Source: Vicia villosa
Taxonomy: Eukaryota; Streptophyta; Magnoliopsida; Fabales; Fabaceae
Assembly (NCBI RefSeq): GCF_029867415.1
Contig: NW_026705415.1
Span: 496,001 to 560,000 of the forward strand
Length of the DNA: 64,000 nucleotides
Direction: 5' to 3'
Position numbers and translations under genes: made by a program. The notes under the pieces are model-generated. The model was not told the DNA's origin and ran no database searches. It worked only from the letters and a program-made list of their open reading frames with translations. Below, piece after piece: positions 1-64,000 of the stretch; the first letter of the stretch is position 1; every line of letters starts with the position of its first letter.

Positions 1-25
1 CAAGCTTTCGTAGTTTATGAACCCC

Positions 26-740
26 ACTTACTATAGTTCTAATAAGTTTCCGTAGTTTGTGAATCCCACTTACTATAGTTCTAGTAAGTTTCCGTAATTT
101 GTGAACCCCAAAAGGATCACTTGCTGTAGTTCTAGCAAGTTCACCTGCACCAATAGGATTACTTGTCATAGCTCTGACAAGCTCACCTGCACCATTTGGA
201 ACATCTGCCCTTGTTCGGACAAATTTCACATGCACCATTTGGATCATTTTCCCTGGCTCGGACAAATTTCACCTACACAATTTGGATCATTTGCCCTGGT
301 TCGGACAAATTTCACCTGCACCATTTGGATCATTTGCCCTGGTTCGGGCAAATTTCACCTACACCATTTGGATCATTTTCCCTGGTTCGGACAAATTTCA
401 CCTACACCATTTGGATCATTTGCCCTGGTTCGGACAAATTTCACCTACACCATTTGGATCATTTGCCCTGGTTCGGACAAATTTCACCTGCACCATTCGG
501 ATCATTTGCCCTGGTTCGGACAAATTTCACCTGCACCATTCGGATAATTTGCCCTGGTTCGGACAAATTTCACCTACACCATTTGGATCATTTGCCCTGG
601 TTCGGACAAATTTCACCTACATCATTAGGAGTCACTTGCCCTTGTTTGGACAAGTTTACCTGCACCATAGGAATTACTTGGCATGGTTCTGACAAGCGTA
701 CCTGCATAAGAAGAGATCATTTGCTATAGTTCTAGCAAAC
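26..740. repeat. 43-bp minisatellite of covarying hairpins
   Basis: Between about 200 and 640 a 43-bp unit recurs (GGATCAT starts at 241, 284, 327, 370 and so on). More diverged units flank it on both sides. Each unit holds an inverted repeat around a 6-base loop close to TRGTTC. The arms differ between units but remain largely complementary: ACTTACTA/TAGTAAGT at 68-89, ACTTGCT/AGCAAGT at 119-140, CTTGTCA/TGACAAG at 162-181, ATTTGCCC/GGGCAAAT at 332-353, TTTGCTA/TAGCAAA at 720-739. The commonest unit has one mismatch (TTTGCCC against GGACAAA). Because 43 is not a multiple of three and the unit lacks stops, several plus-strand frames stay open; the resulting 136-177 codon ORFs are by-products. 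Confidence 0.9.
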
Positions 741-814
741 TTACCTGTATCAAAGGAATTGCCTGCCATGGTTCTGACAAGCGTACCTGCATGAAAGAGA
801 TTCACCTGTTTGGA

Positions 815-1085
815 GACTCATGACTCGAGGGTCGGAGAAAATAACATGTCAAATATTCACGACTCGAGGGTCGGAAAGGAAACGATATGTTTAGAAACTC
901 ATGACTCGAGGGTCGGACCTTCACGACTCAAGGGTCGGAAAACACCTCAATCACAAAACGAGGGTTGGAAACTCACAACTCGAGGGTCGGAAAACACACC
1001 TATCGCAACACGAGGGTTGGAAACTCACGACTCGAGGGTCGAAAAACACACCTATCACAACACGAGGGTTGGAAACTGGGCTTTT
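815..1085. repeat. Interspersed short repeat array with two hairpin types
   Basis: About nine copies of a GACTCGAGGGTCGG-like core are interspersed with an ACACGAGGGTTGG-like core. The first forms arms CGAC/GTCG (for example 860-873), the second CAAC/GTTG (for example 1006-1019). The two differ by a paired G-C to A-T exchange in both arms. ORFs here come from the repeats and resemble no protein family I know. Confidence 0.75.
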
Positions 1086-1274
1086 GTAATATGTGAATGC
1101 ACTAGATGATATGCATATGCTAATGCGTATGTATGCTGATGCTGGTATCAATCCTAAGGTTTTATCTCCGTATTGAACCTGTTTAAACCATATTTGCACC
1201 TACACCACGGCTATGCTTATGCCGGCTTGGTAATGTTTATGCTTATGTATATGTTGATGGATGTAGCGAGTGGA

Positions 1275-1670
1275 ACGAAGTAATGTCTTCTATAAGACTA
1301 CCTAAAAGGTTTCTGGAATGGATATGAAAATTTGTCTTAAAGAAGACTACCCGAAAAGGTTTCTTAGAAAGGATAGAAACTTGTCTTAAAGAAGACCACC
1401 TGGAAAGGCTGAAATATGTCTTAAAAAAGACTACCAAAATGGGTTCCTATAAAGGATAGGACTTTGTCTTAAAGAAGACCACCTAGAAAGGCTGAAAGAT
1501 GTCTTAGAAAAAGACTACCTAAGAAAGGTTCTTGGAAAGGACGGTGAATGTCTTAGAAAGGACCACCTAGAAATGTTCTTTAGAAAAATAATGTCTTAAA
1601 AAGACTACCTAAAAAGGTTCCTAGAAAGGATCATAAGATTTGTCTTAAAGAAGACTACCTGAAAAGGTAT
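1275..1670. repeat. Mini-hairpin array, units of about 50 and 35 bp
   Basis: Nine units each begin with GTCTT, 3-5 A-rich bases, then AAGAC (for example 1285-1298, 1334-1347, 1642-1655). Most go on to a second small inverted repeat, ACCT-GAAA-AGGT (1657-1668) or TCCT-AGAA-AGGA. Spacer lengths and sequences vary while the arms stay complementary; one unit has AGGAC, giving a G-T wobble. Confidence 0.8.
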
Positions 1671-1939
1671 GGTGTAATGTATCAACCAATGTATGTAATG
1701 AATGGTTTACATGTAATTGCATGATGCTGTAATGCTAGGTTGTTGATAACCAAAAGTGTATACGGCTCGCTGGAGTTGTAGGTTTGCTGGATGAGGTGGG
1801 ATGTGATGCTAGTGCGACTTCCCAATTCTTGTTTTTTTTGAATTTTGAAGATCGTAGTTAGGAGAAAAGATTGGTTCGAGGTTGTAAAGTATGAAGATGT
1901 CTTTTCCTTTTGTTATGCGCCTTGCCTCAGTTTGGGCTT

Positions 1940-2090
1940 TTGAATTAATCCACGCCTTTAACCTTTTGAGGTTCTCCACGCCTTTAACCTTTCGAGGTTC
2001 TCCATACCTTTAACATTTCGAGGTTCTCCACGTTTTTAACCTTTGTATATTCTCCACACCTTTAACCTTTTGGGTTGTTTACCTTATGGA
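1940..2090. repeat. 26-bp repeat with AACCT/AGGTT hairpins
   Basis: Five to six copies of a unit near CCACGCCTTTAACCTTTCGA followed by GGTTCT. Arms AACCT and AGGTT flank TTTG at 1960-1973 and TTCG at 1986-1999. Later copies are degenerate, and one has lost its 3' arm. Confidence 0.7.
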
Positions 2091-4719
2091 TTTGATATCC
2101 AATTCCCCAATGTTTAGTAGAAATAGGTGTCTAAAATCTCCAAGCCATGAAGGAGGTGCCCCGAGAAACAACCTTGTTATATGCTTCGACGTTCAGATTG
2201 AAGGGTATGCCCTTGATCTCCAGGATATGAAGGGCTATCCATAGTGTTCTATCCTCTTGAATTTGAATTCTTCCCATGTTTGACATGCCCCTGATTGAGA
2301 TTGCTTCGAGGTGTGCCCCAAGTCGATTGAACCTTAAGATGAATGCCCCTAGTTAATAGGATGTTTGATTGCATGCCCCTGTGATCCTTGAAATTTTGCC
2401 CCTGTTTAGGAGAACCCCCTAGATGTGGTTCCCCCATTCCAGAGTCTTTATTGGAGATAATCGCCTTTGATTAACCAATTTCGAGATCTTCTTGATGCTA
2501 AGTGTATATTCGTAGATGACGTTGTACCCTTTGAGGAATAACTCCAATGCGATGCGTATGCAAGTTTTGAAGTCGAAGTCCGTTATGAATTAGGACTGGA
2601 TGATTAGAAATGAATGCTTGAAAAAGCGTAGTGATTATAAATAGTTTTAACAAACCTAGGAGCCATTATAACAAAATACTGCTTAGTATGCTTTCGTGGT
2701 TAACCTTGCCTCAATTAGGACTTTTGAATGTTGTATCTTGGCTTGGTTCACGGTTTTAAGAAACAATGGATATAAGGCTCAAAAATTTATTTAACCCACC
2801 CCTTTCTCCTTAATGTTCTCCAGATCCTAAAGTTCGCCTAATTCAATGAATGTGCTTTATATGTAAGAGAATCGTTTCAGTCTTGACGTTGAGCAGAAAC
2901 CTTAGTAGAGATCCACGCACTGATGAAAAGTGTAGAGATTCAAGCATTGACGGGAATCTTTGATGATTTAGCAGTCACAAGATTATCCTCTGTATTTCGC
3001 CTTTGTTTTTTTCTATCCCTTATTTTTGCATGAACCAATTCCTTTGAATTTGATCCATCGGGATGCCCCTATTTTTTTTTGCTTAAGTCATTTTGCTTTT
3101 TTTCACGGAATTTTCCATTTTGACTTAGCGGGCGTTGTTTTTTTTTTGAAAGCTCCTTTTGAAATATTGATCCTTGAATGTTGTGACTGCCATGTTGACT
3201 TTGATTTGTAAGCTTCGACTTTGATACTTCCTCGATCTTGAATGACGTAATGAGGAAGAAGATTGTTGTGAATGTTATCTCCATTGCTCCCTCAACCTTG
3301 GATGAACGCGAGGAAGAAGATATGCTTGAACCTTTGCTTGGATTGACTGATTCTCTTGACAACCAAAATACACCATTGAATTAATCGAAATCTACCCTGC
3401 CCCTGGTTAAAATCAAGGTTTATTTGAAAACTAGAAACAAACTCCAACTCCTGGCTCGAGGGGGTGACGAGGGATTAACATCCTTATATCTCCACTGTTT
3501 GGGAATTAAAACAATGCCTGTATATCCTCGGCTCAGTCTTACCTTGAAAGCATACGTTTAGCGAGACTTAGTTATTTGCATTCATCATTCTCCCTTAAGT
3601 TTGTTAATAATCCTAACTCTGAAATTTAAAATAGCATAGAAGGGTGCGAGTGGAAAGTCGTAGAAGTGAGCAAATGAAGCGAATGAATTGATTCCAAAGC
3701 CTACATGGTCATCCCATTAGAATTGCTAATCCGAAGGTACAACTTTTATCTTGAGTAACACTTAGAGATCGTAAGGGTTGAAATTCTGACATGATAAACA
3801 CCTATTGATCCTAGGGACAACCTCCTCTGTAGATCCATTGACCTTGTTTTACTCCCTAGTTCATGGACTTGTAGAAGTGGGGGCAACCTCGAATTTTCCT
3901 TGGGCACGTCAAACCTGTCGAGAATAGATTGTTAGCGGTGGGTTTTCGTCGTATCGGAACTTCATGAGTTTCCTTTGACTGAACCTCTTTTGCTTTTTTC
4001 TACGGATAGTATCACACCATTCGCAACCTTCAAAATTTGTAAATTGATGAAGAAAACCTATGATCCTTTTTCCCCTTGGTGTGGGGTTAACCTATGTCGC
4101 CTTCCCTCCATTGCAAATAGGCATCTTTGTTCAGGGTATTGCCCCAGTTGGACTGACCCTTGCCCCCAAGTTATCATAGAGCGTCCACGTAAGTTTTGCT
4201 ATGTTCATAGATGAACCCCTTTATGACTAGATACCCCTTGTGTGTATCTATGAGGGAACTTCTTTGTTGAACTAATCCTTGCCCGACGGTAAATTTGGTT
4301 GTATTTACGATCCTGTTATGACAAGGCATGGACATGCGGCTGGCGTGGTGAAAGGCATTCCTTTTTCTCCTTGTGAGACAAAGTTTGTTCTCGATAATTT
4401 ATCCTCCTTTCTCCATAGTCTACGATCCTTTGGATTTTTCTTTGCGAGTCTCGGGAAATCGACTAGCACGGAAATCGTGGACGCGGGCGAAGATGGATAT
4501 GCAAATGTAAATGTATGAATGCATGAAAATGCAAATGCATGGGTATGCGAGAGACTCCTTCTATTGTAACTCCTTGTATGCAATGCAATGTGGACGTGCG
4601 ACGTATATAATCCTAAGGATAGCCTATGCGGATTCTGAGGTGACATTTGACCCTAGCGAAATTCTTGCAAGCTAGACGCCAATGGAAATCCATTAGATTA
4701 GGGAGTATGTACAAGGTAG
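2091..4719. other. Non-coding internal region of element A
   Basis: No gene is supported here. The longest ORFs are 60-113 codons, low-complexity, and match no family I recognise. Runs of ATGCCCCT and TTGCCCCT recur on the plus strand, like those in the 3' untranslated region of Ogre-type elements. The stretch 4500-4600 is rich in ATGCAAATG-type words. Confidence 0.6.
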
Positions 4720-5850
4720 TGGCTGGTAACCGTTCAAGACAGTCACCAAATCTCATGGCCATCGAGAGGCCGTTCGACGTGTACCGATGAAGTTGTCCCT
4801 CGTGGGAAGGTTTTCTATGCGGAACACAACCTATCTAAGGACGATATCGAATGAAGTGAAATCCCTATAGGCTAGGGATTGAAGATGCATAAATGGAAAT
4901 CCAAACCCTACAAGTTAGAGGGTGTGCGGGAATAAGCATGAGATGACCGTTCAAGACAGTCACCAGATCTCATGGCCATCGAGAGGCCAATCGACGTGCA
5001 TTAATGAGGGTGTCCTTCAGGGGAAGGACGCGTCGTTGTAAAAACACATGGACGTAAAAGAAAATCCCTACAGGCTAGGGAGTTCGTAGGAGCAAGCACG
5101 GGGTGACCGTTCAAGACAGTCACTGGATCTCATGGCCATCGAGAGGCCAATCGACGTATGCTAACGAAGATGTCCTTCGTACGAAGGATGCGATTTTGGA
5201 ATTAGAATCCCTATAGGCTAAGGAATGTGTAGATGCAGGCACGAGGTGACCGTTCAAGACAGTCACTAGATCTCATGGCCATCGAGAGGCCAATCGACGT
5301 GCATTAATGAGGGTGTCCTTCAGGGGAAGGACGCGTCGTTGTAAAAACACATGGACGTAAAAGAAAATCCCTACAGGCTAGGGAGTTCGTAGGAGCAAGC
5401 ACGGGGTGACCGTTCAAGACAGTCACTGGATCTCATGGCCATCGAGAGGCCAATCGACGTATGCTAACGAAGATGTCCTTCGTACGAAGGATGCGATTTT
5501 GGAATTAGAATCCCTATAGGCTAAGGAATGTGTAGATGCAGGCACGAGGTGACCGTTCAAGACAGTCACTAGATCGCATGGCCATCGAGAGGCCAATTGA
5601 CGTGCGTAAACGAAGATGTCCTTCATGGGAAGGACACATAGTTGTAAGAGTACAAAGATATAAAAGGAAACTCCCTACAGGTTAGGGAGTGCGTAGATGC
5701 AGGCGCGGGGTGACTGTTCAAGACAGTCACTAAGTCTCATGGCCATCGAGAGGCCAATCGACGTGCATAAAATGGAGATGTCCTTCGTGGGCAGGACATG
5801 GTCTTGGAAATAGAGTCCCTGCAGGCCAGGGAACACGTAGGAATACCTGC
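4720..5850. repeat. Higher-order tandem array of multi-hairpin units
   Basis: The anchor CGTTCAAGACAGTCAC starts at 4731, 4948, 5108, 5251, 5411, 5554 and 5715 (TGTT in the last). Spacings of 217, 160, 143, 160, 143 and 161 show a 303-bp dimer, copied nearly without change at 4948-5250 and 5251-5553. Each monomer carries four successive inverted repeats: GTGAC/GTCAC (GTGACTGT/ACAGTCAC at 5710-5730), TGGCC/GGCCA, GTCCTTC/GAAGGAC (5012-5029; a 16-bp perfect palindrome at 5173-5188), and AATCCCT/AGGGATT (4860-4880) or ACTCCCT/AGGGAGT (5670-5690). The minus-strand ORFs of 63-72 codons are repeat by-products. Confidence 0.85.
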
Positions 5851-6649
5851 AAAAATTAAAACACAAGACATTCGCAGTATATAAATTTCACATAAGCACA
5901 TAAGCCCTAGGTTCATAGGTCCGATGTAACGGCTTAGGGTGCCTACCCTTCCCATTGGTATGTTCTAGAAGGTCTCATGGGGTCGTTCGTAGCTGCCGAG
6001 ACTTTTTGTCTCTTTGGATTTTAGAACAACTCATTTATCCATGAGGTTCGAATTTTTGGGGTAGGTTCCCAGAGAGATCAGCTAAATACCAAGTCCAGCG
6101 CTCAACAAGGTCAAGCCTCGTATCAGACCTTTCCGGATATTTAACCCACTCTGAGTGGAATTATAATAAGACTCGTAGGCGATGTAATTCCCCTCTGGTC
6201 TTAAATATCAATCCACTCTGAGTGGAATTATAATAAGACTCGTAGGCGATGTAATTCCCCTCTGGTCTTAAATATAATTCTCACGCTTAGGTTTTAACGC
6301 AATTTATAATCCCAACAGAATATGATAAAACACAAATATTCAATTAATAGAAATATTTAATTAAATTAATATAAATGAATGAGATTGCAAATGAATAAAT
6401 AAATAAATGAAAATTTAAACATTTAAACATAAAACCCTAAATCCTAGAAATTGTAAATAAATATATAAATAAAAATTTAAATATTTAAATATAAAAAGAA
6501 AAGAAATAAAACCTAAATCCTAATCCAAAACCCTAATTTTGGCAAATTAGCTAAACCCTAAAAATTTCGCCAAAAACCTAAATAATTCGCCAAAAAACCT
6601 AAACCCTGTCAAAACCTATAGGAGCATAATAATTAACCAAAAGTGTATT
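5851..6649. other. AT-rich region next to PBS, with a 67-bp direct repeat
   Basis: A 67-bp unit starting at the hairpin CCACTCTGAGTGG occurs at 6146 and again at 6213, nearly identical. The stretch 6290-6640 is AT-rich with repeated AAACCCTAAA-like words and no ORF. On the minus strand this is the leader directly after the PBS of element A; no ORF1 is present. Confidence 0.65.
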
Positions 6650-6667
6650 TCCCCAGCAGATTCGCCA
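6650..6667 (-). other. Primer-binding site of element A
   Basis: The minus strand reads TGGCGAATCTGCTGGGGA two bases inside the LTR. It differs from the PBS of Ogre D (51459-51476) at two positions. Ogre elements are described as priming from tRNA-Arg; the primer here is inferred from that similarity. Confidence 0.7.
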
Positions 6668-6669
6668 GC

Positions 6670-9437
6670 TGTAGCAACCTGCCCTAAATATTAAGCTTTT
6701 AGAGTCGCCACCTATTCTACCAAGGCGAATAGGAACCTTACGCAGTTAAGAGATTCGGAAAAAGTTATTATAATCAGGTCGAGGGAAGGTGTTAGGCACC
6801 CTCAACCCTTTCCTATGGCTTTGAATCTAAGGTAACAGTTTAATGGCTAAAATTATTAAGGTAAATAGCTAAGTAATTGAATAGGGGAAAAAGTGAGATT
6901 TTGGGGAAGGGGACTCGCCTTGTTGCCAAGTGCCTACGTATCTCCTTATGGAGAATCAGAGTCAACGTAGTTCGGGCACAGGGTTGTACGCCTTAGAATT
7001 TGAGATGAAGTGGTTTGAAGGCTTTTTGAATGGCCTATCGTAGTTTTTGAAATGCGAAGTTCAAAGGTATTTTGAATTACCTTATCGTAGATTTGAAAAT
7101 CGCAGAGATGGAAATCTGTAGTTACGTGGTTTAGTGTGTTTTAAAATTTTTGGGCGTACAATCCTGATTTAATATGTCACCGTTAGTTGCGATGGTTAAT
7201 AGATTTGACCCTTATAGTTAACGGATTATATGGGGTATTGCTGGTTACTCTGACCGATAGGTTCGATCGTCGCGGGCAGCAAATAAAATGTATTTTTTGT
7301 AATTTTAAACTATTTATCGTTTTATTATTTTATCTCTCGTCATTACGACTAATAGATTTAGTCGGGTCGAGGAGAGAATTAAACCATAATTACTTAAATT
7401 AACATTAATTCGATTAAATTTATTTCTCGTCAATGCGACTAATAGGTATAGTCGGATCAAGGAGAAAATTATATTAATCTTGAATCAATTGAATAAGAAT
7501 TAAGGTTTTCGCCCAATGACAGTGGGATTGGACAAACCCTAATATTTATAACCTTTATAGGTTTTTTGTGATTTTATAATAAAAATTAGAATACATTAAA
7601 TCGAATAATCGAAATAATCGGGAAAAATCCTAACAAAATCCTAATTTGATTCTTCTAATCCTAATTTAAAAATTAAATTATATCTATATTAATATTTTCT
7701 ACAATTAAACAATCATATAAGTGATATACAAATAATATGAAGAAAATAAATAAATAGAAACCTGGACCGGATCCTGTGTGTGTGGCCTTTGAGGCTCCAT
7801 GGTAGAGGCGCATCTTAGTCCTTCAGATCCAGATTGTTGGGAATCCAAGGGTTGACATATGGGGGATCATGAAAAGGGCGTGCGTGCCTATCTATTGGAT
7901 CTGTAAGTAAGAAAAGGCAATAAAAATAATTGTGGAGGCCTGGGTTCAAACCCATGTCATTGGATTCAAAGGCAATACGCCCTTGCCATGCGCGCTGGCT
8001 GCAGCTGATGACATTAGTGCGCATTAAATTCAAAATAAGCGGAAAAACATGATGAAATTTTAAAGTGGAAACAGACCGCGCTCGTACTGTACGTTCTTCT
8101 TCTTCTTCTTCGTTTTATTCTAAAAACTCAGAACCTATGCCCACGGTTTTCACCTGCGTAGCTATAACATGGCCACCATCCAAACTGCAAATTAGTGTTA
8201 ATAAATCCACAAAAATAAACCAGATCACCTATATAAAACCTTACGAATCCGTTGGGCTTATTGATTTGGCATATAATCATCCATAGTCGAAAATCCCAAT
8301 TTCATAATATGTGAAACCTAGCCATGGTGATTCACAAAACCTGTAAGAAAGCTCAAATCAAACAGTCCATGGAGGTTTTAAACAATATTCTAAACACAAT
8401 GCTATATCCGAAATCGATTTGTGATGTATGTATGATCGAATTTGACTCAAAAATTTTGAGACAAAAACGTGAACAACAGGATCTGTTTGTGTGCGTTCAC
8501 ACTAATGGTCCTCCTCCAGTTACGTCCATAAAGCTTCCATAAGTCGATTACCACACTTGAGTCGGTCTCAAAATTCCTCTGTCCCCTCCCTTGGTTCAGG
8601 ACTGATCTTGTTCTTCCAATGAAGTTTTCGGCCTTTTCTCCTAATCTTCTCCTCCTCCCCCGCGGCTGCACATATTCCATATATATATATATGGTCGAGA
8701 ATTAGGTTTGCAACTAATTCTTGATTTAATCACATAAATGGTGATTGAGATTATATTGCCATATTTGTTTTGGATATCCTTGTTCTTGCAAATCCAATCC
8801 TTTTTTTCCATGAAACGTGAACAACTTGTTTTGGTTTTTTTTTTTATTAAAAGAATAGTAAAACTATCAATACAATAATAATAGTATGAAATAATGGAAT
8901 AGTAATGGATTCTACTTTTGAGTTTTTTTCTCTAAATTAGTAACGGCAGTAATATATCCTAACACTATAAAGAAAATAAATACAATGTCTAGAAAACAAA
9001 CTTAATATTAATAATGCTAGTAATAAACTATGATAATGACATGGTCTCCTAATAATAACGAATCGTATAATAATAGTATAATAAAATAATCCTAATAACT
9101 TAATAAAGCTAGAATTAAAATGTAAAATCTACATATAACGAATATAAAAATGTGAAAGAAACCAAAATATGGAGAAAGGGGAGGTTTGAACTCAATACTT
9201 TTTACTTGCGAGTCTTTCTCCTTATTCTAGTTATTCGAAATAAAAATACACTTGAAAGCATACGAAGGTCAAACAAATATTTGTTATTTCAAATATACAA
9301 ACAATTTAGAATAGACTATTTTATATCTTTAAGTGAGCAAAATTTAATTAATGTTAGTATAATCTAAATTTTTTATAAAGTCCAAGTTTAAAATAATTTG
9401 ACTGTTAGAAGTAGGGGGGCCAAATTTTAGGGTATGA
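6670..9437 (-). repeat. 5' LTR of element A (2768 bp)
   Basis: The boundaries are TG at 9437 and CA at 6670 on the minus strand, directly followed by the PBS. The last 200 bp hold a block typical of the downstream end of Ogre LTRs: a GTGGCGACTCT motif near 6700 and a GGTGCCTAACACCTTCCC motif near 6800. The interior is AT-rich and has no credible ORF. A CCATATATATATATATGG palindrome lies near 8678-8694. No second LTR is in the window, so divergence cannot be measured. Confidence 0.7.
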
Positions 9438-10161
9438 CAACTCTCATAAACACACGGTCTCCCTCTTGAAACTCAAGTGTTTTCCTCCTCTTGTCATGAT
9501 AACTCTTCTGACGACTCTGAGAAGCTTTCATCTTCTCTTGGATCATCTTAATCTTCTCTGTAGTCTGTTGTACAATTTCTGGCCCGATCACAACACTCTC
9601 ACCAGATTCGTACCAACACAACGGCGTCCTACATCTTTTACCATACAAAGCCTCAAATGGAGCCATATCAATAATCGAATGATAACTGTTGTTGTAGGTA
9701 AATTCAATCAAAGGTATGTAACTATCCCAAGCACCTCCTTTTTCCAACACACAAGCCCTCAACAAATCCTCTAACGACTGAATCGTCCTCTCAGTCTGTC
9801 CATCAGTCTGCGGATGATAAGCAGAACTCAATCTCAGTTTAGTACCCAAAGCCTTCTGCAAACCTTCCCAGAACTTGGATGTAAATCTCGGATCTATGTC
9901 TGACACGATACTTGAAGGAATACCATGCAGACTCACTATCTTCTCAATAAACAATTGAGCCAGCTTCTCCATCGGATAATCCATTCTTACCGGTATAAAA
10001 TGTGCAGACTTCGTCAACTTGTCTACCACGACCCAGATAGCTTCACAATTTTTGACAGTTCTCGGCAAACCCGACACAAAATCCATTGATATGCTATCCC
10101 ACTTCCACTTAGGAATAAACATCGGTTGCATAAACCCAGATGGTTTCTGATGCTCAATTTT
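9438..10161 (-). pseudogene. Integrase fragment of Tekay element B
   Basis: Core domain of a Ty3/gypsy integrase, which would insert the cDNA copy into chromatin. The DD35E triad is visible: Asp in SMDFVSGLP, Asp in IVSDIDPRF, Glu in DGQTERTIQ, with 35 residues between the last two. A TAA at 10162-10164 separates it from the RT/RNase H part, where element C reads TCG (Ser). The frame ends after FMRV, where the LTR of element A begins; only three residues and the stop come from A. The integrase C-terminus and chromodomain are therefore missing. Confidence 0.9.
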
Positions 10162-12024
10162 TTACTTCTGACACGTCAAACAAGAATACACAAACTCAAC
10201 AATTTCCTTCTTCATTCTAGGCCACCAAAACAACTTTTTCAAATCATGATACATCTTGGTAGCACCAGGATGAATACTTAACCCACTACGGTGTCCTTCT
10301 TCTAAAATACGCTTTCGGAGTTCAGCAATATCAGGAACACAAACTCGGTCACCAAACCTCAGTATACCATTCTCGCCAACTCTGAATTCACCACTCTTGC
10401 CTTGGTTAATCAAAGTCAACTTATCAATCAATTCAACATCAGCTTTCTGACCCTCTTTGATCTCTTCAAGGATACCACTAGTTAGCTTCAGCATACTCAA
10501 TTTAACACTAGTAGGAGTACCTTCACACACTAAACTCAAGTCTCTGAATTGTTCAATCAAATCCAATTCCTTCACCATTAGCATAGACATATGCAAAGTC
10601 TTCCTACTCAATGCATCAGCAACAACGTTTGCCTTACCCGGATAGTAATTCAAACCAAAATCATAATCTTTCAAAAATTCTAACCACCTTCTCTGCCTCA
10701 TATTCAGCTCTTTCTGATCAAAGAGATACTTCATACTCTTATGGTCACTTAACACCTCAAATATCGAACCATACAAATAGTGTCGCCACAACTTCAAAAC
10801 AAAAACCACAGCTGCTAACTCTAAATCATGAGTCGGATAATTCCTTTCATGCACTTTGAGTTGTCTCAACGCATATGCGACTACTTGTTGATTCTGCATC
10901 AATACACCACCTAAACCCATCAGTGATGCATCACAATAAACCACAAACGATTCTGTCGGATTCGGCAAAATCAAGATAGGAGCACTAGTCAACCTCCTCT
11001 TCAGCTCTTGGAATCCTTCTTCACACTTTGCATCCCAAATAAAAGTCTGACCCTTCCTGGTCAATTTAGTTAACGGTAATGCTAACTTTGAAAATCCTTC
11101 GATGAACTTTATGTAGTAACCTGCAAGACCAAGAAAACTACGAATCTCTGACACTGACTTCGGAGCTTCCCACTGAGATACAACTTCTATCTTTGTAGGG
11201 TCAACAGCAATACCATTCTTAGAAGTCACGTGTCCCAGAGAACTGACTTCCTCCAACCAAAATTCACACTTCGACAACTTGGCAAAAAATTGCTTCTCTT
11301 TCAACAGTTCTAACACAGTTCTGAGATGTTCCGCATGTTCTTCCTCGTTTTTAGAATATATCAGGATATCGTCTATAAACACTACCACGAACTTGTCGAG
11401 ATAGGGATGAAAGATCCTGTTCATATACTCCATAAAGACACCAGGTGCATTAGTAACTCCAAACGGAATTACAGAATACTCGTAATGTCCATACCTTGTT
11501 CTAAAAGCAGTCTTTTTAATATCATCATCTTTCACACGGATTTGGTGATACCCAGACCTCAGATCAATCTTACTAAACACACATGCTCCAACCAGCTGAT
11601 CCATCAAATCATCAATCCTCGGCAATGGATACCGATTCTTGATAGTAACCTTGTTCAATTGTCTATAATCCACACACAGTCTCATTGAACCCTCTTTCTT
11701 CTTCACTAACAACACAGGCGCACCCCACGGAGAAACACTAGGACGAATGAATTTCTTCTCAAGCAACTCTTCTAACTGCCTCTTCAGTTCAGCCAACTCA
11801 GACGGCGACATACGATACGGCGCCATCGACACTGGACTAGTTCTCGGAACTAAATCAATAGAAAATTCTACTTCTCTTTCAGGTGGTAATTCATTCACAT
11901 CTTCTGGAAAAACTTCTGGAAACTCACATACCACAGGTAATTCTCTGCTCGCTACTTCCTCCTTCACGTTCATCAATGCAAACAACATAAACACCGTTGC
12001 ACCATCTCCGATCGCTTCATTCAC
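10162..12024 (-). pseudogene. Reverse transcriptase-RNase H region of Tekay element B
   Basis: A 620-codon open stretch. RT covers about residues 60-290, with [11 protein letters not shown] and the catalytic VFIDD box (FIDD at 216-219). RNase H has Asp365 (VYCDAS), Glu402, Asp427 (SDHKS) and Asp470 (VVADALS). The end carries the His/Cys zinc-binding start of integrase (about residues 577-620, ending CLTCQK). It follows gag-protease after an in-frame TAG and precedes integrase after a TAA. In element C the same stretch runs straight on from protease, so the start Met seen here is not a true translation start. Confidence 0.9.
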
Positions 12025-13407
12025 CTACCTAGCTGTCATTTCCAGACCATCAAAACTAACCTCTTCAGGAAAAATTACCGTCTTTGCAACACAGTTGATA
12101 TGAACACGGTTGAATTCCAACCAGTTCATTCCCAGGATTACATCAAGTTGTTTCAACGGAAGGCACACTAAGTCCATCCCGAATTCTCTGCCAAAAATGT
12201 CAACCGGACAATTCAAGCATGCAGACGAAGTAGTTACTGAACCCGTCGCAGGAGTGTCAATAACCATACTTCCATTTATGTCAGATATCTCTAGATTCAA
12301 CCTCTCAGCACAATCCAAAGAAATAAAAGAATGAGTTGCTCCAGTATCAATAATCACAATTAAAGGTGTGCCATGAATGAAACACGTACCTTTAATCAAT
12401 CTGTCCTCTGAAGTAGTCTCTGACCCGGTCAAAGCAAAAACCTTTCCCCCTAATTGGTTCTTCTTTGGCTTGGTGCAATTCGGACTAATGTGACCTTCTT
12501 CACCATAGTTGTAACAAGTCACATCCTTCTTATTACAATCAGGAACAATATGACCCACTTGATCACACTTGTAACATTTCTTCTGATCATTCTTACACTC
12601 GTTCCGACGATGTCCTATCTCACCACAATTATAACATCTAATACGAGCATTGGAATCTCCCCCACTGGGTTTCTTCCAATCAGCAGGTTTACCTCTACCA
12701 TATGGATTACCTCTGTCCATATGTTTCTTTCCCTTTCTGTCAACTAACTCGCGAGAGTGAGATGACTTCAGCTTGAGGTTATCTTCCTCGAAAATCCTGC
12801 TACAATCAACCAAGTCAACAAACCTCTGAATCCTCTGGTACCTAATGCCCTGCTTGATCTCATCACGAAGTCCAATCTCAAATTTGACACATTTCGAGAA
12901 CTCACTGGCTTCGTCATTGTTGTAATGAACATAGTACTTTGCCCGTTCCACGAACTTTGCAGCATACTCTGGTACCGTCATATTACCTTGGACCAGTTCC
13001 AGAAATTCCACTTCCTTTCTGCCTCTAACATCTTCAGGAAAATATCTTCTTAGAAATTCCCTCTTGAATATAGCCCAATTAATCTCTATACCATCAGCAT
13101 CTAGTTCAGCTCTGGTCGACATCCACCAGTCATCAGCCTCTTCAGACAACATGTGTGTGCCATACCTCACCTTGAGATTCTCAGCATAATCGATAACTCT
13201 AAAAATTCTCTCGATTTCCTTGAGCCATTTCTAAGCACCCTCGGGATCATGCGTGCCTTTGAACAATGGAGGATTGTTCCTCTAAAAATTTCCCAGTTGC
13301 CTATCAGCACCAATCCCTGCTCCTATAGCTCCTCCTCCAAGCACACCAGCAATCATGCCCAGAGCCTCAGCAATAGCATCATCATTTCTTCCACCTCTTC
13401 CAGCCAT
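12025..13407 (-). pseudogene. Gag-protease of Tekay element B
   Basis: Start ATG at 13407 (MAGRGGRND), as in element C. The capsid region is followed by three CCHC zinc knuckles (CYNCGEIGHRRNEC, CYKCDQVGHIVPDC, and CYNYGEEGHISPNC, where the second Cys is Tyr). The aspartic protease has IIDTGATHSFIS. In-frame TAG codons lie at 13282-13284, 13231-13233 and 12025-12027. The first two stand where element C has CAG (Gln); the third fits the same change. The longest open part is 381 codons from 13170. The element cannot make full-length Gag. Confidence 0.9.
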
Positions 13408-13522
13408 TGCTCTGCTTAATCACAAACAATCCAGTCAGAAACAAAATATTGACAAATAACTCGTATTAGTCGCATACACAGGAAGGACTGACACCAAGAC
13501 TCTGGTCACAACGACCGACTAT

Positions 13523-13534
13523 GCTCTGATACCA
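13523..13534 (-). other. PBS of element B (initiator tRNA-Met type)
   Basis: The minus strand reads TGGTATCAGAGC four bases inside the LTR, the standard plant tRNA-Met PBS, as in element C. Confidence 0.9.
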
Positions 13535-13538
13535 CTGT

Positions 13539-15466
13539 TGTAACACCCTCCTAAACCCTGCGGCAAATAATTAATTAAATCAGAGTAACATACGCAAGGG
13601 CGTCATAATTCATAGATAAAATAAACCATATCGGTCATAAGTCATGCATTCACTGAAGAAAACATCTTGACATAACTCATAAATCAAAACTGATGTTTAC
13701 ACAACGGAATAAATCATCAAACTAGCATTACATCATCAATGCTTTAATCCTCAAATAAAATAAACAAACAGAGTTAATGTCATAAACTTAAAATAGCGTT
13801 CCCCAGTGTTACACCTATCAGAGCATGACCCGACGCTAACAGACACATTGACTCATGAGCTAATCCTCACCGAGTCGAAGCCGCTATCCTCAATCTGAAA
13901 ATATATTGTAAGGGTGAGTCTCATTCGCGATTAACAAATATTATTGCATTATAAATAACAGTACATCAACAGTTATATTATTCACCCAACTCATCTATAT
14001 TCAGATCATCCATCAACATACAAACACAAACCACCAAAACAATACAAGAGCATACATATAGTCATGTTATTAAATTCATGCAAATGAATGCAACTGACTC
14101 TATGCATGTGGTACCAAACATCATCAATGGGAATCACCCACTCACCGATCTATCATCATCCAGATACAGCCCTGCCAGCATAAATTCCACACAATGGGAA
14201 TTCTGCCCTTCACTGAATCCTCTCATCATCTAGGATTCAGCCCCCATCAATGTTTATGAATGCATGCAAACATATATATAACATACTTTCATCATCACCA
14301 TTCTATGAGTAGCATCATCTATACTCATTTCATCCTCATCATCATCATCATTATTAAGCATGTTCATATATACATTAACATCATTCAATACAATCAAATT
14401 ATCAGTAAACCACAAGATCACATCACAATGTTTACTAATTCTCAAACAGCACACAAAACAGGCCTACAGATCGAAAGTTACGCATCGTTGAACTTTCCAG
14501 AAAATCACAAAACAGAAAATTTGCACACACAGCGACCATACGCGTATCATCAGGCCCATACACGTATCGCCCATTCCCATACGCGTATCATACGCGTTTC
14601 ACCAGACTCCAAAATGGCCTAAAACCAACTCATACGCGTATCAGCCTTGCCATACGCGTATCACCAGGACCAATTTCCTCATTAAAATTTCCCATACGCG
14701 TATGAGCATCCTCATACGCTCCTCATACGCAAATCACTAGCACATGGTACTTGGGACAGGGCAGCAGTGTATCATACGCGTATAGCCCTTAGGGAATGTC
14801 CCTCATACGCGTATGACTTCATCCCATACGCGTATGACACTGTTCCATACGAGAAAAGCCAGAAAATGCCCAGAATTCTGCAGTTTACGTAACAGTCCAA
14901 TTCTCACTCGTTTCTACACATACCAGTTCACGATTTTGAGTCTAAAACAGTCCATTTTTCACGTTTTCATTCATAGAGTTCATTCATACATATTAATCTA
15001 TCAATCTATATCAATTCACACATCAAAACCCCAAAATCTAAATCAATTTTTAGAACTCAAAACCTAACTCTGACATACAAATCAAATTGACTCAACAACA
15101 TAATTATTCATACACTATTCATCTATAATCACAATAAGAGATGATAATTGGAAGAGTCTCCCTTACCTTAGCCAAATTCTTGATCTTTGGTCTCTTCCTC
15201 CTTGTTCCTCTTTCACGTTCTTCGTGTTCCAACTTCTCTTTTTTCACGTTCTATTCCTTCTTTCCCAATTCTAATTATTTTATGAAAAATAATATTAAAA
15301 TTAGCAAAGGCTTTACTATACCATACCTTCTTTTCTCACTAATCTCACACATGGCCCAATGCCATAAACTACCTTTTTCCATAATTTTTCACAAAACCTT
15401 TAATAATTCTAATTATTAATTAAATATTCCAATTTAAAATAATAATAAAATTATACGGGTGTTACA
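13539..15466 (-). repeat. 5' LTR of element B (1928 bp)
   Basis: The minus strand starts TGTAACACCCGTATAATTTT at 15466 and ends AGGAGGGTGTTACA at 13539. The ends resemble those of the element C LTR, but the middle differs and contains a cluster of ATACGCGTAT palindromes. No partner LTR is visible. Confidence 0.9.
14537..14836. repeat. Cluster of CpG palindromes ATACGCGTAT in an LTR
   Basis: Eight exact copies of the 10-bp palindrome ATACGCGTAT (near 14538, 14579, 14631, 14651, 14693, 14774, 14805 and 14825), plus imperfect ones such as CATACACGTATC, within 300 bp. Several extend to CATACGCGTATG. The position, about 0.6-0.9 kb into the LTR, is similar to that of the CCGCTGAGCGG motifs in the element C LTR. 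Confidence 0.85.
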
Positions 15467-17965
15467 CAGCTCACAAGATTAAATTGCATATTTAATGACA
15501 AAACCGTTGAAGCTTGAGCAATTTGAAAAATTATGTAATTTGCTTGGAATGGTGAATGCATCAGAAATAAGCTAATTGCAGATGTTTAGCTTAAGAGAGG
15601 GAAATATTAACTAGTTTAGTTATATTTGAATTATTCTTTTAGTTTGTTATAATAAGACCTATTCTTTAGGGAGTTATATAGTCTGTTTCAGCCACTATGC
15701 TTTAGGTATAGAACGTGTAGTTTCAGTTATTTCTATATTTATGTAATGTTTATTAAATAGTAGTTGTTTTGTTTAATTCAATCAGTTCTAACCTTTTTCT
15801 AAGTTCTGTTCTTACATTATTTACGGTTGCATCATGTTTTTATAATTTGTTTCTTGCATCTTTTGTGTTTTTATTTGAACTTATAAACCAAATATAAATT
15901 ATTATTTTTATTTGAACTCTTATATAGTTTTTCTTTTCATGTTATGGTGTTTTGAAGTTATTACTTTTATTTGTGGTTGAGCTATTGGGAAATAAGCTCA
16001 TTTACGAAGAGCGAAATTATGATCCAATAATTTATATCAAAATCTTGCAGGTAACGTAATCATAGATGAACAGGGAGATGTATTGGAAACGTTGAGCAAG
16101 GAGATGTTATTTTAGTTATCATATATACTTATGTTCTTTTAACATACTAGTAAAGCACCCGTGCGTTGGGTCGTGTAAAATCGATATAAATATTAAATAT
16201 TAACTAAATATTATATAGTTATTATTAAAAGTATATATAAAAATGTATACGAATTAATAGAAGAAGAAAAATTTTCAATATTAATTGTTATACAAATATT
16301 TATTTAATTTATCAAGTTGTAGTAGTTGTTAGGATATACATATATTTAGTAATTTCTATTAAACCAAATATATGGTGGAAAAATATATTTGACCCGTCGG
16401 ACATGCCTAATTTTTATAATTGTTTATATTTTTAATTTTACAATTTCAATTAACAAATATTATAAAATAAAATATATTATACAAAAAAAAACACATTAGT
16501 TTAATAATTTGATTAGATTGAATGAGTTGAATATTGTAGTAATTCAGAAGTCATTAAACATATGATCTATAATATCTCTCATTTAAGTAAATATTTTGTC
16601 GGCCCGTCAGAAAAATAGGTTCGGTCCGTCGGACATGCCTATAATTTTTAAATTCTTTGTATTGTGAATTTAGGGATTCTATTGATATTATATAATTTTA
16701 TCATCTGATAGAAAATAAAGTTAAACTGTAACCAAAAAAAAATTAAAGGTAAACACAATTACGTTTTATAAGGAATCATTGACAAATTTTTTAAAAACTT
16801 AAAAAGAAAAAGTTTTTGAAAAATGGAATGTAATAAGTAAATTGTAAAAAATATCATAGGAACACAAAATTCATATATTATGAATTTATATATGCAAAAA
16901 TATAGTATGTTACCATTTTATCACTAAATATTTAGTGAATTTTTACGTTGTGTTTATTTTAAAAAATAATTTTGTATTCATTTTGTAACGATTGTGTTTT
17001 GGAATATACATCTAACCTATTAATTAAGAATTATTATTACATATTAGTAAATAAATGTGACAATTTTATATTTTAAAAAGTAAATAACACCCAATTAATA
17101 AAGGTATATTATTTTTGGGTTTTTCATAAGAAAATCGTATTTTCCATACATTATAATTGTCTCATTTTTTTTGTTGAAACAAATATCATAACAATTTTTA
17201 GTATAAATGTTATCGTTTTGTCATTAAATAGGATTCAGTGTTTAAATAGACTGAATTTTGGTGGTTGGAGCACATTGTGAGTTGTGTATCATAAATGAAA
17301 TACATTGAAAAAAATTTAGCTTATTGGCTTTTGAGTTTTCCAGTAGTGTTAATTTGTGGGGCTTAAGTAATTGGAAAAAGAGAATTTTCAACATTAAAAA
17401 TATAACAAATTATTACATTCATTATTGAAGAATGCAAATGGCCAAATTTTATTATTGATATGTCAAGAATTAAAAAGTTAATTATTAAAGAGTTAAAAAA
17501 ACTAAATTAATTCAAATTGGTATAATTAAATAAGACAAATGGGATAAATGATATATATCACATTAATTTTTTAATAAACATATATCACATTAATGTTTAT
17601 GGATATAAATAATAGTCGTTCATGGATATAAATAATAGTCATGTTAATGTAATTTATTATAGCTTGATTATAAACGGTAAAATAAATGCTATTAATCAAT
17701 AAATCTATAATTATTATTAAGGAATAAATCTATGATTATTATTAGACACTTCAATTGTTTCTTTATAGCGCGTGTCTTTAGCTGAATCTCATTAATTAAA
17801 AATAATCTAAAAAATAAAACAAAATTGATTTACATCTAAAATTTGTTCTTTATTATGTCACAATATTAGTTATAATATATTCATCAAGTTTATGATATTG
17901 TTTTAAATAAATTTATAACAAATATCATATTTAATTGATTGAATCAATTTTTGTAGGACCAAAAT
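15467..17965. other. AT-rich DNA without genes; possible Helitron-like end
   Basis: No ORF of note. It is strongly AT-rich. At 16147-16173 the sequence CTAGTAAAGCACCCGTGCGT resembles, on the minus strand, a Helitron 3' terminus (GC-rich degenerate hairpin, then CTAG followed by T). CCGTCGGACATGCC recurs near 16394 and 16628. This is the DNA into which the copia element inserted, and it may continue at 31967. Confidence 0.4.
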
Positions 17966-18864
17966 TGAAGGTGTTTTCATGTTGGCTGCATTTATGGTAA
18001 AACATACCTGGTTGATATTGTTTTATGCAGGTTGCATATGTGTGAAGCTAATACAGGTTTTGTAGTGAATGTCATGATCGATGTCATGACATCCGTGTGT
18101 GACAGCAGGAGCTATTATTATTTTTTAAATGTGTTTCCTGATTTATCTCAATTATCAGTTTACGAAACCTTTTATTGAGTGCTGAATATTTCGTCCTAAA
18201 AATCCCGCTGACAACACTTTTTATAACACGTAGGTTGGCGTGTGAATTAGGTTAACTTGGTTAACCCTGATTTGTTTCTTAAAAAGCCCAAGACTGCATA
18301 TAAAAGGACTGCAATCCTATTTTGGAACGCAGACGGAAGATTTTGTATTGTGAAAAACTGTTGTTCTGTAAATGTCTCGTGTGATCCAAGCAATTGTCCT
18401 TGATGATTGCGTTGGAATTAGTTGTGTTTGTTTAATGTCACTCTAAGCTTTTAAGCACGAGTGTGTGTCTCTTTATTGAAGCTTTTAAGCAGATCAAGGT
18501 GTGTTTTTGAAGAGTGTCTTCTATTTGTAATTGTTAATTGTTTATGTGTAATCACTGTTGTGATTGAGGGGGGGTGGAATGGAGATATTCCATATCTAGG
18601 GAGAACCTAGGTAGAAGGGTCATTGGGTAGTGATTAAGTGAGAAGTTGTAAACGGGGGAGTTTAGCTTTGAATTGATACTACTGATAGTGAACTTCTTCC
18701 CTGGCTTGGTAGCCCCCAGAGTAGGTTGTTTGAACCGAACTGGGTAAACAATTATGTATGTTCTTTATTGTTTTTATGCTGTTCTTTTATTACTATCTAT
18801 GTTGCGTAATTATGGATGTCATAACATCCCGTTTGACATCGAGCGTGTGTTACTAGAATTTTCA
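17966..18864 (+). repeat. 5' LTR of SIRE-like element (899 bp)
   Basis: TGAAGGTGTTTTCATG start, ACTAGAATTTTCA end, followed by the PBS. It contains the perfect palindrome GATGTCATGACATC (18080-18093) and a GGATGT-CATA-ACATCC inverted repeat (18814-18829). Both also occur in the LTRs at 31062 and 40310. Confidence 0.93.
18299..18307 (+). promoter_or_regulatory. TATA box of SIRE-like LTR
   Basis: TATAAAAGG, followed about 30 bp later by a plausible start region (CTATTTTGGAAC). It is the same in the other two LTR copies (31401-31409 and about 40649). Confidence 0.65.
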
Positions 18865-18866
18865 AT

Positions 18867-18878
18867 TGGCATCAGAGC
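18867..18878 (+). other. PBS of SIRE-like element
   Basis: TGGCATCAGAGC two bases after the LTR, one mismatch from the plant tRNA-Met PBS TGGTATCAGAGC. Confidence 0.85.
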
Positions 18879-18970
18879 AGGCACCCTGCTTGTTTACATC
18901 TGAGTGAGATCTAGGGATAACAAAATTCTGGTACTATAGAGAAGGAACTGTTAGTGTTTGGAAACAGACC

Positions 18971-18975
18971 ACCTA
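18971..18975. other. Target-site duplication ACCTA, left copy
   Basis: ACCTA directly precedes the 5' LTR of element C, and the same pentamer directly follows its 3' LTR at 27178-27182. It proves an ordinary integrase-mediated insertion into the copia gag, whose reading (NRPP... then ILDGSNYDYW) resumes across the insertion. Confidence 0.97.
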
Positions 18976-20804
18976 TGTAACACCCATAATTTCAGTTTAT
19001 TAATTTAATTTGGATTTAAATTAAATAATTGAAATTTTAGTATTTTAATTGGATTTAATTGGAAAGTGATGGAATAAAGGTTATTGGGCTTATGGTGTGA
19101 TGTTAGTAAAATAGGGGTGCTATATTGGTTAGGCCTTTTACTAAGTTGTGATATTTTACTTTTATTTTATTTTCATAAAATAAGAAAAAGGAACCATTTG
19201 GGGAGAAAGGAAGAACACGTGAAAAGAGAAAGAGAAGAGAAAGAGGCAAGAACGTGAAACCGGAAGGAGAGCATTCAAGAGATTCATCGAGGTAAGGGGG
19301 GACTCTTCCTTTTAGTATCTCTTATGTGGTCTTAGGTAATAGGTAGATTGATGTATGGTTTGGTTCAATTAGATATTGGGATTGTTAGGTTAGGGTGTTA
19401 TAATTGGATTGAATTGATGATAATTGTGTGAACTATTTGGTTAATAATGAGTTTGGATGATGTTTTATGGTGTATAATTGAATGTATGATGATTATATGC
19501 ATGTATGTGATGTCTGGGATCGTTTTTGGGTGAAAAGGATGTGAAATCGCAGGGTCTGTCGCAGACTTGGGGTTTGCTGAAATCGCAGGTCCGCTTAGCG
19601 GAGGTCCCAACGTAGTACGCTTCTGTCTGACGTCGCTTGAGGTCCGCTGAGCGGAGGTCTGAAGGATTTCGCGTCTGCCTTGCTCCGCTGAGCGAACCTT
19701 GCTGTGTGTGAATTATTCCAAACTTCAAAATAACGTATCTTTTGATCCGTGTATCATTTCTTAGTGCCGTTTTGGGTGTTGTGCAAGTAATTAAATGTTT
19801 TATATGATGAATGATGAATATTGTCAGTAGCCGACTTTATTTATTTAAAACTCGATTTAATTACTTGATGAGGATTGAACATGGTGTGCATATGAGATAG
19901 GTGTGACAATGTGTTTGATATGATAATGAATTGGTTGTGATTGTTATTATGATTGTGATGAATGCATGACTATTTTAATGATGTTGAAAACATGTACATA
20001 CTTATTCGGTGATGTGGTGTTGAGATGAGTTGTTCATCGTGATTCGGTGTGTCTTTAAGTATGTTATGTGTGTTTCATTCATTCATATGCATTTGACGAT
20101 GGATCCAGTTGATGAGTGGATCGTTGGTGGACATATTTCCCATTGTGCGGAAATTGTGTCGGTGAGCCGTATCTCGATGAGGCGTAGATCGGTTAGGTGG
20201 ATTGATTCCACAGTTTATTGGTACCACATGCATAGTGTCAGTTGTGTCATATGCATTTTATCATAACATGATCGTATGGATTTCTGTGTTATGTGCTGTA
20301 ATCTATTATTGTGTGAATTAATGAATAATAGATGTGAATCTGAATATGTATAATTAGGTGAACGGTATATTATGATGCTTGTTACTTATGAATTGCATAA
20401 TATTTACTAATTGAGAATGAGACTCACCCTTACATGTTGTCATTTTCAGATTGAGGAGTAGCGGCATTAGTGCTTGGTGAGGATGACTCGTAGAGTTTAT
20501 CCGTTTATGTTGGGTTGTGTCGGTCATGCTCTGATCTGTAACACTGGGGAACGATAGTTTTTAGAGTTTTTATGAGATTACTCTATTTTAATTGGTGATG
20601 AATTGTGTTTCCATTAGTTGTATTTAACGATGTTCCTTATTCCGCTGTGTTAAACATGATTTATGTTTTGGTGAGTCGTTTCCTAATGAAGCATGACGTT
20701 GACCTTAGTTGATTTAATTATTTTAAATAATTGTGGCACCCTTATGCATATGTTTTTACTCTGATTAATTATTAAATTGCCGTGGGGTTTAGAAGGGTGT
20801 TACA
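18976..20804 (+). repeat. 5' LTR of element C
   Basis: TGTAACACCCATAATTTCAG start, AGAAGGGTGTTACA end. Between 19548 and 19700 it carries CG-rich near-palindromes TCCGCTNAGCGGA (near 19580 and 19642, a partial copy near 19685). The ORF readings inside are incidental. Confidence 0.97.
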
Positions 20805-20808
20805 ATAG

Positions 20809-20820
20809 TGGTATCAGAGC
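20809..20820 (+). other. PBS of element C
   Basis: TGGTATCAGAGC, complementary to the 3' part of initiator tRNA-Met, four bases after the LTR. Confidence 0.95.
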
Positions 20821-20940
20821 ATAGTCGGTCGTTTGAGTCGGAGTCTTAGTGTCAGTTAATCCCTCGTATGCGAATAGTGTAAGGTTGACACTATCGATAC
20901 TTCTTGTTCTAATGAATATTGTTTTATATTTAGCAGAACA

Positions 20941-22119
20941 ATGGCCGGAAGAGGTGGAAGAAACGACGATGCAATTGCTGAGGCTCTGGTCATGATTGCT
21001 GGTGTGCTGGGAGGGAATGTTAATGGAGCTGTGATTGGTGCTGACAGGCAGCTGAACAGTTTCCAGAGGAACAATCCTCTGTTGTTCAAGGGCACACACG
21101 ATCCTGAAGGTGCTCAGAAATGGCTTAAGGATATCGAGAGGATTTTCAGAGTCATCGATTGTGCTGAGAACCTGAAAGTGAGGTATGGTACTCATATGTT
21201 ATCCGAAGAGGCTGATGACTGGTGGATGGCTACTAGGGCTGAATTGGATGCTGATGGTGTAGCTATTTCCTGGGCTGTGTTCAGGAGAGAGTTTCTGAGG
21301 AGGTATTTTCCTGAGGACGTTCGAGGCAGGAAGGAGATTGAATTTTTGGAGCTGACTCAGGGTAATATGACGGTACCAGAGTATGCTTCGAAATTTGTTG
21401 AGTTGGCGAAGTACTACGTTCACTACAACAATGACGAGGCTAGTGAATTCTCAAAGTGCATCAAGTTTGAGAATGGTCTTCGTGATGAGATCAAGCAAGG
21501 AATCAGGTACTAGAAAATTCGGCGATTTGTCGATTTGGTGGACTGTAGTAGGATCTTCGAAGAGGATAACCTTAAGCTGAAGTCATCTCACTCTTGCGAG
21601 TTGGTTGACAAGAAAGGCAAGAAGCCTATGGATAGAGGTAAGCCATATGGTAGAGGAAATCCTAGAGCTGGGGATTGGAAGAGGCCTAGTGGGGGAGATT
21701 TTGGTGCTCCCGTTAGGTGCTACAACTGTGGTGAGACTGGGCATAGAAGGAATGAGTGCAAGAGTGGAGAGAAGAAATGCTTCAAGTGTGGTAAGGCGGG
21801 TCATATTGCTTCTGATTGTAGAATGAAGATTGTGACTTGCTACAATTGCGGCGAAGAGGGTCACATCAGTCCACACTGCACTAAACCGAAGAAGGATCAG
21901 GCTGGTGGAAAGGTCTTTGCTTTGTCTGGGTCAGAGACTACTCCAGAAGATCGTCTGTTTAAAGGTACGTGTTTCATACATGACACACCTTTAGTTGCCA
22001 TTATTGATACTGGAGCGACTCATTCGTTCATTTCATTGGATTGTGCTAAACGATTGGGATTAGAAATATCTGTTATTCATGGAAGTATGTTATTGACACT
22101 CCTGCGTCGGGTTCAGTAA
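20941..22119 (+). pseudogene. Gag-protease of element C
   Basis: ATG at 20941 opens MAGRGGRNDD. A capsid domain of about 190 codons ends at a TAG (21511-21513) where element B has CAG. The same frame then continues with three CCHC knuckles (CYNCGETGHRRNEC, CFKCGKAGHIASDC, CYNCGEEGHISPHC) and the protease motif IIDTGATHSFIS. Near 22087 one base is missing relative to element B, which shifts the frame, so the listed end is that of the shifted frame. Gag would form the particle and package RNA; protease would cut the polyprotein. Both are broken here. Confidence 0.93.
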
Positions 22120-23810
22120 CTACTTCTTCTGCTTGTTTGAACTGTCCTATTGACATATTTGGTAGGAAGTTTGGAGTGGACTCGGTATGCCTTCCTCTTG
22201 AACAACTTGACGTCATTTTGGGGATGAACTGGTTGCAATTTAATCGAGTTCATATCAATTGTTTTACGAAGACGGTTATCTTTCCTGAAGAGGTTAGCGT
22301 TGAGGATTTGACTATGTTAGTCAAACAGATGAATTTAGCTGTTAATGATGAAGCAGTGGTATTTATGTTGTGCTCTTCGATGGAAGTGAAAGGGGGCGAT
22401 AGCACTGGTGAGCTACGGGTAGTGAATGAGTATCCGAAAGTGTTTCCAGAAGATGTTAGTGAGTTGCCACCTGAAAGAGAAGTGGAGTTCGCTATAGAAT
22501 TGATTCCTGGAACTAGTCCTGTATCGATGGCGCCGTATCGCATGTCGGCATCGGAATTGGCTGAACTGAAGAAACAGTTAGAGGAATTGTTGGAAAAGAA
22601 GTTTATTCGTCCTAGTGTGTCACCGTGGGGTGCGCCGGTACTGTTGGTTAAGAAGAAAGAAGGTTCAATGAGGCTATGTGTTGATTATAGACAACTGAAC
22701 AAGGTGACAATCAAGAATCGATACCCTTTACCGAGGATTGACGATTTGATGGACCAGTTGGTTGGGGCTTGTGTGTTTAGCAAGATTGATTTGAGGTCTG
22801 GATATCATCAAATTCGTGTGAAGGCGGAAGATATTCAGAAGACGGCATTCTGAACGAGGTATGGACATTATGAATATTCTGTTATGCCATTTGGTGTTAC
22901 TAATGCACCTGGTGTTTTCATGGAGTATATGAATAGGATATTTCACCCATATCTTGACAAGTTTGTGGTAGTGTTCATTGATGACATCCTGATTTACTCG
23001 AAGGGTGATGAAGAACATGCAGATCATTTAAGAGTGGTATTGGAGTTATTGAAGGAGAAGAAGTTGTACGCGAAATTGTCTAAATGTGAATTCTGGTTGA
23101 AGGAAGTAAGTTTTCTTGGCCATGTAATTTCGAAGAACGGTATCGCAGTGGATCCTATGAAGGTGGAAGCAGTATCTCAGTGGGAGACGCCGAAGAATGC
23201 TTTAGAGATTCGTAGTTTTCTTGGTCTGGCAGGTTACTATAGAAAGTTCATTGAAGGATTTTCGAAGTTGGCATTACCAATGACCAAGTTAACAAGAAAA
23301 GGACAAGTATTTGTATGGGATTCCGAATGTGAAAAAGGTTTTCAAGAATTGAAGAAAAGATTGACAAGTGCCCCGATCTTAATTTTGCCTAATCCAGAGA
23401 AGTCTTTCAATGTGTACTGTGATGCTTCACTGATGGGTTTAGGTGGTGTTTTGATGCAAGATAAGCAGGTAGTGGCCTATGCTTCAAGACAGTTGAAAAT
23501 TCATGAAAGGAATTATCCGACTCATGATTTGGAATTGGAGGCGGTGGTGTTTGTGTTGAAGTTGTGGAGACATTATCTCTATGGTTCTCGATTTGAGGTA
23601 TTCAGCGATCATAAGAGTCAGAAGTATCTCTTCGATCAGAAAGAACTTAATATGAGGCAGAGAATATGGTTAGAATTTTTGAAGGACTATGATTTCGGTT
23701 TGAATTACCATCCTGGTAAAGCAAATGTTGTTGCTGATGCATTGAGCATGAAGTCATTGCATATGTTTATGCTAATGGTGCGAGAATTGGATTTAATTGA
23801 GCAATTCTGA
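22120..23810 (+). pseudogene. Protease end, reverse transcriptase and RNase H of element C
   Basis: From 22137 the frame holds the protease C-terminus (DVILGMNWL) and the RT N-terminal half ([11 protein letters not shown]). It is cut by TGA at 22851-22853, where element B has an Arg codon in AFRTRY. It resumes with the catalytic VFIDD box and RNase H (VYCDAS, SDHKS, VVADALS). A second TGA at 23808-23810 again replaces Arg (QFRDLSL in B). Both stops fit CGA to TGA. The catalytic residues themselves survive. Confidence 0.93.
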
Positions 23811-24985
23811 GATTTGAGTTTGGTATGCGAAAGTACTTCTAATAGCATTAAGTTGGGGATGTTAAAGTTAACTAATAGTATCCTTGAGGAAATTAGAAAC
23901 GGACAGAAATCTGACATTGGCTTGGTAGATAAGTTGACATTAATTAACCAAGGTCGAGGAGGTGAATTCCGAATTGACGAGTATGGTGTTATAAGGTTTG
24001 GAGACCGAGTGTGTGTACCCGATGTTGCTGAGATCAGAAAGAGTATTCTGGAGGAAGGACACCGGAGTGGATTGAGCATTCATCCTGGTGCTACCAAGAT
24101 GTATCATGATTTGAAGAAGTCATTTTGGTGGCCCGGAATGAAGAAGGAAATTGCTGAGTTTGTTTATGCTTGCTTAATTTGTCAGAAGTCGAAGATTGAG
24201 CATCAGAAACCGTCTGGATTGATGGAACCGTTGTTTGTTCCGGATTGGAAGTGGGATGGAATTTCTATGGACTTTGTATCTGGTTTACCTAGAACGAGCA
24301 AGAATTGTGATTCTATATGGGTTATTGTAGACCGGTTGACGAAATCTGCTCACTTTATTCCAATAAGAATGGATTATCCGATGGAGAGGTTGGCTCAGTT
24401 GTATGTTGAGAAAATAATGAGTTTGCATGGTGTTCCGGCTAGTATTGTGTCAGATAGAGATCCGAGATTTACTTCTAAGTTTTGGACAGGATTGCAGGAA
24501 GCCTTAGGTACTAAGTTGAGGTTGAGTTCTGCTTATCATCCGCAGACAGATGGTCAGACGGAGAGAACGATTCAATTGTTAGAGGATTTGTTACGAGCTT
24601 GTGTATTGGAGAAAGGTGGTGCTTGGGATATTTATTTACCGTTGATTGAGTTTACCTACAACAATAGTTATCATTCGAGTATTGGTATGGCTCCGTTTGA
24701 AGCATTGTATGGTAGGAGATGTAGAACACCTTTGTGTTGGTACGAATCTGGAGAAATACGGTGGTTGGACCGGAGATTGTGCAACAAACTACAGAAAAGA
24801 TCAAGATGATTCAGGAAAAGATGAGAGCTTCTCAGAGTCGTCAGAAAAGTTACCATGACAAAAGAAGGAAGGATATTGAATTTAAGGAAGGAGATCATGT
24901 ATTCAAGCGAGTTACTCCGATGACTGGCATTGTAAGAGCTTTGAAGTCGAAGAAGTTGACTCCACGTTTCATTGGTCCATTTTAA
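23811..24985 (+). pseudogene. Integrase of element C
   Basis: Zinc-binding region ([11 protein letters not shown] ... CLICQK), then a DDE core: Asp in SMDFVSGLP, Asp in IVSDRDPRF, Glu in DGQTERTIQ. Near 24757 one base is missing compared with element B (ESGES becomes ESGEI), moving the frame to 24734-24985. That frame ends with TAA at 24983-24985 where the family expects Gln (GPFQITK). Two lesions in an otherwise well-kept integrase. Confidence 0.92.
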
Positions 24986-25306
24986 ATTACTAAAAAGATT
25001 GGTAAGGTTGCTTATCAAATTGCTTTACCGCCTGCACTCGTTAATTTGCATGATGTGTTCCATGTATCCTAGTTGAGGAAATACATTGTGGATCCGTCCC
25101 ATGAGATTCAGGTAGACGATATACAGGTGCGAGATAATCTGAGTGTAGAGACATTACCTCTGAGGATTGAAGATCGTAAAGTGAAGCAGCTGCGAGGTAA
25201 AGAGATAGCAACGGTGAAAGTGATTTGGGGAGGACCAGCCGGTGGAAATGTTACATGGGAGTTAGAGAGCCAGATGAAGGACTCTTACCCGGAACTTTTC
25301 GTCTAA
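24986..25306 (+). pseudogene. Integrase C-terminus with chromodomain, element C
   Basis: The frame continues ITKKIGKVAYQI, meets TAG at 25070-25072 (Gln expected before LRKY), then encodes 77 codons with the Tekay-type chromodomain: RIEDRKVKQLRGKEI, VKVIWGG, TWELESQM, YPELF. In this clade the chromodomain guides integration to heterochromatin. Its presence is the best clade marker in the window. Confidence 0.9.
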
Positions 25307-25336
25307 GGTATGTTTTCGAGGACGAAAACTCTTTTA

Positions 25337-25348
25337 GTGGGGGAGAGT
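25337..25348 (+). other. Polypurine tract of element C
   Basis: GTGGGGGAGAGT directly before the 3' LTR, the primer site for plus-strand DNA synthesis. Confidence 0.9.
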
Positions 25349-27177
25349 TGTAACACCCATAATTTCAGTTTATTAATTTAATTTGGATTTAAATTAAATA
25401 ATTGAAATTTTAGTATTTTAATTGGATTTAATTGGAAAATGATGGAATAAAGGTTATTGGGCTTATGGTGTGATGTTAGTAAAAGAGGGGTGCTATATTG
25501 GTTAGGCCTTTTACTAAGTTGTGATATTTTACTTTTATTTTATTTTCATAAAATAAGAAAAAGGAACCATTTGGGGAGAAAGGAAGAACACGTGAAAAGA
25601 GAAAGAGAAGAGAAAGAGGCAAGAACGTGAAACCGGAAGGAGAGCATTCAAGAGATTCATCGAGGTAAGGGGGGACTCTTCCTTTTAGTATCTCTTATGT
25701 GGTCTTAGGTAATAGGTAGATTGATGTATGGTTTGGTTCAATTAGATATTGGGATTGTTAGGTTAGGGTGTTATAATTGGATTGAATTGATGATAATTGT
25801 GTGAACTATTTGGTTAATAATGAGTTTGGATGATGTTTTATGGTGTATAATTGAATGTATGATGATTATATGCCTGTATGTGATGTCTGGGATCGTTTTT
25901 GGGTGAAAAGGATGTGAAATCGCAAGGTCTGTCGCAGACTTGGGGTTTGCTGAAATCGCAGGTCCGCTGAGCGGAGGTCCCAACGTAGTTCGCTTCTGTT
26001 TGACGTCGCTTGAGGTCCACTGAGCGGAGGTCTGAAGGATTTCGCGTCTGCCTTGCTCCGCTGAGCGAACCTTGTTGTGTGTGAATTTTTCCAAACTTCA
26101 AAATAACGTATCTTTTGATCCGTGTATCATTTCTTAGTGTCGTTTTAGGCGTTGTGCAAGTAATTAAATGTTTTATATGATGAATGATGAATATTGGCAG
26201 TAGCCGACTTTATTTCTTTAAAACTCGATTTAATTACTTGATGAGGATTGAACATGGTGTGCATATGAGATAGGTGTGACAATGTGTTTGATATGATGAT
26301 GAATTGGTTGTGATTGTTATTATGATTGTGATGAATGCATGACTATTTGAATGATGTTGAAAACATGTACATAATTATTCGGTGATGTGGTGTTGAGATG
26401 AGTTGTTCATCGTGATTCGGTGTGTCTTTAAGTATGTTATGTGTATTTCATTCATTCATATGCATTTGACGATGGATCCAGTTGATGAGTGGATCTTTGG
26501 TGGACATATTTCCCATTGTGCGGAAATTGTGTCGGTGAGCCGTATCTCGATGAGGCGTAGATCGGTTAGGTGGATTGATTCCACGGTTTATTGGTACCAC
26601 ATGCATAGTGTCAGTTGTGTCATATGCATTTTATCATAACATGATCGTATGGATTTCTGTGTTATGTGCTGTAATCTATTATTGTGTGAATTAATGAATA
26701 ATAGATGTGAATCTGAATATGTATAATTGGGTGAACGGTATATTATGATTCTTGTTACTTATGAATTGCATAATATTTACTAATTGAGAATGAGACTCAC
26801 CCTTACATGTTGTCATTTTCAGATTGAGGAGTAGCGACATTAGTGCTTGGTGAGGATGACTCGTAGAGTTTATCCGTTTATGTTGGGTCGTGTCGGTCAT
26901 GCTCTGATCTGTAACACTGGGGAACGATAGTTTTTAGAGTTTTTATGAGATTACTCTATTTTAATTGGTGATGAATTGTGTTTCCATTAGTTGTATTTAA
27001 CGATGTTCCTTATTCCGCTGTGTTAAACATGATTTATGTTTTGGTGAGTCGTTTCCTAATGAAGCATGACGTTGACCTTAGTTGATTTAATTATTTTAAA
27101 TAATTGTGGCACCCTTGTGCATATGTTTTTACTCCGATTAATTATTAAATTGTTGTGGGGTTTAGAAGGGCGTTACA
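25349..27177 (+). repeat. 3' LTR of element C
   Basis: Same length as the 5' LTR. Differences are substitutions only, with transitions such as CCGCTGAGCGG to CCACTGAGCGG common. It is followed by ACCTA (27178-27182), the right copy of the target-site duplication. Confidence 0.97.
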
Positions 27178-27182
27178 ACCTA

Positions 27183-29178
27183 TCCTGGATGGCTCTAACT
27201 ATGACTACTGGAAACCTCGTATGGTAGCAGTCATTAAGTCAGTGGACAGCAAGGCCTGGAGAGTTGTTGAAAGCGGATGGAAACATCCTGAGAAAATTTT
27301 GAAAAAGATACAACTGTTCTAATTCCTGAAACTCAATGGAGCAAATCTGAAGAAAAGTTAGCTTTGGGAAATTCCAATGCCCTAAGTTCACTGTTCAATG
27401 GTATTGACAAGAACAAATTCAGACTTGTGCAACACTGTGAGCTGGCTAAAGAAGCTTGGGATATTCTCAAAACAGCACATGAAGGCACGTCCAAGGTAAA
27501 GATGTCGAGACTTCAAATACTTACCACCAAGTTTGAAAATATCAAAATGAAAGAGGATGAAACCATTTATGAATTCTACATGAATGCCCGCGAGATTTCA
27601 AACAACTCAGCAGCCTTAGGTGAAAAAATGACAGAAGAAAAATTGGTATGGAAGATCCTCATATCTCTGCCTAAGCGATTTGATATGAAGGTAACTGCCA
27701 TAGAGGAAGCTCAAGACATCAGCAACATGAAGCTGGACGAACTTATTGGTTCTCTACAAACTTTTGAGTCAAGCATCTATGAGCTTGTCGAAAAGAAGAA
27801 CAAAAGCATCGCTTTTGTCACCAACACAAGTGATAATTCAAAAGAAAGCAATGGTGGAAGTGATGAGAATTTATCAGACGCCATAGCCATGCTTGGAAAA
27901 CAATTCAACAGACTCATTAAAAGAGTTGATCAGAAGTCCAGACCCAATGTCAAGAACACTTCCAATGACATCAGTCAGACCTATGACTCAAGCAAAAGAT
28001 TCAAAGCTGAGGAGAAGCCCAATCCAGGGAAAGGGGTGCAGTGTCATGGATGTGAAGGATTCATACATATTAGAGCTAAATGTCCTACCTACCACAAGGA
28101 GATAAAGAAAGGACTGACTGTTACTTGGTCTGATGAAGACTCAGATTCAGAAAAAGAAACTGCAAGACATGTCACGGTTTCAACAAGAATCTATGAATCT
28201 GATGATGATTCTAGGGATGGTGAGCTAACCCTTGGTGAACTAGCTGCCTCATACAAGAAGTTGTATATGAAGAATGCTGAAGTTTGCAAACAAGTGGAGA
28301 AGCAAGAGATAATCATAAGAGAGCAAGAAACTGAGAAGATTAAACATCTTGCAACCATAGACTCCCTCAGTAGTGAAGTAAGCAGGTTGAACTACAAACT
28401 TGATCAAATGACCAAGTCATTCAAAATGCTGAACAATGGATCTGATACTCTAGAAGAAATTCTGGAATCTGGACAAAGAACAGGAGACATGTCTGAAGTG
28501 GGATTTGTGGCTAAAGAAGAACTAATCTATGAATTCAGGAGGACAGAACCCAAGACTTATATGACTAACCAGATGTCAGTCCAAATGTCACAACGTCAAG
28601 GAAACATAAGAAGGAGGCATTCAAAGAAGAAATTCCAAAAATGGAGGTGCCATCACTGTGGTAGATTTGGTCACATAAAGTCGTTCTGCTTCAGACTATT
28701 TGGATACCCAGACCAAACTCATCAAGTCAAACTTGGACATGATGCTTGTAACAAGAAGCAATCAGGGATGACTAAGAATGTTGCTCTAATAGCACACACT
28801 TCTCTAAAGATGCCCACCAAAGAAGATTGGTACCTTGGCAGTGGTTGTTCAAATCATATGACTGGAAGCAAGAACTCACTAGTAAACCTCAAACTTGAGG
28901 GATCCAATTATGTGACTCTTGGTGATGGAGATGTAAGAGAAATCAAAGGTGTTGGCAGGATTGAAGGTCAGGGTGTTCCTAACCTACATAATGTTTTACT
29001 TGTACAAGGACTTGCTGCAAACCTTATAAGCATCAGCCAACTGTGTGATGAAGGAATGTATGTCAATTTCACTAAAGAAGAGTGCATAGTTACCATTAAA
29101 GAAAATGAAGAAGTCGTGAAAGGAGTCAGATCTGAGAATAATTGTTATTTATGGGATCTAAAAATTCTGAGTCACTGA
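27183..29178 (+). pseudogene. SIRE-like Gag-protease, broken
   Basis: Right of element C the gag continues (ILDGSNYDYWKPRM), shifts frame near 27300, then stays open to 29178. A copia gag domain (about 27360-27820, EAWDILKTAHEGTS) is followed by a CCHC knuckle at 28042-28083 (CHGC...H...C), an acidic and coiled-coil stretch (28130-28440) and a second knuckle at 28648-28689 (CHHCGRFGHIKSFC). The protease region (WYLGSGCSNHMTG, about 28828) has Gly where the catalytic Asp of the DSG motif belongs, so it could not work. The gag start lies left of element C. Confidence 0.88.
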
Positions 29179-29825
29179 CTACTTATCCCATGACCAAAAG
29201 GAAAAATGAAGAAAAAGATCAAGAAAGAACCATCAAATCAGAAGCTCCTGTTCCCAGAACAAGAATCCTGATAGAAGAAGCGAATGAGTCTGATGATGAT
29301 ATTTATATTGAAGAACTAACCAACGAAGAACTAGCTACTGGATACTCTAAGATGTGTGTACTTAATGGAGAATTGAGCAAGAGATTGACGATATATGAAA
29401 ATGCTTATGCCCTGTTAGAAGAAGAAAGAGTAAAACTCATGATGAACATTGTTGATCTAGAGGGAAAGATGCAAGACGCGAAGAAGGGAAAGAAGGCAAA
29501 ACAAGAGGCTCAGCACACTCCTATCTCATCCAAAAGGTGCTATCAATGTGGTAAGCTAGGTCACCTGAGGTTCTCTTGCCCTGAAACTCATGAATCTTCC
29601 AATAGAAATACACCTCAACAGGAAAACCTGACTAAAGAGAAGCCATCACAACAAAAGCCATGGGTGAACACTAATCACTCAAGCCATCACATACATGAAG
29701 AGGAGGCTGTAAAGAAAGCAGGAAACTCTAGAAAAATGAAATCCAGGCGAAACAAACATCACAAAAAGGATAGGGGTTTCTCGGTTACAAACAAGAACAA
29801 AATAGTCATGAAGGAAGTGAGTTGA
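29142..29825 (+). pseudogene. Second gag C-terminal-like segment after protease
   Basis: 227 codons in a frame that overlaps the end of the protease frame. It repeats the layout of 28130-28690: an acidic NESDDD motif, EELTNEELATGYSKM, a coiled-coil stretch, then a CCHC knuckle (CYQCGKLGHLRFSC, 29538-29580) and a basic tail. The sequences are only distantly alike, so this is not a recent duplication. Integrase would be expected here in a normal SIRE element. A recombination between two related elements is a likely origin (inference). Confidence 0.7.
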
Positions 29826-30517
29826 CTCACTCAGCAGATCATGTCAATGTCAACACATATGTCTTAACATTAAAATTTGCTGAGAACTCAATTGTGCAAA
29901 TTGAGACAAACAAAGCATCCGGGACTGATGAATGTTCTTCTGCAAACATTCAAAGAATAATTCAAAGGAAAATCACAGCTCCAAACACTGTCCTAAGGAA
30001 GGTATCCAACGACAGTTAGGATCCCCTGAGAAAGAAGACACTAGAGATGGACCAAGTCTCAAGATTCTGGATGGAAAAGGCACTAGACTCACAACCACAC
30101 TTGAAAGAAGAAAGCAAGGAGAGCAATATTCTTGTAATCACAACTAAAGATGCTAAGCTGATGACAAGTATGATTCCTACAAATCTATTGAGCTGGTTTA
30201 AATCAATCTGGACACACCTTGGTGTATCTCACCATAATATAGAGTGGAATGTCGTAATTATGCCTTACTACATCAAAAACAAGGAGGAGGACAAATGGAC
30301 CCTCGTGCAAAGGTCAACTACTGATCTAGATATTGCCAACAAGCTAGATATCCAGGAGGACCTTCAGCTGACATCCCACTACAATAGCCCTAGTGTGATC
30401 ACAAAGTGCAATTGTCCCTCAGAAACAGATTTAGAACTAACTCACATTGTTGAGATGCCTCAACAATCTCGGTTCATTTCACTTGAAACAATACCTTGTC
30501 CCCACATACATACATAA
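29826..30517 (+). other. Unrecognised segment of SIRE-like element
   Basis: Overlapping ORFs of 65-156 codons; the longest (30047-30517) starts MDQVSRFWMEK and ends ETIPCPHIHT. I recognise no domain, signal peptide or membrane segment. It replaces the deleted integrase/RT region and may be scrambled filler. Confidence 0.5.
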
Positions 30518-30712
30518 GTGACTAACCCTGTCAGAACCCTGAATGATGCAAGTATGCGAATGGTACATATGATGCATATTAAAGATGATCCTAACAAGAG
30601 TGACGAGAATAATTCTAATAAAATCTATGACATCTTTACAAAAGCTCTTGATGCTACACAGTTTGAGAACTTGCGCAGCAAGTTGGTACTCTGCATCCTT
30701 GAAGAACCGTAG
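30518..30712 (+). pseudogene. RNase H C-terminal remnant of SIRE-like pol
   Basis: 64 codons ending with IYDIFTKALDATQFENLRSK and LCILEEP, the typical C-terminus of copia RNase H in SIRE elements. The RT and most of RNase H that should precede it are absent. Confidence 0.8.
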
Positions 30713-31061
30713 GGTCAACAAAAAAAAATAGGTGGAGAAGACACTTCTGTTGGCTTTGGCAACTTTTGTGGCCAAACAGGGGGAGAAAGTAATACATGTC
30801 ACCCCAGAACAACAAGAATGGTGGTTGTGTGTGATCAACAATACTAATTTGCTTATTTTTGTGATGATATGTTTGTGCTTGTGCTACTCTTGTGGTTGTT
30901 TGTCTGGTTTTGTCTAAGCACTGTGTGCATACGGTGATGTATGCTGTTTGTTTTGTATTACCTTGTTTTATTGTGTTTTGGTTATCTTGTGTCCGCTGCA
31001 AGTATCTCTCTGGCATGGTGTGACAGGTTGTTTTAGCTAAAAATTTGCCAAAAGGGGAGAT
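30713..31061 (+). other. 3' untranslated region and PPT of SIRE-like element
   Basis: Non-coding, with a purine-rich GGGGGAGAAAG near 30780 and the PPT CCAAAAGGGGAGA just before the LTR at 31062. The tandem duplication begins within it at 30929. Confidence 0.75.
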
Positions 31062-31966
31062 TGAAGGTGTTTTCATGTTGGCTGCATTTATGGTAAAACA
31101 TACCTGGTTGATATTGTTTTATGCATGTTGCATATGTGTGAAGCTAATATAGGTTTTGTAGTGAATGTCACGATCGATGTCATGACATCCGTGTGTGACA
31201 GCAGGAGTTGTTATTATTTATTAAATGTGTTTCCTGATTTATCTCAATTATGAGTTTAGGAAACCTTTTATTGAGTGCTAAATATTTCGTCCAAAAGATC
31301 CTGCTGACAGCACTTTTTGTAACAGACAGTTGGCGTGTGAATTAGGTTAACTTGGTTAACCCTAATTTGTTTCTTAAAAATCCCAAGGCCCAAGACTGCA
31401 TATAAAAGGACTGCAATCCTATTTTGGAACACAGACAGAAGATTTTGTATTGTGAAGAACTGTTATTCTGTAACTATCTCGTGTGATCCAAGCAATTGTC
31501 CTTGATGATTACGTTGGAATTAGTTGTATTTGTTTAATGTCACTCTAAGCTTTTAAGCACGAGTGTGTGTCTCTTGATTGAAGCTTTTAAGCAGATCAAT
31601 GTATGTTTTTGAAGAGTGTCTTCTATCTGTAATTGTTAATTGTTTATGTGTAATCACTGTTGTGATTGAGGGGGAGTGGAATGGAGATATTCCATATCAA
31701 GGGAGAACCTAGGTAGAAGGGTCATTGGGTAGTTATTAAGTGAGAAGTTGTAAACGAGGGAGTTTAGCTTTGAATTGATACTACTAATAGTGGACTTCAT
31801 CCCTGGCTTGGTAGTTCCCAGAGTAGGTTGTTTGAATCGAACTAGGTAAACAATTATGTGTGTTCTTTATTGTTTTTATGTTGTTCTGTTATTACTATCT
31901 GTGTTGCGTATTTGTGGATGTCATAACATCCAGTTTGACATCGAGCGTGTGTTACTAGAATTTTCA
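31062..31966 (+). repeat. 3' LTR of SIRE-like element (905 bp)
   Basis: Same ends as the 5' LTR. It is much closer to the third LTR at 40310-41214 than to its own partner, because the two belong to the 9.25-kb duplication. Confidence 0.93.
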
Positions 31967-34615
31967 AAAACAAAATTATCTTGTCAAAAATAAATATTTG
32001 TAATATTTTTTGTATGAATGATTACATATAATAAAAAATTAAAATAACATTTTTATTTTAGTTCAATTAAATTATGATGAGAGGGTAATTATTAATTAGA
32101 TTTTATTAATATATTAGTGTAATATTTTGTTTTGAATAAAACTCTATCTAAAAAACAATTTTGACATTGAAATAAAATTAAAAAATAAATAAGAATTATG
32201 ATGAAGAATAAAAGAAAACATTGATTAATAACTTTTCTTAGTAACTCGTATAGGTACAAAAGCTATAAAATGACTATACTCTCCACAATGAAAAGCATAA
32301 GGTGTAAATTTTAATTTACAGTATAATAAAAAATGATTTAACTTTCAATTAAATAATAATAATTAAATATTATGAAGTGTGATTTGTGTCATAATAATGA
32401 CCGACGTTTCAATTTTTAAAACTAAAACAATAGTTATTATTTTTTTATAGTAATTTAGTTGATAATTATTGTCTATTTAAATGTAGAACTTAAAGTTGGT
32501 TTCAAATTATTTTCTCATAATAATAATTTGAATGTTACAAATTATTGAATATTTATTGAATAATTATTATCTGTTAAAATTTAAACTTAAATTTTATTTT
32601 CTACTAAAATTTATTTTCTATTAAAATTTATTATAACTTCTAAAATATAATAATTTATAGTTGAAAAACATATATCATTATTAAAAGTTAATTATTTTAA
32701 TCTAACATAGAATATTTGATTATTCAAAATCACAAAATTATAATAAGGAAAGGGATTCCCAAAAAAAAAGAAAGGAAAATGCTATAATTTTTTGCATCGA
32801 CATTACATCATGCATAAAAATATGATTGATTCAGTTGAATATATAACTAATTTAATTTATAATTAAAATTATTAATAATTTATTTATTGAAAAATCATAT
32901 TTTTTTATCATAAATTATATTAATTATCTACTAAAAAGTGTCTATTTAAATGACCTAATTACAAATCCTTCAAATCTTGGAATGCGGAGATTTTGTTTTT
33001 AGAAACGTGATATAGTTGATAAAGAAATAAATAAAAGGTAGTATAATGATTATAAGATTCCATAGGTTTTAATGACAGATATTATTATTATATATTAATT
33101 TTTAAAATATTATTATTTCTATCATAAATAATTTGGGATTGTTAAATTAGTGTCAAAACAAAACAGATATATAAGAGTCAAACGTGAAACATGCTTACAC
33201 AAACAACAATTAGCATGAATAGTACAAAACAACGTGGTTCTACAATGTTGCAGAATTTTCAGGAAAAACCATAAGAACACCTTGAAAAACTTGCTGCAAA
33301 TCTAAAATCCTAACCTAATTCTCATTCAAACTTCCTCTAAAACTCAGCCTGAAAAATAGAGAAATTCATACACTTTAAAAAGGAGAGAAGCCTTGATGAT
33401 GAAATAGTAATAGAAAAAGAACAAACTTTGATGATGAATAGAAGGAAATGACATTTACTGTTCTCTCATTAAACCATTTCTTATATATTACAATGCTGTA
33501 GCAGAATTTTTCAAGAAAAACCATTAACTGTTCTCTCATCAAATCAACTCCACGCTTATTTCCACTACCTCAACGTGCTTATTCAAACTAAATGTTCTCT
33601 CATCAAATTAATTGTTCTTTCAAAAAAAAAATCCACTACCTCAACGTGCTTATTCAAACAACAGTAGCAACAATACTTAAGATATAACGGTAAAAAATCA
33701 ACGCGAAGCATGAATCAACATGAAGAGATCAAATCTAAGAAGTTAAATCCTGAAACAAACAAAAATTATATTAGAGAATCAAAAGTTCAAATTGAAAATC
33801 GAATTCGTAGATATGCAGAACAGTAAAATCTGAAGTTAAGCAGAGCAACTAAATGATGGCAGAGCACTGAATGAGGAGCAAAGGAAGAGAATAAAAAATT
33901 GAGAATGCAAAGAATGAAGAAGGTGGAAATAAATAACACGGAATGGAAGAAGAAAATGTGATGCAAAGAGATAAATTGGGTGCCTCATACAATGGTTCAA
34001 CAATTCCCAATACACTAAACCGTAAAAGTAATAAAAATATTGTTGTGTATGGAAATAAAGCAAATGGGTTTAGGGTTGAAGGAGAGATTGCATATGTGGA
34101 TGAGAGATGCATTATGTAGTTATTATAGTATTGAAGAGGCAAACGAAATTAAATGAGGGGAATGGGAAAAGGTTTGCAAATTTGAAATTATGCAGACTTC
34201 ACTTGGCTCTATGTCTGCATGAACCAATGAAAATCCATCGATGCATTGTTTAAAGGAAAAAGGCAATTAATTTGGTATGTGAATGATTACAAAGTTATGA
34301 TTTTAATAGAATTATTTATTTTAATATTGTGTAATGATTAATTAGCGAAAAATGACGATTAAGGACATAAAGTAAGGGATTTTAAATGAGTCAATTAATC
34401 TAATGAAGTAACTTTGGTGGTATATAACTTTCTTATATTGTTATTAGATATTTATTATATTTTTTATCCAAATTTTATTAGAATGATTATATTGACTCAC
34501 ATTTTCAACCATTGTTTAAACTGAGATACCCGTGAGTTCACACGGATACTCGGGTGGTACGCGCACTTTTTGTTTTCAAAATGTATATAAAAAAGCAATT
34601 TTTTTTTATCAAAGT

Positions 34616-34674
<59 letters not shown>

Positions 34675-34680
34675 AAGAGA
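31967..34680. other. AT-rich DNA without recognised gene (copy 1)
   Basis: No credible ORF; the 75-97 codon minus-strand ORFs at 33836-34142 are low-complexity. A CCACTACCTCAACGTGCTTA segment occurs twice (near 33567 and 33632). Near 34527 a GC-rich stretch ACCCGTGAGTTCACACGG forms a short hairpin (CCGTG/CACGG). The region may be the other side of the DNA split by the copia insertion. Confidence 0.5.
34616..34672. repeat. (TA)n microsatellite
   Basis: About 27 TA units in copy 1 against about 44 in copy 2 (43860-43948). The different lengths show the two copies are separate sequences. Confidence 0.95.
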
Positions 34681-34689
34681 TAATAAATC

Positions 34690-35800
34690 GATGTCTATAA
34701 TTCTTTCAATGAAGAATTTGAAAGGAAATAAAGGTTTCTTTGCTATAAAGTGGATCTTTCGAAGGCCTACGATAAGATGAGTTGGGAATTTATTTGGAGG
34801 GGTTTGGAGGAAATCAATTTACCCAAGAAAGTGATAAATACTATTATGTACAGTGTGACTAGTGTTGAGAAAAATATCAAATGGAATGGGGCAACTTTGG
34901 ATTACTTTCGTCCTAGCACGGGTATTCACCTAGGAAATCCCATATTTTTGTACCTTTTCATGCTCTGCTTGTACAAGCTCTCATATCTTATCTCTCAAGT
35001 TGTTGATGATGATACTTGGAAGAAAATTCCAACTAGCAAGAAAAGGCCTGTAGTGTCCCACCTTATGTTTGTAGAAGATCTTCTTCTGTCACGTGAAGCA
35101 ACAAATATGCAAATGAATTGTGTTGCTAGTGTTCTTAACAAATTCTACAGTATGATAGGGCAAGAAGTATGCTAGGAGAAAACTATAATCTATTTCTCTA
35201 AGAATGTGAATAGAAGTAAGCGTGTTAAGCTAGCGAACATGTCGGGTTTCGTTGAAACAACACATCTTGGGATGTATCTTGGAGTCCCTTTAATTGGTAA
35301 AGCTCATAAGAAAGAAGACTTCCAATACATAATTGATCAAGTTGGTGCCAAACTTACAATGTGGAAAGGGAACCATCTTGCGTTCGTTGGAAGAGTTGCT
35401 CTTGCCAAAAGTGTTATAGAAGCACTCCCTATATATTCGATGATGACAACAAGTACCCTTAAGGCCTGCATTGAAGGAATTCATAAGCTCTAGAGGAGAT
35501 TTATCTGGGGAGAGAGTCATAACAACAAGAAACATCATGCCATAAATTGGAATACTATCACAAGCCCAAAAGTGGAAGGTGGCCTAGGGTTGCGTAAGCT
35601 TGAGGTTATGAATAAGGCGTGTCTATCCAATCTTGCTTGGAACCTTCATGACAGTAAAGGCGAAATATGATATGATGTGATATGGGGAAAATATGACAAG
35701 AACAATGATAGACGCATTATCTTCATGAAGCCATCCACTACTAGAAGTAACATATATGACATCGATTGCAAAATGCATTTAATCTCTGTTATATATGCGA
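34690..35800 (+). pseudogene. LINE reverse transcriptase, 5'-truncated and mutated (copy 1)
   Basis: L1-type non-LTR retrotransposon RT. After a one-base deletion near 34747 the frame reads DLSKAYDKMSWEF, then IHLGNPIFLYLF (IRQGDP expected) and HLMFVEDLLL (FADD expected), so the catalytic box is damaged. Stops at 35173-35175 and 35491-35493 interrupt the next parts (LGMYLGVPLIG, RRFIWG, GGLGLRKLEVMNKACL). The 5' end with endonuclease is absent. It continues as an RNase H piece at 36934. Confidence 0.9.
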
Positions 35801-36569
35801 GGTAATGAAGGGCGACGTGAAAAGATATCACATAACACCTCGATATTTCTAAAATCGAGGTTAGAAATTAAAAGTTCATTGGTTTGATACCCACCAATTG
35901 CATTTTTTGCATTCTCAAAACTGCGGTACTTTTTACCTCGGGTTTTAATAATAACCGAGGGGTAAAGTCCTGTTTACAAAAAAAATAAATTTGACCTGTT
36001 TTTTTTTTCTTTTATTTTAATCTGCAAAGCATCAAACTTTTTGAAAAATTCTAAATCTTCCTCATCAAGAACAACAACAATAACAACAACAAACATAAAA
36101 TTAATAGAATCTCTAAACATCAAATCTCAACAACAACAACAATAACCGTAAAAAAAATCCATGGATTTTTTAAACATTAAATCTCAACAACAACAACATC
36201 ATCATCAAATAAACAAAATCAATAGAATTGTTAAATACTAATTTTTAACAAAAACAACAACAATAATAATAGGGTTAAATATACAACACCCCCTACAATA
36301 TAAGCGAGATTCGCTTTAGCCCCACATAAAACATTTTTTAGATTTCCCCATGTAACACCCGATTCCGTCTTTAAGGCCCTCATACACACTATTTCCCCAT
36401 ATATTCCATTCTTTTTCCAGCGTGGCAGTTCATGTGGCATTATTTTAATTTTTAATCCACGTTATATTTTATTTTTCAATTATTTTAATATAGAAAATAA
36501 TTAAGAAAAAATCAACTAAATTTTTTGCAGCAGTCAAGAATCGATTCTGATCTGCTAAGGCTGTAGGGC

Positions 36570-36648
<79 letters not shown>

Positions 36649-36800
36649 TGTGAAATATATTTAAAAAACTAGACCATGGCCTAGTGGTAAGGCCCACGCT
36701 CTACAGCCTTAGCAGACCAGGTTCGATTCCTCTAAATACTTTACTCCTCAGTTTTCAATAAAAGCGAGGTAATAAGTTATAACAAAAAATTTAAAAGATG
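35736..36800. other. Insertion inside the LINE with CGAGGT inverted repeats
   Basis: Non-coding DNA separates LINE RT from LINE RNase H. It holds inverted repeats ACCTCGAT/ATCGAGGT (about 35847-35872), CCTCGG/CCGAGG (about 35937-35960) and TTACTCCTC/GAGGTAA (about 36742-36772). A CACTACTAGAA word at 35736, like CACTA transposon ends, lies near the left side, but no matching right terminus is visible. AAC-rich stretches fill 36070-36260. Confidence 0.4.
36537..36730. repeat. Inverted pair of tRNA-like SINE fragments around (TA)n(GA)n
   Basis: At 36677-36687 TGGCCTAGTGG fits a Pol III A box and at 36720-36730 GGTTCGATTCC fits a B box, 32 bp apart, as in tRNA-derived SINE heads. The segment 36692-36730 recurs inverted at 36537-36571 with about 28 of 32 bases matching. 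The two flank a (TA)n(GA)n run, so the whole could fold back. No acceptor-stem pairing is seen, so it is not a tRNA gene. Confidence 0.6.
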
Positions 36801-36831
36801 TTAAACTATAGTCTCTAACCGAAGGAATGTA

Positions 36832-37068
<237 letters not shown>

Positions 37069-38326
37069 TGTAACACCCTTCTAAACCCCGCGACAATTTA
37101 AATAAATTTATCAGAGTAAAAACATATGCACAAGGGTGCCACAATTATTTAAAATAAATAAACCAACCATAGTCAAGTCATGCTTCATTAGGAAACAGTT
37201 CACCAAATCATAATCATGTTTATCACAGCGGAATAAGAAATATCGTCAAGTATGACCAAACGGAAATACAATTCATCATCAAATAACATAGAGTAATCTC
37301 GTTAAAACTCTAAATCCATCGTTTCCCAGTGTTACATATCAGAGCATGACCGACACGACCCAACATAAACGGATAAACTCTACGAGTCATCCTCACTGAG
37401 CACTAATGCCGCTACTCCTTAATCTGAAAATGACAACATGTAAGGGTGAGTATCATTCGCAGTTAATAAATATTATGCAATTCATAAGCAACAAGCATCA
37501 TAATATACTGTTCACCCAATTATACATATTCAGATTCACATCTATTATCCATCAATTCACACAATAATAGATTACAACACATAACACAGAAATCCATACA
37601 ATCATGTTATGAAGAAATGCATATGACACAACTGACACTATGCATGTGGTACCAATAAACCGTGGAATCAATCCACCTAATCGATCTACGCCTTATCGAG
37701 ATATGGCCCACCGACACAATTTCCGCACAATGGGAAATATGTCCACCAACGATCCTCTCATCCACGAGATCCATCATCAAATGCATATGAATAAATGAAA
37801 CACACATAACATACTTAAAGACACACTGAATCACGATGAACAACTCCTCTCAACACCACATCACCGAATAAGTATGTACATGTTTTCAACATCATTCAAA
37901 TAGTCATGCATTCATCACAATCATAATAACAATCACAATCAATTCATCATCATATCAAACACATTGTCACACCTATCTCATATGCACACAATGTTCAATC
38001 CTCATCAAGTAATTAAATCGAGTTTTAAAGAAATAAAGTCGGCTATTGCCAATATTCATCACTCATCATATAAAACATTTAATTACTTGCACAACGCCCA
38101 AAACGGCACTAAGAAAAGATACACGGATCAAAAGATACGTTATTTTAAAGTTTGAAAAAATTCACACACAGCAAGGTTCGCTCAGCGGAGCATGGCAGAA
38201 GCGAAATCCTTCAGACCTCCGCTCAACGGACCTCAAGCGACGTCCAACAGAAGCGAACTACGTTGGGACCTCCGCTCAGCGGACCCACCTCCGCTCAGCG
38301 GACCTGCGATTTCAGCAAACCCCAAG
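37069..38326 (-). repeat. Tekay LTR fragment in the LINE (copy 1)
   Basis: On the minus strand this is the last 1.26 kb of an LTR of the element C family, ending GGGTGTTACA at 37069. It contains CCGCTCAGCGG near-palindromes (about 38271-38303). An Ogre LTR interrupts it at 38327; the rest should lie beyond the Ogre, outside the window. Confidence 0.88.
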
Positions 38327-40175
38327 TGTCATACCCCAAAATTTGCCCATACACTTTTTCCTATTCCAATTCAAATCAAGATGCAAAGCTCCAAGACACA
38401 CTCTCCTATACAAGGCTCTAAAACTAGGGTCTGGCTTAATCAAAGGAAAATCAGTGATTCAATGGCTCCAAGACATCTCATATGGCTCAATATATCTCAT
38501 ATCTTCTCCATGACAAGTATCAAGTCCCAATTCAAAGGATTGGTCACTCAGTTGTTCAGAAAATCGACAGTCGACTAATTTAACCTAAAAGTCAACTGTG
38601 GTCAAAGTAAAGTCAAAACTCCTGATTTTTTGTCAAGATCCTCATATTGAAGTATCATTCACCATTTGATCAAGAATTGATCATGGTTCATCAAGGAGAG
38701 ATTAAAAATCAACAAATCAAAAAGTTTCTAAATTAGGGTTTTGCATAGGAAAAGTCAACTGAACTTTGACCAGCCATAACTCTCACATGGAACATCCAAA
38801 ATTTTACATTCAAAGCTCATCTTGAAGGAAATTTGATTCTCTACAAAATTGTGTCTCACATGCCAAGTCTAAAAATGCTTCATTTGGGAGATATGGACCA
38901 AAACACTATAGGTCCTTTTCAAAAGTCAACAAAAAGCCACTTTTTTCAAAAGAGCACACAAGGAGAATGGAAAATTATTTTGACATGGGACCAAAAACAC
39001 TGGTTAGAGGACATCTTGAGGTTTCCAAAAAGTCCTAGAAATCCTCCATATCTTAAAAATTGAGGGAAATATGCCTTGTCAAAGTTGGTCGATTTTAAGA
39101 GAAAAAATGTGAAACAAAAGGCTTCAAATTGATTTTTCTTTCAAAAGGGCCCCATCTTTTTATGACCCAAACTTGCTTCTAGGATCATCAAGAGTGGCTA
39201 CACCCAATCCCACGATTTGTTGATTTTTATTATTATTTTTTATGAATTTTTATTCATTTAAAGTACAATTTAAATCAAAATAATTAAAAGAAATGTTAGA
39301 GATTTGATTTAGTTTTAGTTCCCAATAAAATCCAATCAGATATCATGCCTCATAATCACTCAAAATTGGTGCAATTTAGAATTAAAGGTGATTGAATCAA
39401 GTATTGGATAAGTTTAGTAAGAATCTCAAATCAAATTTTCTAAAAGAACAAATCAAAGATTGAAGAAGATTGATTCCATAATAGTTAACCTAATTCATTC
39501 CATGATAAATAGGGAACAGTTGCAGACTCCTAGGAGGGTTTTCAGCAGCGTTAGAAACACCATTCCGAGTGCAAAAAGTGGAGAAAAATTGAGTTTGTTC
39601 TTGGCAATTGAGAGTGATTCAAAGCGTCTGGAGGCTTCAAACACTTACCTGGGGCATCAGTGATCGTTTCCAATCCTAATCAAAGCCAGAAGCGTGAGAA
39701 AACGCAGCTTACGAGTCACGGTTTGTTCTACGTTTTTGTCTAATTCGATTCCAATTACACATGCATATATAACATGATTCAGGTAAATATTTGCGTTTAC
39801 AATGATGTTTGGATACTCTCTGCATAGTTTGATTTTGTTTTTGACACGGATTGGATAAACCACCATTGATGAGTTCTTAGGGTTTCAGAATAGGGATTCT
39901 TGATACAGGTGGAATTAGCCTTGATTATAGGCATGACTGGGTTCGGATTGATGAGACAAACTCATCCATGGTTTCACCCGTTATTTTCGTTGCTCGTGTG
40001 TGTTTTTGAGTATGCAGGGACATTCGGCCACGGTGGAAAACCGTTGTTAAAAGCGTTGCCAAAGATTCCAGAAAAACCAACGAAAGAGATGAAGGGGTCT
40101 GTGCGCGCGAACTTTCAATTTTTAAAACCTGCTATTCTTTTTTTTTGTTTTATGGTCGATTCTATTCACGCGTGC
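38327..40175 (+). repeat. Ogre LTR, first 1.85 kb only (copy 1)
   Basis: Starts TGTCATACCCCAAAATTTGC. It is cut by the duplication junction at 40175, where copia 3' sequence resumes. Copy 2 (47570 onwards) continues as a full LTR, so this truncation results from the duplication, not from the insertion. Confidence 0.9.
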
Positions 40176-40309
40176 ATACTGGTGATGTATGCTGTTTGTT
40201 TTGTATTACCTTGTTTTATTGTGTTTTGGTTATCTTGTGTCCGCTGCAAGTATCTCTCTGGCATGGTGTGACAGGTTGTTTTAGCTAAAAATTTGCCAAA
40301 GGGGGAGAT

Positions 40310-41214
40310 TGAAGGTGTTTTCATGTTGGCTGCATTTATGGTAAAACATACCTGGTTGATATTGTTTTATGCATGTTGCATATGTGTGAAGCTAATACAG
40401 GTTTTGTAGTGAATGTCACGATCGATGTCATGACATCCGTGTGTGACAGCAGGAGTTGTTATTATTTATTAAATGTGTTTCCTGATTTATCTCAATTATC
40501 AGTTTAGGAAACCTTTTATTGAGTGCTAAATATTTTGTCCAAAAGATCCTGCTGACAGCACTTTTTGTAACAGACAGTTGGCGTGTGAATTAGGTTAACT
40601 TGGTTAACCCTAATTTGTTTCTTAAAAAGCCCAAGGCCCAAGACTGCATATAAAAGGACTGCAATCCTATTTTGGAACACAGACAGAAGATTTTGTATTG
40701 TGAAGAACTGTTATTCTGTAACTATCTCGTGTGATCCAAGCAATTGTCCTTGATGATTACGTTGGAATTAGTTGTATTTGTTTAATGTCACTCTAAGCTT
40801 TTAAGCACGAGTGTGTGTCTCTTGATTGAAGCTTTTAAGCAGATCAATGTATGTTTTTGAAGAGTGTCTTCTATCTGTAATTGTTAATTGTTTATGTGTA
40901 ATCACTGTTGTGATTGAGGGGGAGTGGAATGGAGATATTCAATATCAAGGGAGAACCTAGGTAGAAGGGTCATTGGGTAGTGATTAAGTGAGAAGTTGTA
41001 AACGAGGGAGTTTAGCTTTGAATTGATACTACTAATAGTGGACTTCATCCCTGGCTTGGTAGTTCCCAGAGTAGGTTGTTTGAATCGAACTAGGTAAACA
41101 ATTATGTGTGTTCTTTATTGTTTTTATGTTGTTCTGTTATTACTATCTGTGCTGCGTATTTGTGGATGTCATAACATCCAGTTTGACATCGAGCGTGTGT
41201 TACTAGAATTTTCA
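40310..41214 (+). repeat. Duplicated SIRE-like LTR (solo, with 3' UTR tail)
   Basis: Third copy of the copia LTR, preceded only by about 130 bp of copia 3' UTR and PPT (40176-40309). It is not a solo LTR made by LTR recombination; it arrived with the duplication. Confidence 0.92.
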
Positions 41215-43859
41215 AAAACAAAATTATCTTGTCAAAAATAAATATTTGTAATATTTTTTGTATGAATGATTACATATAATAAAAAATTAAAATAACATTT
41301 TTATTTTAGTTCAATTAAATTATGATGAGAGGGTAATTATTAATTAGATTTTATTAATATATTAGTGTAATATTTTGTTTTGAATAAAACTCTATCTAAA
41401 AAACAATTTTGACATTGAAATAAAATTAAAAAATAAATAAGAATTATGATGAAGAATAAAAGAAAACATTGATTAATAACTTTTCTTAGTAACTCGTATA
41501 GGTACAAAAGCTATAAAATGACTATACTCTCCACAATGAAAAGCATAAGGTGTAAATTTTAATTTACAGTATAATAAAAAATGATTTAACTTTCAATTAA
41601 ATAATAATAATTAAATATTATGAAGTGTGATTTGTGTCATAATAATGACCGACGTTTCAATTTTTAAAACTAAAACAATAGTTATTATTTTTTTATAGTA
41701 ATTTAGTTGATAATTATTGTCTATTTAAATGTAGAACTTAAAGTTGGTTTCAAATTATTTTCTCATAATAATAATTTGAATGTTACAAATTATTGAATAT
41801 TTATTGAATAATTATTATCTGTTAAAATTTAAACTTAAATTTTATTTTCTACTAAAATTTATTTTCTATTAAAATTTATTATAACTTCTAAAATATAATA
41901 ATTTATAGTTGAAAAACATATATCATTATTAAAAGGTAATTATTTTAATCTAACATTGAATATTTGATTATTCAAAATCACAAAATTATAATAAGGAAAG
42001 GGATTCCCAAAAAAAAAAAAGGAAAATGATATAATTTTTTGCATCGACATTACATCATGCATAAAAATATGATTGATTCAGTTGAATATATAACTAATTT
42101 AATTTATAATTAAAATTATTAATAATTTATTTATTGAAAAAATCATATTTTTTATCATAAATTACATTAATTATCTACTAAAAAGTGTCTATTTAAATGA
42201 CCTAATTACAAATCCTTCAAATCTTGGAATGCGGAGATTTTGTTTTTAGAAACGTGATATAGTTGATAAAGAAATAAATAAAAGGTAGTATAATGATTAT
42301 AAGATTCCATAGGTTTTAATGACAGATATTATTATTATATATTAATTTTTAAAATATTATTATTTCTATCATAAATAATTTGGGATTGTTAAATTAGTGT
42401 CAAAACAAAACAGATATATAAGAGTCAAACGTGAAACATGCTTACACAAACAACAATTAGCATGAATAGTACAAAACAACGTGGTTCTACAATGTTGCAG
42501 AATTTTCAGGAAAAACCATAAGAACACCTTGAAAAACTTGCTGCAAATCTAAAATCCTAACCTAATTCTCATTCAAACTTCCTCTAAAACTCAACCTGAA
42601 AAATAGAGAAATTCATACACTTTAAAAAGGAGAGAAGCCTTGATGATGAAATAGTAATAGAAAAAGAACAAACTTTGATGATGAATAGAAGGAAATGACA
42701 TTTAATGTTCTCTCATTAAACCATTTCTTATATATTACAATGCTGTAGCAGAATTTTTCAAGAAAAACCATTAACTGTTCTCTCATCAAATCAACTCCAC
42801 GCTTATTTCCACTACCTCAACGTGCTTATTCAAACTAAATGTTCTCTCATCAAATTAATTGTTCTTTCAAAAAAAAAATCCACTACCTCAACGTGCTTAT
42901 TCAAACAACAGTAGCAACAATACTTAAGATATAACGGTAAAAAATCAACACGAAGCATGAATCAACATGAAGAGATCAAATCTAAGAAGTTAAATCCTGA
43001 AACAAACAAAAATTATATTAGAGAATCAAAAGTTCAAATTGAAAATCGAATTCGTAGATATGCAGAACAGTAAAATCTGAAGTTAAGCAGAGCAACTAAA
43101 TGATGGCAGAGCACTGAATGAGGAGCAAAGGAAGAGAATAAAAAATTGAGAATGCAAAGAATGAAGAAGGTGGAAATAAATAACACGGAATGGAAGAAGA
43201 AAATGTGATGCAAAGAGATAAATTGGGTGCCTCATACAATGGTTCAACAATTCCCAATACACTAAACCGTAAAAGTAATAAAAATATTGTTGTGTATGGA
43301 AATAAAGCAAATGGGTTTAGGGTTGAAGGAGAGATTGCATATGTGGATGAGAGATGCATTATGTAGTTATTATAGTATTGAAGAGGCAAACGAAATTAAA
43401 TGAGGGGAATGGGAAAAGGTTTGCAAATTTGAAATTATGCAGACTTCACTTGGCTCTATGTCTGCATGAACCAATGAAAATCCATCGATGCATTGTTTAA
43501 AGGAAAAAGGCAATTAATTTGGTATGTGAATGATTACAAAGTTATGATTTTAATAGAATTATTTATTTTAATATTGTGTAATGATTAATTAGCGAAAAAT
43601 GACGATTAAGGACATAAAGTAAGGGATTTTAAATGAGTCAATTAATCTAATGAAGTAACTTTGGTGGTATATAACTTTCTTATATTGTTATTAGATATTT
43701 ATTATATTTTTTATCCAAATTTTATTAGAATGATTATATTGACTCACATCTTCAACCATTGTTTAAATTGAGATACCCGTGAGTTCACACGGATACTCGG
43801 GTGGTACGCGCACTTTTTGTTTTCAAAATGTATATAAAAAAGCAATTTTTTTATCAAAG
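41215..43859. other. AT-rich DNA without recognised gene (copy 2)
   Basis: Duplicate of 31967-34615; same low-complexity ORFs, no gene seen. Confidence 0.6.
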
Positions 43860-43860
43860 T

Positions 43861-43948
<88 letters not shown>
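43860..43948. repeat. (TA)n microsatellite (copy 2)
   Basis: About 44 TA units, longer than in copy 1. Confidence 0.95.
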
Positions 43949-43951
<3 letters not shown>

Positions 43952-43966
43952 AAGAGATAATAAATC

Positions 43967-46311
<2,345 letters not shown>

Positions 46312-47569
46312 TGTAACACCCTTCTAAACCCCGCGACAATTTAAATAAATTCATCAGAGTAAAAACATATGCACAAGGGTGCCACAATTATTTAAAATAA
46401 ATAAACCAACCATAGTCAAGTCATGCTTCATTAGGAAACAGTTCACCAAATCATAATCATGTTTATCACAGCGGAATAAGAAATATCGTCAAGTATGACC
46501 AAACGGAAATACAATTCATCATCAAATAACATAGAGTAATCTCGTAAAAACTCTAAATCCATCGTTCCCCAGTGTTACAGATCAGAGCATGACCGACACG
46601 ACCCAACATAAACGGATAAACTCTACGAGTCATCCTCACCGAGCACTAATGCCGCTACTCCTTAATCTGAAAATGACAACATGTAAGGGTGAGTATCATT
46701 CGCAGTTAATAAATATTATGCAATTCATAAGCAACAAGCATCATAATATACTGTTCACCCAATTATACATATTCAGATTCACATCTATTATCCATCAATT
46801 CACACAATAATAGATTACAACACATAACACAGAAATCCATACAATCATGTTATGAAGAAATGCATATGACACAACTGACACTATGCATGTGGTACCAATA
46901 AACCGTGGAATCAATCCACCTAACCGATCTACGCCTTATCGAGATACGGCCCACCGACACAATTTCCGCACAATGGGAAATATGTCCACCAACGATCCTC
47001 TCATCCACGAGATCCATCATCAAATGCATATGAATAAATGAAACACACATAACATACTTAAAGACACACTGAATCACGATGAACAACTCATCTCAACACC
47101 ACATCACCGAATAAGTATGTACATGTTTTCAACATCATTCAAATAGTCATGCATTCATCACAATCATAATAACAATCACAATCAATTCATCATCATATCA
47201 AACACATTGTCACACCTATCTCATATGCACACAATGTTCAATCCTCATCAAGTAATTAAATCGAGTTTTAAAGAAATAAAGTCGGCTATTGCCAATATTC
47301 ATCACTCATCATATAAAACATTTAATTACTTGCACAACGCCCAAAACGGCACTAAGAAAAGATACACGGATCAAAAGATACGTTATTTTAAAGTTTGGAA
47401 AAATTCACACACAGCAAGGTTCGCTCAGCGGAGCATGGCAGAAGCGAAATCCTTCAGACCTCCGCTCAACGGACCTCAAGCGACGTCCAACAGAAGCGAA
47501 CTACGTTGGGACCTCCGCTCAGCGGACCCACCTCCGCTCAGCGGACCTGCGATTTCAGCAAACCCCAAG
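46312..47569 (-). repeat. Tekay LTR fragment (copy 2)
   Basis: Duplicate of 37069-38326, again interrupted by the Ogre LTR. Confidence 0.88.
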
Positions 47570-50500
47570 TGTCATACCCCAAAATTTGCCCATACACTTT
47601 TTCCTATTCCAATTCAAATCAAGATGCAAAGCTCCAAGACACACTCTCCTATACAAGGCTCTAAAACTAGGGTCTGGCTTAATCAAAGGAAAATCAGTGA
47701 TTCAATGGCTCCAAGACATCTCATATGGCTCAATATATCTCATATCTTCTCCATGACAAGTATCAAGTCCCAATTCAAAGGATTGGTCACTCAGTTGTTC
47801 AGAAAATCGACAGTCGACTAATTTAACCTAAAAGTCAACTGTGGTCAAAGTAAAGTCAAAACTCCTGATTTTTTGTCAAGATCCTCATATTGAAGTATCA
47901 TTCACCATTTGATCAAGAATTGATCATGGTTCATCAAGGAGAGATTAAAAATCAACAAATCAAAAAGTTTCTAAATTAGGGTTTTGCATAGGAAAAGTCA
48001 ACTGAACTTTGACCAGCCATAACTCTCACATGGAACATCCAAAATTTTACATTCAAAGCTCATCTTGAAGGAAATTTGATTCTCTACAAAATTGTGTCTC
48101 ACATGCCAAGTCTAAAAATGCTTCATTTGGGAGATATGGACCAAAACACTATAGGTCCTTTTCAAAAGTCAACAAAAAGCCACTTTTTTCAAAAGAGCAC
48201 ACAAGGAGAATGGAAAATTATTTTGACATGGGACCAAAAACACTGGTTAGAGGACATCTTGAGGTTTCCAAAAAGTCCTAGAAATCCTCCATATCTTAAA
48301 AATTGAGGGAAATATGCCTTGTCAAAGTTGATCGATTTTAAGAGAAAAAATGTGAAACAAAAGGCTTCAAATTGATTTTTCTTTCAAAAGGGCCCCATCT
48401 TTTTATGACCCAAACTTGCTTCTAGGATCATCAAGAGTGGCTACACCCAATCCCACGATTTGTTGATTTTTATTATTATTTTTTATGAATTTTTATTCAT
48501 TTAAAGTACAATTTAAATCAAAATAATTAAAAGAAATGTTAGAGATTTGATTTAGTTTTAGTTCCCAATAAAATCCAATCAGATATCATGCCTCATAATC
48601 ACTCAAAATTGGTGCAATTTAGAATTAAAGGTGATTGAATCAAGTATTGGATAAGTTTAGTAAGAATCTCAAATCAAATTTTCTAAAAGAACAAATCAAA
48701 GATTGAAGAAGATTGATTCCATAATAGTTAACCTAATTCATTCCATGATAAATAGGGAACAGTTGCAGACCCCTAGGAGGGTTTTCAGCAGCGTTAGAAA
48801 CACCATTCCGAGTGCAAAAAGTGGAGAAAAATTGAGTTTGTTCTTGGCAATTGAGAGTGATTCAAAGCGTCTGGAGGCTTCAAACACTTACCTGGGGCAT
48901 CAGTGATCGTTTCCAATCCTAATCAAAGCCAGAAGCGTGAGAAAACGCAGCTTACGAGTCACGGTTTGTTCTACGTTTTTGTCTAATTCGATTCCAATTA
49001 CACATGCATATATAACATGATTCAGGTAAATATTTGCGTTTACAATGATGTTTGGATACTCTCTGCATAGTTTGATTTTGTTTTTGACACGGATTGGATA
49101 AACCACCATTGATGAGTTCTTAGGGTTTCAGAATAGGGATTCTTGATACAGGTGGAATTAGCCTTGATTATAGGCATGACTGGGTTCGGATTGATGAGAC
49201 AAACTCATCCATGGTTTCACCCGTTATTTTCGTTGCTCGTGTGTGTTTTTGAGTATGCAGGGACATTCGGCCACGGTGGAAAACCGTTGTTAAAAGCGTT
49301 GCCAAAGATTCCAGAAAAACCAACGAAAGAGATGAAGGGGTCTGTGCGCGCGAACTTTCAATTTTTAAAACCTGCTATTCTTTTTTTTGTTTTATGGTCG
49401 ATTCTATTCACGCGTGCGAAGGTGCTTCAGTGGCGAAGGAAAGCGCTTAAGGCTTTGCTGGTCAGTAACATGGGTTCGAGCCTGCGGTACGACATCAACT
49501 TTTTGTGAATAAACATGCTTTCAGGTTCTATACGCGCTACATGAGGAACCCTATGATACATCCTCACGTCACAGCCCTCGGATCACATCTAAATCAGATC
49601 CGACGCTCCACGGCATGAAGCTCTACCATGGATTCCCAGAAGCTGATCACACTGAATCATAAGCTGAGTTCTCTATTTTATTTTTATTTTTACTTATTTA
49701 TTCAATAACTATAATTTATGTGTTGCTTATTTATTAAAAATTCTTTTAAATTATTTTAACAAAACTTCTTTTGAATTTCCTTTTTGTTAATAATATTATT
49801 TATTTTTGTAACTAATTTGATTTAATTATTAATGATAATTCTTATTTGATTTAAATAATTAAATGGTTAATTTAATGATTTAATTAATTAGGTTAATATT
49901 TTACCAATTGATTAAAATACTTACTAGGATTAGGCAATTTGATCGAAAATTTATTTTTTTTGCCGATTTTATTAATTGGGTTGAAAACCAATGATTAATT
50001 TGTTTCATTCTATTAACTATGGCTAACTTGTGCCCTAATCAGGGTTTACAAAGATCGCCCCCTACACTAAAATACTTCTTTTTCTATGCCTTTTTCAGGG
50101 TTGACTTTTCAGATACACTCCGACTACGCACCACGTCTAATACGAAGCTAAGTATTCGATTCTTTTATCTTCAAAGTCTATTTTGTTTCCTTTTAATTTT
50201 AAGATTTACCTTTCATATTTTTGAACTACGCATACACTCACTCCTTCTTCTGTCTTTGCCTTGTTATTTTCAGGGTTGACCCCGAGGCTTCCTCTGACCG
50301 CCAACCATATCAGATCAAATGCAAAGCTAAGTGCCTTTTTATTGTTTATATATTTATTTTTTAATTTCTTTATATTTTTATTTTTTAGGGTTGATTTCGT
50401 TTGCCTTAGAACCGATAATGCACTCACCCATTTTTCTGTTTATTCTTCCTTTTCCAAATCTTCAGGGTTTGTCAATTGCCAAAGCTACGAGTATCGGTAA

Positions 50501-51454
50501 CCCTAAACCCTAAACTATTATATTTTCTGTTTTTAATTATATCCCGCTGGTTTCAACTCCCCTCTCCTCCGCTGGTTTCACTTTCCCTTCCCCATAATTG
50601 TTAATATTAATTGTTGTGGTTAGTAATCCTAGGGAGTGCAAGTTTTGTTAATTCAATTAGAATCACCTAACTATCTGAATATAATCACGTGATTGTTGCA
50701 CCCACGCACACTTTTGGGGTAACCTGCCTGTTGCCTGTTGCCTTGTTGCCTGTTGCCTTGAGTTTTTTTTGCAGAATAGCCATGTCCCTCAAATACGAGG
50801 ATACCTCAGCCATGCTGCCTCGATACAAATAAAGGTCATAAGTCCCTAATGATGCTGCCTTCGATACACTAATATGGCCTCGACCCTCGAAAGTTGCCTA
50901 CGAAAGGTTGAGGTATCCTCTGGTTGCCTATGAAAAGGCTATTCTGGTCCTTCCCTTAGACTACCTGCCTCTCTATGGCATGGGTCAGTCTTGTGGCGAA
51001 CGACAATGCGATGACCCTTCAACCTCCAAATGAAAGGCTTCCTGCCCTCTTATGGCATGGATAGACCCTTTCACCCTGAAAGGCTAAAAGAACGCTTTTT
51101 AAACTATAAGGTAATTGCCCCTAATTGCTTTGCCTTGCTAAAAAAAAATCTTTTCATATTCTTTCTCATAAATCTTCAAAATGGCTACGCTCATTTACGA
51201 GCTAAAGTCCATACTCTTTTTCTTCTACATTTCTGAAAACAAAGAGCAAAGCAATTAAGAGCCCATGGAAAACCATGGATGCAAAGGGTGCCTTACACCT
51301 TCCCTTTGCATAAATTACCCCCCGAACTCAAAATCTTTTTAAAAGGTTTTTCCTGTTCTTTTAGCCTTTCTAATATTTGGATAAAATAAAAGTCGGTGGC
51401 GACTCTTGCTTACCGTACATTTTCGATTATAAAAAGTCAGTTCACCGTATTACA
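47570..51454 (+). repeat. 5' LTR of Ogre element D (3885 bp)
   Basis: Starts TGTCATACCCCAAAATTTGC, ends TTCACCGTATTACA. Near the 3' end are TTGCCTGTTGCC repeats (50722-50760), an inverted pair GAGGATACCTC (about 50798) and GAGGTATCCTC (about 50920), and a block around AGTCGGTGGCGACTC (51393). All of these also occur inverted in the LTR of element E, so they are family features. No gene is seen inside. Confidence 0.92.
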
Positions 51455-51458
51455 GAAC

Positions 51459-51476
51459 TGGAGACTCTGCTGGGGA
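51459..51476 (+). other. PBS of Ogre element D
   Basis: TGGAGACTCTGCTGGGGA, four bases after the LTR end. Ogre elements are described as using tRNA-Arg; assignment by family. Confidence 0.8.
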
Positions 51477-52200
51477 TAAATTTCTATAAAAGAGGGGTTA
51501 CCTTAAGAGTTTAGGAGTCACTTAAATGTTTTCTATTGTTTGTTTTGCTTGTTTTATTTTTCAGGGCTATTTTGGGAAAATTGAAGGACGAATCCTATTC
51601 CCAGATTCAAGTATATCTAAGATAGGAAGTGGCATAGTCATGGCGACCTCCTTCATGTATGTGGAGGATTGGTCAATATTAGAGTTCACGCTTAAGTTAG
51701 GCCTCTATAGGTGTTTGCATGCTTCTCTTGTATGAGGGAGGTTCGTGCGGATGTCCGTGGGTGAGTCGGAGCTTAAGGACCTTTAGTTACCTTTAACCCA
51801 TCTTGACTTTTAGGAACGTAGTGGGGGGACTACTCTTGATGTATGTTGAGATCATAGTCGCTACCCGATACTACAACTCAAATAGGTTCTTTCTCAAAGT
51901 ATCATTGCATGGTATATATGTATCATGTTCGAGGGTGCTTTAGGAGGGCTGACAATTCTGGGTAACTCGGTAGAACCCGTTGCTGATATCATCTCTATCC
52001 TTAGAAATACCTTTGGGGAAGGGTACCTCACATGTTCTAAACTCCATGCAAGCCAAGCCTAAGGAAATTGTGTGATTTGTGTGGACTTATTTGTGTTTGT
52101 GCATCATGCATACATGCATCATTCATCCATGGCATGACTAACCCATTTCAAGGATTTGGGGATTTTTTAACCATATATTGTTTTGTAGGTTGTTTGAAAT
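51477..52200 (+). other. Leader of Ogre element D
   Basis: Untranslated region between the PBS and ORF1. One 69-codon ORF (51526-51735) is not supported as a gene. Confidence 0.6.
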
Positions 52201-53407
52201 ATGGAAACCAAAGGTCGTAAACCGTTCTTCCTCAATTTCAAGAAAGTACCTACACCATTGAAGGTTTTCTGCGACAACATCTCTGGTTCTCTCAAATTCA
52301 GTGATTCTCTCAACACACTTATAAGCTTGGTACGAACTAATGTGGATGAGGTTCTTCTCAACACTATGGTTCAATTCTATGATCCATTACTACATCGCTT
52401 CACTTATAGAGATTTTCAGTTAGTACCATCCTTGGAAGAATTCTCCTACTTGCTGGGACTCCCTGTGCTTAATCAAATTCCTTATACTGGTAAAGAAGAA
52501 GAGCCTAAGTGGGAAGTCATCGCTGCTGCCCTACACTTGCCAAGATCAGAGATTGAGAAAGTTTGGATTAGTAAGAAAGAGTATTCTGGATTACCCCTTG
52601 ATTTCCTCTACGAAAAAGCGGAGATCTTTGCTAAAGCTTCAAGTATGGATGCCTTGGAAGCTGTTTTGTCCCTTTTAATTTATGGACAAGTCTTGTTTTT
52701 CCATTATGACAAAATTGTTGACGTGGTTGCTATCAATATATTCCTTAGCAAGAATCCGGTTCCTACTTTGCTTGGCGACTTGTTACATTCTATTCATTTC
52801 CGAGTATTAAAAAGGAAAGGTTGTGTCCTAGGATGTGGTCCTCTTTTGTATAAGTGGTTTATTTCGCACTTACCTCTCTCCGTAAGAAAGAATGAAGAAG
52901 GATTAACTTGGGCTCAAAGAATTATGAAGCTTTCTTTTGACGACATCATCTGGTACCAAAAGAAGTTTGAAGGAACTTTGTTATTTGATAGTTGTGGAGA
53001 ATTCCCTAATATACCTCTTCTTGGTGTTCGTGGAGGAATAACTTATAATCCCATTCTAGCTCGACATCAATTTGGTTTTGCCTTGAAGGACAAACCACGT
53101 TCTTTGTATCTTAGTGCAGAATATTTCAACTATGATTCGGATAAGGCAAAGAAAAGAGATCTCTTCATCAAAGCTTGGTCGAAAGTAAAGAAGGTTGGTG
53201 CAAAAGATATAGGAAGGAGAAACTACATGCCACGGGACCCATACTTCCAATGGGTTTATGATCGAGTTATGGAATTTGGGATGCCTTATCCATCTGATAC
53301 GCCCATAGTTCCAAGAGTAGCTCCTCCTGCTGTCCCAGTTACATTTGAGCCATATGTTCCTACTCCAAATGAAGATCTGGTTGCAACTGTTAACCAACTA
53401 AAGAGGG
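52201..53407 (+). pseudogene. Ogre ORF1 (DUF7745/plant-mobile-domain-like), 3' end cut off
   Basis: Ogre elements carry an extra ORF upstream of gag whose role is unknown. Here 402 codons run without interruption from MET KGRKPFFLNF to NQLKRV; the last codon and the stop come from the LTR of element E. The protein is globular, without zinc knuckles or protease motifs. Its LLGLPV and YRDFQLVPSLEEFSYL stretches match my recollection of the plant mobile/DUF7745-like proteins found beside Ogre gag genes. The start fits the family position, about 0.75 kb after the PBS. Confidence 0.8.
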
Positions 53408-56400
53408 TGTAATACGGTGAACTGACTTTTCATCGATCGAAATGTCGCGGTTAAGCATGAGTCGCCACCGACTTTTATTTTATCCAAACAAATTCGGAAA
53501 GGCAAAAAGAAACAGAAAAAAACCTTTTAAAGAAATCTAAGTTCGGGGGGTAATTTATGCAAAGGGAAGGTGTAAGGCGCCCTTTGCATCCATGGTTTTC
53601 CATGGGCTCTTAATTGCTTTGCTTGCTCGTTTGTTTTTAGAAAAAGTAGATGAAAGAGATAGGGACTTTAGCTTGTGAATAAGCGTTGCCCTTTTGAAAA
53701 ATTATGAGAAAGAATATAATAAAAAGGTTTGAGCATTGCAAGGCAATTAGGGGCAATTACCTTAAACTCAGATAATAGGTCTCTTTTTGCCTTTCAGAAT
53801 GAAAGGGTCTATCCTTGCCATAAGAGGGCAGGAAGCCTTTCGTTTGGAGGTTGAAGGGTCATCGAAGCATCCTTTGCCATAAGACTGTCCCATGCCATAG
53901 AAGGGCAGGTAGTCTAAGGCAAGGATCAGAATAAGCCATTTTCGTAGGCAGCCAGAAGATACCTCAGCCTTTTCGTAGGCAACATCCGAGGGTCTAGGTC
54001 ATTTGTGTATCGAAGGCAGCATCATTAGGGTCGTGACCTTTTTATCGAGGCAACATGGCTGAGGTATCCTCGTATTCGAGGGACATGGCTTATTCTGCAA
54101 AAACACAAGGCAACAGGCAACAAGGCAACAGGCAACAAGGCAACAGAGAGGTTACCCCAAAAGCGTGCGTGTGTGCACCAATCACGTGATTATGTTCAGT
54201 TATGTTATCTTATAAAATTACGTGATGCTAATTCAATTAATAAGTTGCACTCCCTATAATTACTAACCACACAATAATATAACAATAATAATGGGGAAGG
54301 GAAATTGTAACCAGCGGAGGAGAGGGGAATTGAAACCAGCGGGATATAAAAATAAAAGGCAAACGGTTTAACACAAGTAATAATTTGTAAATAGGGTTTA
54401 GGGTTACCAATACTCGTAGCTTTGGCAGTTGACAAACCCTGAAAAGTGGAAAAGAAAGAATAAACAGAGGGGTGAGTGCATTATCGGTTCGGAGGCAAAT
54501 GAGGTTAACCTTAATAAAATAAAAGATAAATAAATTAATAATGAATGATAAATAATACTTAGCTTTGATTTGGATTTGATCTGATATGGTTGGTTAGAGT
54601 CGGAGGAAACTTCGGGGGTAACCCTGAAAAGACAAGGAAGAAAGAGAGGGAGTGAATGTATGCACAGTTCAGAAATATAAGGACAAACCCTAAAATTAAA
54701 AAGGAAACAGGGTAGACATCGAATAAATAAAATACTTAGCTTTTGTATTTTGATCGGGCGTGTCATCGGAGTGAACCATGTTGATAACCCTGAAAAGGCA
54801 CAAAAGAAATATTCAGTGTAGTGGGATGTTCGTCGCAAACCCTGATTAGGGTACGAATTTAAATAAGAAAATATAAATGGTTTAATTAATTATTGGTCTC
54901 GCGACCTAATTAATTAAATCGGGATAAAAATAGAATCGAGTACAGAAATAATTTTTAGGAAAATTTTTTAGGATTAAAACAAAATAGATATGAATTTTTA
55001 AAGTAATATACATAATTAAATATATATAAAATATAATATATAAAGATAAAAAATAAACTAATGTAAATAAAATAAATAAATAAAACATATTATTTAAATA
55101 AATAAATATATTATATATATATAAAAAAAAAATTAGAATAAAAGAAAATAAATAGTTTATTATTAATAAGAAAAAGAAATATTTAAAATGATATATATAT
55201 ATATATAAATAAAAACAAGTTACATAATTAAAAATAAAAAAAATTTGGAAAATTCTTAGCTTGGATCTGGTGCTACGCGCTCCTGAAGGATCATGATGGA
55301 CATGCAGGTCTGGGTACGTTGGATGTGACGTTGGAATGATCTAACGGACGATGGTGTGAGGGTACACGCTAGTGCGTGTTTCATATCGCATGTAATCCAT
55401 CCTGATGCAACCAAAGACGCGCGCGAAGCACATTCAAATCAGCCAATCAGACTGCGCCACGCAGTCGTCTTCTACCTCAGACCATGGCTTTTAACACCGT
55501 TTATACTCAAGAGCGCTGTAATATATCTGAAGCTTCACACCTGAAAATAACGAACACAAGCAAACACACACAAAAAATTTTCGCGATAGGTCCATTATGA
55601 TCGTATGGACATCACGAATTTGGTCATGGCATCAATTGAATCAACAAGAACCTGTGTCAAAAACCCCCAAATTGAAGGTCCGAACCCTAACATGGTGAGA
55701 CGTTCATAACACCATAATAATGCACCAAACTTTCCAGAATTGATCAACACAATATGAGAAACACAAATATGCAATTAAATTCGCGAATGAATGCATGAAT
55801 TTGTAGAATCGAAACGATTTACGAATCGGTTTAAAGCGACTTACAGTGCGTAATTCTTGAGGTTTCGTGACTCGAAAACGATTGGGAATCGTTTAATGGT
55901 GCTTGAGGAACAGTTTTGGATCAATTGCAATCCTTGAATCGACCTCGATCTCCAAATTGACACTTGAGTTTTTTGTGATTTTTTTTGGCTCGGGATTGGT
56001 TCTTTGGAGGCAGCCAATTCGTGTCCTTTGCATCTGGCTTTGATCAGTATATATATGAGACTGATTAGGGTTGATAAAACTGAAGGAAATCCTTTTGAAT
56101 CTTGAATTGAAAGTTTTGGAAATTTGATTGAAAATTATATACAATCTTTCTAATTATGGACAAGTTTTTGATCCAATTTTTCCATAAATTTCCACATAGA
56201 ATGTGCACGAAATTTGATTGGTTTTTTGAGTTAAATGTAAATTGGATTTGATTGGAATTGGATTTTGGTTGAATATTTGATCTTTACTTAATTTTTATGA
56301 ATTAAAATCACTTTTAAATGATTAAAAATGCATATAAAATTAAATAAATATTTCAAAATTCGTGGCATTCAGATTTAAGGCCATGGATATCTTGGAGATC

Positions 56401-57244
56401 AAGTTTGGGCCATGGGAAGTTGGGCTTCTTTGCAAAAAATCTCAATTTGAAGCCTTTTGTTTCACATTTCCTCTCACAAGTTTGTCCAACTTTGACAAGG
56501 CGTATCTCCCTCAATTTTTGAGGTATGGAAGTGTTATAAGACTTTTTAGAAACCTTAGAGAGTCCTCTAACCAATGCCTTTGGTCCTATATCAAAATCTT
56601 TTTCCATTCTTATTTTATGACCTTTTGAAAAACATGTCTTTTTGTTGACTTTTGAAAAGGACCTGTAATGTATGAGGCCATAATTCTTAAACCATTGACC
56701 TGTGAGCTTTGATTCTTGGACCATTGGATAGAGGAATGAATTCTCTTCAAAATGAGCTTTGGTGGGAATTTTTCTGATGAAGTATGAATATTTGGTGAAT
56801 TTTCAAAGTTTGGTTGACTTTTTTAGTTCATGCCCAAAATAGTAACTCTTGACTTTTGACTTCTCTGATCTTTCCTTGCATCATCATGATCAACCCTTGA
56901 TCAAATGATGATTTTAGGGTTATGAGGATGTTGTTGACCAAATATCTTGAGTTTTGACTATATATTGACTTGAAATGACTGTTTTGCCCTTGAGAGTCGA
57001 CTGTTGACCTAATCAGGATTTGAGGGACTAAATTTGCTCTGTTTGACTTGAAACTTTATATGGATATACTTTGGGATGTTGGTGAACCTATGGAACCACC
57101 TTGAGCCATTGATTCAATGATTTTCCATTGAATTAATCAAACCCTAGTTCAGAGCTTTTGTATAGGAGAGTGTGTTTTGGAGCTTTGTCTTTTGATTTGG
57201 TTTTATGTATGAAAAATAGCATGGGCAAATTTTGGGGTATGACA
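53408..57244 (-). repeat. 3' LTR of Ogre element E (3837 bp)
   Basis: On the minus strand it begins TGTCATACCCCAAAATTTGC at 57244 and ends TTCACCGTATTACA at 53408. It is the same family as the LTR of D but visibly diverged from it. It has the same TTGCC-rich repeats (54100-54145) and the GGTGGCGACTC block. ORFs of 60-144 codons inside are not supported. Confidence 0.92.
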
Positions 57245-57257
57245 GCTGCCCCTGTTC
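57245..57257 (-). other. Polypurine tract of Ogre element E
   Basis: The minus strand reads GAACAGGGGCAGC directly before the 3' LTR. Confidence 0.8.
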
Positions 57258-57470
57258 AATTATCTTAAACCTGAAGATGTAGAGTGGTCTGTATGCCAGT
57301 CGGTATCTGAAGGTGGAAGATGATTGAACACTAGAATACCAAGAAATTTGCCCTAGCTGAAGTAAGGACTTTTGTCGGAGATGGGCTTGTAGATGCCATC
57401 TGATAGTTGTTGGAGTATGGATTGTTGCGAAATTTCTGCTTTTGCCGTCTTCTCTTTTTTTGTTTGAATG

Positions 57471-57905
57471 TTGAGGAACCGTCAAAGGTGTCGACTCAAG
57501 TCTGTGTTGGGTTATTTAAGGAACCGTCAAAGGTATCGACTTAAATTTGAAATACGTCGTTAAGGAACCGTCCAAGGTGTCGACTTAACTGAGGGGGTGT
57601 TGTTAAGGAACCGTCAAAGGTGTCGACTTAACTCTTGATGTGGGTTGTTAAGGAACCGTCAAAGGTGTCGACTTAACTTTGAAACATATCATTGAGGCAC
57701 CGTCAAAGGTATCGACTCAGATATGCAGATAGATTGTATAAGGAACCGTCAAAGGTGTCGACTTATATCTGAAGTGTGTTGTTAAGGAACCGTCAAAGGT
57801 GTCGACTTAACTCTTTGATGTATTAAGGAACCGTCAAAGGTGTCGACTTAATACTTGAGAATAGATTGTTAAGGAACCGTCAAAGGTGTCGACTTAACTC
57901 TTTTG
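57471..57905. repeat. Ten-unit covarying hairpin array in the Ogre 3' UTR
   Basis: Ten units of 40-46 bp share a 19-base core close to GAACCGTCAAAGGTGTCGA with variable spacers. The bases flanking the core are complementary in every unit but differ between units: TTGAG/CTCAA (57471-57499), ATTTAAG/CTTAAAT (57514-57546), GTTAAG/CTTAAC (five units), TGAG/CTCA extended by a G-T wobble (about 57693-57720), TATAAG/CTTATA (57737-57767), GTATTAAG/CTTAATAC (57820-57854). The array lies about 230 bp upstream of the PPT in element sense. Ogre 3' UTRs are known for variable tandem repeats. Confidence 0.93.
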
Positions 57906-58765
57906 TAAATAGATAGTAATATCCTGAAAAGTAGAGGTTAGTTTTCTTATGTCATGATGCATGTGTTTATGTAATGAGTATCTCAAAATAAATGAGAAAC
58001 TTTGCATGTTATGGATTTGTTATGCAGCGATGTATGCGATGTATGAATATGTTTGTGTCATATGGTATGCGAATATGATTTATGTTGTCGAGAAAATAAA
58101 TCTTCAGATGCTAATCTTGATGTTTGATTTTGTCTTGAAAGGTGTTCAGCTGGAGATTTATGATTTCTGCTTGGGGGATGATCAGTAACTTGATATTCCC
58201 TGATTGGGATACAGAGAAAATAGGGATGTAAACCGTGTTGGGGAGCCATGCCTTTATTGTGGGAAGATATCTTCTTAGTGATTGCTCTGTGGGGATATGT
58301 CAATTGATTTGCGGGAGGACTTTTGATTACCTCGGACATTGTCTCTTTGCCTTTCCTACTAATAGACTATTACTACCTATTTCTATTGGAAAAAGAAAGT
58401 GGATGATAATCATGTTCATATGCATATGTTCATTCAAAATTATCATTGGACGTTTGCGTATTCGAAAAGAAGAAGAAATTTGAAAGAGAGAAGTAAATTG
58501 TATTGAGAAAAGCCATAAATAGGCAAGATGAAACATATTGTGTGTTTTTGAAAAGATAGAAAAACAAAAGAAACATAGCTATGTAAAAATAATCCTATTG
58601 AGTTTCCACTCTGCTATTGCTATTATGTCTTCGAGCATCTCATCCCATGCTTGTCGGAGAAAAGTGATTGAGTTGATCTGAACCCTTTGAACTTGTTGTT
58701 GTAGATGTATCTGATTGATGAATGATAGGAACGAGACATAGTCGTACGCTTAATCCTTAACTTTT
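57906..58765 (-). other. Ogre 3' untranslated region, between arrays
   Basis: No supported gene; ORFs of 69-93 codons on both strands overlap each other and match nothing I recognise. Confidence 0.65.
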
Positions 58766-58945
58766 GCCTAGACCGCCCTTTTAGGTTTTCAGTCTAGCAG
58801 GATACCCTTTTTTGCCCAAGTCGCCCTTTCGGGTTTTCAACTTGACGGGTGTACATATTTTATATATATATATCCCTAATTTTTGCCCAAACCCTTTTGG
58901 TTTGCCGGGATGCCCTTACTTTTGCCTAGGCGCGTCGACCTAGCG
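58766..58945. repeat. Four covarying hairpins just after the Ogre pol stop
   Basis: Each unit starts TTTGCC (plus strand) and has its own pair of arms: CTAGAC/GTCTAG (58768-58797), CAAGT/ACTTG (58817-58844), CAAACC/GGTTTG (58888-58904), CTAGG/CCTAG (58926-58943). The first two loops share CGCCCTTT and GGTTTTC, so the units are related while the arms are not. The array directly follows the stop codon of pol in element sense. Confidence 0.85.
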
Positions 58946-58953
58946 GGTCATAT

Positions 58954-61900
58954 TTATGCGTAGTATTTTTTGACTATGTCTGCGTTCACAGGTTGCGGGA
59001 AGTCCTCTCCATCCATAGTAGTGAGTATCATTGCTCCTCCAGAGAAGATTTTCTTGATAACGAATGGTCCTTCATAGGTGGGAGTCCACTTGCCCCTAGG
59101 ATCACCTTGTGGTAGAATTATTCTCTTTATGACCAAGTCACCAACTCGATAAACTTGTTGTTTGACTCTCTTGTTAAATGCCTTGATCATACGTTTCTGA
59201 TACAGTTGTCCATGGCAAACAGCCGCGAGCCTCTTTTCGTCAATCAAGTTTATCTGATCTAGTCGAGTCTGGATCCATTCATCTTCATCTAGCTCTGCTT
59301 CTTTCATGATCCTTAATGACGGTATCTGAACTTCAATTGGTAATACCGCTTCCATACCATAGACTAATGAGAACGGGGTTGCCCCAGTTGATGTACGTGC
59401 GGAGGTACGGTAACCATGAAGAGCAAATGGTAACATTTCATGCCAATCCTTGTAAGTTACGGTCATTTTCTGCACGATCTTCTTAATGTTTTTGTTGGCG
59501 GCCTCCACAGCGCCATTCATCTTTGGTCTATAAGGCGAAGAATTGTGATGTTTGATATTGAATTGGGTGCAAAGCTCAGTAATCATCTTGTTGTTTAGAT
59601 TGGTACCATTATCAGTGATGATCCTTTCGGGAATGCCATACCGACAGATGAGGTTATGTTTAATGAATCGAGCCACCACATTCTTGGTTACGGAGGCAAA
59701 TGAAGCAGCTTCTACCCATTTAGTGAAATAATCGATGGCTACTAAAATGAAACGGTGTCCATTGGAAGCAGTGGGCTTAATTTCTCCAATCATATCAATG
59801 CCCCACATTGCAAAAGGCCAGGGAGCAGTTAGTACATTTAGAGGAACGGGAGGCACGTGTACTTTGTCGGCGTATATCTGGCACTTGTGACAAGTTCTTG
59901 AATGGTGGTGACAGTCAGTTTCCATAGTAGACCAGTAGTAACCTGCTCTTAGAATCTTCTTGGCCATAGTATGTCCACTAGAGTGGGTCCCAAAAGTACC
60001 ATCATGCATGTCTTCCATGATCTTTTCAGCTTCTTTCTTGTTCACACAACGAAGCAGGGTTGAATCATGGTTGCGCTTGTATAAAGTCCCATTGCTCAGA
60101 AAGAATTTGGATGCGAATCTTCTTAAGAACTTCTTGTCATTAATGGATGCCCCTTCAGGGTATTCTTGAGTCTCGAGGTACCTTTTTACTTCGTAAAACC
60201 ATGGTTTCTCTTCAGCCTCGTCGTCAACTATCTCATAACAATATGCGGGTTCGTCGTGTCTTTCAATGATAACTATAGGAGCCTCATTGTCCCAATTGAC
60301 TTTGAACATAGATGACATAGTAGCTAACGCATCGGCCAGCTGATTCTCTTCTCGGGGAATATGTTCGAAGGTAATCTCTTCAAAATATGGAATTAGAGAT
60401 AGTACAAACTCCTTATAGGGTATGAGATTAGGATGTTTTGTATCCCATTCCCCTCTGATTTGACTGATTACTAGGGCTGAATCCCCATACACTTCCAAGA
60501 ATTTGATCCTTAAATCGATAGCAGCTCTGAGCCCCAAGATACACGCTTCATACTCAGCCATATTGTTGGTGCAGTCGAAACATAATCTTGCGGTGAATGG
60601 GGTGTGTCCACCAGCAGGAGAGACAATTATAGCGCCAATGCCATTACCAAGTGCATTCGAAGCTCCATCGAAAACCATAGTCCATCGGGATCCTGGTTCA
60701 GGTCCTTCATCCGGGCCAGGTTGCTTATAGTCAGTAACAAGCATCACATCTTCATCTGGAAATTCAAAATTCATCGATTGGTAGTCATCTACCGCTTGTT
60801 GCGCCAAATGATCTGCTACCACACTACCTTTGATTGCCTTCTGTGTTGTGTATTGGATGTCATACTCTGTTAGTATCATTTGCCATCTTGCTATTCGTCC
60901 AGAGAGAGCAGGTTTCTCGAATACATACTTGATGGGATCCATTCGGGAAATCAACAAGGTGGTATGGTTCAACATATACTGTCTTAGTCGGCGAGCAGCC
61001 CAAGCCAGAGCACAGCAAGTTTTCTCGAGCAGTGAGTATCTTGTTTCACAGTCGGTAAACTTTTTGCTAAGGTAGTATATTGCATGCTCTTTTCGACCAG
61101 ACTCGTCATGTTGCCCCAGTACGCACCCCATCGAATTCTCTAATACTGTTAAGTACATGATTAGAGGTCTTCCTTCAACAGGTGGTATCATGATCGGGGG
61201 TTCCTGCAGGTAATTCTTTATTTTGTCAAAGGCTTCTTGACATTGGTCGTTCCATTTCACTACTTGATCTTTCTTCAGTAACTTGAAGATTGGCTCACAA
61301 GTAGCGGTCAGATGGGAGATAAATCTAGCAATGTAATTTAGTCGACCCAGGAATCCTCTAACTTCTTTCTCGTTTCGCGGAGCGGGCATTTCTTGTATGG
61401 CTTTCACTTTTGCAGGATCAACTTTGATACCTTTGCTACTGACAATGAAACCCAGCAGCTTGCCCGATCTTACGCCAAAGGTGCATTTGTTCGGATTCAA
61501 TCTCAACTTGTACTTTTTCAACCTATCGAACAACTTCTGCAAATGGACCAGGTGTTCTTCTTCAGTATTGGATTTTGCAATCATATCATCAACGTAGACC
61601 TCTATTTCTTTGTGGATCATGTCATGAAATAAGGCTACCATTGCACGTTGGTAGGTTGCCCCAGCATTCTTCAACCCAAATGGCATGACTTTGTAACAGA
61701 AAGTGCCCCAAGGTGTAGTGAATGTTGTCTTCTCCATATCTTCGGGTGCCATCTTAATCTGATTGTAACCTGAGAAACCATCCATAAAAGAGAAAACCTT
61801 GCATTGTGCAGTACTATCAACCAGAATGTCGATATGTGGTAGTGGGAAATCATCTTTAGGACTTGCTCGATTCAAATCTCTATAGTCTACACACATTCTG

Positions 61901-62436
61901 ACTTTTCCATCTTTCTTCGGTACAGGCACTATATTGGCGATCCATGGTGGGTAACTCACTACTTTCAGGAACCCAGCGTTAAATTGTTTCTCGACCTCTT
62001 CTTTGATTTTCTGAGCCATATCAGGTCTGCTTCTTCGTAACTTCTGTTTAACCGGAGGACTATTTTCTTTGATAGGTAAACGATGAACCACAATATCAGT
62101 ATCGAGCCCAGGCATGTCTTCGTATGACCAAGCGAAGATCTCAACATTGTCTCGTAACATCTGAATCAACCTTTGCTTGACAGCATCCTCTAATTCAGCC
62201 CCTATCTTGATTTCTTTCTTTTCTTCATCGGTACCTATGTTCACCACTTCAATTGGCTCTTCGTGCGGCTGTATAGTCTTTTCTTCTTGCTCTAGTAAAC
62301 GGGCAAGTTCTCTAGGCACTTCACAACCTTCCTCACCTTCATCCTCAGCTTGATAGATCGGATTTTCAAAGTCATATTTAGCAATAGCAGAATCGTTATC
62401 AACAGGATCCAGAGTGAATGTGGATCTGCAGTGCAT
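58954..62436 (-). CDS. pol: Ogre polyprotein: RT, RNase H, archaeal-type RNase H, integrase
   Basis: 1160 codons without interruption. It copies element RNA into DNA and integrates it. RT is about residues 150-350, with MCVDYRDLNR and the catalytic YVDD at 281-284. The first RNase H (about 420-545) lacks the usual first Asp (YLTVLENS) and is probably inactive. The second, archaeal-type RNase H, the hallmark of the Tat/Ogre lineage, keeps Asp590 (VFDGAS), Glu628 (NNMAEYE), Asp652 (YGDSA) and Asp702 (LADALA). Integrase has an HHCC zinc site (His811, His818, Cys849, Cys852) and triad Asp881, Asp942, Glu978 with 35 residues between the last two. The first Met is unlikely to be used; the ORF is probably joined to protease by splicing at 62425. 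Confidence 0.95.
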   Translation of the reverse strand: MHCRSTFTLDPVDNDSAIAKYDFENPIYQAEDEGEEGCEVPRELARLLEQEEKTIQPHEEPIEVVNIGTDEEKKEIKIGAELEDAVKQRLIQMLRDNVEIFAWSYEDMPGLDTDIVVHRLPIKENSPPVKQKLRRSRPDMAQKIKEEVEKQFNAGFLKVVSYPPWIANIVPVPKKDGKVRMCVDYRDLNRASPKDDFPLPHIDILVDSTAQCKVFSFMDGFSGYNQIKMAPEDMEKTTFTTPWGTFCYKVMPFGLKNAGATYQRAMVALFHDMIHKEIEVYVDDMIAKSNTEEEHLVHLQKLFDRLKKYKLRLNPNKCTFGVRSGKLLGFIVSSKGIKVDPAKVKAIQEMPAPRNEKEVRGFLGRLNYIARFISHLTATCEPIFKLLKKDQVVKWNDQCQEAFDKIKNYLQEPPIMIPPVEGRPLIMYLTVLENSMGCVLGQHDESGRKEHAIYYLSKKFTDCETRYSLLEKTCCALAWAARRLRQYMLNHTTLLISRMDPIKYVFEKPALSGRIARWQMILTEYDIQYTTQKAIKGSVVADHLAQQAVDDYQSMNFEFPDEDVMLVTDYKQPGPDEGPEPGSRWTMVFDGASNALGNGIGAIIVSPAGGHTPFTARLCFDCTNNMAEYEACILGLRAAIDLRIKFLEVYGDSALVISQIRGEWDTKHPNLIPYKEFVLSLIPYFEEITFEHIPREENQLADALATMSSMFKVNWDNEAPIVIIERHDEPAYCYEIVDDEAEEKPWFYEVKRYLETQEYPEGASINDKKFLRRFASKFFLSNGTLYKRNHDSTLLRCVNKKEAEKIMEDMHDGTFGTHSSGHTMAKKILRAGYYWSTMETDCHHHSRTCHKCQIYADKVHVPPVPLNVLTAPWPFAMWGIDMIGEIKPTASNGHRFILVAIDYFTKWVEAASFASVTKNVVARFIKHNLICRYGIPERIITDNGTNLNNKMITELCTQFNIKHHNSSPYRPKMNGAVEAANKNIKKIVQKMTVTYKDWHEMLPFALHGYRTSARTSTGATPFSLVYGMEAVLPIEVQIPSLRIMKEAELDEDEWIQTRLDQINLIDEKRLAAVCHGQLYQKRMIKAFNKRVKQQVYRVGDLVIKRIILPQGDPRGKWTPTYEGPFVIKKIFSGGAMILTTMDGEDFPQPVNADIVKKYYA

Positions 62437-62692
62437 TATGTGGGTGTGTGTGAGAACGCATAGCTATAAAAAGTAAATAAAAGAAAAATAAAGGAAAACA
62501 CACAATTTTGAATACGAAACGTCCAATGTTTTATTGAATGAAAATATGCTTATGAAATGACAAGCCCTAACAAGTGGACCATTGTGCCTCGGGCAGGACA
62601 CATGGCTTTAGAGTTTATTGTTTTTATTGAAGTACAAGAATTAAAATTGGAAATGAAAGAAAAGCAGGAAATAAACTAAGAGTGGCAATTAC
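62426..62692 (-). other. Predicted intron between protease and RT of Ogre E
   Basis: Ogre elements are known to have an intron separating the gag-protease and RT parts. Here a donor GA|GTAATT lies just at the protease stop (intron starts 62692) and an acceptor TGCAG|ATCC ends at 62426, giving 267 bp. The interior is T-rich near the acceptor in element sense. Joining the two exons removes the TAA and keeps both reading frames in register (a Glu codon at the join). Predicted from sequence only. Confidence 0.7.
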
Positions 62693-64000
62693 TCCTGACT
62701 ATAGGAGATAGAAACAATGTCCTCGGCCTTCCAGTTGTCCAGCCCCTTGTCTGATGTAGGGGAGATCCACTTGTCCAGGTTGTGATTATCTTCGTCTTCT
62801 TCAATGGCATTAACTCCCTTGCTGACGAAGTGATGTTTCAAGTCTTCTGAACGAGGAGGTGGTGTTCCCTTCTGATCCTTAGCAGTGCAGCCTAAACCCC
62901 ATTTGTTGGATTTATACGGAATGTCAGGTAATTGCCCCCAGATAGTGCAGCCACCTTCTTCTACCACAGCCCTAGCGTCTTTCAGGGAAGCCATTGTAGG
63001 AACATCTCCAGGAATTTTAGGAGGGGCGTAGACATACTTAGTTTCTGGGACTGGTTCAAGCTTCCATTCATGTGCTATGCGGGGTGATTCAAATGTCTCT
63101 CCAGTGAACTCAAGATACTTGGTCTCATCCACGAAACTTACCAAATATTCATCTTCACCATGCACAGTGACAATCTTGCCTTCCATTGGGTATCTCAACT
63201 TCTGATGGAGAGTTGAAGTCACGGCGTTTGCTTTATGTATCCAGGGGCGCCCAAGTAGGCAGGAATAGGCGGGACGAATATCCATCACGTAGAACACAGT
63301 ATTAAAAGTTTGGGCGCCTACTCTGATGGGGAGCTCAACTTCGCCATACACAGTACTCATAGTGCCATCATAAGCTTTGACTATCACATTACTAGATTTC
63401 AGCTCAATTCCATTGACCTTGAGTCTGTCCAACACCACCTTGGGTAACACATTCAGAGACGAGCCATCATCAACTAGTACATGAGCCAGGGTAGTACCAC
63501 CACATTCAATGGAGATATGCAGTGCCTTGTTATGATTCCTTCCACTAGGACTTAGATCAGCATCAGAAAACCCAAGGTAGTTATCAGTTGTCAAGTTTGC
63601 AATACAGTTCTCGAGTTGAGTGACAGAAATCTCTTGTGGCACATGGGCAGCCTCTAGAAATTTCATCATAGCCTTGGCATGGGTCTTTGAACAACTCAGG
63701 AGCGACAGCATAGAGATCTTGGAAGGAGTATGCCCCATTTGTTCAACAATATCATAATCACTCTTGCGGATGTATTTCAGGAACTCATTTGTTTCTTCAG
63801 ATGGCGCATTCCTAGTGACAGTTTCAGGTTCAGGCAGCGGTCCTTTACCATGAGCGTCAGCATTCGGGGTGATAGTAATGGTAGGTGAAGTAACATTTGG
63901 GGAGATCTCTGGAGAAAATACCCTTCCGCTTCTCGTCACCTTACTAGTTCCAGCAATGTTTCCTATACCAGGGTTGACATCTTCAGAAACTTTATCATAT
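62689..64000 (-). CDS. Ogre protease-containing ORF (5' end outside window)
   Basis: The frame is open from the window edge to the TAA at 62689, at least 437 codons; gag should precede it. The retropepsin region has VLVDDGSSLNVLP, a DDG variant of the D-T/S-G active-site motif like that of Ogre proteases, and later SCLLGRPWIH, the typical second protease motif. The C-terminal part (about the last 180 codons) is acidic and has no recognised domain. The GTG at 63939 is within the frame and is not a likely start. Confidence 0.88.
   Translation of the reverse strand, partial: YDKVSEDVNPGIGNIAGTSKVTRSGRVFSPEISPNVTSPTITITPNADAHGKGPLPEPETVTRNAPSEETNEFLKYIRKSDYDIVEQMGHTPSKISMLSLLSCSKTHAKAMMKFLEAAHVPQEISVTQLENCIANLTTDNYLGFSDADLSPSGRNHNKALHISIECGGTTLAHVLVDDGSSLNVLPKVVLDRLKVNGIELKSSNVIVKAYDGTMSTVYGEVELPIRVGAQTFNTVFYVMDIRPAYSCLLGRPWIHKANAVTSTLHQKLRYPMEGKIVTVHGEDEYLVSFVDETKYLEFTGETFESPRIAHEWKLEPVPETKYVYAPPKIPGDVPTMASLKDARAVVEEGGCTIWGQLPDIPYKSNKWGLGCTAKDQKGTPPPRSEDLKHHFVSKGVNAIEEDEDNHNLDKWISPTSDKGLDNWKAEDIVSISYSQE

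Follow-up and report, generated by a model that had tools for sequence, protein, structure and literature searches.

Covarying hairpins recur in tandem repeat arrays of Tat/Ogre-type retroelements of Vicia villosa

Analysis of tandem repeats in a 64,000-bp stretch of Vicia villosa DNA (the window) and in further copies from the same genome revealed covarying stems in five unrelated repeat families. Loops or flanks are conserved, as is one bulge, and in array E1 stem and loop vary little in comparison with the spacers. Three of the families (arrays A1, E1 and E2) lie in the window, and two more unrelated ones (F4 and F6/7) covary outside it; thus, a fold retained as the sequence changes is recurrent here, not universal, while a preliminary description had ascribed it to all seven arrays of the window. 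Arms that change together suggest that what counts for the element is the fold more than the letters. Selection on a cis-acting hairpin in the element RNA is the best reading and, on balance, a probable one.

TRF and the sequence itself confirmed that the seven arrays exist at the places given previously. They had been presented as 3' UTR repeats of two Ogre/Tat elements, which is supported for one of them, element E. Its pol ORF (58954..62463, minus strand) encodes RT, RNase H, a second RNase H and integrase, in the domain order RVT_1, RT_RNaseH, RVT_3 (E 3e-23), rve. Judged by the RVT_3 domain behind RNase H, element E is Tat-type; this additional, archaeal-type RNase H we take to be the Tat hallmark. 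The 3' LTR start, TGTCATACCCC (57234..57244, minus strand), adjoins a purine-rich tract, and the 1.7 kb from the pol stop (58954) to the LTR start (57244) holds E2 and E1, as in Tat/Ogre elements. In Ogre proper, gag is preceded by ORF1 and there is a pro-pol intron; in element E the protease and RT frames lie 225 bp apart, and the 5' part is outside the window.

Element A is organized in a different way. It also reads on the minus strand and has an LTR pair 97.7% identical over 2,499 bp. In the 5' LTR, the aligned part (6954..9442, minus strand) has its partner in the left flank (L031, 5807-8301), where nothing aligns to 6668-6953 of element A, and the purine tract and LTR start were read in the L031 sequence. 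A primer-binding-site-like sequence (6650..6667, minus strand) has one mismatch to a Tat/Ogre PBS pattern, which matched twice in the window against 0.01 expected. No gag-pol was found in the 7.35-kb interior. Ten frames were scanned against Pfam, three in the LTR and seven in the interior (73-115 aa), and the interior ones contained no retroelement domain; the part of the interior within the window has no frame of at least 150 aa, save one over array A1. Lineage gag-pol domains that would place the element in Tat/Ogre were thus not found, and its two LTRs, PBS, PPT and lack of recognised genes are those of a non-autonomous, LARD-like element. Large retrotransposon derivatives (LARDs), known from barley, have LTRs and a PBS without recognised coding domains; element A is likened to them by architecture, not by sequence. 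We call it a putative Tat/Ogre derivative, not an ordinary Ogre, from its PBS, its LTR start and an E2-like hairpin at 3077..3136 (minus strand; stem TAAGTCA within TTTTGC...GCGGG flanks). This hairpin, absent from the preliminary description, is an exception to the claim that the arrays share no sequence; otherwise no obvious common sequence was seen. Array A5 is closer to the primer binding site than to the 3' LTR, and the PBS and LTR pair rule out the arrays of element A as an ordinary plus-strand 3' UTR.

Covariation of arms, claimed for all seven arrays, was found in A1, E1 and E2. Array A1 (26..782, minus strand) had been given an end at 740, and its hairpins continue to 782. It comprises 18 hairpins with 8-bp stems and a 6-nt loop, the minus strand being sense. 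Both-sided changes occur at five of the eight pairs, and the mismatches are G.U, not A.C. Of the cells in 13 distinct sense units, 96.2% were paired (82.4% when shuffled), and the covariation score was 0.604 versus 0.338, a value reached in none of 500 shuffles; slid controls scored at most 0.168. RNAalifold, unaided, recovered the structure from the sense strand. The local fold had z -4.9 on the sense and -1.3 on the antisense strand.

Array E1 (57471..57905, minus strand) contains 10 hairpins with stems of 4-8 bp and a conserved 19-nt loop. Whole-arm permutation in the window gave P=5e-5, 2e-4 and 0.0024 for 10, 8 and 6 pairs, respectively. When 19 genome loci were added (36 distinct units), covariation was 0.165 against 0.073 in shuffles, with 0 of 500 reaching it. 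Differences from the consensus amounted to 1.1% at stem and loop positions versus 11.5% in spacers, the former figure being flattered because units were picked and typed by the 5' arm and loop. The whole array showed no folding advantage over shuffles (sense z -0.58). Array E2 (58762..58949, minus strand) starts a few bases past the pol stop and has four hairpins in similar flanks, with stems CTAGAC/GTCTAG, CAAGT/ACTTG, CAAACC/GGTTTG and CTAGG/CCTAG. Together with four further stem families (one from L019; representatives chosen by eye, two differing by one base pair), cognate arms paired over 5.75 bp versus 2.27 bp when swapped (exact permutation P=2.5e-5).

The remaining arrays, all on the minus strand, are of another kind. 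A2 (815..1085) is a weak array of nine short 4-bp hairpins with two stem types, CGAC/GTCG and CAAC/GTTG, whose covariation was not significant (P=0.30). A3 (1275..1670) is a chain of mini-hairpins (GTCTT..AAGAC, ACCT..AGGT, TCCT..AGGA); the stem GTCTT/AAGAC did not vary among the units tested. A4 (1940..2090) consists of 26-bp units, only some of which contain AACCT-TTCG-AGGTT, not above chance. Arm covariation gave P=1 in both A3 and A4. A5 (4720..5850) has four hairpins per unit with mostly conserved stems: hairpins 1 and 3 gave P=1, hairpin 2 is nearly invariant, and hairpin 4, the only varying one, was marginal (P=0.016). Its local fold exceeds shuffles on both strands. The description of each array as a chain of hairpins suits A1, E1 and E2, as well as A5 and A3 with their nearly fixed stems, while A4 is indistinct and A2 weak.

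Stem density was compared with that of dinucleotide shuffles. For stems of at least 5 bp, the shuffles were exceeded with z of at least 2.1 in A1 (3.5), A3 (3.3), A5 (5.9), E1 (2.3) and E2 (2.1), not in A2 (-2.2) or A4 (1.5); for stems of at least 6 bp z fell to -0.2 in A3 and to -0.6 in A4. Against permuted units, A1, A3, A5 (4936-5797), E1 and E2 each gave p=0.016, the floor of 60 permutations, and A4 and A2 gave 0.21 and 1.0. Minimum-energy folding as a proof was dropped, z-scores being small for single units and for E1.

Part of the 2.03-Gb genome to which the window belongs was searched. The E2 motif, with fixed flanks and free stem, occurs 6,336 times in it and the reversed pattern 0 times. 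Twenty E2-anchored regions yielded 34 arrays of about 17 families, families and anchors being picked by eye, and the covariation of F4 and F6/7 was repeated in 20 held-out regions, in two loci for F4 and one for F6/7 (P=1e-4 for the held-out loci alone in each case, the F6/7 and F9 held-out sets containing some spurious members). Other genome copies thus carry the property, contrary to the absence named beforehand as a refutation. F4 is a bulged hairpin with a one-base bulge and covarying pairs on either side: its Watson-Crick fraction was 0.839 with the bulge in place, at most 0.771 with the bulge elsewhere and 0.503 without it. RNAalifold, unaided, recovered this bulged structure on the sense strand. 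Covariation was not significant in F1, F2, F3, F8, F10, F12 and L048b. F9/11 was inconsistent (P 0.94 in the first set, 0.0035 in the held-out set with its spurious members), and a held-out P of 0.0004 for F2 was discarded, its anchor being too short outside L034. Paired changes exceeded column or arm shuffles in A1, E1, E2, F4 and F6/7, in permutation tests that ignore the relatedness of units. Pattern and protein scans of IMG/VR revealed no relatives (one weak match in a bacterial bin was not used), and Rfam gave nothing at gathering scores.

If pairing acts in RNA, the sense strand should be favoured, and here the evidence is mixed, with folding energies splitting two families versus two. 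Sense folding was better in 12 of 13 A1 units and in F4 (17 better, 6 worse, n=29), antisense folding in 32 of 36 E1 units and 19 of 20 F6/7 units. Sense-strand stem mismatches were G.U rather than A.C at 31:22 (P 0.14), rising to 15:7 (0.067) for arm pairs seen at least twice and 11:2 (0.011) for those seen at least three times, thresholds that were not fixed beforehand. In held-out loci the excess did not reach significance (17:16, 7:3, 5:2). An automatic strand-neutral caller showed none (held-out 9:8, 4:6, 1:4; first set 10:14, 1:2, 0:1), having little power because it retained near-consensus units.

Reverse transcriptase or DNA polymerase could switch from one arm of an imperfect inverted repeat to its partner and copy one arm onto the other, and such template-switch (quasi-palindrome) correction, already named in the preliminary description, would produce paired changes in one step without selection on the fold. 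Retrotransposition involves many cycles of reverse transcription, which would give it opportunity; a strand-blind process would also suit the strand-neutral or antisense-leaning mismatches and energies of E1 and F6/7, and paired changes from A-U to U-A can arise only through a mismatched intermediate or by a double change in one step. According to the available parts of the published accounts, the mechanism can create and may maintain hairpins with the loop kept (PMC8794818, PMC3820800, PMC8604942). However, copying of a whole arm should erase the one-base bulge that F4 keeps between covarying halves. In addition, 20 E1 arrays retain uncorrected one-sided changes (e.g., eight loci show one at the outermost pair of the GTATTAAG type) and share stem types among divergent copies, so correction is infrequent; the G.U excess in propagated units, if real, would point the same way. 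The bulge and the uncorrected changes weaken template switching, which we consider possible but rather unlikely. Another explanation, also unlikely in our opinion, is ascertainment: hairpins that pause reverse transcriptase would seed tandem duplication, and arrays would be rich in hairpins by birth with no further role. In agreement with this, stem density exceeded the average of permuted units in 14 of the 17 array families, among them some without covariation (sign P 0.0064; in two of the 14 the margin was about 0.01 or less), and the hairpin adjoining the LTR is single in element E (about 57378-57401) and a 3.9-copy array in L037 (1701-1839). Birth from hairpins would account for their presence, but not for later paired changes, a kept bulge or kept flanks.

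It is quite improbable that the pairing matters in single-stranded DNA or in antisense RNA instead of the sense genomic RNA. The better antisense folding of E1 and F6/7 units and the stronger antisense local folds of A2 and A3 would suit this, while A1 and F4 favour sense. Chance combined with shared ancestry, by which units from few ancestors only look covarying, we regard as very improbable. Units are indeed related and permutation is blind to kinship; A2, F3 and F10 have two main stem types each; on the alignment measures three of five were clearly above shuffles, and counts of covarying pairs and pair types mostly were not; and E1 slid by +2 scored 0.162, but with just 35.4% of cells paired versus 79.0% in the true register. 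Against it stand five covarying families, as many as five pair types at one position (AU, UA, CG, GU and UG at F4 pair 2-20), and slid controls that score much lower than the structure itself in A1, in F4 (0.250 vs 0.583) and in F6/7 (0.186 vs 0.325).

Under selection on the RNA fold, the Tat/Ogre stretch from pol to the 3' LTR would consist of tandem arrays of short hairpins acting in cis in the element RNA. In several families the conserved letters would lie in the loop or flanks and the stem would be retained merely as a stem, its letters drifting through paired changes while whole arrays are repeatedly replaced. We infer that pairing is maintained by selection on RNA, not by the copying process, and that the hairpins may form a putative platform with many copies of a binding site, Gag/nucleocapsid or a host RNA-binding protein being the most plausible partner, for recognition of the genome, its export or its stability. 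As roles, export and stability are guesses, and so is packaging. Element A, with LTRs, PBS, an E2-like hairpin and arrays and without recognised genes, would fit a cis signal that is exploited in trans. A considerable share of Fabeae genomes consists of Ogre-type elements. Tentatively, and with less than even confidence, it can be hypothesized that Tat/Ogre 3' regions are structure-first signals in which arrays are swapped and a newcomer needs only a small hairpin, some with a bulge and fixed loop, and that selected RNA hairpins are the origin of much of the sequence from which satellites arise in large legume genomes. If the fold is kept, the 3' arrays have a testable reason for existence, they become a candidate cis signal through which a very large plant retroelement RNA could be packaged, exported or stabilized, and thousands of copies offer a natural data set for separating structure selection from template-switch mutation.

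Hypervariable tandem repeats of Ogre/Tat 3' UTRs reportedly seed satellites (Macas, in 2009). The available text of a later study likewise presents Ogre 3' tandem repeats as satellite seeds (PMC7004042), and that on soybean Gmr9 states that the functions of its minisatellites, if any, are not known (PMC3305785). As far as these sources and that on Retand (PMC11963269) could be consulted, such repeats, like the arrays here, lie between pol and the 3' LTR, and they resemble these arrays in family-specific turnover and in several unrelated repeat families per element. The accessible parts of the three papers do not describe repeat units as hairpins, palindromes or inverted repeats; the covarying stems are the difference of the arrays reported here.

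Structures kept in other retroelements are also comparable. LINE, L1 and Alu 3' UTRs likewise have a stem-loop kept as structure, and its consensus, a 5-7 nt loop with a bulge 4-6 bp away, is F4-like; these are non-LTR elements whose stem-loop is thought to be bound by the element RT, whereas here tandem arrays in LTR elements would bind a putative protein (PMC5135761). The ENE of Arabidopsis Evade is also a structured cis element in the 3' UTR of a plant LTR retrotransposon, and its deletion reduced transcript stability and new insertions; Evade, however, is a Copia element, and its ENE forms an RNA triplex with the poly(A) tail, no tandem hairpins being mentioned in the available text (PMC12501189). 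RNA hairpins attributed to template switching show paired stem changes with loops kept, as here, but they concern rRNA and microRNA sequences, and a kept bulge between covarying halves, as in F4, is not readily accounted for by that mechanism (PMC8794818).

The window is legume-like DNA packed with nested LTR elements, and all seven repeat arrays of elements A and E are present where the preliminary description had placed them. As delimited here, A1–A5 lie at 26–782, 815–1085, 1275–1670, 1940–2090 and 4720–5850, E1 and E2 at 57471–57905 and 58762–58949. The description's claim that each array is a chain of covarying hairpins was assessed by exchanging entire 3' arms at random between distinct units, or by permuting the 3' letters pair by pair. 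In A1, 82 of 96 cells were Watson-Crick versus 59.9 after permutation (P = 5e-5; 12 distinct arm pairs), the remaining cells on the sense strand being 11 G.U, one A.C and two others; the alignment tool gave a covariation of 0.604 versus 0.338 in shuffled alignments, a value reached in 0/500 shuffles. For the window units of E1, permutation gave P = 2e-4 over eight pairs and 0.0024 over six. Exact permutation of E2 stems gave P = 2.5e-5 over eight families, of which the window contributed four, the genome-wide matches three and locus L019 one, with representatives chosen by eye, two of which differ by one base pair; the commonest family has only 4 contiguous paired bases, or 3+5 with a bulge. 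Hairpin 4 of A5 reached P = 0.016. A3 (GTCTT/AAGAC hairpin), A4 and hairpins 1 and 3 of A5 lacked covariation in the arm permutation, and in A2 it was not significant in the right register (P = 0.30). The core observation is thus real for three of the seven window arrays (A1, E1 and E2), and extending it to all seven was an overstatement.

In the assembly to which the window belongs (as C492:496001–560000; 1,888 contigs totalling 2.03 Gb), the E1 loop has 1,904 + 1,925 exact matches and its reversed pattern has none. Among 234 units from the window and 19 loci on contig C1, the stem types TTGAG/CTCAA, ATTTAAG/CTTAAAT, GTTAAG/CTTAAC, TATAAG/CTTATA and GTATTAAG/CTTAATAC are common to most copies, as is the bulged type ATATC-AT-TGAG/CTCA-GATAT; AGATC-AT-TAAG/CTTA-GATCT occurs in L027, and L020 and L021 carry a diverged set of stems. 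Such sharing of types by most copies makes the paired changes old; within a type, changes are mostly one-sided. Non-consensus frequencies were 1.1% in stems, 1.1% in loops and 11.5% in spacers, with 11 units of no assigned type and two near-duplicate loci set aside, and the stem and loop figures have to be read with the selection of units by 5' arm and loop in mind. In 36 units with distinct 8-nt arms, covariation was 0.165 versus 0.073 (0/500 shuffles) and paired cells 79.0% versus 73.1%, and the counts of covarying pairs and of pair types were not above shuffles. When the arm register was slid by +2, the score was still 0.162, although only 35.4% of cells were paired. A further small hairpin, ACAAC..GTTGT with a varying loop, lies between E1 and E2, near E2, in several copies (L016–L029; e.g., L019 at ~2430).

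With the stem unconstrained, the E2 flank pattern has 3,105 + 3,231 matches genome-wide and its reverse none. The stems among the matches listed (first 26 Mb of C1) are CTG(A)ACTGT/ACAGTCAG, CTGGAC/GTCCAG, CTGGAT/ATCCAG and one-sided variants; those of the window are instead CTAGAC, CAAGT, CAAACC and CTAGG, and that of L019 is CTAAGTC.

Arm covariation was also revealed beyond the window. In a first set of 20 E2-anchored regions (one more, L035, is a 53-base match only), 19 contained tandem arrays, 34 in all, which visual comparison sorted into 17 families. Stem coverage lay above the mean of permuted units for 27 of the 34 arrays (p < 0.05 for 13) and for 14 of the 17 families (sign P = 0.0064), two of the latter by ~0.01 or less. 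Among eleven families or sub-arrays tested, A2 included, covariation was significant in F4 (5e-5) and F6/7 (0.0097), near 0.06 in F2 and F3, and not significant in the others. In 20 held-out regions, carrying largely the same families and read with the same family anchors, it recurred in F4 (L056 and L070, P = 1e-4) and F6/7 (L063, P = 1e-4, with a spurious member or two), was not significant in F10 (P = 0.38), and F1 offered a single arm pair only. F4 is a bulged hairpin that reads CAG-U-UACY-ACGAAC-RGUA-CUG on the sense strand. When the bulge was set at r5, 84 cells paired versus 61.5 in the first set (P = 5e-5) and 77 versus 56.7 in the held-out set (P = 1e-4), and moving it anywhere else gave poorer pairing. 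Over 29 distinct units, 96.1% of cells were paired and covariation was 0.583 versus 0.291 (0/500; slid controls ≤0.250); RNAalifold recovered the bulged structure unaided. F6/7, with stem types TCCGG/CCGGA, TCTGG/CCAGA, TTCGG/CCGAA and TTTGG/CCAAA, scored 0.325 versus 0.202 (slid controls ≤0.186).

Two other repeats should be mentioned. An AGATGG..CCATCT hairpin adjoining the LTR is single in element E (about 57378–57401) and tandemly repeated in L037 (1701–1839; 3.9 copies of 35 bp), which may be an array newly arisen from a lone hairpin. The left flank of the window, L031, has a 66-bp tandem repeat at 5421–5598 whose inverted ends are CCTAGAGT..ACTCTAGG. With an ATHILA ORF1 match on one side of it and element A on the other, it is probably not a Tat array.

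The observation thus holds in A1, E1, E2 and two unrelated families elsewhere, one with a conserved bulge. Selection on a cis-acting hairpin is, at slightly better than even chances, the best account, and the E1 slide control makes it marginally less likely. If sense RNA were selected, G.U should exceed A.C on the sense strand. Distinct mismatch states over 14 families and sub-arrays (F4 with held-out units) were 31:22 (P = 0.14), rising to 15:7 in arm pairs seen at least twice (P = 0.067) and 11:2 in those seen at least three times (P = 0.011), at thresholds not set in advance; selection in the active lineage with neutral decay after insertion would give such a gradient. With F4 in its older register, the corresponding ratios were 17:16, 7:3 and 5:2 in held-out loci alone and 36:31, 17:8 and 15:4 in both sets pooled, and the excess was absent with an automatic hairpin caller. 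Fold energies favored sense in A1 and F4 and antisense in E1 and F6/7. Evidence on the strand is thus mixed.

Copying of one hairpin arm onto the other by template switching, has in its favor that it is a published mechanism (PMC8794818) and that some families are strand-neutral; the bulge kept in F4 and the one-sided changes persisting in E1 speak against it, and we regard it as less likely than selection. The hairpin nature of the units is not mentioned in the available portions of PMC3305785, PMC11963269, PMC7004042 and PMC4659654, which deal with these repeats, and no paper on their covariation was among the matches listed in the open-licence literature, which does not establish absence from print.

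Both elements lie on the minus strand. Element E encodes a protease followed by an ORF (58954–62463) with RT, RNase H, RVT_3 and integrase domains; E2 starts a few bases past its stop, and E1 lies near the purine tract and the adjoining LTR start TGTCATACCCC (57234–57244, minus). In element A, LTR part 6954–9442 matches L031 5807–8301 (97.7% identity over 2,499 bp). The final 286 bp of the right copy (6668–6953) are unmatched in the left one (L031 around 5807), which may be truncated or interrupted. Seven scanned frames of 73–115 aa in the interior (~7.35 kb) contained no retroelement domain, so that, with its LTR pair and PBS-like site (primer binding site; 6650–6667, minus), element A looks like a gene-less derivative. 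It also carries an E2-type hairpin (3077–3136) and, at its left end, a hairpin repeat with three copies of GATCACTG..GTGAT. Beyond A5, GGGTGCCTACCCTTCCC (5937–5953, plus) resembles the oppositely oriented U5 motif GGGTGCCTAACACCTTCCC (6783–6801, minus), and a 195-codon open frame runs along the antisense strand of A1 (105–692, plus).

Elsewhere in the window, a direct duplication of ~9.25 kb (30925–40175 and 40172–49417; 98–99.6% identity) differs in AT/TA microsatellite lengths, and a 19-bp near-duplicate with the palindrome CCGCTCAGCGG directly precedes an LTR start TGTCATACCCC at 38268–38304 and 47511–47547. A unit at 49955–54930, adjoining the 3' LTR of element E, contains a DUF7745 ORF (52198–53412, plus) bordered by 1.5-kb inverted LTR-like arms, ~80% alike (49955–51454 and 53408–54930). 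This ORF lies 3' of a PBS-like site (51459–51476, plus), a placement that recalls that of Ogre ORF1.
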